A stretch of DNA of 64,000 bases from Letharia columbiana (lineage: Eukaryota; Ascomycota; Lecanoromycetes; Lecanorales; Parmeliaceae): assembly GCF_014066305.1 (NCBI RefSeq), contig NW_023501052.1, forward strand, positions 558,001-622,000, written 5' to 3'. How positions within the stretch are numbered: position 1 is the first letter of the stretch; every line of letters starts with the position of its first letter. The translations under genes were made by a program, and so were the position numbers. The notes beneath the pieces are model-generated. The model saw only the letters and a list, made by a program, of their open reading frames with translations, did no database searches and was not told the DNA's origin. Positions 1 to 64,000 of this stretch are shown in pieces.

Positions 1-2
1 GA

Positions 3-143
3 TGGGGGGTGTTTGGGGTGAGGGATGTGGTTGAGAGGGTTTGGAAGAGGTTGGAGAAGATTGGCTTGGTTGTGCAGAGGGGAAGGCATCGAGTGGACAA
101 GGTCAAAGAGCTGGATGGTGGGCACGATGGAGATTTATAATCG
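3..143 (+). CDS. 3' end of an unidentified gene entering from the left edge
   Basis: An open frame runs from the window edge to a TAA at 141-143 and encodes about 46 residues, Lys/Arg/Val-rich with a helical pattern (VVERVWKRLEKIGLVV near its start). There is no ATG inside, so it can only be the C-terminus of a plus-strand gene beginning outside the window, convergent with RIC1 on the other strand. The protein is not recognised. Its reality rests only on the open frame and composition. Confidence 0.3.
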
Positions 144-325
144 ACGGGTCATTTTATGAGGTTATGAGGATGAATCAATGGGTGGAGTTTTATCAAGGCA
201 TTTGTCGTCGTGCACAAGCTTTGCTAAGCATTGCCAAGCGTTGGCGGTAGGGTTGTGAGGGATAATGGTAGCAGAAGGGGCCGAGAGACACCTATCATAG
301 CCAAATCACCAAGCAAACGTCCACG

Positions 326-3300
326 CTATGCTCTCCGTGGTGAAAAGTAATCCTCACTATCTCCATCTTGCCCTGTCACAATTCCTAGGCCCAAGCCCGC
401 TGAGCTTTTGTCCCCATTACTCACAGGACTCGGCCTACCATTGGTCTGCCTCTGGGTCGAATACCGCTTCATGGCCGTATTTGGCCGCGGCGTCTTCAAT
501 TTCACGCTGTCATTCTCAGTGGCCGTTGAATTTAGATCCATCCGCTCTAATGCTGCTCTCAGAGTATCCCCAGTCTCATCCAACGCCATTAAGAACCTGG
601 CGAGTTCCTTGCACAAGTCCCAGTCTCCAGCTTCTTTGGCTTGCTGTAAGAGTCGGACGCACGACTCAGAGCTGGTTTCCATCTCTTCGAAAGTATGCAG
701 CACGAGCAGATATCCACCTGCCGTTTTGAGCATGCCTTTCTGCAACGATGCTTCGAAAAGCTCCTGTGGGGGTGGCAGGTGCGAGAAGAGGGTTCGCCAT
801 GATCGAACTTCTGTTTTCCGGGTGCATTGAACGAGTATATCGAGGTAGTCAGGAAAAGAAGATAAGAATGAGAGAACAGCAGGTAGCTGAGCATGTTCAG
901 GATCTGGTGGTTTATCGACTTCGTCGTCCAGAACAGTATGAAGAAGAATCTCGAGGGCATGTGAAAAGTAAGGGAGCGCCTGATATCGGTGGGCGAGGTT
1001 TGAGGCAGCTGACGTGTCGAAGTGGGCGATGTGGCGCTGGATAATTTGTGGGAGGAACAATTGCGTCCGGATGGAGAAGCGGAAGAAGGCGAATTGCACG
1101 TCGCGCCGTTGCACCAGGTCGGCATCTATGCCTAGTAGGATGCCTTTTTTGAGGACGATGGAAGTAGGGTAGAAATCTGCAGATATGGAGACACTAGGTG
1201 GTAACTCTCTGTCGTTGGATGTAGATGCTGCTTCGATGAGATCCTCGACGTCCATCCAGCACTGTATGTCGTTACCGTCAAAGTACCAGAGCGAGTCCCT
1301 AAGCCCGCGATCTGTGTAGAATGCGTCAAGTGCTCCCTCAGCAGCTGGCGATGGTGGCAGCGAGCGACTGGGCGATTCCAGCAACGGTGTTTGGTCTCTC
1401 ATGAGGTCGAAGTATTCCACGTTATTAGCAATGACACGCATGTCGTACTTCAAGTCGCCGCCAACATTCGTGGAGGACTGCAGTAGCACAAGCTTAGCAT
1501 CAACGAGGAAGATCACGGACGCGTGAGCAACATCTTGCGATGGGTCACCCTCCCCTAGGATTGATCAGTTCCGCACCATGGATTCAAAGATATACGAGAC
1601 TTACGCAATTGGTGGTCGGGAAGGATCCAGCTGACAGCCCTGACTCGCGCAGGTGCTCGTACAATGCCATTCAAGGCAATCTGCCCTACCTGAACAAGGG
1701 TCACAGCCTCGGAAGAGGCGTTGATTACGAAGTGGTAGAGTATGTTTTGATAAGTATATACGAGAAGCGAGTCTGACCCTGTAAGTGCGATGCAAACGAC
1801 CGGTGAAGGAAGCTGTTCGAAGTAGAGAAGAGAGGAGTCGTCTAAACCACGTTCTCGTGAGTATAGACGTAACTATCGCGTTATTAGCTCATGGTCAAGG
1901 CGTAAAGCATTCTCGACTGACCTCGTGATGCTCATCGGTCTCCACAGCAGCAACCAGGATATGTTGATACCAGCACATACCGCCTCGAACCACAAAGGTG
2001 TTTTCAGCCTGCATATCATCGAAAGTTTTCCATCGCCCGCTAGTGACACTGTAATGTGCGAGTCCGCGTCTACCAGCAACCGCCACGTATCTGCCATCGG
2101 AAGAGATCACAGCGGACCGTATCGGGCGTTGGTTCGCTAGATATGTTGAGGGGATCTGCACATGATGCCACAAAGATGCATCGGCTGAGATTGTTGTGAG
2201 CACGGGTAGATCGTATCCTCGGTATACCATGAGCCCTGAGCTGGTCAATAACACTGTGCGAGACACATTGGCTGCACAGAAGCATCCAGTCACGGCACTC
2301 TTTGCCATCTCAAGGAGGAACAATCGGTCATCGTTCTGGCCTGTAAGCAATATTTCTGAGCCAGCGCTGAGCCAGGCTGCTTCATGTACGCCCTGCAGCC
2401 AACCTTCTCCATTGTTTTCGGATATCTTGCGGTCAGCCATGAAGCTGCTTCCTTGGATTTTGCCATAAACACTCCAGATCGCCCAACCTTTCTCGTACCC
2501 AGCAAAGAGACAGTAGCCATCCGGGGAGTAGCTTAGCGTACTGATCTGTCCGGTAGAGACTATAGACGCCGGCTGTTCCAGCTTGTGCGATAGTGGAATG
2601 CTGCCAACATAGTCTCTTGCCGTATAAACGTGTATTTCAGCGTTGCCACAGCCTACAGCTAACAAAGAGAACCTCGCATTTATTGCCGCTCTGGTTGCCA
2701 TGTCCTCCTCTCGTTCTGGCGTATGAAAGCCGTAGCCACGGAAGAGCCTTTTCGGCCCCTCCGACTCTTTCGGCTGCGGAGGCAGTCTTTGTACAGCGTA
2801 GGCATGACCTTCGCTTGTAATCCAGACTGCAAGGCTCATAGCCCTATCATAGACCATATCAGTCACGCACGACTTTTTCTGAATCCAGCTCATCCGGCTC
2901 AGCAGCTCTGTGCTCGTCTGTTTCCCCGCATCATCTGGCGCCCATCGAATACACTGCACAGCCGGCGGTCTCTCCGTAGCCACCACCAACTCATCATCAA
3001 GCGCAAGAACCTTCTTGAGCCCAGCGTCAACCTTGATGACCATGCGAAACCGAATGTTCACCTCCGGAAAACCTCTTCTCTCCTCTTCCACGGCCAAGCG
3101 GTCCGCGTTGCTCTGTCTTCGGCCGTGTCCATTATCGCAAATTTGTTGGTATACTCGAGCGGTCGGATCGGGAATGATTGAGTAAGTAACGAGAAAGCTG
3201 TTGGCTGTCTGTACGACAGCTACTGAAGAGTCTGGTCGGAGAAGAACGCCCACGTTGTGGCCGTAATTGCTGAGGGATTGGATGGAGCGTGTTACGGAGG

Positions 3301-3561
3301 CTAGCACTACTACTGGCTATTGATCAGTCAGAATCAGTCAATACTCCGGCGGAGTCTACATACTGATGTCTGCCAGACGGTCAAGGTGGTCTCTGTAATC
3401 GTGACCAAAACATGCCCATTACGAGCCACTCGCAGACCCAGGATGTTAGTAGCCTTCTCTCTGACAACTTCGCTGTCCTCCTCTTCGTGCTCTGGGGCTG
3501 GAAGTTTCTTTTTCCGTCTAGTCGCTGCATATACTCTGGGTGCACCTAATGGCCAATACAT
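326..3561 (-). CDS. RIC1: RIC1 homologue, subunit of the Ric1-Rgp1 Golgi Rab exchange factor
   Basis: Known role of the family: Ric1 with Rgp1 activates the Ypt6/Rab6 GTPase at the Golgi for endosome-to-Golgi traffic. The start is ATG at 3561 because the protein then begins MYWPLGAPRVYA, the hallmark Ric1 N-terminus. Four exons fit: 3561-3364, 3316-1922, 1872-1605 and 1554-326. The three introns are 47, 49 and 50 bp with GTATGT, GTCAGT and GTAAGT donors. They join to 1029 aa, the usual fungal length. The N-terminal half is WD-like beta-propeller sequence (repeated blocks such as LSYSPDGYCLFAGYEKGWAIW). The C-terminal half carries the Ric1 domain, for example the block ending APARVRAVSWILPDHQL. 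Residues after about 950 are Ser/Pro/Asn-rich and poorly conserved. Its neighbour TMA20 lies upstream on the same strand, 332 bp away. I see nothing broken. Confidence 0.93.
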
Positions 3562-3893
3562 CGCTTGAGTCAAGGAAAGTTGAGGAGCTCGAGTCGGGAA
3601 ACATCGAGTGCTATCCCTGTCGGCCGTAACCCTAACTTTGCAGACGCTAAATGTTGCAATGTGTTCAAGGCATAGATCTCTGATATCTTTTCTTTGTACT
3701 TCTAACATGGGTATCTACAGTACTTGGAAGTTCTCCAATTGCACTTCTTCACTCTGACAGCCCCTCCCCAGGCCAAGCCTTAAGCATCCTCAAGAGCGGC
3801 CTCAGAACTCATGGACATTCCCACGAGATGACCATTATCTCTCCCACTCACGGCTCATCGTGCATCATAACAGCATGCCTAGCCATGATTTCG
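3562..3893. other. Intergenic region, RIC1 promoter side
   Basis: 332 bp between the RIC1 start and the TMA20 stop, both on the minus strand. It should hold the RIC1 promoter/5'UTR and the TMA20 terminator. No convincing coding sequence or RNA gene is visible. Confidence 0.6.
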
Positions 3894-4569
3894 TCAATCA
3901 ATGCTAATCTTCCACAACCCATCCCCCAAAAAGTGTCCGGTATCCATGACAACCCCCTTCTTCTTGTCCCTTATCTCCTCCGTCCCCATTCTCAACTGCC
4001 CCACTAAACACGCCTCCTCTTTCCCCTCTGCCTCTATGACTGCCACATCCCCGTCCTTCAACTCTCTCTCCTTATCAGGTAATTTCCCTCCAGTACTCGT
4101 CAGTCCGGGCGCCATGAGTGTTGCGCCTGATAATACGAAACGAATTGCCCCTCTGTCGATGCCTATGCGGTTAAAACATTGAGGAAATTGGTGCACGACT
4201 CGAAGGTGGGGGATCAAGGGGTCGTCCATGTGTTGCCAGAAGAGGGGCGTGGAGTCGAGGGCGTAAAGGGAGACTCTATCAGGCCTGCAATGAAAACCCC
4301 ATGGTCAGCAGTCGCAACGCATGAAAAGGTCTTGTCGTACGGACTTGGGGGCCTTTACAGCTTTAGTAGATCTAGCTGTGACTTTTTGGGTATTATCTCG
4401 TCGATATGAGGCGCGAGAAGAGGGTATGTTTCGCAGACTTTGGTTCTGATGGCACGCTGGACGGAGGATTTGACTTTGGACTTTGCGCCAGCGGAGATGC
4501 TGGTATGTAATGTTAGCTAAGATATGCTCATCCTTTGAAGGAATCTTGGACTTGCTCTTTCTTGAACAT
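3894..4569 (-). CDS. TMA20: TMA20 / MCT-1-like PUA-domain translation factor
   Basis: Known role: Tma20 pairs with Tma22 (MCTS1-DENR in animals) to recycle 40S subunits and help re-initiation. Three exons fit: 4569-4556 (MFKK plus two bases), 4499-4359 and 4284-3894, joining to 181 aa, the same length as yeast Tma20. Exon 2 begins DISAGAKSKVKSSVQRAIR and exon 3 reads PDRVSLYALDSTPLFWQHM, both family signatures. The PUA domain fills the last ~90 residues (DRGAIRFVLSGATLMAPGLTS and the terminal HFLGDGLW). Intron 1 (4500-4555) has a GC rather than GT donor (GCAAGT) with a normal CAG acceptor. It must be spliced this way to give MFKKDISAG. Intron 2 is 4285-4358, GTAAAG..TTGCAG. Confidence 0.94.
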
Positions 4570-5035
4570 GCTGAAATGAGTTTGTGTGATGGTAGTTAAC
4601 AGACGACTTTTGGCAGTCCTATGCGGTTTTGGTGGGATGCCTTTGGTGGGGGGGCAACATACCCGGAGATTGCCCATAAGCTCCGTGGTTGGCTCAGCCA
4701 AGCCTAGAGGTTCTGTCTTGCCCAATAGACCGGAAAATATCAACGATTTGTGGACTGAGTTGTACTATAGCGTTATCGGCACACGATAGAGGTAACGGAG
4801 TCACATATAATGGACGAAGGTGATCAGCTACAGTCTTTTTCATGTTCATGAGCTCAAGTGAATATGCCACAGAAGGTAGCTATTGTACAGTGTAAGAAAT
4901 GGGGAGGTGAATGATCTCCGTCGGTAAAAGTCACGCCAGGCAGGGGTATATCCTCATGAAAATGCCAGACATCAATTCATCGCAATCGTGATCGAGCCTC
5001 ATTGTGATACATCAAGTCCATCAAGTGCTTCGGTC
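4570..5035. other. Intergenic region, TMA20 promoter side
   Basis: 466 bp between the TMA20 start and the stop of the zinc-finger gene, both minus-strand. No gene, tRNA or repeat is recognisable. Confidence 0.6.
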
Positions 5036-7179
5036 CTAAACAACCTCACCGTGTACGCGCTTACGTCCTGCAGTTGCCTTCTCGTGTAAACGCATGTGAC
5101 GATCCCTCGAGTCGGCTCGGCAGAACTGCTTCCCGCAGGTTGGGCAAGAATATAGAGGAGGCTCGTGGGCTGCATCGCCTGTCAATATGGCGGCTGCGGT
5201 GAGAAAAAGGACGGCACTTACATTTGCGGTGCTTCGTCATGTTGGACGAGTCCGAGCAGGTGTAAGAACACTTTCCACACTCCAGAGGTTTCTCCCCGGT
5301 GTGAATACGATTATGAGTTGCTGCAGGCATTGATCAGTAGGGTAGCAGTTCAGAGGCATACTTGAGCTTACCCAGTCCATCTCGGCTAGCAAAGGCCATC
5401 TCACACACATCGCACTTGTGAGGTTTCTCCTTCGTATGGGTGCGTTCGTGATCAGCAAGTTTGGTGTTATCCCGGAATCTCTTCCCACAATGCCGGCAAG
5501 AGAACGAGTAGTCTGTGAAGTATGAGCTATTTCGAAGATTCTCAAATGATGGAAGTCGACTTACACCCTGTGTGAGAGTGGATGTGCTTCTTCAGCTTAT
5601 CTCTAGTTCCGCGTGTTTCGCCCTTCCGTGCGCACCCCATCCATTTACAAACCCAATGAGAGGCGGGCCTGCGCCTGCGATCGTCAGACAAAGGATAGTG
5701 GAATGATTCGACGTGAGCTTGTAGTTCATTCGGATTTTCGAAACGAGCTCCACAGAGTGATTCGGTTGCATCATCTGTGATCCACATGCACTCATGATTT
5801 CCTTGGGTTGGAGGATGGTCCAGAACCAGCTGGGTGGAATGTTTCGAAAGAAGAGCCGTAGACGTCTGCATCAAGGGAGGATCGACCAAAGGATGGTGAG
5901 GCTCGTACGGACTGGTGGCGTATGAAGAAGGTGGCAGGGGTGAATAGGACAACAACGGAGTGGACTGCTGTGTGGACTGCGGGACGGATTGCTGTTGCCG
6001 ATTCCATAGTACCGCATAGTGTACTTGGCAGGCCTGGGCGGACTTGTCTGGGAAATACTGCGAAGCTATTTGCTTGAAAGTAAGGTTTTGAGCACGTACG
6101 CGCATAAGCAGATCGTCGTTCTCTTGTGACCAGTAGAGGGGGTGCTTGGATGGTAGGGAAGTACGACGGTCCGATGGGCCCATTTCCAGGTTCGACGAAG
6201 AGAAAGCCGGTTGGATGTGGAGATGGAGATGCTCCCTGTTAACATGACTCTGCAGTTCAGCAGAGTTTGTGGTGATTGTGCCGCATCCTCCCCAACGGCA
6301 ATCAATGCTCTCCATCTGAGTATGCGCGACTTCCATGTGCGTCTCCAGTTGCTCAGCATCCGAGAACATCTCCATACAGCCATCCCATAGGCAAACATAG
6401 GAATCAGGGACGTGCTGTTCGGGATGGTGGCTGTTCCATAGATGGGTTGTAAGCTCTTGCGCGTCTATTTGCTCGTCACAGTCAGACCACCCGCACGCGA
6501 GGCTCGTCTCAGGCTGGATGTGGTCGTGGAAGACATGTTGGCTGAGAGCATCCTTGGTTGGCGCTGTGATGTCGCACTCTTGATCGGGAAGCAGCCAATG
6601 GCACTGCATTGGGTCGTGATTGGTGTTGTCGAAGCCCGGTAGATTGTCATAGGCTGGGAATATCGCGCCACTGCTGGCAAATTGATGCTGAGACGAAGAA
6701 GCATATTGATTCTCTGCGCTAAAGTCGATGGACTCACGTCGAGTTGTCGGTACGGATTCATGGTCCAAGCACGCTGGTTCTCTGCAACACTCTTCGCTTG
6801 TGCATTGATCTGAATTGTTGCACTGCGACAACGAACACGTCCCAGAGCCAACTACCGAGGGATTGCATCCAGATTCACAGTTGGTAACGGAGCAAGTACC
6901 CTCACAGGGGGTCTGAAAATCGCTCAGCAAGCCCGGGGTTGGTGGAGGAGGCATGTCTCTAGCAGGTGCCTTTCCTTTGGTGAAGTCGACAACATTTGGC
7001 ACTGTAGGATGAGAGAATCCGCTTGCCTCGGCAGGAAAATCCATGATGGTGGGGGCAGGCTGTGGATCGTAGTTTTGCAGGATTGACTGAATCGACCGCG
7101 CGTAGCTCAAGGGAGGGCCATGTAACCGCTCGAAGTGTGGGTCTGGTGCGGGTCGCTTGGGACGCTGATTGGGATCCAT
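5036..7179 (-). CDS. C2H2 zinc-finger protein with a central SANT/Myb-like domain
   Basis: Probably a nuclear DNA-binding regulator. Four exons fit: 7179-5565, 5512-5372, 5320-5222 and 5178-5036, with introns of 52, 51 and 43 bp. They give 665 aa. Order of domains: a Cys-rich stretch (~aa 92-140, CEGTCSVTNCESGCNPS); four C2H2 fingers with GLI/ZIC-type long spacing (~aa 190-320, for example WDGCMEMF..H..H); a SANT/Myb-like helix set (~aa 347-395, WSQENDDLLMRVRAQNLTF..); then six fingers at the C-terminus, the last four classical (for example SCRHCGKRFRDNTKLADHE, with TGEKP-type linkers). The start ATG gives MDPNQRPKRPAPDP. All late introns fall between or within fingers and restore Cys/His pairs, which supports the model. 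The exact target is unknown. It is divergent from the small myristoylated-protein gene. Confidence 0.85.
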
Positions 7180-7719
7180 GATAATCGCGCCAGAGCGAAA
7201 ATGCGTGCCTTGCGAGTAGAAGTGCTGTTGCTGTCAGTGAGACTCAAAGGTTGACATCGTGAAAAATTTGTTGTGGGAGCTAGATACCTTAGCTCCATTG
7301 CCATCGAGCCGAGGCTAGCGCCCTCCATGACAGCAAAACTCCAATGCGAACCACTTCTTGCAGCTCCAAAAGACACCACTTTTATGTATATATTTTTTGA
7401 AGAAGAAGAAAAATAAGTAGTCAGGCATGGTGATATTACGTTCAATGAGCTACGCGGCCCGTGCCGAGTAGCGCAATTCGGGAAACCTTCCATTCAAAGA
7501 ACAGAGGGGAGATCGAGGGAGTTGTCTGTTGCCGGCCGGTGGACTCTCGAAACATCTACATTGCTTCACACTAACGGACATATACTGCTAATCTAACACA
7601 AGTTCTATGGCTATATGCCCCTCTAAATGCAAACTATCCACAACAAAGCCCAAGCCCGAGCATGATCCTTTTGCCGGCACATACATCTAGAATCCAGTCG
7701 TCCTTTGCCTCGGAAAACA
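7180..7719. promoter_or_regulatory. Divergent promoter between the zinc-finger gene and the small MGNLCGK gene
   Basis: 540 bp separating two outward-facing starts. It contains AT-rich and CT-rich tracts and a 128-codon minus-strand open frame (7107-7493) that overlaps the zinc-finger start in another frame. I treat that frame as untranslated leader because it resembles nothing and has biased composition. Confidence 0.5.
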
Positions 7720-8155
7720 ATGGGCAACCTATGTGGTAAAGCCTCCAAAGAAAACGACCCCTTCTCCCAACCAGGCCGTACAGTCGGTTCCGCCCCTCCT
7801 CCACAATCAAACCCTCGGGCCTCGGTGCCCAAGATAGGTAGCCAGGGTCAGAAATTAGGCGGCTCATCTGGTGGAGAGAGCAGCGATGCTAAAAGCGCGG
7901 CAGCGAGGGCAGCAGAGGTATGTACACTCTTCTCTTTGGAACCCTTTTAGCCGGAAAATAGAAACACTGGATGTTATGCTGACTAGGATCAAACGATAGG
8001 AGCGTGCGAAGGCGAATCAGCCGAAGGGCAAGCTAGGCAGGGATTTAGCGAAGGAGAGGGCGCAGACAAGGACTGGGACACTGGAGAATGTTAGCCAGGA
8101 TGAGAGGAGGAGGAGAGAGGCGGATCAGACCAGTCAGGCCACCAATTACAATTGA
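7720..8155 (+). CDS. Small predicted N-myristoylated fungal protein
   Basis: The ATG at 7720 begins MGNLCGKASKENDPFSQPGR: Gly2 with a small polar context is an N-myristoylation signal, and Cys5 is a likely palmitoylation site, so the protein is probably membrane-tethered. Exon 1 runs 7720-7917 (66 codons), the intron is 7918-7999 (GTATGT, CTGAC branch, GATAG acceptor), and exon 2 is 8000-8155, for 117 aa. The C-terminal half is highly charged (ERAKANQPKGKLGRDLAKER) and probably helical. It resembles small conserved hypothetical proteins of ascomycetes; no enzymatic motif is visible. Function unknown. Confidence 0.75.
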
Positions 8156-8378
8156 TGGGTGCAAGTGTGGGTCTACGATATGAGGAAATGATTCACGATG
8201 CCTGACGATACAATTTTACATACGGCTTGGATGAGATTTGGACAGAGCATCGACGTTAGCGAATGATTTGTGGAGGCTGTGATATTAAGGAGTATGCAGA
8301 GTATGATTGTTTGAATACCGTCAGATATATTAGCAGCTTGTGTTCAGAACATCATGCATATAACAACTATAGCATTGT

Positions 8379-11300
8379 CTAAACAACATTATAACGACCA
8401 CTAGCAGGAGCCCTTGCATCGCTGTCAGCAGCAGCAATAGTACCCTCCTTGAGTAGCCGCATGAGCTCTCTCATAGCATTGGTGACCACCACTTCCGTAT
8501 CTCCCTCCACCAAAATATACAGCTTTGGATTTTCGCCCGCTTGAGGTTCTTTACCTGCGGCATAGAAGCTTCCCTTTGTGGTGATAGATGTACCTGTGGC
8601 TTCCAGAATCTTGGCGACGTTCGTGCGGTTGGTGACGGCCCAACGAGCTTTTTCTTTTCGAGTGTCAGAAAGGACCATACGAAAAAAGCAGGAGAGTAAG
8701 ACTTACGGGGAAAATCATTAATCTCCAACGTTGCATGAAACGCGCCAGCATCAGGGCCCTTGTTGTCAATAGGCACCCCAGTACGCATCTCGCGGTTCTT
8801 GCTGAGACGATCATGTATACCAGCGACCGCACGACTGACTTTGTCAAGAGGGTTCTTCGAGCCATCCGCCGGTGCTTCTGTCCTATGGACCGTGATCTTG
8901 CCGTCGAGATCGATGCCTTTGGGAACACCAAGAAGGGTAGGGGGTGGAGCGGTAGCCGACTGGACGCTTGAAGCAGCTTTGGCGATAATATCGTCGCCCT
9001 TATCGTCCTTGTCTTTGTCCTCCTTTTCGTCTTCGTCAGGTTCGTCGCCAGTCTTGTGTGTCTTTCGCTCTCGAGCACGAGCCGCGTCACGTTCTTGGTC
9101 CAGACGCTCGAGGCCTTTACCACCAAAGCCTGAGCCATTGACTTTTTCTTTGCCAGACTTGACTTTGTCAATGAATGCATCCACAAGCTTTTGGAGCTCT
9201 TCAGGCACTTCTTGGCCACTCTGTCTCAAGGCTTTGGCAATATCTAGCGAATACCGCTCCTGGTCCGGCGTGACAAAGGTCACAGCGGTGCCAGTGTTAC
9301 CAGCACGACCAGTTCTCCCAGCACGATGAACGTAGTCCTCGAGATGGTTAGGTGCATCGTAGTTGACCACGAGTTTCAGCTGTTTGACATCTAAGCCACG
9401 AGCAGCAACAGAGGTAGCAGTCATGACGGGGATGACTCCAGATTTGAAGTCCTCGATTGTAGAGTCACGATCAATTTGGTCTTTGCCGCCGTGGATTGAC
9501 ATACAAGGGTAGCCTTTGCGCATCAGATCTTTCAATAAACCATCGGCCGATTCTTGTCTGTCCACAAAGATCAAGGCTCGGTCATCCTCATTCTTCTCTT
9601 CTTCATACAATTTGCCAAGGAGCTCCAGAAGACGGACAAATTTCGTCTCCTCGGTTCGCACCTCGACGACCTGGGTGATCTCTGGAGCAACGACGCTTCT
9701 CCCTCCCACGACGATCTCCACGGGCTTCGATAGCGTCTTGCGGGCCAAGGACTCCATCTGGCGGGGGAACGTGGCTGAGAACAGTACCGTCTGGCGATCC
9801 GGTCGAATATTGGCCAAGATCTTCATGACTTGCGGTTCAAAGCCCATGTCGAACATCCTGTCAGCTTCGTCCAGCACAACGTACGTGACTCGGCGAAGGT
9901 TCGTCACTCTACCCGAATTGGCAGCCAATAGATCAATCATGCGTCCAGGAGTGCATACAATGATCTCCGCGCCACGCTTCAGATCTGCAATCTGGTCTTT
10001 GATCGGAGCGCCCCCGTACGCACAAACCGCTCTGAGGTTTAAAGCCTTGAGGAAAGGCTTACACTCTTTGTGGATTTGAGTCGCCAACTCCCGGGTGGGC
10101 GTCATGACCAGGCCGACAGGACCGTCCAGGCTGTCGAGAGGTCGCTGATCTTTGATATGTCGAAACATTGGCAACAAAAAGGCTATGGTTTTACCAGACC
10201 CAGTCTTGGCAACCCCAATAACGTCTCTCCCAGACATGATTGAGGGAATCGCTTGCGTTTGGATGGACGACGGCTTTTCGTACCCGAGCCTTTGGATTAC
10301 CTCGAGTGACTGCACACCAAGACCGCATTGAGACCACTTTTGCACGGGCTTCGGAGCATCTATACCCCTGATCTTTATCCCATCAAGTTCTAGTCTCAGA
10401 TCAGCGACTTCCTCCTCCGTCATCTCCGCCAGCTCCGATGGTTCATGGTAGAAGCTCTTTCGGAAAGGTTGATACGTCACCTTGGCGTGATTAACGGTCG
10501 GTAGATCCTTCTTCTTTTTCTTGGTCGCCATGGCTAGAATGTCATCTGTGTCTGCGGTTACCGTGTTCAGATCGACGTCGTCATCTCCAAACATGGCCTC
10601 GGGCCGCTGGACCTTGCTCTTCGTGATTTTGAAACCGTTGCTAATTTTTGGTGCTTTCATTGGGTCTCCCAAACCGGTCATGAAAGCATCCAGAGGATCG
10701 GCTTCCTCCTCTTCCTCTATTGCCTCGTCCGGCGTTGTATCGTTTGGAGCTTCTGTCATTAGCGCATCGCCGTTGGTCTCTGCTTGTTCTGGAACAGCTG
10801 CAGCAGGATCTTCACCAGCTTGATAAGCTAAATTTTGGATTTGGAGGCGCTCTTCCCGCTTCTCCGCCGCAGCTCTTGCAGCAGCGGCTGCTTCTTCTTC
10901 CGTACCAGCGTCTTGCATGCCTTGGTCATCGTCAGAATCGTCTTCTTTATCACCGTTAGCCATAGCAGTATCGTCGTCCATAGCAATGTCCTCGGGTGGA
11001 GGGGTCGGCAGCTTCTCTAGTTTCTTCCGCCCTCCTTCCTCCTCACCAAAATTAAGACCGGGTTTGGCTGCTGGTTTCTCAGGTTCGGTCGTTGCTTTAC
11101 TCGCAAGCCCGAAGCCACTGACATTGCCACGAGCCTTTAACATAGCTGCGGGAGCGGCTGCGTATTCATTAGAAGAGGTTCGAGGCGGTGATTCAAACTT
11201 GCGAGGGACGTACCTGATGAGCCATTTGCTAGTGCTACTGTTTTGTCAGCCTTCAAACCAATCGCGGTGGGTTTTATGGTGGCGGACGCTTTGGCATTTT

Positions 11301-12199
11301 CCGGCAAGGCAATGTCCGTTCCGAGCTTGCTTGCGCTGGATGATGCAGATGCCTTCTTCTTGGACAGAGCTTTTGGATCGAACTTGCCGGCGTAAGGGAC
11401 AGGGGAAGCATCTCCGTTGGTGGCGGCAGGCGTCGAAGGAGAGACAGGCGAAGCTGCGGCTGGCGACACTTGTGCTCTCTTGTCAATCTCGGCAAGGAGG
11501 TTTCGGGTACCGCCTGAGGATTCTAATTCTTTCTGTTTGCGATCTTTTTCGGCGGCTTGTTTTTGCTTCCAAGCTTCCAACTTTGCAAGGCGCTCGGCTT
11601 TCTTCTCCTCGTCGGTCTGTGTAGGAGTCGGTGCTATCTGTGCGTCATGTTCAGCGATGCGCCTGCATGGAAAAATTGGAGGGCGAGCTCACCTCTTTCC
11701 CACCTGCCGACTTCTGATTTCTATCTCTACTGTCGTCTCTTCTCCCTTTACGCCTAGAGTCAGCAGATCCTTCTCTCCGCCTTCGAGCTCGGTCGCGAGA
11801 ATCATCCCTGTACGCCCGAGGATCCCTCTCACGACTCCTCCTTCTGTAGTCCTTTACGGTATCTCGATCCCGAGATTTCCGTCGGTCTCGAGATTTATCC
11901 CTACGGCTCGAGCGGTACCCATCGTCGTCCCTATGCCTGTCCCTCGATCGATCTCTGTGATGACGAGAGTCCCGATCCCGATACCGCTTCTGTGACAAGC
12001 AGAGGTCAGACGTGGTATAGGAGTATGTCGTGTAACCTACCTCAGGGCTCCTTGTTCGACTTCTATGTCGATGTCCCCGCCCATCCTCCCGTCGACTTCT
12101 CTCATAACGATCTCCATCTCGGTGATGCCTCTTCGACGCAGACGCAGAGTAGGAGCTGCCTACAGGCGATGGTGAGCGAGTATCCCCGTGGCGAGCCAT
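8379..12199 (-). CDS. PRP5: PRP5 homologue, spliceosomal DEAD-box RNA helicase
   Basis: Known role: Prp5 bridges U1 and U2 snRNPs and proofreads branch-site pairing during prespliceosome assembly. Five exons fit: 12199-12041, 11989-11693, 11637-11214, 11157-8707 and 8653-8379, giving 1201 aa. The N-terminus is RS/RD-rich (aa 1-150); exon 3 carries the helical Prp5 stretch [19 protein letters not shown]. The helicase core shows Q motif, AKTGSGKT (~aa 615), [22 protein letters not shown] (~aa 722), [19 protein letters not shown] and [10 protein letters not shown] (~aa 909). The last exon restores [19 protein letters not shown], a Prp5 C-terminal signature, across a 53-bp intron. The acceptor of the third intron is ambiguous (ACGCAG at 11158, or CCGCAG about 12 bp further into the exon). 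Intron 1 is 51 bp, a multiple of three and stop-free. It is divergent from the HMG-box gene. Confidence 0.94.
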
Positions 12200-12705
12200 A
12201 AGATCCCGCCTTTGACCTGTGAACTGTACTTCGGAGAGTGAGTTGCGTGAAAGGGGAAAGCTTCCAACCAAATTATATCGCTCTCACAACACTCCTTGTA
12301 TCGCCAGGGGAGTGTTGGTGAGGAATGCTCGCAGAAGTGATCTTAAGCTACCTTGAAATTCTCCTTCGCGTGTTCAGCAGCCGAGCTCTTCTCTGGCTTA
12401 AAGATGGTATAGACGTCTATGAGTAGCAAGCAGCTGGCTCGCACAGAAGATCTTTGCTTCTTGCAAATGGATAGCGAAAGTGTTACTCTCTCATCTCTGT
12501 GTCACTGGAGCCGTCCAGCGGGGGGAGAATATAGTCATTGTAAGGCTGAATTTAGCTCAGCCTTAGCGTTCCCTGGAACACCGCTAGCGTACCAGCCACC
12601 TCACGCGACGCTGATTTCTTGAACGAGACCTCCTTCTCGACCTTCATTCCTCGTTTGTTCTACCAATCGCAGCAATCTCACTCAGATACATATCAAGGAA
12701 TCGCC
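12200..12705. promoter_or_regulatory. Divergent promoter between PRP5 and the HMG-box gene
   Basis: 506 bp between outward-facing start codons. A CT-rich tract precedes the HMG-box ATG at 12706. No other gene is visible. Confidence 0.5.
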
Positions 12706-13913
12706 ATGATCTTTCAGGCCGGTCGGTCCGTCATACGACTGCCCCAATTAACGCTGCAACGTCTGGGCAATGGTCGCACGGGGCTCAGCTCCTCCTGGGT
12801 TGAACGCGTGCCCGCTCTCTACAATGTTGCCCAATCGCAACACTATCCCGATCTCATCCTCAATTCCAGGTTGAATGCACCGATACTTCGCCGAACTTAC
12901 GCGCAAAGAGCTGTGTCACGGCCCAAAGCCCACACCGGCAGGACAACCACCGCAGCAAGAAAGGCCCCAACCACCTCGAAAACGAAAGCCGCCAAGAAGC
13001 CCGCACCCGAAAAGACAACACCGAAAGCGGTACCAAAGGCCAAGTCGAAGGCAAAGCCAAGAATCACACCCAAGCCAAAGCCCGCAAAGAAGAAGAAGGC
13101 GAAGGCGAAGGCGAAGGCGAAGGCGAAGCCCAAGCCCAAGCCCAAGCCCAAGCCCAAGCCTGAGAAGCCCAAGAAGGTGTTGACGGAGGCACAAGAATCT
13201 GCTTTGACTACAAAGCAGCTCAAGGCGACTACAAAGCAGCTCAAGGCGACAGCTCTCAAGCGCCCCCATGAAACTCCTTCTAGTGCATGGAATGTGTATT
13301 TAGCAGAAAAGATGAGGGCAGGTCGCGGTGTAACAGGAAACAGCTTTGCAGCGTTGTCGAAAGAAGCGAGTTCGGAGTACAGACAGCTGACTCCAGAGAA
13401 AGTTGAGGTATGTTTTGACTTTCAAGAATTGACCCGTCTATCCAAACTAAAACCTGAAAGCACTACAATCACCTAGCAAATCAGAACAGAGCCGCGAATG
13501 CTGCGGCTCATCGTCAATGGATCGAATCCCACACTCCAATTATCATCTACGACGCCAATCTTGCGAGGCAGCAACTCAGAAGACTGGGGGTCACTGCAAC
13601 CCCACTGCAAGACCACAGGCAGGTCATAGGCCTGCGTAAGCCATACAATTATTTCTACCAGGGGCGTTTGCAATCGGGTGACTTCAAGGGCCTGGGCGTG
13701 GTTGAGGCTGCAAAGCTGATAGGCAGAGAATGGAAGGGTCTTCCAGTTGGGGAGAAGAAGGTATGTCGCTGTAGATTCCAGGCTGGTTCGGGCGCTAATC
13801 TTCTCTACTAGCCTTTCGAAGATTTGGCCGCCCAAGACTTGGCAAGGTATGTGCAGGAGCGGAAGACCGTTCTGAACAAGGATGTCAAACAAAATGCAAG
13901 CTGGAAGCTTTAG
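12706..13913 (+). CDS. Mitochondrial-type two-HMG-box DNA-binding protein
   Basis: Probably a nucleoid/mtDNA packaging protein of the Abf2/TFAM kind. The first in-frame ATG (12706) gives an Arg-rich, acid-poor leader (MIFQAGRSVIRLPQLTLQRL) typical of a matrix presequence. Exons: 12706-13407, 13461-13760 and 13812-13913, with introns of 53 and 51 bp; total 367 aa. After the leader comes a very basic Lys/Pro/Ala tract including alternating KAKAKA and KPKPKP (~aa 85-165). HMG box 1 is about aa 185-260 (KRPHETPSSAWNVYLAEKM.. HYNHLANQNRAANAAAH). Box 2 is about aa 292-352 (LRKPYNYFYQGRLQSGD.. EWKGLPVGEKKPFEDLA). The KA/KP codon runs form simple DNA repeats likely to vary in length between strains. 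The opposite-strand Phe/Ala and Leu-rich frames here are shadows of those runs. Confidence 0.87.
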
Positions 13914-14132
13914 ATTCTACTCCGACTGTCTATATGACATCTCTCGTCGTGGGCGTCCTACAGATTGCGTGAGTGAGAAAAAGGCTGTTCCGCTGTATTC
14001 TCTTACGATGTATAACCACCTTGTAGTTTTTGATGGTTGCGTTGCAGATGGAAATACTCTAGAGGCTGTTTGTCAGTGGGAGATGTCAGAGGACGGGTTT
14101 TCACTCCACGCTATTCAAACAGAAATATTGGA
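13914..14132. other. Intergenic region after the HMG-box gene
   Basis: About 220 bp of 3' flank between the HMG-box stop and the degraded paralogue on the other strand. Nothing recognisable. Confidence 0.5.
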
Positions 14133-14566
14133 TCAATCCTTCAATTTTGATAAGTCAACGATGGCATCAAATTTCATTAGCTCTGTAATCACGAAGCCCT
14201 TATAGCTGATCAACCTCTTCACTATGCTACCCTCGTTTCCCTGCCCACATGTTTTGCTTTCAGATCCGAGTGACAAAATCCCCCCAACATACGACGTCCC
14301 TCCCACTTTTTCCCCAGAGGCGATCCTTGTCCCACTTGTAGCAGACATAGCGTTGCCCCCAACGTAATACCGCGAGCCGTTCGGATTGTCGTGATAATAA
14401 CTCCCTTTTGACCCTCATCAGTTCGTACCAAAGATCATAAGACAGAACCTACATCAACTGTTCTTAAGAAACTCACCGTCCTCGTCAGAGGATTGGTAAG
14501 GATCTGGATTGACTTACCCTTTCTACCGGGAAGAGGAGGGGAGTCCACACTTTGGTAGTGATTGCC
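14133..14566 (-). pseudogene. Decayed paralogue of the adjacent small Gly/Ser/Tyr-rich gene
   Basis: On the minus strand, pieces match the neighbour at 14867-15243: GNHY at the position of its exon 2 start (GNRY), DEDG at a GTGAGT donor where the neighbour has NNDG at GTAAGT, then GSYYYHDNPNGSRYYVGGN in place of its exon 3. The acceptor before GNHY reads ACG instead of an AG, and the exon-2-like piece shifts frame before DPYQSSDEDG. The last exon then reads on to a different C-terminus. I read this as an inactivated tandem copy; a rearranged but working gene with other exons is possible. Confidence 0.4.
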
Positions 14567-14866
14567 GTGAGAACGTTTGGGGACAACTACCTAAGGAGGG
14601 GCTGGGGCTGAGCTACCGTGCTGTTTCATGTCGCAGAAGCGCCACGCTTATTCCGTATAACGAAACCATGTCGGCTTTCAATCAAACATCTTGCCACATA
14701 TTAGGGGATACCGAGCAGCAGTTCCTTTTGGATTGCATCTCTACGGAATCTAGCTGACAGCAAGCATCTCTTCGGAGCTCTTGCCAAATATCACGGAACA
14801 ATCACCGCCTCTAACCCGGAAGATGACCATCTTTGTTCAGGCCAGGCCCATGTCTTGTCAATCGGG

Positions 14867-15243
14867 TCACTTCTTCCCTCCAGGAGCGGTATATTTCGAC
14901 CCGCCATTGCCGTCGTTGTGGTAAGTGGATCCGTTCGAGTTGCTGTAATAGTAGCTTCCTGTCCTCTGTCTCAGACTCTCGCTACTTTTGGAATCTCTAC
15001 ATCACCACGCCGCACGGTTATGGAAAACTCCGACTTACCGTCGTTGTTGGAGTAATGATAGGTGTTATCGTTGGCTTGACTGCCTCCGGTGGATGGGGTG
15101 TAGTCTCGGCTGTCGTAGCGGTTGCCCTGCCAAATAGGTTGGCAAGTGTCTCAGGGCAGGCTGGATGGGGAATATACCTGGCTGTTGGTGCCGGAGCTGG
15201 TCACGTCGTACCCCTTTCCGCCGGATCCGGATGATTGGGACAT
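14867..15243 (-). CDS. Tiny Gly/Ser/Tyr-rich conserved fungal protein (81 aa)
   Basis: ATG at 15243 gives MSQSSGSGGKGYDVTSSGTN. Three exons (15243-15178, 15126-15039, 14958-14867) with introns of 51 and 80 bp join to 81 aa. Exon 2 ends in TYHYSNNDG and exon 3 gives SYYYSNSNGSTYHNDGNGG and ends APGGKK. The SSGTNSQGN..Y/..YHYSN.DGSYYYSN.NGSTY pattern is that of short, low-complexity, Tyr/Asn/Gly-rich proteins common in ascomycetes, often stress- or conidium-associated; the function is not established. No signal peptide or membrane helix. A broken copy lies just downstream (14133-14566). Confidence 0.75.
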
Positions 15244-15517
15244 CTTGATTGAGATGAATTGACTTGAACGAGGTTTTTTTGTCACTTGGGGAGTTTGAAA
15301 AGTTGATGTTTCTGCTGTGTAGTTGACTTGAAAAGTACTTTGGTGAGAGGATGTCTTACGGCAGGGAGAAGGCCAGATTTATAACCCGGTAAGTTACATT
15401 TTACTAAGCCAAATATGGCTTAGCACGATCACATAGCTAGCATTCTCGTAGCAAGAAAATACCAGTACCAACATCTTACACACCACGAATTCTATCATTT
15501 CAGTGTTCACACTGGAC

Positions 15518-16880
15518 ACATGCTGTTCCCCACCTGACCCCACACTTTGAGGGGTAAATATTAGGTGATCCATGCAGGGCCGGTAGCGACAGCAAACGCA
15601 AAACCAAATCTGACCTCTTCTTCTTGGCATTCAAACCAAGTAAAATTCATGTCAATTGGGCGGAGTGTTCTAAATTCGCACGCCGTTCACCATGTGATCT
15701 GGATTTCAATCAATGTCACATCTCGTTACAGTGTCTTGGAAATGTCTTATGGTGTTTAGCTGAAGTATCCCAATGAGGACCGATGCTCGTAAAAGGGGAA
15801 AAGCGACGGCCAGAAGCTTGACTATGCTTGCAGATTTGTATTGCTTGCGAGAGTACATGTACAGCCCCCCCCTCCGAGTATAATGGCAGTCACTCGCTCG
15901 TTTCCTCTACGAAGAAACATCCCGTCGTTCTCTGCAACCTAAGTTCAGTCTCCTACCACTCGTGTATCATCATGCTTCTCTCCTCTTTGCAAGTTGTGTT
16001 TCTCTTTGCAGGTCTTGTCCACTGTCAAGCACCATCCGGGCTTTCGGCGTTCGTATCCCTTTCCAAGATTGAGAAGAATTCTATGCTAATACCACGGTCT
16101 CCAGAGCCAGCCTCAGCTCCACGAACTATGCAGATCTATCACCGAGTGTTTCAGTGCCGAGCTCCGTCTCCACCGCAGTTGGCTCCCTTGCCAGTAATCC
16201 CAGTGCTGTTGTAGCCACAGTCGCTTCTGGTCTGAGTGGTACGGCCCCATCACCCTTACTTCACAGTTGTCCAGCCTCGTACCTGTCTATAACCGACTCG
16301 GCCGCGTATTCATCGAGCATGATGAGGGCGACTAGAATTAGCACAGCCTCGATTGCACGAGCTGATAATGACACGCTCGCAGACAGTACTAGCGGAGGAC
16401 CATCCATGGGATCACCAACGCCCGCCACTTCTGTCCCGTCGTCCTCGGTCATGGCGGGAGCATCAAGCTCATCAGCGTCATCAGCAACAGCCGGAATGGT
16501 CACGTCAACCAACATTGGTACAATGGGAACATTTTCCGGAACCGCTGCTTCAAGTACTGCCAATGTAAGAGAAGCAGCATTTCTCATGTCGGAAAGAGTG
16601 TCCCACTAACCCCACCCTGCCCAGGCTACTAATACTACGGCTGCCTCGGCTTCGTTTACCTCCGCCTCACCTACGAGCTCCAACAAGAACATCGCCGGTC
16701 AACCTCGTGGCTTCGCTGGTACTGCCGGGATCCTTTTCCTCATCGCGATGATCACTGGGCTGTACAACTGAAACAGTCCAATGTCAACCCTGTATTGCGG
16801 AGTGCGTTAGTCAGGTTTCTTTCCTTCCTTTGTCGGCGAGCCAGATACCTTTGTTGTAATGAGTTTTTTTCGATACGCAC
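15518..16880. repeat. Segmental tandem duplication, copy A
   Basis: Copy A carries promoter, gene and 3' flank of the first GPI-protein gene. It shares with copy B (16937-18260) the upstream block starting CACATGCTGTTCCC, the element ATTAGGTGATCCATGCAG versus ATCAGGTGACGCTTGCAG, the gene structure (identical 77-nt first exon), and the 3' flank TTTGTCGGCGAGCCAGATAC versus TTTGTCGGCATGCCAAATGC. Divergence is high, so the duplication is not recent. Confidence 0.7.
15972..16771 (+). CDS. Ser/Thr/Ala-rich GPI-anchored cell-surface protein, copy 1
   Basis: ATG at 15972 gives a signal peptide (MLLSSLQVVFLFAGLVHCQ). Exons: 15972-16048 (77 nt), 16105-16564 and 16625-16771, for 227 aa. The middle is Ser/Thr/Ala-rich, expected to be O-glycosylated. 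The C-terminus is a hydrophobic GPI-type tail after a small-residue site (GFAGTAGILFLIAMITGLYN). The first intron must use a GTTCGT donor for the frame to hold (Ala codon GC|A). The tandem copy at 17359 has GTTGGT at the same point, with a GCTAAT or GCTAAC branch point in each. Likely cell-wall or plasma-membrane protein of unknown role. Confidence 0.62.
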
Positions 16881-16936
16881 TCCGAATTCTTTCATCCTTT
16901 TGCTTCGCTTGTAGCAAGCATAGTGTCAAATCTCAC

Positions 16937-18260
16937 CACATGCTGTTCCCGACATGACTACAATCTTTCAGGCAACATAATCAGGTGACGCTTGCAGAGG
17001 CGGTGGCGGCAGCAAATATAAATCCGATCTTGACCTGTTCCCCTGGAATCTTGGCAGCCAAACGAAATGAAATGCATGTCTTTTGTGTGAAGCATTCGAA
17101 ATCCGCAAGCAAATCACAATGTGAAACAACGTTCAATCTTCCTATTAATAGTCACGGTGTCACGGCAAGGTCTTGTGATGTGGGCGAAGCATCCCAAAGA
17201 GGAAAGGCGACGGCTAGGTGCTTGAGCTGTGAGTGATGGGAAATTAGTTTTATTTTCGAAATTCGTTGTCTTGCATTTTGCATCATCACTCCTTCGAAGA
17301 AGCACACTTCTATCATTCTAAAACCTAATTTGAAACACTCCAACCCTCGAGCGTCATCATGCATCTCTTCTCTGTGCCTACAGTTATCCTGTTCGCGAGT
17401 CTGGTGTTCGGTCAAGGGAACGTTGCCCCTGCAGCGTTGGTGGACCTCTCCTTAACACAAAATTGACCAAGCTAACATGATGCCAAATTCAGAGTTGATG
17501 CCAACACTCTTGGCGGTGCAGATGTCGCAGCTTCTCTGTTTAGCCTTTACAAGAGCGGAACACACCCATCAGCCAGCCCCACTGCGGGCTCGACCGCTGT
17601 CCCTGTCACCTTCCAGACTGGTACGGCTTTTCCTCATCGATCTACCGCCACCCCAGCACGAAACCAATTCGCACTCGACTCCATCGGCTTTTCCTTGAGC
17701 GTGATGAGCGCGACTGCGAGCAGCGCAATCATAGCAGCAAGAGCTGACAGTGACACCTTTACAGGCAGCCCTACCCTCGTAATGGCAACCACCCCATCTG
17801 CGACGACGAGCCTTGAAGCAACGACATCTACGGCGGCCACCCCAGCGGCCGTTGTCAGTTCTGGCTCGTCGATGTCCGCCATGGCGAAATCCTCTAGCCC
17901 AGCAGGGACATCAAGCAAGACAGCAAGTGGACTCGCCACCGGAACCGCTATGTCAAGTCCTACAAACGTGAGACGAGGAATATATGAACTGGCAGATCGC
18001 ACGGCCTGCTGACTTACTCCAGGCCACAAAGACCACGGCTGCCTCCGCTTCGCCTACCAAGTCCAAGAAGAATAGCGCCGGTCAATTCCGTGGCGTCGCC
18101 GGTAGCGTTGGGATCCCCCTATTGGTCGGGGTGTTTGCAGGGCTTTAGGAGTTCCGAAGTCTGGCATTGCCAGTGCTGAGTTGCAGGATGTGTCAGACAG
18201 GTTCCTTGCTTCTTTTGTCGGCATGCCAAATGCCTTTACTGTAATAAAAGTTTCTGCATG
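16937..18260. repeat. Segmental tandem duplication, copy B
   Basis: Second copy of the unit described for 15518-16880, in the same orientation and directly adjacent. It contains the second GPI-protein gene and retains the upstream CACATGCTGTTCCC block and the 3' TTTGTCGGC block. Confidence 0.7.
17359..18148 (+). CDS. Ser/Thr/Ala-rich GPI-anchored cell-surface protein, copy 2
   Basis: ATG at 17359 gives a signal peptide (MHLFSVPTVILFASLVFGQ). Exons: 17359-17435 (77 nt, the same as copy 1), 17493-17967 and 18023-18148, for 225 aa. The first intron has a GTTGGT donor, GCTAAC branch and TTCAG acceptor. The body is Ser/Thr/Ala-rich. The last exon parallels copy 1 closely (ATKTTAASASPTKSKKN versus ATNTTAASASFTSASPT) and ends in a hydrophobic GPI-type tail (GVAGSVGIPLLVGVFAGL). 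Function unknown; probably cell surface. Confidence 0.62.
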
Positions 18261-19255
18261 CACGGTCGTTGGTTTTCGGTGCATCTAGAAGCCTAATTAG
18301 ACAACCTTTGCCGATAGTTGGCTCTAGATACTCACTTTTTGCCTTTGGTATTGCTTCTTAAAGCGCATCTCCGACTACACTGCCGATTATTCTGACATCC
18401 CTCATCTCATTATCCACCCAGCAGCTATGGACTCCTCCCGCCCCTCCCAGCCTTCCCTCTCCTCTCTACTCCCCTAACTCCAAGCCGGTTCCTGAACTCG
18501 ACCCCAGCGACCTCGCTCCTATCCATCGTACCTACATTGATAACATTTTGCGCAACCAAAACCTGGGCAACCTTTCTCACACCCAGAAAGCACGAATATA
18601 AACCCCGCGCCCGCCTCTTCCAAGTTGAACACAATATGCTGAGCTGATGTCATATTTACTGGATCGTTTCCAGATATCGATGTTTCGTCTTCCCCCTGTA
18701 ATCTGCGCCTCGCCGATTTTTTTGCCATCCGACTCCCAAATCTGCTGCTTCGGGACAATATTACGGGATCGTGTGCATGAGATCTGTACCCTCCCGGTAA
18801 TCCAGTGTGAAATTTGGACGATTCACGCTCCACTGGACCTCAGACTGTTAGGCTTGATCCTACAGAGGCGGCAAACAGCCGAGAACGAATAGGTTTAGGT
18901 CCCTCTGCTTGATCTCTAACAAAAACTTCCATCGCCACCTTTTAGGTAGGTCAACATGTGTCGGAACGGGGGCTTGCTTGTTGGACAAACATATCGCGAT
19001 GTCTTGGTAATATCTCCGCCGTGCAATATTGATCTCGGTGATGCATGGTGATTGAAGCCGAGCGACAAGCAATCCGGCTACCTGCATCAACACGTCGGAG
19101 AAAGTCTCGGGTCGTGGTCTTTGTAGGAGTGCATCTACGGGTGGACTTGCTTGTGGTTTTTCATTGCCATATCATCACCGTCGTTGGATAATATATTCAG
19201 GACTTCCCTGCAACACATCCTTGGATCGTCAAGCGCTGAAAACCCAAAAGAGAAA
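18261..19255. other. Intergenic region with possible gene fragments
   Basis: Nearly 1 kb without a convincing gene. A plus-strand ATG at 18427 opens MDSSRPSQPSLSSLLP and then stops at once; the following text still looks codon-like (YIDNILRNQNLGNLSHTQ), so this may be a decayed gene. A 77-codon minus-strand frame (18860-19093) resembles nothing. The right end should hold the promoter of the 19.26-kb gene. Confidence 0.4.
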
Positions 19256-19681
19256 ATGCATTCGTCCTTCCTGCAGATCGTTGCCCTGTCCGTGAGCCTC
19301 ATCCACGCCCAAGCCGTTGCTCAGCCGTTCGTAATCTTTTCTCTGCTAAACAATTTCCCCCAACTGATATCTACACTTTCAGGAACAACTCCAGCTCTCC
19401 CACCACATCCTCACCTATTTCCAATGACCACGCAAGCGTCTTCCACACAATCAGTCCATCCTACAACGCTTCCAGCGTCAGGTTCCATAGGAACTCCCAT
19501 CTTTCATGTCGTCTCGTCCTCTCCAACGTCCTCGACCGCCACCCCAGCGACACTTGCGGCGGTGACAAGCATGGGTGTGGCGACAGGTTCGAAGAAGAGT
19601 CTGGCAGGGCATTCTGGAGTGCCGTTGGCGGCCGCTGTCGGTCTGGGGATGGTGGTGATGGGCGCGATCGCTGTTATATGA
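19256..19681 (+). CDS. Third small GPI-anchored surface-protein candidate
   Basis: ATG at 19256 gives a signal peptide (MHSSFLQIVALSVSLIHAQA). The open frame runs unspliced to 19681 for 141 aa and ends in a hydrophobic GPI-like tail (VPLAAAVGLGMVVMGAIAVI). The same kind of first intron as in the two genes upstream is visible (CC|GTTCGT.. to TTTCAG, 19327-19382, 56 bp). Removing it puts the middle into a Ser/Thr/Asn-rich frame but loses the GPI tail unless a second intron follows. The translation start and signal peptide are firm; the exon structure is not. Confidence 0.5.
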   Translation: MHSSFLQIVALSVSLIHAQAVAQPFVIFSLLNNFPQLISTLSGTTPALPPHPHLFPMTTQASSTQSVHPTTLPASGSIGTPIFHVVSSSPTSSTATPATLAAVTSMGVATGSKKSLAGHSGVPLAAAVGLGMVVMGAIAVI

Positions 19682-20026
19682 CATGCGTTAGGCAAGGAGT
19701 AGGGCGGTTGAAGGATTTTGGTGGAGATATGATAATGGGTTATGAGATGTGTCTGCTTTAGCTGTTCACTTTGTTCAAAAAGCCGAAAGTTGATGTGAAT
19801 AGTACAATGTGCGCATCTATTGCAAGCCTCATAGTGTATTGGAATACTGTGCACCTGATATGCAGCGGAACGAGCTTTTGCCATTGGTTTTGGAACCTAC
19901 GGACTGATCTGTATCATTTCACAACGTGGAGATATGGGCATACGGAAACGCCTTGCGCAGTCGCGTCACTGTCAAATCACCATCACAATCATTTGAATAA
20001 CAATCATGGCTCGTATCCGCAGTGAG
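19682..20026. other. Intergenic region between convergent genes
   Basis: 345 bp of 3' flank between the plus-strand surface gene and the minus-strand secreted-protein gene. No feature is recognised. Confidence 0.5.
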
Positions 20027-21030
20027 TCAACGTGCACTTGAGGAAAGGCCAGGTTTGGAAGGGCCGTCCCACCAGTTAGTGACCGGCTCCCCATACTCCG
20101 TCCGGCCCACAGCCGCCCAAAGATATTCTTCACGGCGCTCGAGCTCCGCCTCCGCAGGACTGCCGGCTGGTGCTGCTCGTCCAGCTCTGTGAAGACTTTG
20201 GGCTAGAGCGTCTCCAACGTCGGGATCGCTGTTACCAGGGTTCCAGTCTATGTCGCTAGGTGTGTGATTCCATACGTGGAGACTGTAGAAGGTGCTGCTT
20301 GGGGCTTTGACTCACGTCAGCAACACAGCGGAAGGTTTGGGGATATCATCTTACGGAGTGCGGGATCGGGGAAGATTTTGCTGTCGCTGTTGGTAATGGG
20401 GTCTATTGTGTTTTCCAACCCCTTCGTGACCATTCCTCCTTTGCCGGCGGAAACGCAACGCGCAAGTACCCATGCTGCCATGGCTTTGATATCGTTTGGC
20501 ACGATCCAGACGGGATCCAGACTTTGGGCGGACTGGCCAGATGTGTGAAATATGATATCGCACGTGCCTGACAAATTTCCGAATTAGGCGTTTCTATCAT
20601 CTCGCTGGAAGGACCGGCTTCTTACCATGATGCACCTCGAGTGGGAGCACGTTTCTTTCCTCTCCAGCGGCAGGTTGAGTGTACCATGCAGTGGGCGCAG
20701 TACCACTCGGTAGATTTTTGAAAGCGATCTGGCAATCGGAGAGGAGAGGCGGAGAAGGGTTGCTGGAAACTCGAGTCAGCCTTCGTCCTTGTAAAATTAA
20801 ACTAGACTGTTTTATGGAGTACGAATACAGCCAACAGTTATAGAACGGCTCATGAGTCCCACAGCATGCTTTATGACTCGGATTTTGACACAAGCATAAA
20901 TGTAGGATTCCGATCTGTATACTTACGCGTAGTAGTCTTTACAATTGGAAACATCTGGAAGAGATAGCGGAGGATAAGCTACCTGGACCGCAGAGGCGTT
21001 CACAGCCAATTGAAAAAGAGACAGACTCAT
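20027..21030 (-). CDS. Small secreted Cys-containing protein candidate (224 aa)
   Basis: Four exons fit: 21030-20927, 20762-20626, 20567-20355 and 20247-20027, with introns of 164, 58 and 107 bp, summing to exactly 225 codons. The N-terminus (MSLSLFQLAVNASAVQVAYP) could be a weak signal peptide. Conserved-looking features are SNCKDYY, LLSDCQIAF, GTCDIIFHT, IKAMAAWVLARCVSAGKGG and a Trp-rich C-terminal part (EYLWAAVGRTEYGEPVTNWW). The layout resembles fungal secreted proteins found as effector-like or killer-like paralogues, but I cannot name a family. The first intron is longer than usual here, so exon 1 is the weakest part. Confidence 0.58.
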
Positions 21031-21126
21031 ATTTTTGATAGGAATCCTAAGGTTGTATGTGCTGAAAATGTCTCGAGGCTAACCAGCAGCTCAAGAGCTG
21101 TACTTATTCCAGAAACCCTGTGCGCC

Positions 21127-21186
21127 TCTATCGGCTACGACATGTCTTGCTTGGGCGGAAAACAGGAATACCCGTTCGCAAGTTGA
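21127..21186. repeat. Left half of a repeat also present at 35.69 kb
   Basis: About 60 bp (GGCTACGACATGTCTTGCTT onward, through GGAATACCCGTTCGCAAG) nearly identical to 35692-35741. At 35.7 kb it is followed within a few bases by CCTGAGAAGTCATTGCGAAA; here that right half lies 218 bp further on, beyond the homopolymer block. Confidence 0.8.
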
Positions 21187-21221
21187 GATGGCGCGTGTTG
21201 TTTTAAATACCACCCCCTTCC

Positions 21222-21317
21222 GCCTCCCAAAAAAAAGCCGGGTAAAAAAGGGGGAAAAAAAAAAACCACAAAAAACCCCCCCTTTTTTATAAAAAAAAAA
21301 AAAAAAAAACCCAAAAA

Positions 21318-21348
<31 letters not shown>

Positions 21349-21362
21349 ATTTAAAAAAAATT
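21222..21362. repeat. Homopolymer / low-complexity block, possible assembly artefact
   Basis: About 140 bp made almost only of A, C and G runs (long A runs broken by CCC, GGG and TTTTTT). It looks unlike the other AT-rich DNA in the window, which is TA-rich rather than A-run-rich, and resembles a low-quality consensus or a collapsed gap. It sits inside an otherwise recognisable repeat. Confidence 0.75.
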
Positions 21363-21404
21363 GTATGCCACTATCTCATAGCCTCCCGTAGATATTGACA
21401 TACA

Positions 21405-21454
21405 GTAGCCTGAGAAGTCATTGCGAAAAAGTTGCCGACGTTTCGCATCATGGA
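21405..21454. repeat. Right half of the repeat also present at 35.74 kb
   Basis: The block CCTGAGAAGTCATTGCGAAA through GT..TTTCGCATCAT is nearly identical to 35744-35794, in the same order and orientation. Confidence 0.8.
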
Positions 21455-23329
21455 GGCAGTGGAGAAAGTCTCCCTTTGTTTCGAAATTGACCATAAGGTT
21501 TATACCAGGCTGAGTACAAACAATTTTTAACATGTATCATGTGGTTTATCTCCCAATATTAACAACGATCTGGCGCAATCAAAGCTCCGCTGTATGCTTC
21601 ACCAAGAAGATAAATAGCTCGAGGCGGATCGAAGGACACTTTCGCATTTCTCTGCTTGATACGAATTTCTTTGCTCGATACGAAACGTCGGAAGGTCAAG
21701 GAAAGAGATGACACGTCTCCCAAGTCTGCCTCATAGTCACTTACGCCAATAGCGCTTACAAGATACAATATAATTATACGCGTTACCGCAGAAGTATGAC
21801 GGAACCGGCGAACATAGCCCCCGTAAGCGAGGCGATAATTCATTCGGGCGCAAGTGAGCCCATCCGCTGCATCCCGCGTGCATCTCGCCCGCTTAGAACA
21901 ACCGTGCCCCAGTCGCTCGCCGTTACTGTCATCTTCAATTGGGAGAATTGACACGAAGAACAAAGTGTGTGTATAGAGACTGGAACTCAAATTTGACTAG
22001 TGCAGTGTACACTTAAGAGTACCACAAACGCTGGCCACTTCCTTCTGTCTTTTCAGTCTTGCTTTAATGCCACCTGCCCAACAATGGCCAAACTCCCTAC
22101 ATCCATGGAAGATAAATCAAAGTGTTTGAAGTGTGAACAGGAGATAGACAGCCCGTTTGACCCTCGTTAGCTCGATGTATGCGGGAATAGCGTTGCTTGC
22201 TGCATAGTCGCACAAGAAACGGTCTTTGTTGAGTGCGAAACATTCCATGTGAACCAGCCTAGTGACTTCGTGTGTTTTCGGAATGCGCCTTTTTTGTTGC
22301 GTGAAGAATGGTGGCGTTCATTTCCCGTGCTATCTTGGACTTAGAGACCCAAGAGTGTTATTGGTTGCAAGTCAGGTGTATCCTCGCGGATCAAGTTTTT
22401 GCGTTTGTCACAAACACCGTGAAGGCTGCCAAAATAGACGAGGATCAAAATTGCTCTATAAAATAAGCAAGCAGATAGGCTGACGGGGAATAACCCCGCC
22501 GAATGGCGACTCGAAATGTCGACTCGAAATGGCGATTAGGACCCTAGATATTTTCTTTCTTTTCCAGCATACACGGGATGGGTATCAGAGAAGTTGCGTA
22601 TGAAATCTCCGGCAAATGACAATTTATAGCGGGGATGTGACGTAGGTTTTCTTCTATTATAGCATTGGATACCTCGAACACTCAATCAAATGACGGGAAT
22701 TAAAGAACTTTCCTTCAGATAATAGCACCCTGCAAAGCTCGATGCTTTTATATTATGATGGGATACGTGGGGACAATCCGGCAGAATGACGGTGATTTTA
22801 TAATTCTTGAGCTGCTTTATACTCGGAACTGATCGGATTTATGGGATCTTACCCCCAGATAATGACGAGTTCACGGTTGCTAACTTTCATAATGTCAGAA
22901 AAAATAGGATTCACGGGGATTCGACCTTTACATCGCGGTAACTTTCTATTTCTCGAGCTCACTTAGTTGTCGTAAAGAATGTTCACCCATTTCCCGATTT
23001 CTTGAACTCAGGCTTTTGCCAGAAACGTTACACATATGAGACTTTTCTTACAAAAGGGCGCCGATCTTCTGGCCCTCGAAGCTCGAGAATTTGGAAAAAG
23101 GGTAGATATATGAGACGATTTGGAAAGCAAGATTCCTCGAATCGACAGACTTGGTTCCTGGCTAGCATAGTAGCGTTCATTAATGGTTCGATTAGCTATT
23201 CGAAGCCCAATAGGACATGAGGCACTCTTACTCCGATCGTGTCGAAGTTGTAAAAAGCTCTATCCGCAGAGAGATGGTTGCAGAACTGCGAGGTACCATT
23301 AAAATAAATGCTATATAGAAAGGGGAGCA
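21455..23329. other. Decayed repeat-derived DNA
   Basis: No intact gene. A short plus-strand frame at 22084 (MAKLPTSMEDKSKCLKCEQE) is followed by an in-frame TAG and further Cys-rich text, perhaps a dead zinc-ribbon gene. Around 22.55 kb a block (CAGCATACACGGGATGGGTA..) weakly matches 35.87 kb (TAGCATACGTAGGCATGGAT..), so the repeat at 21.1/35.7 kb extends further. Local near-duplicates of GACTCGAAATG occur at 22.51 kb. A 143-codon minus-strand frame (21559-21990) resembles nothing. Confidence 0.5.
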
Positions 23330-23520
23330 TCCTAGACCCTTATGCGATGACTTCTGATGCCATCAACCATGACGATTGTTGCAAGAATTTTCGCCGGCCT
23401 TTAAAAACGCAGGCCGGTCTAGAGTCCGAGATCATGACAACCGTGTCGAAGAGCTACAAGCGAAGATCAAGCATCTTAGGTCAGATCGAGGACTCAAACA
23501 GAAAGATTGGGTAAGCCACA
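23330..23520 (+). pseudogene. Chimeric fragment: helicase-like tail joined to a coiled-coil piece
   Basis: The left part (CCTTATGCGATGACTTCTGA..) matches the end of the helicase-like pseudogene at 29.95 kb. The right part, in another frame, reads DHDNRVEELQAKIKHLRSDR then QKDWVSH. This matches the 30.34-kb coiled-coil protein (DDKNVEELQAKNRLLEG..DWRNV) and the 50-kb paralogue (VQAKIQTLEGR..DWTAV). It stops at an in-frame TGA. The same junction occurs at 29.95-30.02 kb. Confidence 0.65.
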
Positions 23521-24400
23521 AAGGGTGATTAGAAAAACATCCTACCACACGTTGGCCAACCAGTGTCTCAGAAAGACCAGTGCCACTTTGAGTTCCAAAC
23601 TAAGTTGTGTCGAAGAGAACTCTCTAGAACCAATATTAAGGCAGTCTTGTCTAAGGCATAGCTTCAGCTGATACTCTAAGTAAACAGAGATATAGACTCA
23701 GAAAAGAAATAAGAGTGAGAGAAAAGAGAGTGGTAGATAAGATGAAAGTGGAGAGGTTCAGAGATTCAAGTAGAGCTTAGTCAATCCCGAGAGTCTAGTA
23801 TCTTCAAAGCTAAGGTTATCGAAGCACTAAGAATAAACTAGTATTTTCTTAGAGGTGTAAATAGTAATATTGGATCTTATATCATATTCATCAGAAGGAA
23901 AATTATACTTCCGGGTTGATGAGGAGAGGGAGAGATAAAGTAATATCACCCAGCTTTTGAAGAGAGGTGAGATGTAGTAATTATGCATATGAGGTGAAGA
24001 TTAAGAGAGAAGGAGATAAGAATATGTTAGGTGTATTCACGCATAACATTTATTTTTTATTATATTAATATATTATTCATTTCGAGGATAAACGTGCTTT
24101 CATTCACGGACTCTATGCTGGTCCTGACATTATAATAAGACTCCTTCGTACCCCCCCGGCGAAGAAAATTGACGGGTTTTTCACTTTCTGCTCGGAGCAA
24201 GCGACCGAGCCTGATAAAGAAAACGCTGGGTATTTCTACCATACAGAAGCCCCACCACACATCCAAATCATAAGAACCTACATCAGACAACCTACATTAT
24301 CAACGGTAGCCCAATCCATCAAAAAACGAGTCCCCTACATCGAATACAAGAAATCCTTCTCCGCCTCCGTTACCCGCAAAAAGTCTATCACCGGCTAAAA
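23521..24400. other. AT-rich non-coding DNA
   Basis: Purine-rich (AGAG-type) then AT-rich sequence, with no open frame of note. Probably repeat remains next to the retroelement. Confidence 0.5.
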
Positions 24401-26667
24401 GACCCTCGGCGGACTTCCTACCATTCGAAAGAACACCATTCAGAGTACTCATAGTCTTTACGGCGACTTGATCGGTCAAGAAACGAAAGAAACAACACTA
24501 TTTCGAGCGTCACAGTCAAATTTCGACTCTCAACACAGAGATCTACCACCTTTCTCAACTCGCATACGCCCTCACAGTACCGGAGTTCCAGAGATCTCTC
24601 CATTCCACTCGGCAAAGACACTATTCGATATTTACAATCCCTCAACAAGGAAGCCCAGCCAAAATCGCCATTTTTACGCCTATCTTCTCCGCTCCGTTCT
24701 TACCTACATTCAACACATCATGAATTCTTCAAATCCACCTACATCGACACCAAAATATCGCCCTCCACATCATCGTCATAAGAACGCTTCCTCTTCCTCT
24801 CGGTCACGATCTCCTACACACCGTGGCCAGCCTTATCCTACACACTATCTCACATACGAAGACCTACATACGAGATATTCGCCTTCAAATTCGCCACGAC
24901 TTCGTATGCCACGCGTACAGCGCTCTCTATCTGCTGAGAATCTTTACCAGCGATTTCACACTAACCAAGAAGAGAATTAGGCTTAAAAACCCGAGACACA
25001 AAACCAAAACTCTACTGGCATCTCTATCCTTCCGCCCCCGTCCCCATCTTTACCTATACTACGAGATTTCGAAGCACTAAAAGTATATCAACATCGATAT
25101 CGATCAATCTCGCCACAGTCAGTTAGACAGCCACTTAGCCCGAGGCTATCAAATTCACCTATATTCAACAATATTGATAGATCCAAATTTAAGAACTAGA
25201 AAATAAGAATTATAGATAAACTCAGCCTCAATAAAGATTATTATTCTATCTACGCTTTTTAGATAAACTACGTTATATCACGCCTTAAAGAAAAGACTAT
25301 CGAGCACACGATATCTAGACGTCGAACGACTATAAAAAATCCTTATCTCTTAATCAACGACCTCCTAGATCAACTAAGTGACCTTTATAAGACTCTATTA
25401 AATATTATTCGATAAAGAAATATTTATAACTACTCAATCTTCAGAAGATATAATAATCAGTCATTTTCCGAGTATTACGAGGAGTTTATAAAATATATCG
25501 CGTATATATAGAAGTATAGCGATAAAGAATATCAGATTAATATTATTCAGCTAGATCTTATAATCGACTTAAGGGACAAGGCAAACCTTCGTCTCCTAGA
25601 CGAATATACTATATATAAAAGAAAGTGAATATTACTAGACCTAAAGGAATACCTTATTATATTAGAATATCGTGATCTAATATATACCGAACGGCTGGTA
25701 AATAAGAAAGCAAAGGCATTTACCAAACAGTATGCCAAGGCGAGACTCGAAGATGCAAGCAAACCGCGTGGCAAATATGCTATTATTCCTCGCCCTAATC
25801 TAGAGGAATATAGGCGATAGGCCGGACCCACCAGGCCTGCAAACGATGGGCCATGTGAACGTATCAGACCTACAAACGATATAGTCATGAGAACGCAGCA
25901 GATGTAGTCAAGAACGCAGCAGCCCTGCAGATACAGTCGAAATCAGCATGAACACCGGCAAATCCTCGGACATTGTATTTTTGGACGAATTGAAACCATC
26001 TGATATCTTCAGAAAGGTCTCATTTTTTCACATTCGTAAATCAATTCCTCAGACTCATATTACTGAATAATTACCTCATGTCAGGCCTATCAACCAGGCT
26101 CCCCGTGTTATTATATGCCTAAACGACTTCCGAAGCCATAGTGCGTCACCTATAAACCTCACTGTCGTCGTTAATAGCCTCGATCGATATCGGCTATATG
26201 GCGTCCCATAGAGAAACTCACACCGGAATCATCTGATATTGATTTAGAGTTTTAGCGCCTACGGCTCGGTTCGATTCGGGAGGCATCGACCAATCAGATT
26301 GCATCATTTCATCGATTTCTTCTCCATCATATCAGGTGACCATTGCATAGCAAATCCTTTTTCGGTCATTATCCATTCAATTCTTCATGGTTCCTCATCA
26401 AATTAGGAGCCCCTTAACGCTACGATAAAGTGCTATCGACGACGCGCTAGCGGAATCTCCGGGACGCGATATCGCTGTCGCCGTCGCCGCCGGAGAAAGG
26501 TACTAATTTGGCCTGGCACAGCACACACCAAAAGTCTTTGTTTTTATGGATTTCAGCGAGCGATGGTTCTTTCGAAGAACTATGGATGTTTGGAGATACA
26601 AGGCGAGCAATGGGCCTGCATCTCCGGTCTACCAGCCATGGGGGCCATGGCTCTTTGAGAGGGGGAG
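24401..26667 (+). mobile_element. RIP-damaged Ty3/gypsy-like retrotransposon remnant
   Basis: From 24721 a frame opens MNSSNPPTSTPKYRPPHHRH with Ser/Arg-rich text typical of a fungal gag. It continues, with many stops, through gag-like segments to about 25.9 kb. C-to-T changes and TA enrichment increase along it. Near 26.6 kb the strand carries a polypurine tract (GAGAGGGGGAGTAC at 26655-26668) of the kind that primes plus-strand synthesis just before a 3' LTR. Most of pol (protease, RT, RNase H, integrase) is absent or unrecognisable, so the element is truncated and dead. Confidence 0.5.
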
Positions 26668-26835
26668 TACTGTTACGAGCGTACCCTACTCAGCCCTCAG
26701 CCCTATGGCTAGCGGGCCTTGGCGGAGGCATCCCCTACCATATCATGCCTCCTGCCCACATACATAGTTCGGTAGCCTTATTATCCTATCTACCTCACCC
26801 ATATGATATGCCTCTATACTAGTCCTGACACTATT
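26667..26835 (+). mobile_element. Probable 3' LTR start of the retroelement
   Basis: Directly after the polypurine tract the sequence begins TGTTACGAGCGTACCC, the usual TG start of an LTR, and continues for roughly 150 bp of GC-balanced sequence before collapsing into TA-rich DNA. The far end of the LTR cannot be defined. Confidence 0.45.
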
Positions 26836-28010
26836 CTCGTATTTTCGATTAATAAAATCTCTATATACTTTCTATAGAGATCTAAAAATTGCTATATTAA
26901 GAGACTATAAAAGATATATCGTATAGAAAAATAAATATAAAGAAAGAATTCTTCGATTATAATATATTATAACGAATTACTATATAATATAACTATTATA
27001 ATTATTTAGAACTAATAGTTAATATATAATATCGTATATTACTTCTTTAATAGCGAGATTAAAGACTTCTATTAGTTATTATATAATAAGCTTCGAATTT
27101 ATTTAGTCTTATAAACTAATAGCTATCTATATTTTATTTATAAGATTCTATTCTTATTAGCTACTTTATTAATATTTATCTTTAAAGATAAGAGTTAATA
27201 GAATAGTCTAGTCTATAGTATTAACGACCTCGATAATTATAATTAATTCTCGATTTTCTAGCTATATTTTAAAGCGATATTTATCTTTAATTTTTATAAT
27301 AGCTTTCGCCGTAGAGGCCATATCTATAAGAACCCCTTTCTTATTAAAATTATATATATTTTTTAGAAGAATCTTATACTCGATAATAACGCTAACTAGA
27401 AGATTAAACTAGCGATAAATAATTTCGAAATATATAGCCTTTACTCGATTATCGTCTAATGCTCTACTATATATAATTTCTAATTAATTATTATATTTTA
27501 GAAATCGTTTTATTTATCGTTTATTTATTTATATACTTAAGTTTCTCTTTTTCGCTTATAAAAGCTTTAAGACTATAGTTTATAAGGCGTTTACTCTAAG
27601 TAAGTATCTTTACTTAATTAATTTTATATATTATTTAATTAAAATATCCTTCTCTTCTTAAGTAAAATACTTTTAAGACTCGACTTCTTTTATATAACTC
27701 TTTCGACTACGGGTATTAATATATAATAATAATTTAGAAATATTAAATTAAATAGCGAGTTTAACGAGTTTTAGAATAAGATCTTTTCGCTATTACTTTA
27801 GAGTCTTAGTCTTTTAAATATCTATCGTATTAGATCTAGAGAACTTCTTATAAGTTATAATAAAAGAAGAATAATTTAATTAAATATTATAAGCTAATAA
27901 TAGAGGGGGCGATAGAGAGATAATAGGGTATTCTACGAATATTATTATTTTATAGAAAGACCCTAATCGATAAATCTATGCTATATTCGATTAGACCGCT
28001 AAATTTTTGG
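26836..28010. other. Extremely AT-rich RIP block
   Basis: About 1.2 kb dominated by TA, TTA and ATA words with isolated CG remnants, the pattern left by heavy RIP on duplicated DNA. No frame is open. It may be the remainder of the retroelement or a second one. Confidence 0.65.
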
Positions 28011-28064
28011 TGTATATATCAAGAGTCTCGAAGCCCAGTTATTCTCGTTGACCGATCAAGCACG

Positions 28065-28440
28065 TTATTCCTTTTTTCTAATGATTCCCTTTTCTCGATC
28101 ATTCCCTATCTCTATTTGTTGAGATTTGCTGCAGCACCTGTGTTGTAGCTACCCCTTATGATGGCAATCAGGTGACAAATTAGCATAGGCTTCACATGGT
28201 ATAAGTAGCCTACATATTATTCCATAGTTAATCAATCAATCCTTCATACACATTTCCAACACTATTTATTCCTTTATTCCAATCATTCATTTTTCCAATC
28301 AATCCATCTTTTCCAGTCATTCCCTTTTTTCCAGTCATTCCCTTTCTTCAGTCATTCCCTTTTTCCAGTTATTCCCTTTTTCCGGTCATTCCCTTTCTTT
28401 CAGTCATTCCTATTTTCTAGTCATTCCCTTTCTCCATTCA
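28065..28440. repeat. CATTCCCTTTTTCCAGT minisatellite
   Basis: Irregular tandem repeat of a 15-18 bp unit of the form CATTCCCTTT(T)CCAGT. It is clearest at 28290-28440 (about nine units), with scattered units from 28065. Unit length varies by one to three bases through the T run. Confidence 0.85.
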
Positions 28441-28477
28441 TCCTGGACAGAAAATATTCACCAGAGGCATTGCGTAC

Positions 28478-28660
28478 TATTTAAACCCCCTCCCCTCCCA
28501 AAGGGACCATCTCTCCTACATTATCTTCCAATCTCTATATAGAAATACATACGCTTGACTCACGTGTCGGCTATATATATTCCACATCGCTTCTAGTCTT
28601 CTGTAAGTCATCATGCCCGATCATCTCCTCGCCAGGTTGCGAAGTGTGACTGATACTTTA
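28478..28660 (+). promoter_or_regulatory. Promoter-like repeat, copy 1
   Basis: Similar (roughly 70% by eye) to 33455-33640: shared blocks include a C-rich TTTAAACCCCCTCCC/TCTAAACCCTTTTCC start, ACCATC.CTCCTAC, ACGCTTGACTC and a terminal ATCATGCCCG. Copy 1 precedes the helicase-like pseudogene and copy 2 precedes the 34.03-kb coiled-coil gene, so this is a shared upstream region of the family. Confidence 0.6.
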
Positions 28661-28674
28661 CAGCTTCTCCGCAT

Positions 28675-28830
28675 CAAAGCCTCTTGCTGTTGCTTCTTTT
28701 CCCTTTCTTTCCTCAGGTGACTGGTTCTTGCTAGAGCGCACAGCTTACCGTATCTATCACGATCCAACTCTGCACATCAGAGGACGAGGGTACTGTGGGA
28801 AAGGAGCTCCGGCACTCACAGAAGTATGAG
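28675..28830 (+). promoter_or_regulatory. Degraded copy of the hairpin leader
   Basis: Contains the leader's pyrimidine-rich start (GTTGCTTCTTTTCCCTTTCT), a CTCTG-CACAT-CAGAG hairpin (28768-28782) and the GTACTGTGGGAAAGGAGCTC plus UCCG block (around 28808). It lacks the terminal CTGGG/CCCAG hairpin and start codon. It leads into a helicase-like pseudogene, as the intact leader leads into the helicase at 40.4 kb. Confidence 0.6.
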
Positions 28831-29990
28831 ACCATACCAGCAGAAGGGCTGAGAGTAGGTCGGCCAACCCTACATACTTTCAACTTGCCGAAGACAGCAA
28901 CTTCCAGGTCACATACGGTGTTCCCATTGCACGCGAGATGCAATTCAACCAAGGTATCCATGTCAGACTTGAGAAGGATTGGTATGCGATATATATCCAG
29001 AGACTGTTAGTGTACTCCGTCGAAGGCAAGGACTTGCAGACTCACCCGCGCATGAAGGACACTTTCCAGGTTGGGGTTCGCATGACTCGTGGTCCGAAGA
29101 CTGGCCTGAAGGACGCGAAAGACATCGCCAATGGATGCCGAGTGGGCCAAGGGTTTGCCCGGCATTGACTGGGTCGCACCTTACAGCAGTCTGAAGGAAG
29201 CGCATATACCGCGGAAGTGATCCTAGCTATCTGGTCACCTTTTGGTTTATGAACCCTCTTCCCAAGTTCGAGTACTCCGCCGCGGTCAAGGACCATACAC
29301 CACCGTTTCATCAATACTTGGATGAGAATGACGAGCCCGTGATCAACCTCGACCTACCCACCATCGACGTAATCGGCAACGGCATATACAGGCGGTATCC
29401 CACGGTGACGGACCGGGACGACAAGAAAGTCGAGACGGGTAAGAAGACGTACTTCAACATGCCAAAGACAACTATGTGGGATTCCATCAAGACCTTCCAC
29501 ATCACATACGGTGTTCACATTGCACGCAAGATGCAATTCAATCAAGATATCCATGTCAGAACGGCAAGGCCTTACAACGAGATCCGTACCGGGCAGAAGC
29601 CAATGACTCTATTACACAGACTTGAGAAGGATTGGCCAGAGACTGCCAGTGTACTCCGTCGAAGGCAGGGACTTACAGGCTCACCCGCGCATGAAGGACA
29701 CTTTCCAGATTAGCAATCTTATAACTCGTGATCCGGCAACTGGCCTGAAGGATGCTAGCCCTCCAGATCGCACGACCGTCCTGTTCGACATATGCAACGG
29801 CGACCGTGCACAAGAAAAAGAGCACGAAACGATCGAGGAGCATATCTGCTACGGCCGTGTCGACAACATGGGAGGGAAATCCTTTCTCGAAAAGACCAAG
29901 ACAGAGTTCTGTGCCTTGTTGACCATACCGAGACGCTTCAAGACGCCCTCATGCGATGATTTCCGATGCCACCAACCATGACAATGTTTG
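28720..29990 (+). pseudogene. Pseudogene of the N-terminal half of the 36-40 kb helicase family
   Basis: Blocks correspond to residues ~330-590 of the intact helicase: DHTPPFHQYLDENDEPVI (intact copy ..DENDEPMI), IGNGIYRRYPTVTD, WDSIKTFHITYGV, then CYGRVDNMGGKSFLEKTKTE and LLTIPRRF. Reading frame changes several times and no SF1 motifs follow, so only the unnamed N-terminal region is present. An internal duplication is visible: 28860-29110 and 29440-29750 share FxITYGV../QFNQ.IHV../VYSVEG.DLQ.HPRMKDTFQ. The 3' end breaks into the chimeric junction shared with 23.33 kb. Confidence 0.8.
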
Positions 29991-30139
29991 CAAGATTTTT
30001 CGACGGCCTTTGACAACGCGGGGTTTAATGCAAGTAGCTCAGCTTGTGTTGTAGCTGAACGCGTCCCGAAAAGCTCGTCATCACGTGATCTGATGGCGCT
30101 AGTGAGCCGCACATTATCAACACGGTCGTTCCGGATTTC

Positions 30140-30339
30140 CTCCCTCATCAAGAAACTGATTGTTGCTAGAACAGCCCCCATACTGTTCACTACACGATCA
30201 CGATCTTCCTCTGCTCAGCAGAGGACCGGGTATTGAGGGAAGGAGGCTCCGGCCTCTCTTTGGATCCTGTGTCCACACACCTCCGGGTGTGAGTGTGTCT
30301 CCACTGGGCGGATTGACCCCCAGCTGATAAAAATATATA
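30140..30339 (+). promoter_or_regulatory. Hairpin leader of the 30.34-kb gene (most complete copy)
   Basis: Sense-strand inverted repeats in order: CCTCTGC-TCA-GCAGAGG (30208-30224); GAGGC-TCCG-GCCTC (30243-30256); CACACC-TCCG-GGTGTG (30276-30291); and CTGGGCGGATTGACCCCCAG (30304-30323), which pairs CTGGG/CCCAG plus GG/CC around one bulged C. The start codon follows 16 bases later after an A/T-rich spacer. The two TCCG loops closed by C-G would form cUNCGg tetraloops in RNA, a very stable class. The same series precedes genes at 34.0 (last two hairpins), 40.4, 42.9 and 51.2 kb. Confidence 0.8.
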
Positions 30340-31236
30340 ATGTCTTCATCGACACAAACCCCTCAACAGCTATATGAAGCTGAGAAGGCTCGAACCAAGG
30401 GACTCGACAAGAAGATCGCTAGGTTGGAAGCCGACCGCGAGAACGACCGCCAGACAAAGGAAGCCGACATCGAGAGAATCGATAGCTTAGAAGTGGAGCT
30501 TGAGCTCAAGGACGAGGAACTTCAAGCCAAGGATGCTACGATCCAAGAGCTTCAGACAGCCTTCGACGACGCTGACCGACCTAGAGCCCCAGGTGACGAC
30601 AAGAATGTCGAAGAGCTACAAGCAAAGAACAGGCTTCTCGAAGGGCAGATCAAGGACCTGGGCCAGAAGATTGACCAAGCTGCAAATGGGGATTGGAGGA
30701 ACGTCGCGCCACACCTCAACGAGACTATCACAAGGAATGCGCGCAAGATGAGTTCACAAATCGATGCATTTGAAGAAGAACTCTCGAAGGCCAACAAACA
30801 GCTCTCGAATGCCAATACGGAGCTCGCGAGCTCCAAAGAGGAACTCGGGGAGCTTCGAGAGTTCAACCAGGTGCTATTGAGAGAACTCGATTGTCTGTTA
30901 GCTGAAGCTGATAACCAGGCGGACATTCAGGCGTCGAGGAGTCGGAAATTCATTTCGTTGGCACAACAAGTGCAAGAAACGAATCATGCGCTCATTTCGC
31001 TGGCAGAACGAGAGAAAATTGAGACCGACTCTCCTTCCAAGTTTACAAATGCCTCTCGTCTGATACGGATAAGACTCGGCGCTGCCATAGACAAGGCGAA
31101 ACCCTTCACCCAAGGCCTGGAATCAAAGATCACTCCGACGCCAGCGAGTATGTTACCATCCCAAACTGCCGCAAAAAGGGCACGTTCACCCGGTGACATT
31201 GAGGTGCGCAGACTGAAACATAGGGGTTTTGGTTAG
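30340..31236 (+). CDS. Coiled-coil protein with hairpin leader; ORF likely shortened by TAG
   Basis: ATG at 30340 (MSSSTQTPQQLYEAEKARTK) opens 298 codons to TAG at 31234-31236. Residues ~10-95 and 130-210 are long heptad-rich helices (Leu/Ile at a/d, Glu/Lys/Gln elsewhere); between them lies QAKNRLLEG..NGDWRNVAPHL, shared with the 50-kb gene. The frame stays open after the TAG (QRPKGVSKGQTAKEG) for another ~170 codons, so the TAG may be a mutated CAG in a longer gene. The first codons ATGTCTTCATC are also those of the helicase at 40.4 kb, so leader homology runs into the coding region. Function unknown. Confidence 0.6.
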   Translation: MSSSTQTPQQLYEAEKARTKGLDKKIARLEADRENDRQTKEADIERIDSLEVELELKDEELQAKDATIQELQTAFDDADRPRAPGDDKNVEELQAKNRLLEGQIKDLGQKIDQAANGDWRNVAPHLNETITRNARKMSSQIDAFEEELSKANKQLSNANTELASSKEELGELREFNQVLLRELDCLLAEADNQADIQASRSRKFISLAQQVQETNHALISLAEREKIETDSPSKFTNASRLIRIRLGAAIDKAKPFTQGLESKITPTPASMLPSQTAAKRARSPGDIEVRRLKHRGFG

Positions 31237-32998
31237 CAAAGGCCCAAGGGCGTGTCGAAGGGCCAAACAGCGAAAGAGGGCATAGAAAAGCCTCAGGATA
31301 CGGCTGGCCAAGTGGTCACTAGAGCACGCAAAAGCAAGTCGGCTCCTGCGACTCGAGGCCTCAAACAAGGAGTCCACAAAGGACTTGCAGCCTCAAGCAA
31401 TCCTTTCGCCGCGCTGGCTGACGATGAGAAGCGGACCACTAAGTCCGCTGCCCAGGCAAAGAACTCTACGGACAATCGACAACCTTCTCCAAGCCGGCCG
31501 ATCGCCAACGAAAATGCTGAGAAGCGGGACCAGAAAGCTGGCAGCGCAAGGCCAGTCCCAAAAGAGTTTAAATACTCAAGGGCAGTCAAGCCCCCAGCAG
31601 GTCGGACACAAAGACCTTCATCAAAGTCCGCGCCGCCTACAAAAAAGAAGTCTTCCCGAACTTCCCGCTCAACCCAGCAGCCCCCTCCTTCGCACCAAAG
31701 TCCTCGAGAACGATGGCGCAAGTGGCAATCGACCCGCCGATGCTCGAGAAACCGGCGGCCACGAACCTTATAGAAGATTTCCTGAACGGGACGTTTTCGG
31801 ATTCGGACGAGTCGTCGGATTCGGACGAGCCAAGAAAAAAGTCGAGGATATCGGACAGGAAGAAGATGCAGGACGCTGCGGCAGGGAACGTCGTCGAACC
31901 TGGGAAGCGGAAACCCCGGGTTCCGGAGCCGAAGCCGGAAGCAGCCCTGACCCCACAAGACTTGGCGTCTGAGACTCACGGCAGTAGGAATCTCGCTGAG
32001 GGCGAAGTCAAGCCGTCGGCAGAGAAGAATACGAAGGTTATGCTCCAAGCTCTGGCAGACGAAGTTGTTGGAACTGGGAAGCAAAGCCGGCGCCCCAGGG
32101 TCCAAAGACGGAGCCGAAGCCGGCCACGCAAGTCATTGAGACTGGGAAGCCAAAGTCCATGAGTCCAAAGACGGAGCCGAAGCCGGCCCCGCAAATCATT
32201 GAGACTGGGAGGCCGAAGCCCATGAGTCCAAAGCCGGAGCCGGTCCCACTAGGCTTGGGGGAGAGAAAGTCGAACCCATTGAAAGATCTGGACAAGAGTC
32301 TTGGCAAAAAGTCAGAACGTTGGAGCGATTTGAGCGATGCAGAAGAGGCGGAACATGATAGTCTGAAGGGTCATGACGCTGCATCTGACAAAGACACCCC
32401 CAAAGAAGTTGCCTCTCCCTCCCGGAACGATAAAGCGGTTGTGGAAGGTACCGCCGGTATCAGCTCTACGCCAGCTGGCAATGATGGCAATCCAGTCGCC
32501 AGCTCCAATCCACTCTCCGGTGGAAGCGATCAAGCGGCCGTTGAGGGTTCCGCCGTTGCCAATTCCACACTGGCTATTGGTGAAGGTGATCAAACATCAT
32601 CGAAGGACGCCGGTGTCGCTAGAGATGCGCCTGCGGTGGTGGAGATTTCTCCCGGTGAGGAAGTGTCAGGCAAGGTAGAGCACGAAGCGACAGGGAAGGA
32701 CGCCACCGCTCCACCCACCCGTCAAGGTGAAGAAGCTACTCCCGCCCACCCAGCAAAGGCCGAGACTGTGCCATCAACTCCAGCCGCCCCCGGATCTTCC
32801 CTTCCCCATGGAGTTGGATCCGAGGCAAAAGGGACATTGAGGAGGAGGAAATGTTCAAGCCTCATCCAAATGCTCCCGGCAGACCCAGACCGAAAGGGAG
32901 GCAAAATGGCAAGTTCAAGCGTCAGGAAAAGACATTGGGGGAGGCAGAGGCTGAGGGAGGAAAGCCTGAGGAAAAGCCGGCCAAGTGAGAAGAGGTAG
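31237..32998 (+). pseudogene. Frame-broken continuation of the 30.34-kb coiled-coil gene
   Basis: After the TAG the same frame continues to about 31.67 kb. Coding-like text then moves to a second frame (MAQVAIDPPMLEKPAATNLI, then an acidic SDSDESSDSDE run) and to a third after about 32.05 kb (KPAPQGPKTEPKPATQVIET). The last 50 codons read best in yet another frame (EEEMFKPHPNAPGRPRPKGR, ending EEKPAK). Composition is Lys/Pro/Glu/Ser-rich and presumably disordered. A 63-bp (21-residue) tandem repeat starts at 32101, 32164 and 32227 (PKTEPKPA.Q.IETG.PK.MS). Several single-base indels are needed to restore one frame. Confidence 0.6.
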
Positions 32999-33454
32999 TC
33001 ACGTCTTCATTGTTACTATCCGATAGCAGAATTTGTATCATTGTGCTCTCCAGTAGCTGAAATACGATTCGTTTTCGAGGTAGCTTGAGGTCATTTACCA
33101 AGAAAGTGCTGCGAGTGAAGTAGACAAGGAAACCCTACATCAGTTAGACATGAAACCCTAGGTGGACGAAGGCATGGAAGTTCTCCGAGTGAAGTGGGCT
33201 ACATCGAGTGGGTGAGAAGTCCTAATTTTACGTAGAAAAGGAATCCCTAAGAGCAGTCTCCGAGCAGAGGCAGTTTTCGTGGGGAAAGGGCCCCTCAGGT
33301 TACAGCGGTGTTGCAGACAAGCGGAGAAGACAGAGGTGCAATCAACTCGAGTGCATTCACGCATGGCATTCAATACTGACATAAATGCAGTTCTTGCTCT
33401 CTTCAAGTCCCGGAAGAATGCAGTGATCACGAACAGATGATATTCACTGTGATA
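32999..33454. other. Region without recognisable gene
   Basis: 3' flank of the broken gene; GA-rich sequence with a 90-codon minus-strand frame (33158-33430) that I do not recognise and do not regard as a gene. Confidence 0.45.
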
Positions 33455-33640
33455 CCCTCTACTACCTATCTAAACCCTTTTCCTCCCAGAGGAACCATCG
33501 CTCCTACCACCATATCTCAACTTCTACATGTAGAAAAACACGCTTGACTCTCATGTCTTCTGTATCTACTTTGCATCTCTTCCAATTTTTTGTAAATGAT
33601 CATGCCCGGATTGCTTGCTCGGTAGATTACGAGTGAACGA
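33455..33640 (+). promoter_or_regulatory. Promoter-like repeat, copy 2
   Basis: Counterpart of 28478-28660 (see there). It ends in ATGATCATGCCCG, parallel to GTCATCATGCCCG in copy 1, and lies about 330 bp upstream of the leader of the 34.03-kb gene. Confidence 0.6.
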
Positions 33641-33963
33641 AGAGGGAGTGGCCATCCTGAGTCACCAGATTACGATGGACCAAAGGCCATTTTTTGAGTG
33701 GCTTTTAGGTAGAATCTGGGGGGGGTTTTCTAACGCATAAATGCAAGGCTTGTAACACTAGCTGGACCGAAAATTACCGGCTTCTCATGTAAAATCCTCC
33801 TTCTCCGAAACCTTCCTTCTCCAAATCCATCACAACAGTCGACCGTTGTACAAATCTGATAAACTGATGGTGACAAGTCTGGCTTCTCCAGCAAGGCACA
33901 CTTAAGTTTTGTAACTTGTGTGACGGGGGAGGTTTTCCCTTGTAAATCGGATTCCCAGAATTC

Positions 33964-34032
33964 GTCACACCTCCGGGTGTGGGTGTGTCTCCACTGGGCG
34001 GATTGACCCCCAGCTGACAAAAATTAACCCAT
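33964..34032 (+). promoter_or_regulatory. Hairpin leader of the 34.03-kb gene (last two hairpins only)
   Basis: CACACC-TCCG-GGTGTG at 33966-33981 and CTGGGCGGATTGACCCCCAG at 33994-34013, then A-rich spacer and ATG 19 bases later. The bases from the UCCG hairpin to the second hairpin are almost identical to the 30.3-kb copy, but the sequence upstream is unrelated, so the leader's 3' part can move or persist alone. Confidence 0.8.
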
Positions 34033-35409
34033 ATGTCCACATTCCCAATGCATACCAGCGAGAATCCCAATGCTCCTGCTGAGAATGCTGATTGGAGGAA
34101 GAATGTCGATGATCTTCACGAGATTCTAGCCTCTAATGCAACGTCAGTGATGAGGAATGTCCCGCCTAGAGGGCGCCCAGCCTATGAAGAGCTTGCAGAT
34201 CAGCTTCCAGTCATACTGAGCGAGATTCGGGACTTGGAAAGCCTTCAGAAAGAGAGGCTGGACGACATTCGTCGATGCCACGACCAGTGGCAGACGGCGT
34301 TATCCGATCGAACAGGCGAACTTGGAGACCTCGACAAAAGGGTTCGAGGAGCAGATAACAAAATCAGACAGCAGCAGTCCAAGCTAGATGGGCAGATGCA
34401 ACGCATGAGCCAGAGCGAGACTACTTTCGAGCAGCGTCAAGCTGAGGCCGACCGGACGTTTGCTAACACACAAGCCAGTACGGCCGCCGCGGTACGAGCC
34501 CTCTCCGACCTCACAGGGGAGAAAAATCACCTCGACAACTTGAGGAGAGATCTAGAAGCGAAAGAGCAATACCAAGAGTCTCAGACCCTGGCTCTGTCCA
34601 AAGCAAATGCACAGTTGGATCAAGAGGTAGCCAGCAACAAAGCTAAAGAAAGGAGACTAGCACGGGATCGGAAGACGGTGGGGGAGCAGCAGGGTAAGCT
34701 CGATAAATGGAAAGCTTACAAAGACCACCAGGTTGCAAGCGCCGTGGCCAAAGCCAACGAAGCCACTGAGAAGAGCAAGAGACTGTCCAGGGCAAGTGAA
34801 GGATTGGAGGTCGGCATGCAGAATCTTTGCGTTAACATCCTTCCGGAAAAGGAGGCAACAATCAAGAAGCTGACCGCATCCCGGAAAAACCTGACACAAG
34901 AGATCAACGACCTCAATTCGAAGGTACTGAGTCTTGAGGACAAAGTTCGAGGGCAGATTACTCAGCTACGCCAACTCGATCAGGAGAAGACCTCATTACA
35001 AGCTGTTGCCACTCGGGCCACCAGTGAAGCGGAATTGACGAAAACGAAACTGACGGAGGCCGAGACTACAACTCAGTCGCTGAACACGGCCTGGAACGAC
35101 AATTGTCTACTCCTGAAAACCAACGACGAGCTGCAAGCAGCCGCCCGCAATTGCAGATCGGAGCATTCCGACATCGAGCAACTTCGGCAGCAAGTACTGG
35201 ATCTCCAGATACAGAATGACGAGTTAAGACCTTGCAAGATCAACTTCGATGCGGCTAAACGCCTCCAGGATTTGAGCTTCTCTCAGATCAAGGAGCTTCG
35301 AGAGCATCGCGATGAAGTCCAGCAGGACCTCAGCAACCTGAAATCCCAGATGCAGCAGGACCTCGGTATTCATACCACCGCAATGGCCAGCAAGGACCAG
35401 ATCATTTGA
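34033..35409 (+). CDS. Long coiled-coil protein with hairpin leader
   Basis: ATG at 34033 (MSTFPMHTSENPNAPAENAD) opens 458 codons, almost all predicted coiled coil from residue ~60 (repeated Leu/Glu/Lys/Gln heptads, for example LRQLDQEKTSLQAVATRA). No enzymatic motif, signal peptide or membrane segment. It may act as a structural or oligomerising scaffold, by inference only. The TGA at 35407-35409 looks accidental: with one T fewer (ATTTGAG to ATTGAG) the coiled coil continues EELHGSCDSIERERDDLNEE. See the tail feature. Confidence 0.6.
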   Translation: MSTFPMHTSENPNAPAENADWRKNVDDLHEILASNATSVMRNVPPRGRPAYEELADQLPVILSEIRDLESLQKERLDDIRRCHDQWQTALSDRTGELGDLDKRVRGADNKIRQQQSKLDGQMQRMSQSETTFEQRQAEADRTFANTQASTAAAVRALSDLTGEKNHLDNLRRDLEAKEQYQESQTLALSKANAQLDQEVASNKAKERRLARDRKTVGEQQGKLDKWKAYKDHQVASAVAKANEATEKSKRLSRASEGLEVGMQNLCVNILPEKEATIKKLTASRKNLTQEINDLNSKVLSLEDKVRGQITQLRQLDQEKTSLQAVATRATSEAELTKTKLTEAETTTQSLNTAWNDNCLLLKTNDELQAAARNCRSEHSDIEQLRQQVLDLQIQNDELRPCKINFDAAKRLQDLSFSQIKELREHRDEVQQDLSNLKSQMQQDLGIHTTAMASKDQII

Positions 35410-35690
35410 GGAGCTTCACGGAAGTTGCGACTCCATTGAGCGGGAGCGGGATGACCTCAATGAAGAGTGTAACAAGCTTTTCGCGGAGAAAAACCGGTTG
35501 ATCGCTGAATTGGATGGTCTGAACGGAGAGAAGGCTGACTTGGTTGTGAACTAGAACGTTACCGAAGCCGAGCTCAAACGCCTGACAGCACAGCTCCAGT
35601 CCTGCCACTGCTCCGCCTCCCACAAACGTCTCTACGACCAAGTGGACTCTGGAGGGGAGGAAGCCTCGACTGCAGGTCAGGCCGTATCGG
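35410..35690 (+). pseudogene. Frame-shifted coiled-coil tail of the 34.03-kb gene
   Basis: In the +1 frame the heptads continue (KLFAEKNRLIAELDGLNGEK) to a TAG at about 35554 (VVN then stop), after which NVTEAELKRLTAQLQSCHC follows in the same frame. The TAG is a likely CAG mutation. The frame then runs into the repeat at 35.69 kb, so the natural C-terminus has been lost. Confidence 0.6.
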
Positions 35691-35795
35691 CTATAACATG
35701 TCTTGCTTGGGCGGAAAACAAGAATACCCGTTCGCAAGTCGCATAACCCTGAGAAGTCATTGCGAAACAGTTGCCGACGTTTCGCATCATTCAGG
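35690..35795. repeat. Intact copy of the repeat split at 21.1/21.4 kb
   Basis: Both halves are adjacent here (..CGTTCGCAAG then CCTGAGAAGTCATTGCG..), in contrast to the 218-bp separation at 21.19-21.40 kb. It abuts the broken end of the 34-kb coiled-coil gene. Confidence 0.8.
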
Positions 35796-36104
35796 TAAGT
35801 CTGTAGGGATTATCTCTTTCCAATAGCGACTTCCATTGGCGAATACGAGCATATAACTCTTTGCTTTCTAGCATACGTAGGCATGGATATTAGAGAAGTG
35901 TATAGTAATCCCCGAATATGACGACTTGTGTTTCACGATGCAACAAAGCAACATCAGGTCTAAATTACCCCTTCTCCTTTCCCCCTTCCCCCTCCCCCCA
36001 CTCCCACGCCCACAAGATCTCAAGCAAACTGCTCATCTTCCTGGCCTATATCCACCATCTCCTCCTCCTCCCCAGCCCCAGCATCCCGGGTATCCTTGTC
36101 CTCC
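35796..36104. other. Spacer between the repeat and the helicase stop
   Basis: First ~130 bp weakly match 22.55 kb; the remainder is CT/CCTCC-rich and may include the helicase 3'UTR. No gene. Confidence 0.5.
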
Positions 36105-39100
36105 TTATCCTCTCCGCCTGAATACCATCCACGACTCATGATTCTGGTCGTCGTCGGCCTCCGCGTCCGCTGCGGTAGGTTGGTTCGAAATTTCCATTGC
36201 GGAGGGCTGCTCGGAGGTGTCCACGGCCTTGGCGGTAGGGAGGGGAGGGAAATCCGACGAGCTCAGGGATTCCTTCATCGTTAGCTCCAGAGACCGTTGC
36301 TCCGCCGCATGGGCCTCTGCAGTGACCTCGGAGGCTTCCTTCGCGAGGTCGATTTGCGCTTGCTCCGCATCGTGAGCGTCAGCAATTGCCGTGAGCTCGG
36401 GATTACCGATAGGCCGCGTGGTGTGTCCTCCGCGGGTGCGGTACTTTGGCAACGGACCAGCCTTGGGTCTGGCCGGCAGGTTCTTCATATCCTTCCAATT
36501 GACCCTGCCAGCGGCTAGGGAATCGTAATCCTTCAGTCTCTGGGTCTCTCGCTCAACCAGGAGCTTTTCCTCGCCCATTTTGGCACGGTCCTCGATGCTC
36601 TCGGGATGCGAGTCTTCTATCCAATCGGTCATCATGCAGTCGCGCTCTTTGGCGTCGCCTATCATGTTGGCAATAGCATTGTATTGCTTACCGCGGTTCG
36701 TTTTGGTGTTCGACACAAGCAGTGCCGCTTGGCAGAAGACGAAGGTAGCATCCCTACCGCGAGTGAGGGCGACGTTGAGACGGTTGGGACTCCTCACGTG
36801 GCGAGTGGCGATCCCCGGTTGGATGTAGCCCTCGCCCCCATTGTCGTCTTCATCCTCGAGCGGATTCCCGTATCTTGCCATCGAAGCCTTGAGCTTGTCC
36901 TTCGCAGCGACGATGTCGACGATGATAACGCGAGACTGCTTACCCTGGAAGGCATCGACGGTGGAGATCTCGATGGCGTCCTTGATCGCCTTAGGCCACC
37001 GCATGTCGCTAATCTTTTTTCTGAGAAGGCGACGCTGTCCTTGGTAGTAGCTAAGGATCTTGATCATCCGAGCCTTGATGGTTCCTTCTGTGAGGAAGCG
37101 GTCCACCAATCTGAGGATAGAGTCGGCATTGGCGTAATTGACGAGGGACGTCCCGTTGAGCTCGACCCGCGAACAACCATTTGCCACGTTGGTAACGACG
37201 TACTCTGACCCTTGGCCATTGTCTCCTCCGACATTGGCAGCTCGGGTCATTTTGCGTATGGCTTTCCGTACATCGTTGTCCTCCTTGACCTCATCGGAGT
37301 CGTGCAGACCTGCATTGTCGTAGAACTGCCACCGCGGAAACGCTGAGCATGCTGGACACATACGATACTGCGTGTCCAGAACCAAGCTGTTGAATCCCTT
37401 CATGGCAAGTAAAGCCAGTGGTGACACTTTGGCATTCGCGAAGAATTCATTGGACTGCCCAGACAGCGCCGTGGGCTCAAGCTGTTGGATGTCGCCGAAC
37501 AAGAAGAGACCCTCCCACTTCTCGAACGTCGTGAGTGGCACGCAGAGACTGGGAATGGATATGTGGCCAGTCTCATCGCAGAAGATGGCCGTCGGCACAA
37601 AGGAGCGGGAGCCTTCGAGCAGAGACCCTCCGCAATTACTTGCGATGCTGAACAAGATATGAGTCTCTGCCAGCACTCGCTCGACCATAGAGTCGCTCTC
37701 GTCCTCGAATGCCGTCCTCTCTACCCTAGTGATCCTTCCGCGCTTGGCTTGGTATTTTGCCATGCACTCCCTGTATTTTTTGGAGTTGTCGAAACTGGCG
37801 ATGGAGATTGCACCGGTGGCAAGTTGCCTGTGGAACTCATCCGGTGACAAGCGTTCTCGAGCGTCTCTGTAGTCCGCTTCGGCCATCCGCCTATCTCTTT
37901 CGGTGATCTCCCAGATGCGGTAGTCGAGTGTCATACCGGCGGCAACGTTGGACCGCTTTATTGGGTCGTATTCCTGGATAGCCTGGTACGCCTCATTGAG
38001 GTTCTCGTACTTCTCGAACATCTCAGTAGCGTATTCCTGCCGTGTGGCGAACTCCATGCAGATCTTGTCGAGGGCGTTCCGGATGGCTGGGTTATCCTGA
38101 GCCTCTTCTGGCCCAAGGTACTCAGGCATCTTGTCTGCCTCACCATCCGCGCCAGTGTACGCAGCGTAGCCGATCTTTGCAAGCCGCTGCGCTTTCTCTG
38201 CGCCATCGGTCTCAAGACGAAGACATTTGATGTCCTTCCTATCCTCTGGGCTAAGGCCACTCCAGACAGCATTGGCATCTGTATCCACGGCAACGTTGGA
38301 AGAAGCGACACAAACGACCTTGTGTCCAACTTTGGTCAGAGCAATGACCTTGTCACGAAGAGTCCTCGTCTTGCCTGCACCTGGTGGGCCCTGTACCACT
38401 GCGATATTACTTCGCATGGAAGAGGCTGCCATGAGTACTTTGTCCTGGCTTTGGTTGCTCCTGCGGGTTTGTTTCAAGTCTTGAAGGATCTGCTTGTACT
38501 TATCCTTGTTCGCGTCTGACCGACGGTGCGCGGGCCCTGCTGTGAGGTCAGTGACCGTACCTGTTTTGCTGGGATCTGACCAAAAGGCCAGACGGATCGG
38601 GTCAAGGAGCCCTGGCGCATAGTCCTCGCTACAGAGCTTGGCGAACGCTCGTTTGTCCCGATTTGCTGTGGTACGATCGACCTTGACAGTGACCATGGCA
38701 AGGGGTAGCTTCTCATCCACCAAGTACCTCTTAGTAGGCCAGCTCTTCACGTCTTTATTGAAGCGCCTCGGCATGGTCATCAGACAAACGAAGTCTGTCC
38801 CAGTCGTCTCGAGCCAGGCTCTTCCTCCATAGCTGTCAACTTTGCCATAGCAGCGGTGCTCGCCGAACATCTCGCGCCCTTTCTTTGCCGGCCCGGAGTC
38901 CCCGATTTCGATGGTGACGGTCGTGCCTACTGGAGGAACAGCGGCCTTCGTTCCGGTCTCCTGATCACGGGTCATACGAACCCCAGCCCAGTAGGTATCC
39001 AACATCTTCGGGGCGGGCACTAGGTTCTTGCCCTCAACGGTGAACTCTGGCATTCTCTGAAGGAAAACCCTATGGTAATCCAGCGCGAGTTTGGAGTGCA

Positions 39101-40406
39101 CACCTTCGTTGTATTGCAACTCGCGGACCAGAGGAACACCGTAGGTGACGTGGAATGTCTTGATCGAATCCCAGGTTACCGTCTTCGGCAAGTTGTAGTA
39201 TGTAGGATTGCGCGACCTATCCTCGACTTTTTTGCCGGCCGGGTCCGTCACTTTGGGATACCGCCTATACATACCGTTGCCGATTATGCCGATGGTTTTT
39301 AGGCCCCAGTCTATCATGGGCTCGTCATTCTCATCCAGGTATTGATGGAATGGCGGTGTGTGGTCCTCCACTGCATGGGTAAGTGGTAAGATGCAGCCGT
39401 CCATGAGTCGTTCAGATGTGGCGTAGGGGTTCATAAACCACACGGTGACCTGATAGCTTGGCTCTCCTCCGCTATACATGCGGTGCAGATTATCGGAAGG
39501 TGCGACCCAGTCATCACCCTTCAAAGCCTGGGCCCACTCCTCCTTCATTGGCGATGACTTGTGGACGTTGCTCTTGAAAGTCATGCAGAACAGCTTGTCG
39601 GCATCTTCTGGCTTCTTGCAGAGCGCTTGAATGGCGGGCGGGTAGGTGAACTTTAGCAGTTGGGGAACTGATGGCTTCGTAGCTGCCTCAACACCAAATT
39701 CTTCCATCATCCACTTGCCTCCGATCTTGACTCCTGGCTCCCAGCCTACGGCGAAGGTGTTGTAGTGATCTGCCCGTTTGGAGTCGCTGCCGTCCTTACC
39801 GAATTTGAAATTGAGTCCGACGGAGGGTTGTGCCAAAACACCTGGATCGAGTTTGACCTTTAAATCCCAGCCTGGCATTGATGATTTTGGGAATGGGTTG
39901 CCCATGACCACATTTGCATCGATCATGACTGCACACGGCATCGGCCCGGCTCGGAAGAGGTGCTCAAAGCTGGTTGGTCGTCGATTGGCAGGCACGTCTC
40001 CTGTGATATCCATGGCGTTCTGATCTGCCGTTGGATGGTCGCTCTTGGCCTTCTTGCCTGAAGCGGTTGGTGAAATGCCGGAAAGAGGTCGGTTTCGCTT
40101 TTCTGGTCGAGGTCCCTGAGTCTGACCGAACGCAGCTGCCTTGTTTGCTTCGGCCTTTGCGTCAGCTTCGACTTGTTGGTGAGCTTTAACCTTCTCTCTG
40201 AGCAATGCAACCGGGTCGAAACCACCGGCTCGCCTTTCGTTTCTTATCGTCCTTGACGTAGGAGCGCCACTCGAGATTTCAATAAGAGCTGCGTCCATCG
40301 CTGATGATGCAGACAGTGGTTGGTTGGGCTCGGCCGATGCGGGGAGGGCAGGGGCAATATCCTCGTCATAATCGATAGAAGGTTGAGATGTCCCTGATGA
40401 AGACAT
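36105..40406 (-). CDS. Intact UPF1/NFX1-like superfamily 1 helicase with unnamed N-terminal domain
   Basis: A single intronless frame of 1433 codons. ATG at 40406 gives MSSSGTSQPSIDYDEDIAPA. Residues 1-150 are low-complexity. Residues ~150-640 form a domain I cannot name (DHTPPFHQYLDENDEPM, WDSIKTFHVTYGVPLVRE, HRCYGKVDSYGGRAWLETT). The helicase core spans ~655-1240: Walker A GPPGAGKT (~672), motif II FCDETGH (~942; DETG in place of DEAG/DEAD), QLEPTALSGQ (~975), DTQYRMCP (~1010), VDAFQGKQSRVIIVD (~1150) and NRLNVALTRGRD (~1207), the UPF1-like set. The C-terminus is a charged helical region. It likely acts as an RNA or DNA helicase/translocase. It carries the hairpin leader and is the only family member here without a visible lesion. 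Confidence 0.88.
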   Translation of the reverse strand: MSSSGTSQPSIDYDEDIAPALPASAEPNQPLSASSAMDAALIEISSGAPTSRTIRNERRAGGFDPVALLREKVKAHQQVEADAKAEANKAAAFGQTQGPRPEKRNRPLSGISPTASGKKAKSDHPTADQNAMDITGDVPANRRPTSFEHLFRAGPMPCAVMIDANVVMGNPFPKSSMPGWDLKVKLDPGVLAQPSVGLNFKFGKDGSDSKRADHYNTFAVGWEPGVKIGGKWMMEEFGVEAATKPSVPQLLKFTYPPAIQALCKKPEDADKLFCMTFKSNVHKSSPMKEEWAQALKGDDWVAPSDNLHRMYSGGEPSYQVTVWFMNPYATSERLMDGCILPLTHAVEDHTPPFHQYLDENDEPMIDWGLKTIGIIGNGMYRRYPKVTDPAGKKVEDRSRNPTYYNLPKTVTWDSIKTFHVTYGVPLVRELQYNEGVHSKLALDYHRVFLQRMPEFTVEGKNLVPAPKMLDTYWAGVRMTRDQETGTKAAVPPVGTTVTIEIGDSGPAKKGREMFGEHRCYGKVDSYGGRAWLETTGTDFVCLMTMPRRFNKDVKSWPTKRYLVDEKLPLAMVTVKVDRTTANRDKRAFAKLCSEDYAPGLLDPIRLAFWSDPSKTGTVTDLTAGPAHRRSDANKDKYKQILQDLKQTRRSNQSQDKVLMAASSMRSNIAVVQGPPGAGKTRTLRDKVIALTKVGHKVVCVASSNVAVDTDANAVWSGLSPEDRKDIKCLRLETDGAEKAQRLAKIGYAAYTGADGEADKMPEYLGPEEAQDNPAIRNALDKICMEFATRQEYATEMFEKYENLNEAYQAIQEYDPIKRSNVAAGMTLDYRIWEITERDRRMAEADYRDARERLSPDEFHRQLATGAISIASFDNSKKYRECMAKYQAKRGRITRVERTAFEDESDSMVERVLAETHILFSIASNCGGSLLEGSRSFVPTAIFCDETGHISIPSLCVPLTTFEKWEGLFLFGDIQQLEPTALSGQSNEFFANAKVSPLALLAMKGFNSLVLDTQYRMCPACSAFPRWQFYDNAGLHDSDEVKEDNDVRKAIRKMTRAANVGGDNGQGSEYVVTNVANGCSRVELNGTSLVNYANADSILRLVDRFLTEGTIKARMIKILSYYQGQRRLLRKKISDMRWPKAIKDAIEISTVDAFQGKQSRVIIVDIVAAKDKLKASMARYGNPLEDEDDNGGEGYIQPGIATRHVRSPNRLNVALTRGRDATFVFCQAALLVSNTKTNRGKQYNAIANMIGDAKERDCMMTDWIEDSHPESIEDRAKMGEEKLLVERETQRLKDYDSLAAGRVNWKDMKNLPARPKAGPLPKYRTRGGHTTRPIGNPELTAIADAHDAEQAQIDLAKEASEVTAEAHAAEQRSLELTMKESLSSSDFPPLPTAKAVDTSEQPSAMEISNQPTAADAEADDDQNHESWMVFRRRG

Positions 40407-40625
40407 TCTAAATTATAGCAACTGGGGGTTCAATTCCCCAGTGGAGACGCACTCACACCCGGAGGTGTGTTGGGACACGAGTTCCGTAGGAGCCGGAGCC
40501 CCTTTCCCACAGTACCGCTGTCCTCTGCTTTGCAGAGGGGAGATCGTGATTAAAACGGCAAGCATAAGCTCTAGCAGTAATCGGTCACTTGAAGAAGAAA
40601 AGGGAAAAGAAGAAGCAGCAAGCAA
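40407..40625 (-). promoter_or_regulatory. Hairpin leader of the helicase gene
   Basis: In the sense (minus) direction: pyrimidine-rich start, CCTCTGC-AAA-GCAGAGG (40522-40538), GGGGC-TCCG-GCTCC (40489-40502), CACACC-TCCG-GGTGTG (40454-40469), and CTGGGGAATTGAACCCCCAG (40422-40441) where the stem is CTGGGG/CCCCAG. The ATG follows 15 bases later. Compared with 30.3 kb, the GGGGC/GCUCC stem keeps pairing despite changes on both sides. Confidence 0.8.
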
Positions 40626-41428
40626 CTTTGTTCTGGTTCCTCGCTTAATTCCACGCTAGCACGAAAACGGGAAGCGCGGTGATGATCGGGACTCCATACT
40701 TCTTCCGCCAGGTACTAAAGTGTCCTAAAACTTTCCTACAATACTACGCGTGCAGTGCCATTGCTAAGTGGTGAGGAGATATATAGGAAAGTCGTGGTAT
40801 GTTCCTACTGCTAAGAAGACCGAACTTAGTTGCTCAGACGCAAACATTGCAGTTTTAGGAATACCAGCATACGTTTAACAGCATGAAACCGCAAGCCCAG
40901 CAAGTATAACTTTGCCTCCCAGTACCTCATTCAAATCGCAGCTGTACTCTCTACAATAGTTTTCAAGCTCTCTGCTTCCTCCACCTATGCCTAATACGCA
41001 ATCATACCTCCCCAGATCGCACCAGACCCACGTCTTTGGTAGATTCGAATTCTGTTCTGGATTTTTCGATGGCAGAAGTCTCAGGTGGGCCAAAAAGGAA
41101 TGTGAGCAAGGAGGGATGTGTCCACGTTCTTTGTTGATTATTAAGTTGTAAAGTGAGATAATGAGTTGATGAAGGGATTTGTTATCAGCAAGCCAACTCT
41201 GCTGCTACTATGATGTCTTGATTCGAACACTGGAGCAGAACCGCCCATTATCCAACAGGTTATTTTGAGATCCTACGAGCGCCAGTTTATACATACCCTA
41301 TTACGACCCATGAGCCTTTCCAAGTTCTTCACCCCCTTTTTCATCTGTTCACTGGTATGCCTTTCCTTCCCCGACTCGAGTTTGGACAAGACGTTTGTCG
41401 AGGGGTGGTCGTGTCAAGATGCAGCTTT
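40626..41428. other. Helicase promoter region and unannotated spacer
   Basis: About 0.8 kb with no convincing gene. The part next to the leader should contain the helicase promoter. Small frames (for example 40875-41093 minus) are not recognised. Confidence 0.45.
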
Positions 41429-41600
41429 TGTGATGCGCAGGTTGCATAAATTGTCCTATCTCAGGATCCAGGGCCAATTTCATGTCAGTACAATCAGGTG
41501 GTGAAAACGGTGGTAGGTGTGATGCGCAGGTTGCATAAATTGTCCTATCTCAGGAATCCCATGGGCCACATTTCATGTCCAGTACAGATCAGGTGGTGTT
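41429..41600. repeat. Two-copy tandem repeat, unit about 88 bp
   Basis: TGATGCGCAGGTTGCATAAA TTGTCCTATCTCAGGA occurs at about 41430 and again at about 41519. In each copy it is followed by a GGGCCA..TTTCATGTC..AGTACA..ATCAGGTGGTG stretch with small insertions. It does not encode anything recognisable. Confidence 0.85.
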
Positions 41601-41843
41601 CCAAAACGTGGCTACTAGGAGGGTGTGAACAATGTTACGACAGGTCAAGTTCGAGACGGGAGGATATCAGGATGATGTTGATGCTCTGGTACTCTTGCAA
41701 CACGTCAGTCAGCAAATATAAATTAGGGGATTGAGAATACTTAGCGTAAAGTTCGCAACATCAATTGATGCAGCACACGAATCTCCTCCATCTGTTCGAC
41801 CTCTAGACTCACAGAGTTCACCCAAGAGTGACCCTAATACGCT

Positions 41844-42883
41844 TCAGTCTCCTGGTTCCAGCGCCTCAACGATCTTTTGACAGGCTGCATACGCCTTCCG
41901 AACCTTGTTCGTGAGCCAACCTTCCTGCTGAACCTTCGGCGCCCATCGTAGGAACTCAGCATACAACTTGCCCCGTTTTTGCTCCTGCTCGGCGTTGGCC
42001 ATGTTCTTGTCTTCAAGGACTCGTACTTGGAGCCGAAGCATCTCGTTTTCTGCTTTGAGCTTCTCGACATCGTCGAGATTTCCCTCCTCTCCATTTCGAC
42101 CCTGACTCAAGTCACTATCGACGTGAGCGCTCTCAAGCTCTTCGTCAAACAACCAGCCCCTCACTTGGAATGTGGTGGAGTTCCGGACCATGGTGGTCGG
42201 GTGGGCAGGGACCGAATTGAAGAGACTCGGGAGACTGTGGCTCTGGCGATGGTTGCTTGGAAGCTTCTTCATGAGGCATACTATACCAAGACCGCGAGCG
42301 TGAGCTCAAATCTTCTGATGGACGTGATGCCTCTAACGCGATGCCATACCAGTCCTGTGGATGATTGTGAGTAAGCCAGTATGGGGTCGGGTCGTCGTTC
42401 GATTTTGGCTCTTTGGTCTCCTTGGTTGCTGCTGACTGCGGGCCATCATCTTCTGCAAAGCCGCGAACCCACCTCATCCCGTTGATCTCTCGGGTTTTGT
42501 TCCTGATAGTATTCTGAAAGATCTCGTTCTCATTTATCAATCGGTACATCTGTTCCCCCATGTATTTGTCCTTGAGATCATTGATAAGATTCTGAAGTCG
42601 CCGCTCCTCGTACTGCTTCGACTTCTCCAGGTCACTAAATCTCTGGCGCCAGTAGTACAAACGCTCCAGGAGGAAGTCTTCCTGTCGACTTTGTTCTTGA
42701 ACCTGCTCGTCTAATTCTTCAACGCGTGCTCCAAGGAGCTCGCACGCAGCTTCTGACTGCCGGACAAGAGCTAAGCTCTCCCGTTTCCAATTTTTCGAGA
42801 AGGTGCTCGAGAACCTCGACGCGCGACTTGTCTCTATGTTGCGCAGAGTTGCTGGGCGCTGTTTGGTAACCGATAGACGACAT
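41844..42883 (-). pseudogene. Coiled-coil gene with hairpin leader, frame-shifted twice
   Basis: ATG at 42883 opens MSSIGYQTAPSNSAQHRDKS and a coiled coil (RVEVLEHLLEKLE), but near 42.79 kb the frame must shift by one base to continue (ESLALVRQSEAACELLGARV.., then LYYWRQRFSDLEKSKQYEER). It shifts again near 42.16 kb, after LHHIPSEGLV, into FDEELESAHVDSDLSQGRNG. The C-terminus is KLYAEFLRWAPKVQQEG..NKVRKAYAACQKIVEALEPGD (split), the motif also found at 47.2 and 47.8 kb. One-base indels at both places, with no splice sites that fit, make this a pseudogene or an assembly-damaged gene. Confidence 0.65.
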
Positions 42884-43075
42884 TTTTTTTTTTTTTTTTA
42901 GCAGCTGGGGGTAAATCCGCCCAGTGGAGACTCAGAAGCACCAGAGCCCGGAGGCCCCTTTTCCCTCAGAAGTCCGCTGTTCCTCTGGTTGCCGAGGCCA
43001 GAGGAGAAGATTATGATCAGAGACTGTGACCAGTGAGATCTACTTTGGCAATGATCAGTGTCTTGAAGAAGGAAG
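42884..43075 (-). promoter_or_regulatory. Hairpin leader of the 42.9-kb coiled-coil gene
   Basis: Sense order: CCTCTGG-CCTCGGCAA-CCAGAGG (42982-43004), GGGGCC-TCCG-GGCTCT (42943-42958), CTGGGCGGATTTACCCCCAG (42905-42924), then a run of about 17 A and ATG. The first stem has changed its closing C-G to G-C relative to 30.2 kb while staying paired. The CACACC/GGTGTG hairpin is missing. Confidence 0.8.
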
Positions 43076-43124
43076 GTGAGGGCCGAAAAATTATTGACCA
43101 TCTAAGGCGCGCTAGTGGGTGTCG

Positions 43125-43781
43125 TCACGTGTTGATGTTTGGCAAAATCAGGGAACTAATCTCTACGACGCTGTACCGCACCGAAATAAACTGGTTTTCG
43201 AGTAGACACTTTTGTATGCAGTATTGTATTTGGGGAATCGAACTTGGTTCCTGCATCGAAGCGCTGTTCTTCTGGAGTATATAACACGGCGACTTTCCAT
43301 CTTTCTCACTTCCGTGCCTACCAGGACTTTCTTCCTCTTCTCCCTTTCCAAAATCTCCGTTCATTGACACATCACCAGCCAGCATGTTCTCGAAAGCACT
43401 CTTTGCTTTTGCAACGGCCTCTGCATCCTTTCCGTACCACCGAAGCGCAATGAGATTCTGCGCAGGGTCCACCACGGATATCCTTTGATACTTTCTCTTG
43501 GTGGGCCCAAGGACAGAATTGTGGTCAGAGCTGTGGCAGTGTGGCTGCTTTCGACTGTAAGCTTTCTAGTTGTCTTTGTGTTCTGTTCTGCTCTGGCCTT
43601 CTGCTATCATAGGCAATGTCTGGTTTATGTACTGAGGCTGCGACGCTGGCTCCAAACGGTTCAATGCCGTTGGAGGTGTGTGACGTAGCAGAGCCAAGTG
43701 GTCGAAAGTCGCCTCGCCAATCTGTGGTAATGGCGTCGACGTTGCCAGTAGAGGGGCATCATCCTCCACAGCCTTAGCCAT
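43125..43781 (-). pseudogene. Unrecognised ORF interrupted by one in-frame TAG
   Basis: From ATG at 43781 (MAKAVEDDAPLLATSTPLPQ) the frame is open to a TAG at about 43566, then continues in the same frame (KAYSRKQPHCHSSDHNS, VLGPTKRKYQRISVVDPAQN, ALRWYGKDAEAVAKAKSAFE) to a stop at 43125. Treating the TAG as a mutated CAG gives ~218 codons. The start may lie in an upstream exon because the frame is open back to 43889. It resembles no family I know. A second reading is that only the right-hand ORF is a gene. Confidence 0.4.
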
Positions 43782-43889
43782 ATTGAAAGCAAGGCGTCGA
43801 CACGCCCCGAAAGTAACGACATTGCGAGAGTGCCGTTGAATCCTCCTCGAGACGCTTGCCCGCGGTCCACTGCACTCAAGGGGATGCAA

Positions 43890-44331
43890 TGAGTCTTATC
43901 CGTGAAGATGTCCTACCTTCTGAATCATGGAGAGGGAAATGAGTGCGGCGTACATATGGCCCTTTCTATTCGGTAGCTACCACTGTATTGTAAGGCGGCA
44001 TTAGCAGCCGTAAAATGGATTTACCGAGAAAAGCTTTGTTGCGATGTCTAAGTGAAGCTACAAACATTAGAACCATCTAGAAAGTCGGAGATCCTGTGTG
44101 AAGACTCGAGAAAATTCTCTAATCAACACAAAATTTCCCACCTGATTTACCGACATCAGCTCTCAAAGATCTTACACTACATCACCAGCATCTTTCCAAG
44201 CCTTCCCAAAACTTTCTAGCGCTTTCAGAGAAAACCAAACCTGGGAAGCCACACCAACAGCCTTGCGTTCAACGCGACCGCTCTCCGTCGAGAGATTTAC
44301 TTCGACCCTGACCACCTCATTTACTACCAAG
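43890..44331. other. Divergent spacer upstream of the 44.33-kb gene
   Basis: About 440 bp separating divergent starts. It contains no copy of the hairpin leader. Confidence 0.5.
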
Positions 44332-45214
44332 ATGACTCCCAACTCTCTACCTGGACTTTCCATCAAGCAGGTGGGTTCGTCAGCTGAGAGCAGATCTTCG
44401 AAACGAAAGATCAAAACAGAGTCCGCCGGTGTCAACACAATCGCGAAGAGGCCGAAAACCGACGAGTCAGCCACCGAGGAGCCAGCAAACGATTCTTCTG
44501 CTTCAGCAACCGTGACTGATGACCTAGATACCGTTATCAGCGGCGTTGCTGAGCGTCTTAGTACGATGAAGCTACTCCTGGGCCGAGGCAACTTTCCGGA
44601 CGTGGAAGAGCTGGCGAAGCAGGGACCTGGTATATACTGAGAAGCCTTCGCACGCTGGTCGACCTACGAAAAGACGAGCTCAGAATTATTATGGAGAAGA
44701 GAAGAAAGATGGCAGAGGAAGTTGCTGAGCAGGAAAAGGTGCGGGCCGATGTGTGTTCCTTCCTGCGGCACTTGCTAGAATCTTGTTGGATTGCTGACGA
44801 CAATCGTAGAGGGAGAAGAGTCTCCGCGCTCAACTGTCGAACACCGAGGCTATGGAAGAGGCGCACGCGACAGAATTGGAGAACCTTCTTCATGATGTTG
44901 GTGGTGTTGTGTTCTTTCGCGCAATCCTCGGCGAAGATGAAGTAACGGTCAGCTTCACAACAATCACCAAATCCCAGGAAGCTGTCGTGACTATCCACCA
45001 CGCGAACCGTCGCAAGCTCGTGTGGCATGAAAAGCTAGAAAAATGTGTTGTAACCATCAAGAGTTGGGAATGGATCTTGTGCTTGGATCAGGGCTCTGGA
45101 AGGCCGGGAATTCATCTTCATCATATGATGGAACATGATGTGGCGGAGCTTCCTAGTTCATTGCGGCAAAACACAGAGCGAGGAGCATGCTACTGCCGAG
45201 AACCTGGCGTCTGA
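44332..45214 (+). CDS. Coiled-coil protein with basic NLS-like region, probable one-base frameshift
   Basis: ATG at 44332 gives MTPNSLPGLSIKQVGSSAES with an NLS-like KRKIKTES..AKRPKTDE stretch. Near 44.62 kb the frame reaches a stop (GPGIY). One extra G in the GGG run would instead continue TWYILRSLRTLVDLRKDELR and a coiled coil ending AEEVAEQEK. An intron (44739-44809; GTGCGG, GCTGACGAC branch, CGTAG) then joins REKSLRAQLSNTEAMEEAHA to a globular C-terminal domain (VVFFRAILGEDEVTVSFTTI, then CVVTIKSWEWILCLDQGSGR), stop at 45212-45214. The gene is either damaged or affected by a sequencing error. Not recognised. Confidence 0.5.
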
Positions 45215-45728
45215 GTCAGTGATCCCATGAATCGATCAGGGAGGTCGCTACTAACAGTGGGGGAAGAGCAGTCACTGATTCAAAAACAAGGGTTACGGAT
45301 TAAGGACAGATATCCGTTGAACCTTTGCCCCCGGCATCATGAGGCAGGAGATAGAAGACAAGCATCCGGAACCGAATGTACTTTCTGTGATACGTCACCG
45401 AGCTCGCAATGCCACACGTTTTCCGTCTCCCACAACTTGCTTCTCTTATCCGCCTTGCTTTCTTGAACAATGCGTTCCTCCAGCCCCAGTAACCCTGATG
45501 ACCTCCTTTCGACAGCACTCGAGTAGTCCCATATGCAAACAATTCCAGATGAAGAGACGATTGCCATGGAACCACCGCTCAATCAGACGACCTTGTCTTT
45601 TCCATACAACCACCCCTTTAGCCATGGTTACTCCATCCTCCGCGTTGCACGGTCTTATTCTCTAAATGTTTAAGAATGGTTTTGCGTTCTTCTTTTACCT
45701 CCATGGGTCCGTCCAATCTCAGTCCTCG
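45215..45728. other. Region without recognisable gene
   Basis: Overlapping short minus-strand frames (45300-45582) have codon-like text in two registers but no start, domain or splice pattern I can support. Otherwise convergent 3' flanks. Confidence 0.4.
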
Positions 45729-46348
45729 CTAAGTTTCCCAACGCTCCACGCCCCACAACAGCTCCTCCGCCACGTACATCATGATCTCCATTGTAATGCG
45801 CCATCGGAGTCGAATCGTTGACTCTAGGTATACAGATCTATCGTCGTACAGCCTATGAAGGTACACAAATGTCTTCAGATTAGCCAGCCAAACACCATGA
45901 TGTTTTTATATACCTTTTCAGCATGCATCGAAAAAGGCCATATGTTTCGACCAGTTGCTTCTTATCTTCAGTGGTATCCACCATCGATTCGATCTCTTGT
46001 GCCCACCGCTCAAATGCCTATTTGGGTTCCCTTGCCAAATATCTCAGCGGCGAATGCTCCGTCCTGCTCGAAATTCTGAATGTACCCATGGTAACTGGTT
46101 GCGGTACAGAGAGCGAACCAGTGTCTGAGTACGACTAGTCTTGAAGAGAGGTCTGGATGGTGCATCAGATCCTGATAATAGACTGGGGCCGAGTCGGAAA
46201 GGATCTCCTCAATGATTTCGACCATGAATAGAGAACCCTCAGCTTGCACGAATCGTGTGTCTAACTTCCGTTGGACTTCTTGTGGCAGGAATTGCGATCG
46301 AATAGCAGGCGTTCGCAGAGCGTGTGCACCCGGCAGAAGAGTTGACAC
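45729..46348 (-). CDS. Unrecognised helical protein, exon structure uncertain
   Basis: Three coding blocks on the minus strand: LPQEVQRKLDTRFVQAEGSL with ILSDSAPVYYQDLMHHPDLS (to ~46.09 kb); AFERWAQEIESMVDTTEDKK with VETYGLFRCMLKR (46017-45914); and LYDDRSVYLESTIRLRWRIT ending VERWET then TAG (45852-45729). The last intron (45853-45913, GTATAT..CATAG) fits phase exactly. The first junction is off by one base with the only GT donor available (GTACAT at 46085), suggesting another indel or a missed exon. No family recognised. Confidence 0.4.
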
Positions 46349-46454
46349 TCACGCTGGCACTGTTCATCTTTGTTCCAACTCCACCAATGGCTTTCCGAGT
46401 TGCAATGACGGTGGATTCGACTTTGCTACTGCGTAATCATTGCGAATAAGGTTC

Positions 46455-46855
46455 CTACACTGACCATCCTGGGCACCGCTCGATTTCATTCCTCAAGACA
46501 TCTCTGTTCAGCGTGGTAACGTCTTTCGGACAAGCCCCCAGAAAGTCCATCGGACGGTCTATGCCATCGGATATATTAGACTCATCCCTTTTTGCCAGTC
46601 GCCAGAGGGTCTTGTAAGGTTGCAAAAGCTGTCTACAGAACAAGACGATCTGGTTTGGGAAGCGGCCATCATGGAAAAATCTGCCGAACCGAGCACTTGT
46701 AATTGAGGAGGTCCGTCAGCTCCGGAAACCCGCTGTACGAGGTAGGAGAGGGCCATGCAAATATTGCACTCCGCTGTTTGCGAAAAAGGTTTCAGGTAGT
46801 ATGGATTGTGATACCCGATCAGTACCGCAACGTTAGACACAAGTCGTCTGTCCAC
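46455..46855 (-). pseudogene. Degraded relative of the 53-55 kb F-box/LRR-like gene
   Basis: LQVLGSADFS then, one base out of frame, HDGRFPNQIVLFCRQ, corresponds to LQILAFGDFSYDGRFEDKRL LFCRQ of the 53.3-kb gene. The underlying DNA has TTTTCCATGATGGCC where the other copy has TTTTCCTATGATGGCC, a missing T. Further stops follow. Only the C-terminal third is present. Confidence 0.6.
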
Positions 46856-47159
46856 GTATTTCAGCCATCTTTAGCGCCCATTCCCCATTTTGGCTCACTT
46901 GGTCCTCTTGTAACTTCATCCTCTTTTCGTTGGCACTCGACGACGTTGGGGACCGACGTAATTAGAGAAATGATGTGATTGACTCAGAACCAGAGAGAGG
47001 AGTAGAGCTTTCGAACCAGCCTGCAAGTGGTAAGCGTATGTGAAACGATCGAATCTCGTGACGTAGCATAATTACCTTGCTGCCCATTGCTTTCACTCCG
47101 CTTGGCCAACAGAAGGGGCTTGTTTGGATGTGTCGCGACCGTATTTGTTTGGCGCTATC
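46856..47159. other. Spacer
   Basis: About 300 bp with no recognisable feature. Confidence 0.4.
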
Positions 47160-47534
47160 ATGTTAACGACGGCTACACTGATTCAAATGCCTTACGATCC
47201 CTCGTTCGCGTTCTTCTCCAAATCGGAGAAAGCTTTCCTGATCTTGTGTAGAGCCGTGCCATTACGTAGGACTTCTGGCGCTCTTTGCAAGAATGTTTCA
47301 AGGAGCTTGTGCTACTTTCGCTCGCGTTCTTCAGTGCGGCGATTCATTGCCATGAGATCCGGGTTCTGCTACCGAGGAGTGTTGCTCTACTGTCTCAGAG
47401 TCGTGTTCCCAAGCTGAGGTTTCCAAGTCCGTGTGATGCTGCTCCTCATTTTGGTTCTGCACAATGTTGGAGTTTGCTTGTGAGTGGGTGATTAAGCTTC
47501 GAGCTGCGGAGCAAGGAAAGACTTGTCGAGCCAC
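47160..47534 (-). pseudogene. C-terminal fragment of the coiled-coil family
   Basis: Minus-strand text MNRRTEERERK then a stop, then HKLLETFLQRAPEVLRNGTA and LHKIRKAFSDLEKNANEGS, aligns with the C-terminus of the 42-kb gene (KLYAEFLRWAPKVQQEGWLT, NKVRKAYAACQKIVE) and of the 47.8-kb gene (KLFEEFMQRAADVQRKDASK, NQSKKGFNDLH). An upstream Ser/Glu/His-rich frame (47331-47534) may be its preceding part. No start or complete frame remains. Confidence 0.55.
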
Positions 47535-47808
47535 GTCAATGTCCTCTTCGAGAACCCAGATCTGTTGTCCGTTAGTTATATTTGGGAGACTTCTTCGTCA
47601 AATATTCCGGGAATAGACAGGAACTTCTCTTCTGTATGCTTGAGATCATCTTCGGGCTTTTTTATTCGCCCTGGTAGAGCTTCTCTTTTTTCTTCCTCTT
47701 GTCCTGACAGGTGCTATTGCGATTCCGACAGCCTGAACTCGAAAATGCATCACCAAAAACTCTCTTCAAGCCAACTCAGACGTCCAGCAGTTCCCCCACT
47801 TTGACGAT

Positions 47809-49603
47809 CTAATGCAGATCATTGAATCCTTTCTTGCTCTGATTTTTGGAGGCATCCTTGCGTTGCACATCTGCTGCCCGCTGCATGAATTCCTCGAAAA
47901 GTTTGCACCATTTCTTGTCTTGTTCTTAGACTAGAAGGTTCTTCTCGTGGAGATCCTGCTTCTGGTGCCGAAGACCCTTCGTTTCTTCTTTGCTCAGCGT
48001 TCTCTGTTCTGAGATCGCCGAGCTGGCTTTCCGACGTGGCTTCTTTTCCACGCATCTGGTCCTTAGCCGAGTATTGCGCTTCGAGCTCGTCGATGTCCTC
48101 TCCTGGTACTTCCAGCTGATCCCCGAATGTTGAAGATGTCCAATCCTCTTGAATAGGGCCATCTACTAAAGAAGGCTGTGCTGCAGGATCTCCCACGTGC
48201 TCGTTTGCAAGCGCCATCTGAGTCTCATGCAACGGTGACTCTGAACCTCCCCAGAAACAATCTTCTTATTGGAACTTACGGTACTCATCAGCAGCTGCTC
48301 CAGCTCTTCAATAGTCTGAAATTGCTCTTCAACAGCTTGATGTAGTCGAGCTACTTCGGTAAGAGCATTCTCAAGCTCCTGTGCTTGGTCCTCGGCTTGG
48401 CTTTTTGGCTTGTGAATAGAGTACCCTGCTTTAATGGCCGAACGAGACCGCTCAAGGTCGACGAACTTTTGCCTGAGCTTGTTCACAGTTTGCTGCGATT
48501 CGGCAACCCGCAAGTTCGCGATGCGGTCTTGTTCTTCGAATTTCTTGCGAAACTCACTGCTCGAATCTTCAACATACAGTTTGTGCAAGTTGTCACATGC
48601 CGATGCGTTCTTAGCCGATTTCTTTGCTTTGTGCTGGTGGCTTGCTTTTGGGAGCCGTGATATGATTTTCCGGATCTTCAAAACGTTGTTGGATCTCAGT
48701 GTTCTACGCTCGAAGAGCAAATGTCGCAAAAATGCGGCGGAATCGTCCATGTAGCGCTTTTTTAGGTTGTAGTGAGTCATTTCCATGAGGCTGTCCAGAA
48801 CCTCGACTAGCGCGCTGCGAATGGACTCTTTGCTATCAGCGGGCCTATAAGCGTGAGTCAATGCTTCCTCATATCTCGGGAAACGTACCCTTTGTTTGGA
48901 TGTCGGTCAACTTGTCGAGAACGCAATGCTTCCAGCGCTGCGTCTTCTTCCAAGGCCAACATCTTCGCTTGCAACTGCACAGTCTTCATCTTCGTCTTAT
49001 CAATCTTGACGATTGGCAAGCCCACAATCGGTTTCGCATTCTCGTCCGAGAATTTTACTTCCAGTACAAGATTCAGGGCCTCGTTGTCTGAACCTTGTAT
49101 CACGTACCAAGTCCTCTTGATGAGTACCTGACTCACTCCGGTGACCTGTTGAGGTTGCCTTAGAATAGGGGTAGTTGGGCTCCAACGAACTTTTCCGAAG
49201 CGGTTTTCTCCCGACGGAACTGATCCAGTTCGACCCTGGCCTTCTTCCGCTTCTCGTCATATGAGTTTGATGACGATACCTCGAGGCCTTCGATCTGTGT
49301 CAAGCACTTGACAGATGTGTGGCGGAACTTTAGGGTCTCCTAGCATCCGATAGGTAATGTATCGATGATTGGCGTCTTGAGGATGATGATAAGCGCGATC
49401 CAGTCAAGAAACCGTAGCAGAGTCTCCCGCGTCACATTTGTCAGGCTTTTAAAATTCGCAGCATTCATAGTCTTCGAACGTAGGTGAAGTATGTTCGAGA
49501 ACTCCGCGCACATGGTGCTCTTCAGATTCTTCGTCTTGGCCGAGATTATCTGATCGGCCAAATAGTCAGATACCTCTTCTGAAAGTCGGCCCAGACTAGC
49601 CAT
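47809..49603 (-). pseudogene. Multi-exon coiled-coil gene with late frameshift and stop
   Basis: ATG at 49603 gives MASLGRLSEEVSDYLADQII. Exon joins that keep frame include KTASEKF|VTGVSQVLIKRTW (GTTGGA..CAACAG), HPNKG|PADSKESIRSAL (GTACGT..TTATAG, 45 bp) and LLMST|MALANEHVGDPAA (GTAAGT..ACTCAG). The body has a small globular part (VLIKRTWYVIQGSDNEALNL) followed by coiled coil (SQQTVNKLRQKFVDLERSRS). Near 48.0 kb the heptad pattern moves one frame (ISEQRTLSKEETKGLRHQKQ), meets a TAA, and ends with the family tail KLFEEFMQRAADVQRKDASK. The first intron is a guess. Confidence 0.55.
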
Positions 49604-49992
49604 ATTGTTCTCGCAAACCGATAGGTTGGTGTGGCAAGAGGACACGGTGGCAGGAGAAAATGATCTCAGTGATCACGGTGGGATAGTTGTGTGGCATTTC
49701 TTGCTGAGAATGGAGACGAGTACTGAGTTGAGCTTACTAACGAAAGTTAGCTTGGGAGTTGCTCTAGTAGTGGTCAACAAGGTCTTCTACAAGCCGTTCA
49801 GTGGAGGCATGTAGAAGACCTTGTTTTTGTTTCTCGAGGTCGCAGAAGTAGACAGCGAAGGTGGGACTACAAAGACGCCAGCCATTAGCATGTAAAGGAT
49901 GAGACCGAAATGGAAGACTTGGCCCAGACAGCGTAGTCGAACTATCTTTGAACCCTTGGGTTTTGTTCAGCTGAGCACTCGCATCTCCATTT
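49604..49992. other. Spacer
   Basis: About 390 bp of 5' flank of the 47.8-49.6 kb gene and 3' flank of the next minus-strand gene. No gene seen; no copy of the hairpin leader. Confidence 0.45.
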
Positions 49993-51035
49993 TCACTCCA
50001 AAAGTTCCTCGTTCACGATTTCTGCTAATGCTGCAAGTAGCTGCTGCTCCTTGTGGGTAGAGTAGGTGAGACGCTTGATCTCGTCCCAGCGGTGCACAAA
50101 AGCCTCGCGTGTCCGTCGAGCTCTCTGTACTACCGCTTGTAGCTTCGCGATCTTAGGTTTCATGTCGTTACATGTAAGCTCGAGAGCTTTAGCCTTGGCT
50201 CGGAGCTTGTCGTTTCCAGGCTCGAACTTTAATTCCCTTCCCCGGTTCTCCGCCCTTCGGACGTGTTCGAGTCGCTTCCTCTGGATATCAGCCTGCTCGG
50301 CTGCTTTTCCCAATGCCGACACCCTCACTCGGAGCTGAACAAGCTCTTGCTGCTCCTTTTCCAGTTTTGCAACATTAGATGACTCTGAGTCTTCTTGCTT
50401 TTCCATGAGACCCTGTGTCAGCTTTTGTAGATCATCGTTCTTTCTATGGGCTTGGTCCAGATCCTTCATAAGCACGTCTCGCTGCTGGACCAGAACAACA
50501 TTGGTCTCCCTTAGAACTTTATCCAGGTGCGGCTGCACAGCTGTCCAGTCCCTATTCACCGCGGCTGTGATTTGTGCGTCCTGGTCTCTGATTCTTCCTT
50601 CTAATGTCTGGATCTTTGCTTGGACCTGGGCGACAACTTCTGTTCGCGGGGACGGCGCGATTGGTGCGGGGACGGCGCGATTGGTGCAGGCTCGGCCTGG
50701 CGAAGGGAATCGGATTGAATCTGATCCGACAAATCCCCGGTATATTGCGTAGGACCACGTTCTCCAAGCTCGAGTCGCTCAATCGCTTCCTGAAACTCTT
50801 TGTCAGCTTCCACTCGCTTCTTCAGAATATTCTTCACTTTCTGGAAGCTTTGCCCACTGTGATCGATCATTTCGCAGGCTTTGCGTAGCTCATTGACCTT
50901 TTCTTGCAACGCGAGTTGCAAGTCCTGTTCATGGAGTCCGAGTGCTTCATTCTCCGCTTTGAGCTTTAGGTTGTCCTCATCTCGCTCTCGAGCGCGCGTC
51001 TTGAGCTCGGCATGACCTTTGGAGAACTGCTGCAA
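49993..51035 (-). pseudogene. Coiled-coil gene broken by a 20-bp tandem duplication
   Basis: The 5' part reads KGHAELKTRARERDEDNLKL and LQLALQEKVNELRKACEMID, all coiled coil, to SLRQAEPAPIAPSP. The 20-mer CACCAATCGCGCCGTCCCCG (sense) then occurs twice in a row (50647-50666 and 50667-50686 on the plus strand), shifting the frame. With one copy the protein would continue RTEVVAQVQAKIQTLEGRIR and NRDWTAVQPHLDKVLRETN, the block shared with the 30.34-kb gene, to a stop at 49993 (IVNEELLE). No ATG lies in frame at the 5' end; an intron ending TTGCAG near 51.04 kb is likely. It sits downstream of the amplified leader array. Confidence 0.65.
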
Positions 51036-51176
51036 TCCTCAGCCAGCGTACCAACAGATTGTGCTGTCATTGAAGATATCAAGGGAATGGTACCAGCCTG
51101 AGCCAAAGTGAGCTGCAGCGGTGAACCAGCGAGTCCAAAGGACCCTGATACCACGAGAGAGGAAAGTTTGATTTTT

Positions 51177-51670
51177 ACCAGCTGGGAGTCAATCCGCCCA
51201 GTGGATACACACCCGAACCCGGAGGTCCGACTACCACAGATGTGGAAGATTTGTTTATTTTTTACCAGCTGGGGGCAAAACCGCCCAGTGGAGACACACA
51301 CCCGAACCCAGAGGTCCGACTACCACAGATGTGGAAGATTTGTTGTTTTTTTTTTTTTTTTTACCAGCTGGGGGCAAAACCGCCCAGTGGAGACACACCC
51401 GAACCCAGAGGTCCGACTACCACAGATGTGGAAGATTTGTTTTTTTTTAATTTTTTACCAGCTGGGGGCCAATCCGCCCAGTGGAGACACACCCGAACCC
51501 GGAGGTCCGACTACCACAGATGTGGAAGATTTTTTTTTTTTTTTTTTTTTACCAGCTGGGGGCAAAACCGCCCAGTGGAGACACACCCAAACCCAGAGGT
51601 CCGACTACCACAGATGTGGAAGATTTTTTTTTTTTTTTTTTTTTACCAGCTGGGGGCAAAACCACCCAGT
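51177..51670 (-). repeat. Six-copy tandem array of the leader's terminal hairpin unit
   Basis: Units begin (plus strand ACCAGCTGGG) at 51177, 51264, 51363, 51457, 51551 and 51645, spacings 87, 99, 94, 94 and 94 bp. Each holds, in sense order, CCACA-GAT-GTGG-like (inverted CCACAGATGTGG), an ACC-TC(C/T)G-GGT mini-hairpin, the CTGGG..CCCAG hairpin and a poly-A (plus-strand T) tract of 8-20 bases. Loop bases differ between units (GGTTTTG, GGATTGG, GGATTGA) and unit 1 reads CTCCCAG, but the stems stay complementary. Length variation comes mainly from the poly-T tract. Confidence 0.9.
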
Positions 51671-51830
51671 GGAGACGCACCGACGCACCAGAGCCCGGAG
51701 GCTCTTTTTCCCCTCGTAGACCGCAGTTCCCCTGGTGAGCCAAGGAAGAAGATTTAATCAAAGCTGAAAGCAGTGTGGCTGCTTTGGCCGTGGTCAGTGT
51801 CTTGAGGAAGGAAGGAAGAGAAGTGAGTGA
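51671..51830 (-). promoter_or_regulatory. Upstream part of the hairpin leader of the 50-51 kb gene
   Basis: Beyond the sixth array unit the full leader continues upstream: AGAGCC-TCCG-GGCTCT (51690-51705) and a CCTTGG-CTCA-CCAGGG hairpin (about 51730-51745), then the pyrimidine-rich CTTCCTTCCTTCCTCAAGAC block. AGAGCC/GGCUCU against GAGGC/GCCUC at 30.24 kb is a multi-position compensatory change. Confidence 0.75.
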
Positions 51831-53160
51831 GTGCGAAGGTCATTCGCATTAGCGGCGCGCTAGTGGATGGTCACGTGACGGCGAAGAGTGAACTTGCTTT
51901 TCAAGTAGCAGCTTTACTTGCTAAGGTCCTAGCTACGTTTCTAGATTATTTGATCATGAAGCGAAGTGAACACATGTGTCAAGCAAATCATCTCCTCCAC
52001 ACGATGGATTGAACTGCCTGAAAGTAATTCCCAACCCCCCGTACCGTACCTCTCTCCAAGCCCCTGCATGGGTCAGTCATGCTGGAGACTGACTCACCAT
52101 AAAGCTTTATCTAAAGCCCCAAAGGCTTGCCTTGTTTTTTTGCTAGTCCTGTCCTGATATTCCATCTGCTGACTGTGGGGTATGCCAAGGTCCGATTCAT
52201 CTTCCTCCTCAGCACACGTACTTCTTCTCTCAGTCCTTCACCATGGGATACTAGCCATGTATGCTCCAACTCGAGAGTCAGAGACCCGGAGGAAATGGGA
52301 ATGGAAATGGATGCTAGAACCAGCAAAGGGAGATGCTCGCGCGTTCCCCAAGTCCCAGAAGCCCAAACTCCAAATCTACACACTCACGGTGATCAGCAGC
52401 CAGTGCAGTCACATAGGCCATGAAGTCAACAAATGATGTACAAGTCACGATAGTACAATGCTCTTATCCGCAAATCTGAATCTCAACGTCTTTCAACCCA
52501 ATAGCTTCATGTCCTACAGACGCGGACAATCCAGTCATCCTGCTAGGGGATACAGAAACCCCCCTTCTTCCCCTGAAGATCGACAGCGAATCAAACACGA
52601 GGAGCGGACTTGTCAATAGAGCTGAGGAGCTCTATTTCCTACCAACGTTACAGAACCCGACATGACTTCTTTGAGTCCTAGGCCTCTAGTGGATGCCGCA
52701 AACCAAGCTGAACCAGCAAACGATGGCGAATCTTACTGGGGGATTGCTACAGAAGAATCAAACCTAGGCGACGAGGATACGCACATGCTTGAGAGGCTCT
52801 TACGCGTGTGTACCTTGCTACCAAGATACTAAGAAGTGGGAGGTGGAAGGGGACGAATATGTGGCCTCTAAGAGAACGAGCGTGGAGATGAAGCCGCATG
52901 GTAGAGAGAATGCTGGGACTCAGCAGAGACTTACCAAGAACAGCAAAGGATAAATTGATGATCCCAAAGCGATACCTAGGAAGGATTGCAAGAGGGTTGT
53001 TGGCTGGAGCAATGGCCCGCTGCACAGGACTGCAGACCAAAAGAAGGAGATATGTATGAGATTTGTATGAGAGATTTCAGTAGGAAGCTTTAGTGGGAGA
53101 TTCATGTGAAAATTTTCAATCTATGGAAGAATGTGTACTTGATAAGTTTTTGTCTTCACT
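51831..53160. other. Region without recognisable gene
   Basis: About 1.3 kb. Several short frames on both strands (for example 52111-52383, 52747-53040) show no domain, start context or splice pattern. I see no repeat linking it to the neighbouring units. Confidence 0.4.
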
Positions 53161-54949
53161 TCATTCGCTGCAATCTCTTCTTTGTATTTGGTCATAGCTA
53201 TGCACCGTCTCTCCTAGTTGCGCACTTGGGATGCCGCCCAGACTGATCACGTTCTCCCTTGATGCCAGCCGAAATCCATGGGGTGAACCCATACGCTGCC
53301 TGCAGAACAAAAGGCGCTTGTCCTCGAAGCGGCCATCATAGGAAAAGTCTCCAAACGCCAAGATCTGGAGCTTTGATAAACCTCTGGAACAGAAAGCCCA
53401 CCGGACGAAGTCGAACAGCTCAAAATTTGCGATGGCTTGCGCCGAGTGATTCTCCGGCCCCACGGGCTCAACAACCCCCTTCACGGTCCATTGAATCATG
53501 TTGTCTCGGAGCAATGTTTCAAAACCATACTTCGAACGTCTGATATGGAGAAGTTTCAAGCTCTGCGTAGAGGTGCAAGACTCCAGTATTTGTCGTAGCT
53601 GAGAGAGCGAGTCGTAGCATCCCAAGCTCTCAAGACCTGACTGTTGCATAAAACGGTGCATCGCCCCCTGTCGAACCGTAGCCCAAATCTAGAGTTGCGA
53701 GAGTCAGATCTCTATCTTCACTCGGGTATAAAGAATCCGGTTGATGGAGAGTCATTTCGTGGTACACTAGTCTCTTCATGGTCGATGCATGGCATAGTAT
53801 CGACTCGAAATATTGTTCTGTCGTTATCTCCCCTGATGGCGTAATCGAGAGGTACAGTTGCTGGAGGCTGTTGAACGACTGTAGAAATGCTGTCAAGCCT
53901 GAACCTCCCCAATCCTGTTTGGTAGCGAAGTCCTCCATCATAAGGTCTAGAGATTCGAGCTTGAGGGACTGGGCAGCATGGACGATAGCTCGCAGTAGAA
54001 GGTGTGTGTCTTTGCACCTGTGGATTTTCAAAGCGCGTAGTCGGCCGAAGTCGAATGCCAAAACGGTCGTATCAAGGTTCAACGGCAGACAGACGGCCGA
54101 GAGTGAGAGAGTGGTAAGCGCGGGAAAGGAGTTGATGGATGGATCCAGCGGAAGAGGTAAGACGTGTGTAGTAAAGGTGCAGGGGGTCTTCACTCGCCAG
54201 CCGTGTTTGACAGGCAGGGTTCACTGAATTCCGATCAATGAAGTCCAATTCCAGCGTTTCGAGGATACTTCTGTTTGCCGCAAGAAAGACACGCAAGGAC
54301 TCTAACTCTGATGCCAGTCTAGCACCTGTCCAGGAGAAGCTTCGAGGCGCTGGTGGTGGAATAGTGTAGTCTCCACCGTGAAACAACCAGTTTCTGTCGG
54401 TCGGAGCTCCTGTATTGAGGGATAGTGAATCGATCTCCGGCTGCTCTTGTTGTAGATGGCCCTCGACACCGAGTATCTCTTTGGGCATACAACACCCTAG
54501 ATCCCAACTACTTGTGGTCAGCAAGAACTTGAATGTCCTCGAGGAGAAGCGTACCGAAAGCTACGGAGAGCCCTAGGTTTGAGCTGCGCTAGTAAGGGCA
54601 ACATCTCGATTCTCAACGCGTCAACACCAGTTTCTTCCCACTCATATTCGCCTCCTGGATAAACGCCGTGGAGGCGACGATCTTCGATAATGCGATGGAA
54701 GACTGCATGTATCTTGAAATGCCTGACCAAATGGAGGCACTCGAACCTCGTTTCTTTCAAAGAGTCATAAGGCCTCGAGTCGAGATCTTGTATGGCATCT
54801 TCTTCTGCTTCGATGACCAAGGTCTCGAATAGAACGGGAGAGGCGACATCTCTCCAGTATTTCGAGACGCGACGTCGAGACGCGACGTAGAGACGTGAGA
54901 TCGTCCCTGGATGCAGCTTTGTTAGAACAGTACGGAACCGGGGAGCGTT
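53161..54949 (-). CDS. F-box/LRR-like fungal protein with probable frame damage
   Basis: Minus-strand blocks in order: RFRTVLTKLHPGTISRLYVA and YWRDVASPVLFETLVIEAEE, an F-box-adjacent helix pattern; after a GTACGC..AAGTAG intron, WDLGCCMPKEILGVEGHLQQ and LESLRVFLAANRSILETLEL; then LRR-like text (FPALTTLSLSAVCLPLNLDT, LRALKIHRCKDTHLLLRAIV); and FELFDFVRWAFCSRGLSKLQ ending at 53161. Two joins need a one-base change: near 54.22 kb, and at a GGGGG run near 53.66 kb where four Gs would give STGAMHRFMQQSG. The F-box itself is not clearly seen and the start lies upstream of 54949 or in a missed exon. A degraded relative is at 46.5 kb. Confidence 0.5.
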
Positions 54950-55767
54950 CTGTCACCTACCTGCTCTGCAGTGATCGCGCCTTTGTCGGACACTCCTTTC
55001 GCTTCGCTTCACCGGTTCGTCATCTCTGCAGCAGAGCAGGCTCGAAAGCGACAACCTTTTGACACAAGACAGGTACTGTGCGAAATGGCAACGTGAAGGT
55101 CACTGCACTAGAGATCTATCGTTCTCGCCAGCAACTGATAGTTAAGAAGGATGGTTATGCGGGTGTATATTTATACATATAGATGGGAAGATGTTGTAGG
55201 AGAGATGGTTTTGTTGGGAGTGGAGGGAATATATATAGTAGAGGATGCTTCTGGTGAATACACTTAGTTGTCACTGTGTTAAAAGGAATTCAAAGCAAAT
55301 TCACCTGCAAGGGAATGAATGTTCGCCGCTGTGAATATCGACCGAATGAATTTTGGCCGCTGTGAATACCAGATGTGAGTATAATTCACTTCTTTCTCAG
55401 ACTGCAAGCGATTCAAATTTGTGTTGCAGCCAAGCCTCGGACATAGGGGTAACAAGGGTATCCTAGTCATTTTTATTGCCATTCACATGTTCACAAGAAC
55501 AGAGGTTTAAAATACTGTAGTGGCAGGAAGCCAGCAATGATGTATACGCATGGCTCCTTGTGTAGTCCGTTCTGTCTTCTCGAGACAAAGGTAGCGCAAA
55601 CAGCAAGATAAATATCGCGGGCATCTTTCCAAGAAGCGTCCGATCTACCTGCTCGCCTTCTTCATTGCATCTGAGTTCTCGATCTCTGCTTCAAATATAA
55701 GCCTCACCACCCTGAGCTTGATCGGCTAGGAACAGCGACACTTGTTGGATGATTCATAACGACGTTC
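54950..55767. other. Intergenic region
   Basis: About 0.8 kb with 5' flank of the F-box-like gene and 3' flank of the HeLo pseudokinase. GAATGAATTTTGGCCGCTGT repeats part of the preceding GAATGAATGTTCGCCGCTGT 31 bp earlier, a small local duplication at 55315-55365. No gene recognised. Confidence 0.45.
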
Positions 55768-57718
55768 TCATGCATTGCACAAGTTCAACCTCTCAGCGAT
55801 ACTCCAAGCCAATCTTCGTCCCTCTTCATCCTCCAGACCGATATCGCTCGACATCTTCAAGCAATCTTTCACGACACCGCCGTAAATCGATCCACACTGG
55901 CCCCATAGATCAGGAACCAGCTTAGTGAGCACAAAGTGTCGAAAAGCATAGGCATCGTCCCACTGGCCATTCTCAAACGTCTGAAGACTCTGCCACAGTC
56001 CAATTTCCAAGAGCACCAGACCTAGTGAGTATATGTCGTAGCTGTGTCGGAAGCGACGGGCGGGGTTTGCCATTTTGTCCGGGTGTTGATAGATATTTAA
56101 TTGAGGCTTTTCATCGGCGTCGGAGCCCCATTCATGAGACCTAGATGGGCGAACCAGAAGTTTATCATGATCGGCTGTTTTTCCTACCTCAACCCGTCTA
56201 CTAATAAAGCCACCTGACCTTTGGACCTCAGGGCTCCTTGAGTAGTGCTGCGGCCCACGATCATCGTGTTCATTTGATTGGACAACGTCATCAGGCCTCG
56301 ACAACCCATAGCCCATGATATAGGGACGGCCAAGGTCCTTTCGGCGGTTCTCAAAGCTCTTGTTGTCAGCTGGTCGAGCTGGGAAGAAAAAGATGTTGTT
56401 GGAGCGGATATTCTTATGCAACCAGCCGCAGGTGTGCAGCACAACGATACTGTACACGAGCTTCTTTGCTAGATCGAAGCGAAAGCCGAGGTCAAGTATA
56501 GCATCAACATTGTCCAGGAGATGGGTCAATGAACTTGGTTTGCAGACGTGCCCGAGGTTTTCAGGGCGAGTGCGGCGCGCGAGATCGCGCATATACGAGG
56601 GCAGGTGATACACCACACCGTATCGAGAATTTGGTTCATCCTTAAACAGTCCGATGCAGTCTAGTATACGGAAGTCATGTGGACGATCGGGGACACTGAG
56701 GAAGTCTCCAAGTTGCTGGATTTGTTCCTCGGCGAGCTTATTAGGTCGACCTGCATGACCAATATAGGATTGCCACTCAACAAACACTATTTGCTGATCC
56801 TGCCGAGAGATTGCAAGCGTCCGAGGACCAGATGTTTTCACAACATAGTCCCTTTTATCAAGAAGACGCCAACGGGCTCGGAACCGCTTAGAAACTTGAG
56901 CAGGTGTAACCACTTTCGCTTTGAACCTGGCCATTTCCGCAATCCTTTCACGACCATCGGCCATTGGTGAGGACTTGTCTTTAGCAGCATCCTGGGCGGA
57001 GTCGGCCATGAAATGCAGATCGAGGAAGTTTTTGCACTGTGGTAAGGCAAAGGTAGGTAAACCCCGGTTTATTTGTGCTTGCGCCTCCCACGTGCAAAGA
57101 CGAACAAGATCATCATTGTACTTTCTGAGATCCTTGAGGAGTGTTTCAACATGACCTTTGCCTTTCAAACTCCATCGACATTTCTGAAGAAGCGACATCT
57201 TGTTGTTGTAGTCATGGACTTTCCGATCCATTTCTCCGTTCTTTTCGTTTCGCTCTGCTGGTGATGGACTCCGTGACGGATCACGCCCCTCCAGTAGAGC
57301 TCGAACATTTCGAGGTATATGCGGACTCTATAATTCATGAGCCCTGCTGCTGTAATGCTACAGACTGCCCACTTACTCTATCACCTTTCGAATGATAATT
57401 GAAACAGATGCCGTATTTCCTGTCCAACCCCTTGATGTCCGTAAAGATCTCGGATATGGCGCAAAGGGCCTCAAAGCAACCATACAACATGGGTCCCCTC
57501 AGCAGATGGATTTTGAGCTTCTCGCTTCGCTGGTCTTTCGCTTGATGGATTTCAAAGTGCTCGCCCCAAACCTCTAGAGTACACCCTTCAATCAGCACAT
57601 CTCGAGCTGCTTTCTGGGCATCCGCTGGTGCCTTGTAAGCGTCTGAAAAGATCTTATAGCCTTTTGCGCATGTAAAAAACATGCCGACTACTGCGAAGGA
57701 AAATGAGGCAGGATCCAT
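55768..57718 (-). CDS. HeLo-domain pseudokinase (Het-s-type N-terminus)
   Basis: Exon 1 57718-57377 (114 codons), intron 57328-57376 (GTAAGT..TTATAG, 49 bp), exon 2 57327-55768: 633 aa. The N-terminus MDPASFSFAVVGMFFTCAKG is the HeLo start seen in HET-S, a domain that forms membrane-damaging helical bundles in fungal incompatibility and cell death. The HeLo-like helices run to ~aa 230 (VRALLEGRDPSRSPSPAERN, then LLQKCRWSLKGKGHVETLLK). A kinase-like fold follows (~aa 330-625): the catalytic loop reads HKNIRSNNI (~aa 417; HRD Asp replaced by Asn) and the DFG position reads MGYGLSRP (~aa 454), while YDIYSLGLVLLEIGLW is the usual helix F. It is therefore probably catalytically dead and regulatory. 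Confidence 0.82.
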
Positions 57719-58035
57719 GGTGGGATGGATTGATCAAGCCGTTGTTAGGTTTGAGATTGGCAAATGCAGCGCTTGAAGGTTGGACAGGGAGGGATGGATA
57801 CCTGGTGGATAAAGAAAGCGAGCGAGTCATAGTCAGATGTCAATCCTTGCTCAGCCTCATGTTGGCAGCCGCCAATGTTCCTATGATATCATCCTGCATA
57901 TTCAGAATGGCCGAGTCCGTCCGATACACCAGGCGTTACTTGACCGTTGCCAAAAGAATACGACTAACAGAGGCCGTTTTCTCATTCTCCACCTTCCCTC
58001 GACCCTCCCGACCCTCTTAGCCATACAACTCAATA
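57719..58035. other. 5' flank of the HeLo pseudokinase
   Basis: About 300 bp of divergent spacer. No feature recognised. Confidence 0.5.
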
Positions 58036-59084
58036 GTGGTGCAGTACGAGTACAGGCGGGCGCCGCTTCGAAGAAAGCTCTGTGAATACTGTAAGATTAA
58101 CGAATCGACATTACAGTGTACGTGTGACAGCGTTATCTGTAGTTACTCTCATCAGATCTCTGAACAGATAATCGTCGTTACAATTAATAGGTCTCAGAAG
58201 AGGAATGCGATGCACGTGACCGCGCGTGATGCGCTTAGCAAACGCGAGTATTGCTCCACCGAGTCCAACCTTTCTACGCGTCAACCTTTACCTTGGCCGA
58301 ATCCCCAGCTCAAAGCGTGCGCAATTGTCAACTATACGCCCTCGCATCCGCCTCCCTCCCTCCCGCACTCGCCCCATCCTCCTATCAAAGGCCACAGCAT
58401 CCTCTATGCTGCCGCCTGGCCCGCTGCAGCGTCTCCCGCTACGTCCAGACCCCCTCAAACTACGACTTTGGTCTCAAACACCGCCTCATCCAATGCAGAA
58501 CAAACATTGAGCCGATTGGACACCCGCCCCCACCGCTTTGAGCTCCTCAAAGGCTGCGTGTTCTACGAGATGCCAAGGGAGAAAAACATGGTGAAGGAAT
58601 GGGGGAGGACCGTGCTCGCGTTGATCAGCATGACTCTAGATGCGGGGCAAGATCTGTGATGAATTGGGGCAACGGGAGGTGTCGAGGACAGTGCTGTTTC
58701 CGCAGGAGAAGTGTGGATCTGCAAGGGAGGTCGTGAACCAGATCAGGGCACCGTGCTCCATTATCTCTTACCCCTTTTGGCGACTTTTGGGTGGTCGAGA
58801 AAGCATGGACGGCTTACAAAAGCTTCAAGTTGTCTTCAGACACGCCTCAAACCTCTGAAGTGAGGGGTGGGCTGCCCGAAGAACATGTAAAGAGAGCTAC
58901 TGTGAAGTCTTTGGAGATGCGAACAGGAAGGAATTTGGTCTCTGTGTTTAATGCTCGTTGGGAAGAATATTGCCAAAAGATGTGTGGACCAGAGCTTGGG
59001 ACTACGACGTGGCTATGCTTCGGGAAGATGGGTTGGATAAAGAGTCTGCAGATGACGAAGGAAGGGGATGAACATGAGGAGTGA
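58036..59084 (+). CDS. Unrecognised coding patch, structure unresolved
   Basis: A 207-codon frame (58036-58659) ends in RFELLKGCVFYEMPREKNMV and ALISMTLDAGQDL, and a second (from ~58.77 kb) reads FGDFWVVEKAWTAYKSFKLS, then RATVKSLEMRTGRNLVSVFN to a stop at 59084. Both tails have protein-like composition and could be exons of one gene, but I cannot place a splice pair with confidence. The upstream part is Pro/Ser/Thr-rich in several frames. No family recognised; could be pseudogenic. Confidence 0.3.
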
Positions 59085-59207
59085 GAGACGTGGGAGAGCT
59101 AGTGAGTATATATCAGGAATGGTACATATGACATTGCGAACAATATGGTTCTGAATCTAGCATTTAGAATAGTCAAAGACACGCTTGACTATCATCTGAC
59201 TGCCCCA

Positions 59208-60950
59208 CTATGCAGGAACAGCCTCTGACACTCGCTCTTCACTCCGGTTCCTGCTCAACTCCGCAGCCAGCCCGTCCGTTGCCGAGCGAGTCACAATGTT
59301 CAACTCAACTTCCGACCCAATCGCGTACACATGATTCTTCTCCCGCTTTCTCTTGTAGCACGCTCGACAGGCGAATACACAAAGCACAAGATGCAGCAAT
59401 CTAGATCAAGATTTGGCGTCCATCAGCCACTTATCACATCATGTGAAAGAGACCCTACTTACGCCATCAAGTACACAAAGACCAGGGCCAAAAAATTCAA
59501 TCCTCGCAACGCCTTCATATGGGGTTCACACTGCACGGGTCCATCTTGATCTTCGCCAGGGATCGGGGGCCCGATTGTGATGCACTGTTCATTGAAAGTG
59601 ACAGAATGTCTCAAACTGATCATGTCGTTCCACCAGAATGCTACTATACCGCATAAAAGGAGGAGGGTCGAGCAGAGGAGTTCCAGAATGATATGGTACC
59701 CATTACGAACCTGAGAGGCCGTGATTAGAGGCCGAAGAAAAACAACGAGGGTCCAGAAGAAGCAGGCAATGACCTGGGTGTGATACTTTGTCAGAACAGT
59801 GGTATTGGATAATTGGCGTACATCAGGGACCTACCAATGCGAGCATGACAGTGATGCTGATGTCGAAGCCTGAGGGTGGCTCCCACTCCCCATTTAAAAA
59901 ATATGTACCCAAGCCCCGGGTGTTGGGTATCCATTTGCGGTAAAGTGCGAACAAAACGGCCCAAAGGATGATGCTGATGAGCTCCAGTAAGAGAAGTGGG
60001 ATGCGGATGCCAAGGAGATTGCTTTGGCCATCGCTTCGCGAATCGAGGCGACGGGCGAGTGTCTTGATGAAAGTAGGTATCCATTGAGATATCCTTCTTC
60101 TCGCAGCCTCCGAGTAGCCACTGGTTCGCAAGGCAATCGCAAAGAGGATGAAATGCAGGATCCTACTCGAACATTAGCCGACGGTGTTAGTTTTCCCTGC
60201 CTAAAATAAATAGATAGTTACCTACCACGAAAGAAACGCATTAGCTACATATCTTCTGTATCTTAGTGTATGCGCTCGTGCAGTCTGGTTGAGCAAAACC
60301 TTGTCCTTCGCACTCGAAGCCTGTGACATCCCATAAAGCATTCATATTGTCCAACGAGCTCGTGGTAGCACAGGCGAAGAGCGCAACCCAACATAGGAGT
60401 TCGCAGCAGACGTGATAGACGGGGTAGAGGCTCGAGGTAGTGAATGATGGCCGCAGGAGAACGTATAGCGTCCAGGGGAGTGAGAGCATGAGCTATGCAT
60501 AGAAGCATGTAAGCAGAGCATAGATCTAGGAGGGTGGGAGGTCTGGAAGACGGACAATAGCGATCAAAGCCGCAGTCGTTAAGTTGTCATGATATTGTAC
60601 TTCGCCGTAAGTAGACACCCATCTTTGGACCAATTCAAAACGAACGCTGAAGCAGATAACGCTGACAAGGTCGAAGAGAAAAAGGAGAAGACGGATTGGT
60701 TGAGTGCTAGGGTAGCCGATGGCACACTTTTGAAGACATCTGATGAAAGACATCGTGTCTTCGAATCGCTGCAGTGGTTGAAATTGATGAATGAGGAAGG
60801 GAGGCCGCTGATGTACACATATACTTGTTCATACATCGATGTTACATGCGACCCTCCGTACCTAAGTTGCCCATTCGCGTAGGTCGGCTGAGAGTTGTCG
60901 TTGAACACGAGATGGGGCGGGGGATTTCTGAATACGAGGTCGATCGGCAT
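59208..60950 (-). CDS. Eight-helix MARVEL-like integral membrane protein
   Basis: ATG at 60950 (MPIDLVFRNPPPHLVFNDNS). An intron 60740-60861 (GTACGG..CATCAG) joins to RCLQKCAIGYPSTQP and helix 1 (LLLFLFDLVSVICFSVRF). The protein contains two copies of a four-helix unit: helices ALIAILMLSLPWTLYVLL, YPVYHVCCELLCWVALFA, FLSWILHFILFAIALR; then IRIPLLLLELISIILWAVLF, ITVMLALVIACFFWTLVVFL, YHIILELLCSTLLLLCGIVA, FLALVFVYLMALLHLVLCVF. Matching loops carry Cys (FECEGQGFAQPDC and ITIGPPIP..VQCEP). A basic cytosolic tail (CYKRKREKNH) follows. Between helices 3 and 4 one base must be dropped (TGTAGCTAAT near 60.25 kb) to avoid a stop. MARVEL family assignment is by layout only. Confidence 0.55.
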
Positions 60951-61690
60951 TGTTGATGTGACGGAAATAGCTCCCAAACGTCCCGCGATCGCGCGCTAAG
61001 AGCAGTGAGCCACGCGGCCGATTTTGTTGTCGAGCTTTTACTTCGATAAGAACGGTATAGGTTTCGAAGATTTGTTGGATAAACAGGATACTAGCTGATA
61101 CTCTGGGATTAATTCTGCTGTTTGTCTATCTGGACTGCCAGACATGCTGCGAGAAAAGTTTGCAATTGTAAGTTTGCAGTTGTTGCGGTACGAATCCCAA
61201 ATATGTTGTGTCATGACAGCGGAAACTTTCGACTTGATGACCATAATTTGGGCGCTTGAGACTGCCACTTTCCTGGTAGCTTGCCTACTATTTTGGCGCT
61301 CAGCGGGTCACACGCTACCCTTTCTCGTGTCAAAGAGTTTTATGCGTCGTAGCTACCATAATAATATACGTAAGAAAGGAAGAGCAGATGCTGGCAGTGA
61401 GAAGTTGCGAGGCCTCGCCTAGTGCGGCTACGAGAGAAGGTTTGGCAGAAGGGCGGCTACGGGCACTCTAATTCGCGTGCTTTCTCCGACGACTGTCCAT
61501 CATTGCTACCATCGTCAATGTGAAGACGATATCATTGCCTTTTGTGTGCAAGAGTCCCAAGAAAGAGATCGTTTCGTCGAGCGTTGTCATGTCCCATAGA
61601 ATTCCCATATCTTTGATTGTCGGCGCTCGGGATGTGTTTTTATGAATTGCAAATTAAATAAGAATGCTTGGCAAAGCTGACCCAGCTCCG
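60951..61690. other. Promoter side of the membrane-protein gene and spacer
   Basis: About 0.7 kb. A 92-codon plus-strand frame (61144-61422) includes a hydrophobic stretch (FDLMTIIWALETATFLVACL) but has no supporting context. I see no certain gene. Confidence 0.4.
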
Positions 61691-62960
61691 CCTCCGACTT
61701 TTTGTTAGCGCTATTCATAGAAAATTGTAGAGAACGTACTTATTATTCTTGCAATAGCCACTGTCGTCTACTATCTTAGTTGAATATTCGCGATACTGAA
61801 GCTAGTAGGTATATACGCTTTTTCTAGTATTTTGCCTTAGCCTTTACTCTAGACGCGATATTATTATTTAGAAAAAATCTCTCTATACGCCAGCGTATCT
61901 AACTCTTACTTAAATTTTATTAGCGACCTAAAGTTATAGCTAGAGATACTCGTTTTAGTATATTAATAGCGTATCGATAGAAGCGAAATCTTATTATCTA
62001 TAGTGATATCGTAATCTCTTATAATAGATATATTTATATATAAGGGCAATATTATAATCTCTTATCTACTATTTTAAACGCTTTTCTTAACTATTAGCGT
62101 TAAAAGTCGTAGCTATATTAAGATAAATTAGCGCGATTCTTAAAAGAGAAGTAGAATATCGAGGTTTATAAGTTTATCGTCTATAGGACTCTAAAATAAG
62201 CTAGAGTTATATATAAGAAGGATTAAAAAATTAATTCTTAAAGTAATATACTTTATATTATATAATAGACGTTTATGAATTAAATTAAGACGAAGCAACT
62301 AGTCTTTATTAATAAGTCGTTATTTAAGTTATAAATAATGTAACGATCTATAGTCTATACTTCTATCGATAACCCTACTTAATATTATAGTAATATAAGA
62401 TAAGATAATACTTTTAGTATTCTATCTATATATATCACTGCTTAATACTTATTCTATACTAAAATTAAGAAAGATTATTATAGTAAGAAAGATATTCTCG
62501 ACTAGCTAATTAATCGATTACTTTCTCTTTATAACGAGTATTTTAAAAAGCGTAGTATTATTGTTCTAAATAATATTAGCGTTTATATCGATTCTCGTAT
62601 TATTAAGATTATATAGATTAAAGACTATCTTATTAAATATCTCTCTTTATACTCGTCTAACTATAATTCTATCGAATTAATATTTAGTATTCTTAAGGCG
62701 TAGATACGACGTTATTTTAAGACCTTTTAATACGTCTTTTAGAATAACTTTAAAGAATTTCTAAAGTATACGATTGATATTAATAGTTATAATAGATTTA
62801 CGATAAAGTATTTTAAGTATAGCACTATAAACTATATATTTAATAGTAAAATTAAGATATTTAAATAAGATTTAAAGTATTTAACTATGGAGATTATAGA
62901 GTAATTACGATAAAATACTATATAATATTAATTAAATCCCTTACTTTATCTTTATTCTTA
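61691..62960 (+). mobile_element. RIP-degraded Tc1/mariner-type DDE transposon
   Basis: In very TA-rich DNA one frame still reads RSIIVLNNISVYIDSRIIKI, then YLSLYSSNYNSIELIFSILK and IRRYF (62550-62730). This is the second half of a fungal mariner-type DDE_3 domain (functional versions have VLDNASIH.. and LPPYSPDYNPIE..W). The changes expected from C-to-T mutation are visible: D to N, P to S or L, and W to stop. Upstream text (KKDYYSKKDILD, LLSLYNEYFKK) and downstream text (FLKYTIDINSYNRF) stay in frame. Terminal inverted repeats could not be found. Confidence 0.7.
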
Positions 62961-64000
62961 TTTTAATTATTCTAGAGTATAAGTATATTAATAAATCTTT
63001 TTTTATAAGATCTTAAAGACTAATAGATCTCCTTTTAGGTCTTAAAGAAGACTATATAATAGATCTTTACTTATTATATATTTATAGATATTAATAAACG
63101 CGTTAGATAGAGCTTTTATATTATCTATATCTTATATCTACTACTTAATAAACGCCTAGACCTAATAGATCTAAAGCTTTCTCGCCGCTTTATTTATACC
63201 CTTCTTCTTCTACTACCAGAAGCGCTTAATAATATCTTTCTCTTTAATGCGCGTATTGATAAAACTTAACCGTTACGGAGACGGTATTTTTATTCGCGAA
63301 ACCTCTATAGTAGTAGAAGGAGGAGGAGAAGGAGGGACATCAATTAATTGCTATTATAAATAGCTATTAAGATATTAAGGCGATATAAAAGGATATATAA
63401 GCGAAGGCTAGTAAGAAGAAAGCTGATAAGAAGGAGGCTAATAGAATTGCTACGAGTGTGATGGCTAACTTTCTTTATTAACTATACTCGCTATAGACTT
63501 TATACTCTTTAGTAGATTAAGCTTTATTTACTACTCTATTATAGCCTTTATTTACTTTATTAAAATTATCTTCTTCTTCTTCTAACTATTATTATTAACG
63601 CTAGAGTTTATATTTATAAAGATCTTATATACGAGTAGAGGAGACTAATATTAAGTAATCTAATCGTCTTAAATAGTAGTAATCTATCTCTCTCTCATTA
63701 TAGCGTTTATCTTATAATATTTATTATTCTTATTAATTTAATAGATACTCTTATATTTATAACTTATAATCTAATATTTCTATTTAGTAATTAATTACTT
63801 TAAATAATTACTAAGAGCCTTTTATCGATCGCGAATAATAGTATACTAATCTTTAAGATTACTAGTTCTTATTTAACGATAAAAAGAAGATTATATAAAC
63901 TTATTTACGATTTAAATATCTCTTTTAAAATCGATGCGATCGATATAAATAAGCTTTATATCGAGGATATATTTAAAACGCTTTTATTACTCGACTATAG
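62961..64000. other. AT-rich RIP block running off the window
   Basis: TA-dominated sequence with islands such as GGAGGAGGAGAAGGAGG at 63320, probably another RIP-mutated repeat. No open frame; nothing recognisable. Confidence 0.5.

Follow-up and report, generated by a model that had tools for sequence, protein, structure and literature searches.

Why do a helicase gene and several coiled-coil genes in one region of the fungus Letharia columbiana carry similar hairpins at their 5′ ends, and do these hairpins act as RNA? We addressed this question in a window of 64,000 nt (NW_023501052.1, 558,001 to 622,000, forward strand; the cluster contig is labelled C17 below). Sense-strand hairpins were found 5′ of coding sequence at five sites (30340, 34033, 40406, 42883 and 51k), and the P1 and P2a stem sequences quoted in an earlier note on this DNA were present as written. 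The parts are as follows.

28675..28830, plus strand: degenerate leader copy preceding a broken helicase duplicate (28.8-29.98 kb)
30136..30152, plus strand: candidate transcription start region of g30340, a CT-rich tract ending in CAAG, which we take to be a fungal start signal
30208..30224, plus strand: P1 of g30340, CCTCTGC-TCA-GCAGAGG
30242..30257, plus strand: P2a of g30340, GGAGGC-TCCG-GCCTCT
30276..30291, plus strand: P2b of g30340, CACACC-TCCG-GGTGTG
30304..30323, plus strand: P3 of g30340, CTGGG-C-GG-ATTGA-CC-CCCAG; ATG 16 nt on
30340..31236, plus strand: coiled-coil gene g30340, from its start codon through a first open frame of 298 aa
33966..33981, plus strand: P2b of g34033
33994..34013, plus strand: P3 of g34033; ATG 19 nt on
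34033..35409, plus strand: coiled-coil gene g34033, 458-aa frame
40522..40538, minus strand: P1 of the helicase gene g40406, CCTCTGC-AAA-GCAGAGG
40488..40503, minus strand: P2a of g40406, AGGGGC-TCCG-GCTCCT
40454..40469, minus strand: P2b of g40406
40422..40441, minus strand: P3 of g40406, variant top CTGGGGAATTGAACCCCCAG; ATG 15 nt on
36105..40406, minus strand: g40406, intact UPF1-like SF1 helicase, 1433 aa
42982..43004, minus strand: P1 of g42883, CCTCTGG-CCTCGGCAA-CCAGAGG
42943..42958, minus strand: P2a of g42883, GGGGCC-TCCG-GGCTCT
42905..42924, minus strand: P3 of g42883; ATG (42883) 21 nt on, with an A tract between
51729..51746, minus strand: P1 of the 51-kb leader, TCCTTGG-CTCA-CCAGGGG
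51690..51705, minus strand: P2a of the 51-kb leader, AGAGCC-TCCG-GGCTCT
51172..51681, minus strand: tandem array, period 94, 5.4 copies, with 6 P3 and 5 P2b-like hairpins

The same hairpin series had been claimed for all five genes. This holds for P3, which is the only part common to 5/5 leaders; P1, P2a and P2b are mixed. The leaders of 30340 and 40406 have the order P1-P2a-P2b-P3, those of 42883 and 51k consist of P1-P2a-P3, and that of 34033 contains only P2b-P3, without P1 or P2a. The proposal of a modular leader is supported. The distance from the end of P3 to the ATG is 15 nt in 40406, 16 in 30340, 19 in 34033 and 21 in 42883, so the hairpins do lie immediately before these four start codons, but not at 51k, where P3 starts the 94-bp tandem array (51172-51681) and no ATG follows directly. 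A-rich stretches lie behind the P3 copies of this array. The P3 form described earlier (CUGGG, bulge, GG, 5-base loop, CCCCCAG) is not kept in 40406, whose rearranged top lacks the bulge; in most copies the unpaired bulge is retained. Loops were also said to vary freely, which is contradicted by P2: its tetraloop is UCCG in 8/8 leader-proper hairpins, and the 5 hairpins of the tandem units have either UCCG or UCUG. In the degenerate copy at 28675, P1 is down to 5 bp, P2a is down to 2 bp and P3 is absent. Perfect hairpins number 7 per kb in the leaders, which were picked for hairpins, versus 1.6 per kb in the window. The DNA further 5′ also has common parts, namely a CACGTGA..CTAG stretch in 30340, 42883 and 51k, and the CT-tract.

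The P3 core (TCCACTGGGNGGNTTNNCCCCCAG) gave 10 matches in the window with at most 3 mismatches, compared with 0 in 100 shuffles. P2b (CACCTCCGGGTGTG) gave 3, and its shuffles had a mean of 0.19 and a largest value of 2. Mean pairwise identity among the five leaders is 83% for P3, 41% for P1-P2, 35% for the preceding 100 nt and 31% for the first 100 nt of coding sequence (the coding stretch of 51k being guessed). Without 34033, which has no P1/P2a, the first three values are 82%, 47% and 39%. Since the identity of P3 is far above that of the neighbouring parts, P3 is more than a duplication remnant.

The pairing statistics were obtained from pooled variable-pair cells of six helices in two clusters, the second of which lies on C52. 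With three degenerate rows left out, 78/86 cells were standard pairs versus 63.4 +/- 3.0 in 20,000 column shuffles (maximum 75). In the same pool 11 pairs had changed on both sides versus 5.8 +/- 1.5 in the shuffles, giving a p value of 0.00085, which is optimistic because the rows share ancestry and because we chose registers and bulges by hand in favour of pairing. With the three degenerate rows and the C17 P3 included, the counts were 96/113 versus 81.5 +/- 3.1 (maximum 93, 8,000 shuffles) and 11 double changes versus 6.5 (p 0.010 in column shuffles and 0.014 in whole-arm shuffles, optimistic for the same reasons). Stems whose two arms change together without losing their pairing are therefore seen for P1 and P2 in the pooled test and not for P3, which has no covariation signal; the pairing of P3 in the C52 cluster, taken alone, was not significant, being matched by 71/500 shuffles. 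The suggestion of a selected RNA structure is supported in that pooled P1/P2 pairing, with hand-set registers, exceeded every shuffle. RNA folding z-scores in the window were mixed (-2.5, -3.2, -0.7, -0.04, -1.4, -1.7 and -0.4), and two window leaders fold at -55.8 and -56.9 kcal/mol. Rfam covariance models had no match up to E 1 in 28-53 kb of the window, and the single match in five C52/C41 loci was below threshold (22.6 bits versus a gathering value of 50).

The question of copies outside the locus has a divided answer. The exact window P3 sequence has no further copies in the rest of the genome, but a leader of similar outline occurs on C52 and P3 is found before homologues. The C52 cluster comprises a helicase paralogue (38% identity in the best segment) and related genes with multi-hairpin leaders of their own. 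Its P3 (class II, CCG-C-AG-loop-CT-CGG) has a stem, a one-base bulge, 2 bp and a 4-base loop, and in sequence it is unlike class I of C17 (CTGGG-C-GG-loop-CC-CCCAG). There are 10 copies of it, and in five genes the end of the core lies 15-20 nt before the ATG. The leader of the helicase paralogue is present in two tandem copies, with folding z-scores of -2.8 and -5.7, and a P2 double change (TGCTAGT/ACTAGCA to TGCTGGT/ACCAGCA) separates these two copies. Back-translation revealed P3 as a false N-terminus in 3/16 helicase homologues, which are of other origin. P3-compatible codons (loop 4-6) occur 3 times in 35 homologous proteins (29,944 residues), in P0005, P0006 and P0008, each time directly 5′ of the presumed start. 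The P3 frame of P0006 differs from that of P0005 and P0008, so that what was kept is the nucleotides, not the peptide.

Two observations concern the strand. Ten assumed leaders contain 1 sense ATG versus 28.4 +/- 4.9 in 500 shuffles; in the five window leaders there are 1 ATG and 9 CAT, compared with 24 ATG and 27 CAT in equal-length stretches further upstream. In a symmetric count over distinct P1/P2-type helices, sense G.T pairs outnumber A.C pairs 17 to 4 (p 0.0036). The near-absence of sense ATG and the sense excess of G·U over A·C favour RNA, and the hairpins would then belong to a transcribed 5′ UTR. On balance, the sequences suggest that the hairpins are probably an element of the mRNA 5′ UTR through which the translation of a co-regulated gene family is controlled, with P3 as a start-proximal operator.

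Could they instead be palindromic transcription factor sites in a promoter, with transcription starting in the A/T-rich stretch near the ATG? Dimeric factors fit palindromes, and the common upstream DNA (CACGTGA..CTAG in 30340, 42883 and 51k, and the CT-tract) amounts to real promoter sharing. We nevertheless consider this unlikely: half-sites should be conserved in sequence, yet P1 and P2 change on both arms, sense G.T exceeds A.C, ATG depletion is confined to the leader and does not extend further upstream, most P3 copies have a base left unpaired as a bulge, and P3 lies 15-21 nt from the ATG. An IRES-like element, recruiting 40S directly and without scanning for cap-independent translation, would also be compatible with the presence of several hairpins, an A/T-rich stretch left unpaired and the near-constant ATG distance, and scanning would be burdened by the two leaders at -55.8 and -56.9 kcal/mol. 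Such an element is rather improbable here, as few ATGs are the mark of a scanned leader and P1/P2 are modular and may be absent (34033), unlike the parts of a compact IRES.

Double changes could arise even without selection if template switching during replication repaired quasi-palindromes in an often-duplicating locus. Duplications and tandem units are abundant here and the mechanism has been published (PMC8794818), but it would be expected to yield perfect palindromes, whereas the stems here retain G.T pairs and P3 retains its bulge. Nor does it account for the 83% identity of P3 next to 41% in the adjacent part, the fixed ATG distance or P3 before homologues, and we give it only a small chance. 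The remaining proposal, that the hairpins form the end of a mobile element or of an endogenous virus which carries these genes, is very improbable. The repeated units do adjoin AT-rich, transposon-like DNA (22-28 kb) and some copies are broken; however, duplicated helicase coding sequence accounts for the longest inverted repeats (I1, I2 and I16), and most of the remaining ones are leader copies that face opposite ways. P3 is in the sense direction and next to start codons, and viral contigs gave two matches only, distant helicases at 24% and 26% identity. In these inverted repeats and viral contigs the earlier suggestion of a mobile unit found no support.

Translational control is the best reading of what had been proposed as a translational or RNA-targeting control element, its effect being predicted from sequence. 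The family under the leader would comprise the UPF1-like helicase, the N-terminal domain of this helicase as a protein of its own in the C52 cluster, and a family of diverged coiled-coil proteins. P1 and P2 may be scaffolding hairpins of conserved shape in a leader working as RNA, and P3, which lies ~15-21 nt 5′ of the start codon with an unstructured A/T-rich spacer behind it, may be the operator. Either folded P3 itself or P3 bound by a putative cluster-encoded protein would limit how the small ribosomal subunit loads or scans, and thereby control the genes of the cluster jointly. This scheme presumes a transcribed leader and an effect on translation, and likewise the presence and the nature of any protein that binds to the leader. 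If it is true, a common structured leader joins several genes of different types into a single post-transcriptional unit in a fungus.

More tentatively, and with a fairly low probability, each cluster may have a private operator hairpin read by its own putative cluster-encoded protein. Duplicated clusters would then have evolved separate RNA-operator codes, with tandem multiplication of operators at single genes, as a counterpart in eukaryotes to the coat-protein operators of phages. Two clusters in one genome that share a similar outline but not the sequence provide a natural test of whether a reader recognizes shape or sequence, and of what that reader is. Direct candidates, both for the reader and for effects of dose, come from the helicase, from its separate domain and from the tandem hairpin arrays.

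The MS2-type phage coat-protein operator is a stem with a 5′ bulged base, two pairs and a short loop by the start codon. P3 shares the stem, the 5′-side one-base bulge (except in the g40406 variant), the two pairs (GG/CC in class I), the short loop and the place next to the start codon. It differs in that the bulge is mostly C, the class I loop has 5 bases, the host is eukaryotic and there is no coat-like protein, and we regard the likeness as convergent resemblance only. Structured 5′-UTR elements of fungal mRNAs have been described, the SDC and amd motifs (PMC5640933) and the RPL12 structure (PMC8216456). As passages of these papers present them, they are, like the Letharia leader, conserved RNA structures 5′ of fungal genes, with a proposed action on translation or autoregulation. 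In these passages each belongs to one gene or gene type, whereas the Letharia leader is common to a helicase and a coiled-coil family, is multi-hairpin and has a different sequence in each of two clusters. The words 'helicase' and 'lichen' are absent from both main texts.

The product of g40406 is a UPF1-like SF1 helicase (AAA_11, 66 bits, and AAA_12, 106.4 bits, versus a curated cut-off of 27). The best matches of its core among solved structures are UPF1/NAM7/SEN1 SF1 helicases, from which it differs in having its own N-terminal domain, found on C52 as a separate protein too, and in being clustered with coiled-coil genes. Several leader-carrying genes look broken. In g30340 more coding-like frames follow the stop of the 298-aa frame, and g34033, with homologues P0017-P0019, has an apparent frame change at the end of the 458-aa frame. 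The locus as a whole is rich in duplications and tandem units. The genes had been called unrelated in sequence, which is correct for the helicase versus the coiled-coil genes; the latter are distant relatives of each other, as the product of 30340 and the frame at 50.3-50.7k align over about 120 aa with 34% identity (E 1.5e-5). By eye, a DWR-like motif recurs in 34033.

In the window (C17:558001–622000), duplicated genes form a cluster: one intact UPF1-like helicase and several coiled-coil genes, whose leaders carry sense-strand hairpins named P1, P2a, P2b and P3, the last nearest the start codon. P3 occurs ten times in the window and in none of 100 shuffles, and P2b three times. In all four genes with a clear start, P3 ends 15–21 nt before the ATG.

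Leaders and genes of the cluster (window coordinates)
28.7 kb: decayed leader copy
28.8–29.98 kb: helicase remnant, among the broken gene copies around the cluster
30340: leader P1-P2a-P2b-P3
34033: leader P2b-P3 only
36105–40406, minus strand: intact UPF1-like helicase; leader at 40406, P1-P2a-P2b-P3
42883: leader without P2b
51k: leader without P2b
51172–51681: 94-bp tandem array with six P3 copies

The leaders on this contig (C17) are modular. P3 does recur in all five leaders, as the earlier note had claimed for the whole hairpin series, and the set of P1, P2a and P2b differs by leader. Its description of the genes as unrelated in sequence needs correction for the coiled-coil genes, which sequence comparison identified as distant relatives of one another.

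P3 is 83% identical among the five leaders and P1-P2 41%, against 35% for the preceding 100 nt and 31% for the first 100 coding nt. For the listed pairs without 34033, the values are 82% (P3), 47% (P1-P2) and 39% (preceding 100 nt). This excess over the flanks argues that P3 is kept beyond its surroundings by selection, or by local conversion.

Pairing was assessed by pooling P1, P2a and P2b of C17 with P1, P2 and P3 of a second cluster on contig C52, leaving out three degenerate rows. Standard pairs filled 78 of 86 variable-pair cells, a count that none of 20,000 column shuffles reached. Double changes were seen at 11 pairs (5.8 expected from column shuffles). When the degenerate rows and C17 P3 were included, 96 of 113 cells were standard, still with 11 double changes (p 0.010 by column shuffles, 0.014 by whole-arm shuffles). 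The claim that stems change on both sides and stay paired is supported for the pooled helices. The C52 type of P3 (class II), taken alone, gave no pairing signal against shuffles; P3 is conserved in sequence. Since the rows are related by descent and the registers and bulges were set by the analyst, the test is good evidence of a selected structure, though short of final. Fold z-scores were mixed among the window leaders and reached −5.7 (strong) and −2.8 for the C52 leader copies. The leaders, which had been picked for hairpins, contained 11 perfect ones in 1,579 nt; over the entire window the density was 1.6 per kb, equal to that of shuffles.

We searched the whole genome (52.2 Mb, 161 contigs) for further copies. 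Window positions 30000–30500 matched at least 10 places, all in the window among the matches listed. The C17 (class I) P3 pattern gave 25 matches. The 8 true copies among them all lie on C17; the other 17 are scattered and carry 3 mismatches, and the reversed control gave 12. Beyond C17 this search gave no true class I copy, and C52 carries multi-hairpin leaders of different sequence. A helicase paralogue (38, 30 and 33% identity in three segments) turned up there by protein search, its ATGGCTTCGTCG immediately preceded by such a leader in two tandem copies. Class II P3 reads CCG-C-AG-4-base loop-CT-CGG plus an outer stem. It matched 18 times: 10 on C52, one at C41:181615 and 7 elsewhere. The last 7 (2 mismatches) look like chance, because the reversed control yields 13; each of the 7 matches with at most one mismatch falls on C52.

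Class II P3 on C52 (core-to-ATG distance in brackets)
Copies: 208768, 208900, 209033, 211895, 211979, 213373, 229125, 229519, 233836, 233931
208–209 kb: three units before a 34033-like coiled-coil gene (20 nt)
211.9 kb: two copies before a broken helicase N-terminus (16 nt)
Before coiled-coil gene 229111 (18 nt)
Before separate N-domain gene 229549 (15 nt)
Before the helicase paralogue (16 nt)
213373: no start codon found

The three units at C52:208768–209052 are tandem, about 132 bp each, and comprise the leader and first codons of the coiled-coil gene; one of their hairpins has GNRA-type loops (GCAA, GCGA). Two hairpins precede the solitary C41 copy and a tract of nine A follows it; its ATG, ATGTCTGG, lies 42 nt behind P3 with no open frame. 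It is possibly a relic of a lost gene. Its score with R2, the class II leader model, proves nothing, since the copy went into that model.

Both classes share an outline of stem, one-base bulge, two pairs, 4–5-base loop, A/T-rich spacer and ATG. Neither R2 nor R1, the class I model, detected the other class, so common descent stays unsupported.

Gene 229549 encodes the helicase N-terminal domain as a free-standing copy (hhalign probability 99.2%, E 8e-20, 22% identity). The fold predicted for this protein weakly resembles PH, and beyond about residue 258 the protein no longer follows its nearest homologues. The C52 helicase is split over three frames, and stops or frame changes interrupt 30340, 34033, 42883 and 51k and, on C52, the copies at 208 and 211 kb. 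These defects, the divergence of 229549 included, come from decay or assembly error; the window helicase is the sole clearly intact gene.

Several strand signals bear on whether the hairpins act as RNA. Distinct P1/P2-type helices contain 17 G.T and 4 A.C mispairs on the sense strand, counted by the same rule (p 0.0036). Ten assumed leaders (four from the CT tract onward, six as the last 130 nt) hold one sense ATG against 28.4 expected. The five window leaders have 1 ATG and 9 CAT, and equal-size stretches upstream 24 and 27. A CT tract ending in CAAG is a candidate mark of fungal transcription starts, on which our literature search found no paper. Such a tract begins 193–209 nt ahead of the ATG in 30340, 40406 and 42883, and one also precedes the 51-kb array. 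Taken together, these signals suggest that the leader is a 5′ UTR which is scanned or, at the least, transcribed.

The most likely reading, which we favor with somewhat better than even confidence, is a transcribed leader controlling translation. P3 would be its operator, with a putative binding partner and a presumed effect on translation. Among the rival readings, that the hairpins work as DNA elements is unlikely, and IRES-like loading is about as unlikely. We regard an origin of the hairpins as template-switch artefacts as improbable, and a mobile element as very improbable.

Structured fungal 5′-UTR elements are already known (PMC5640933, PMC8216456). No described element like the C17/C52 leader appeared among the literature matches listed, and no similar Rfam family was found.

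P3 also reads as protein ahead of the presumed start in 3 of 16 helicase homologues from other genomes.

P3-compatible residues and presumed start
P0005: MSPLGGLPPSWYSSI-MSP
P0008: MSPLGGVPPSWYSSI-MSP
P0006: ..CLYWVVEPPSQKFN-MSD

Back-translation of all 35 homologous proteins (29,944 residues) with the pattern CTGGGNGG-loop-CCCCCAG (loop 4, 5 or 6), which shows codon compatibility and leaves degenerate positions unfixed, found compatible codons at these three sites only. P0005 and P0008 share a 5-base loop and frame; P0006 has a 6-base loop in a different frame. It is not seen in the other 13 helicase homologues; three of them begin inside the protein, and the remaining ten may start at the true ATG. 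For the helicase homologue P0002 and the 34033 homologue P0017 alike, the longest contig listed measures 18,752 bases, so the two genes may be linked elsewhere as well.

Adjoining the cluster, AT-rich DNA at 22000–28000 (33–43% GC in 2-kb steps) resembles a decayed transposon. More degenerate gene pieces, seen by eye and apparently without leader, lie at 21100–21190 and 23340–23530 and resemble 35690 ff. and 29950–30680. At 49776–49825 (minus strand), about 180 nt before a coiled-coil frame beginning near 49601, lies an inverted repeat with perfect 15-bp arms, AACAAGGTCTTCTAC..GTAGAAGACCTTGTT, around a 20-base loop containing CTCCACTG. The gene at 55771–57231 (minus strand) matches HeLo (prion-inhibition) and DUF7580 barely over the cut-offs, and the window end (62001–64000) is very AT-rich, at 24% GC.
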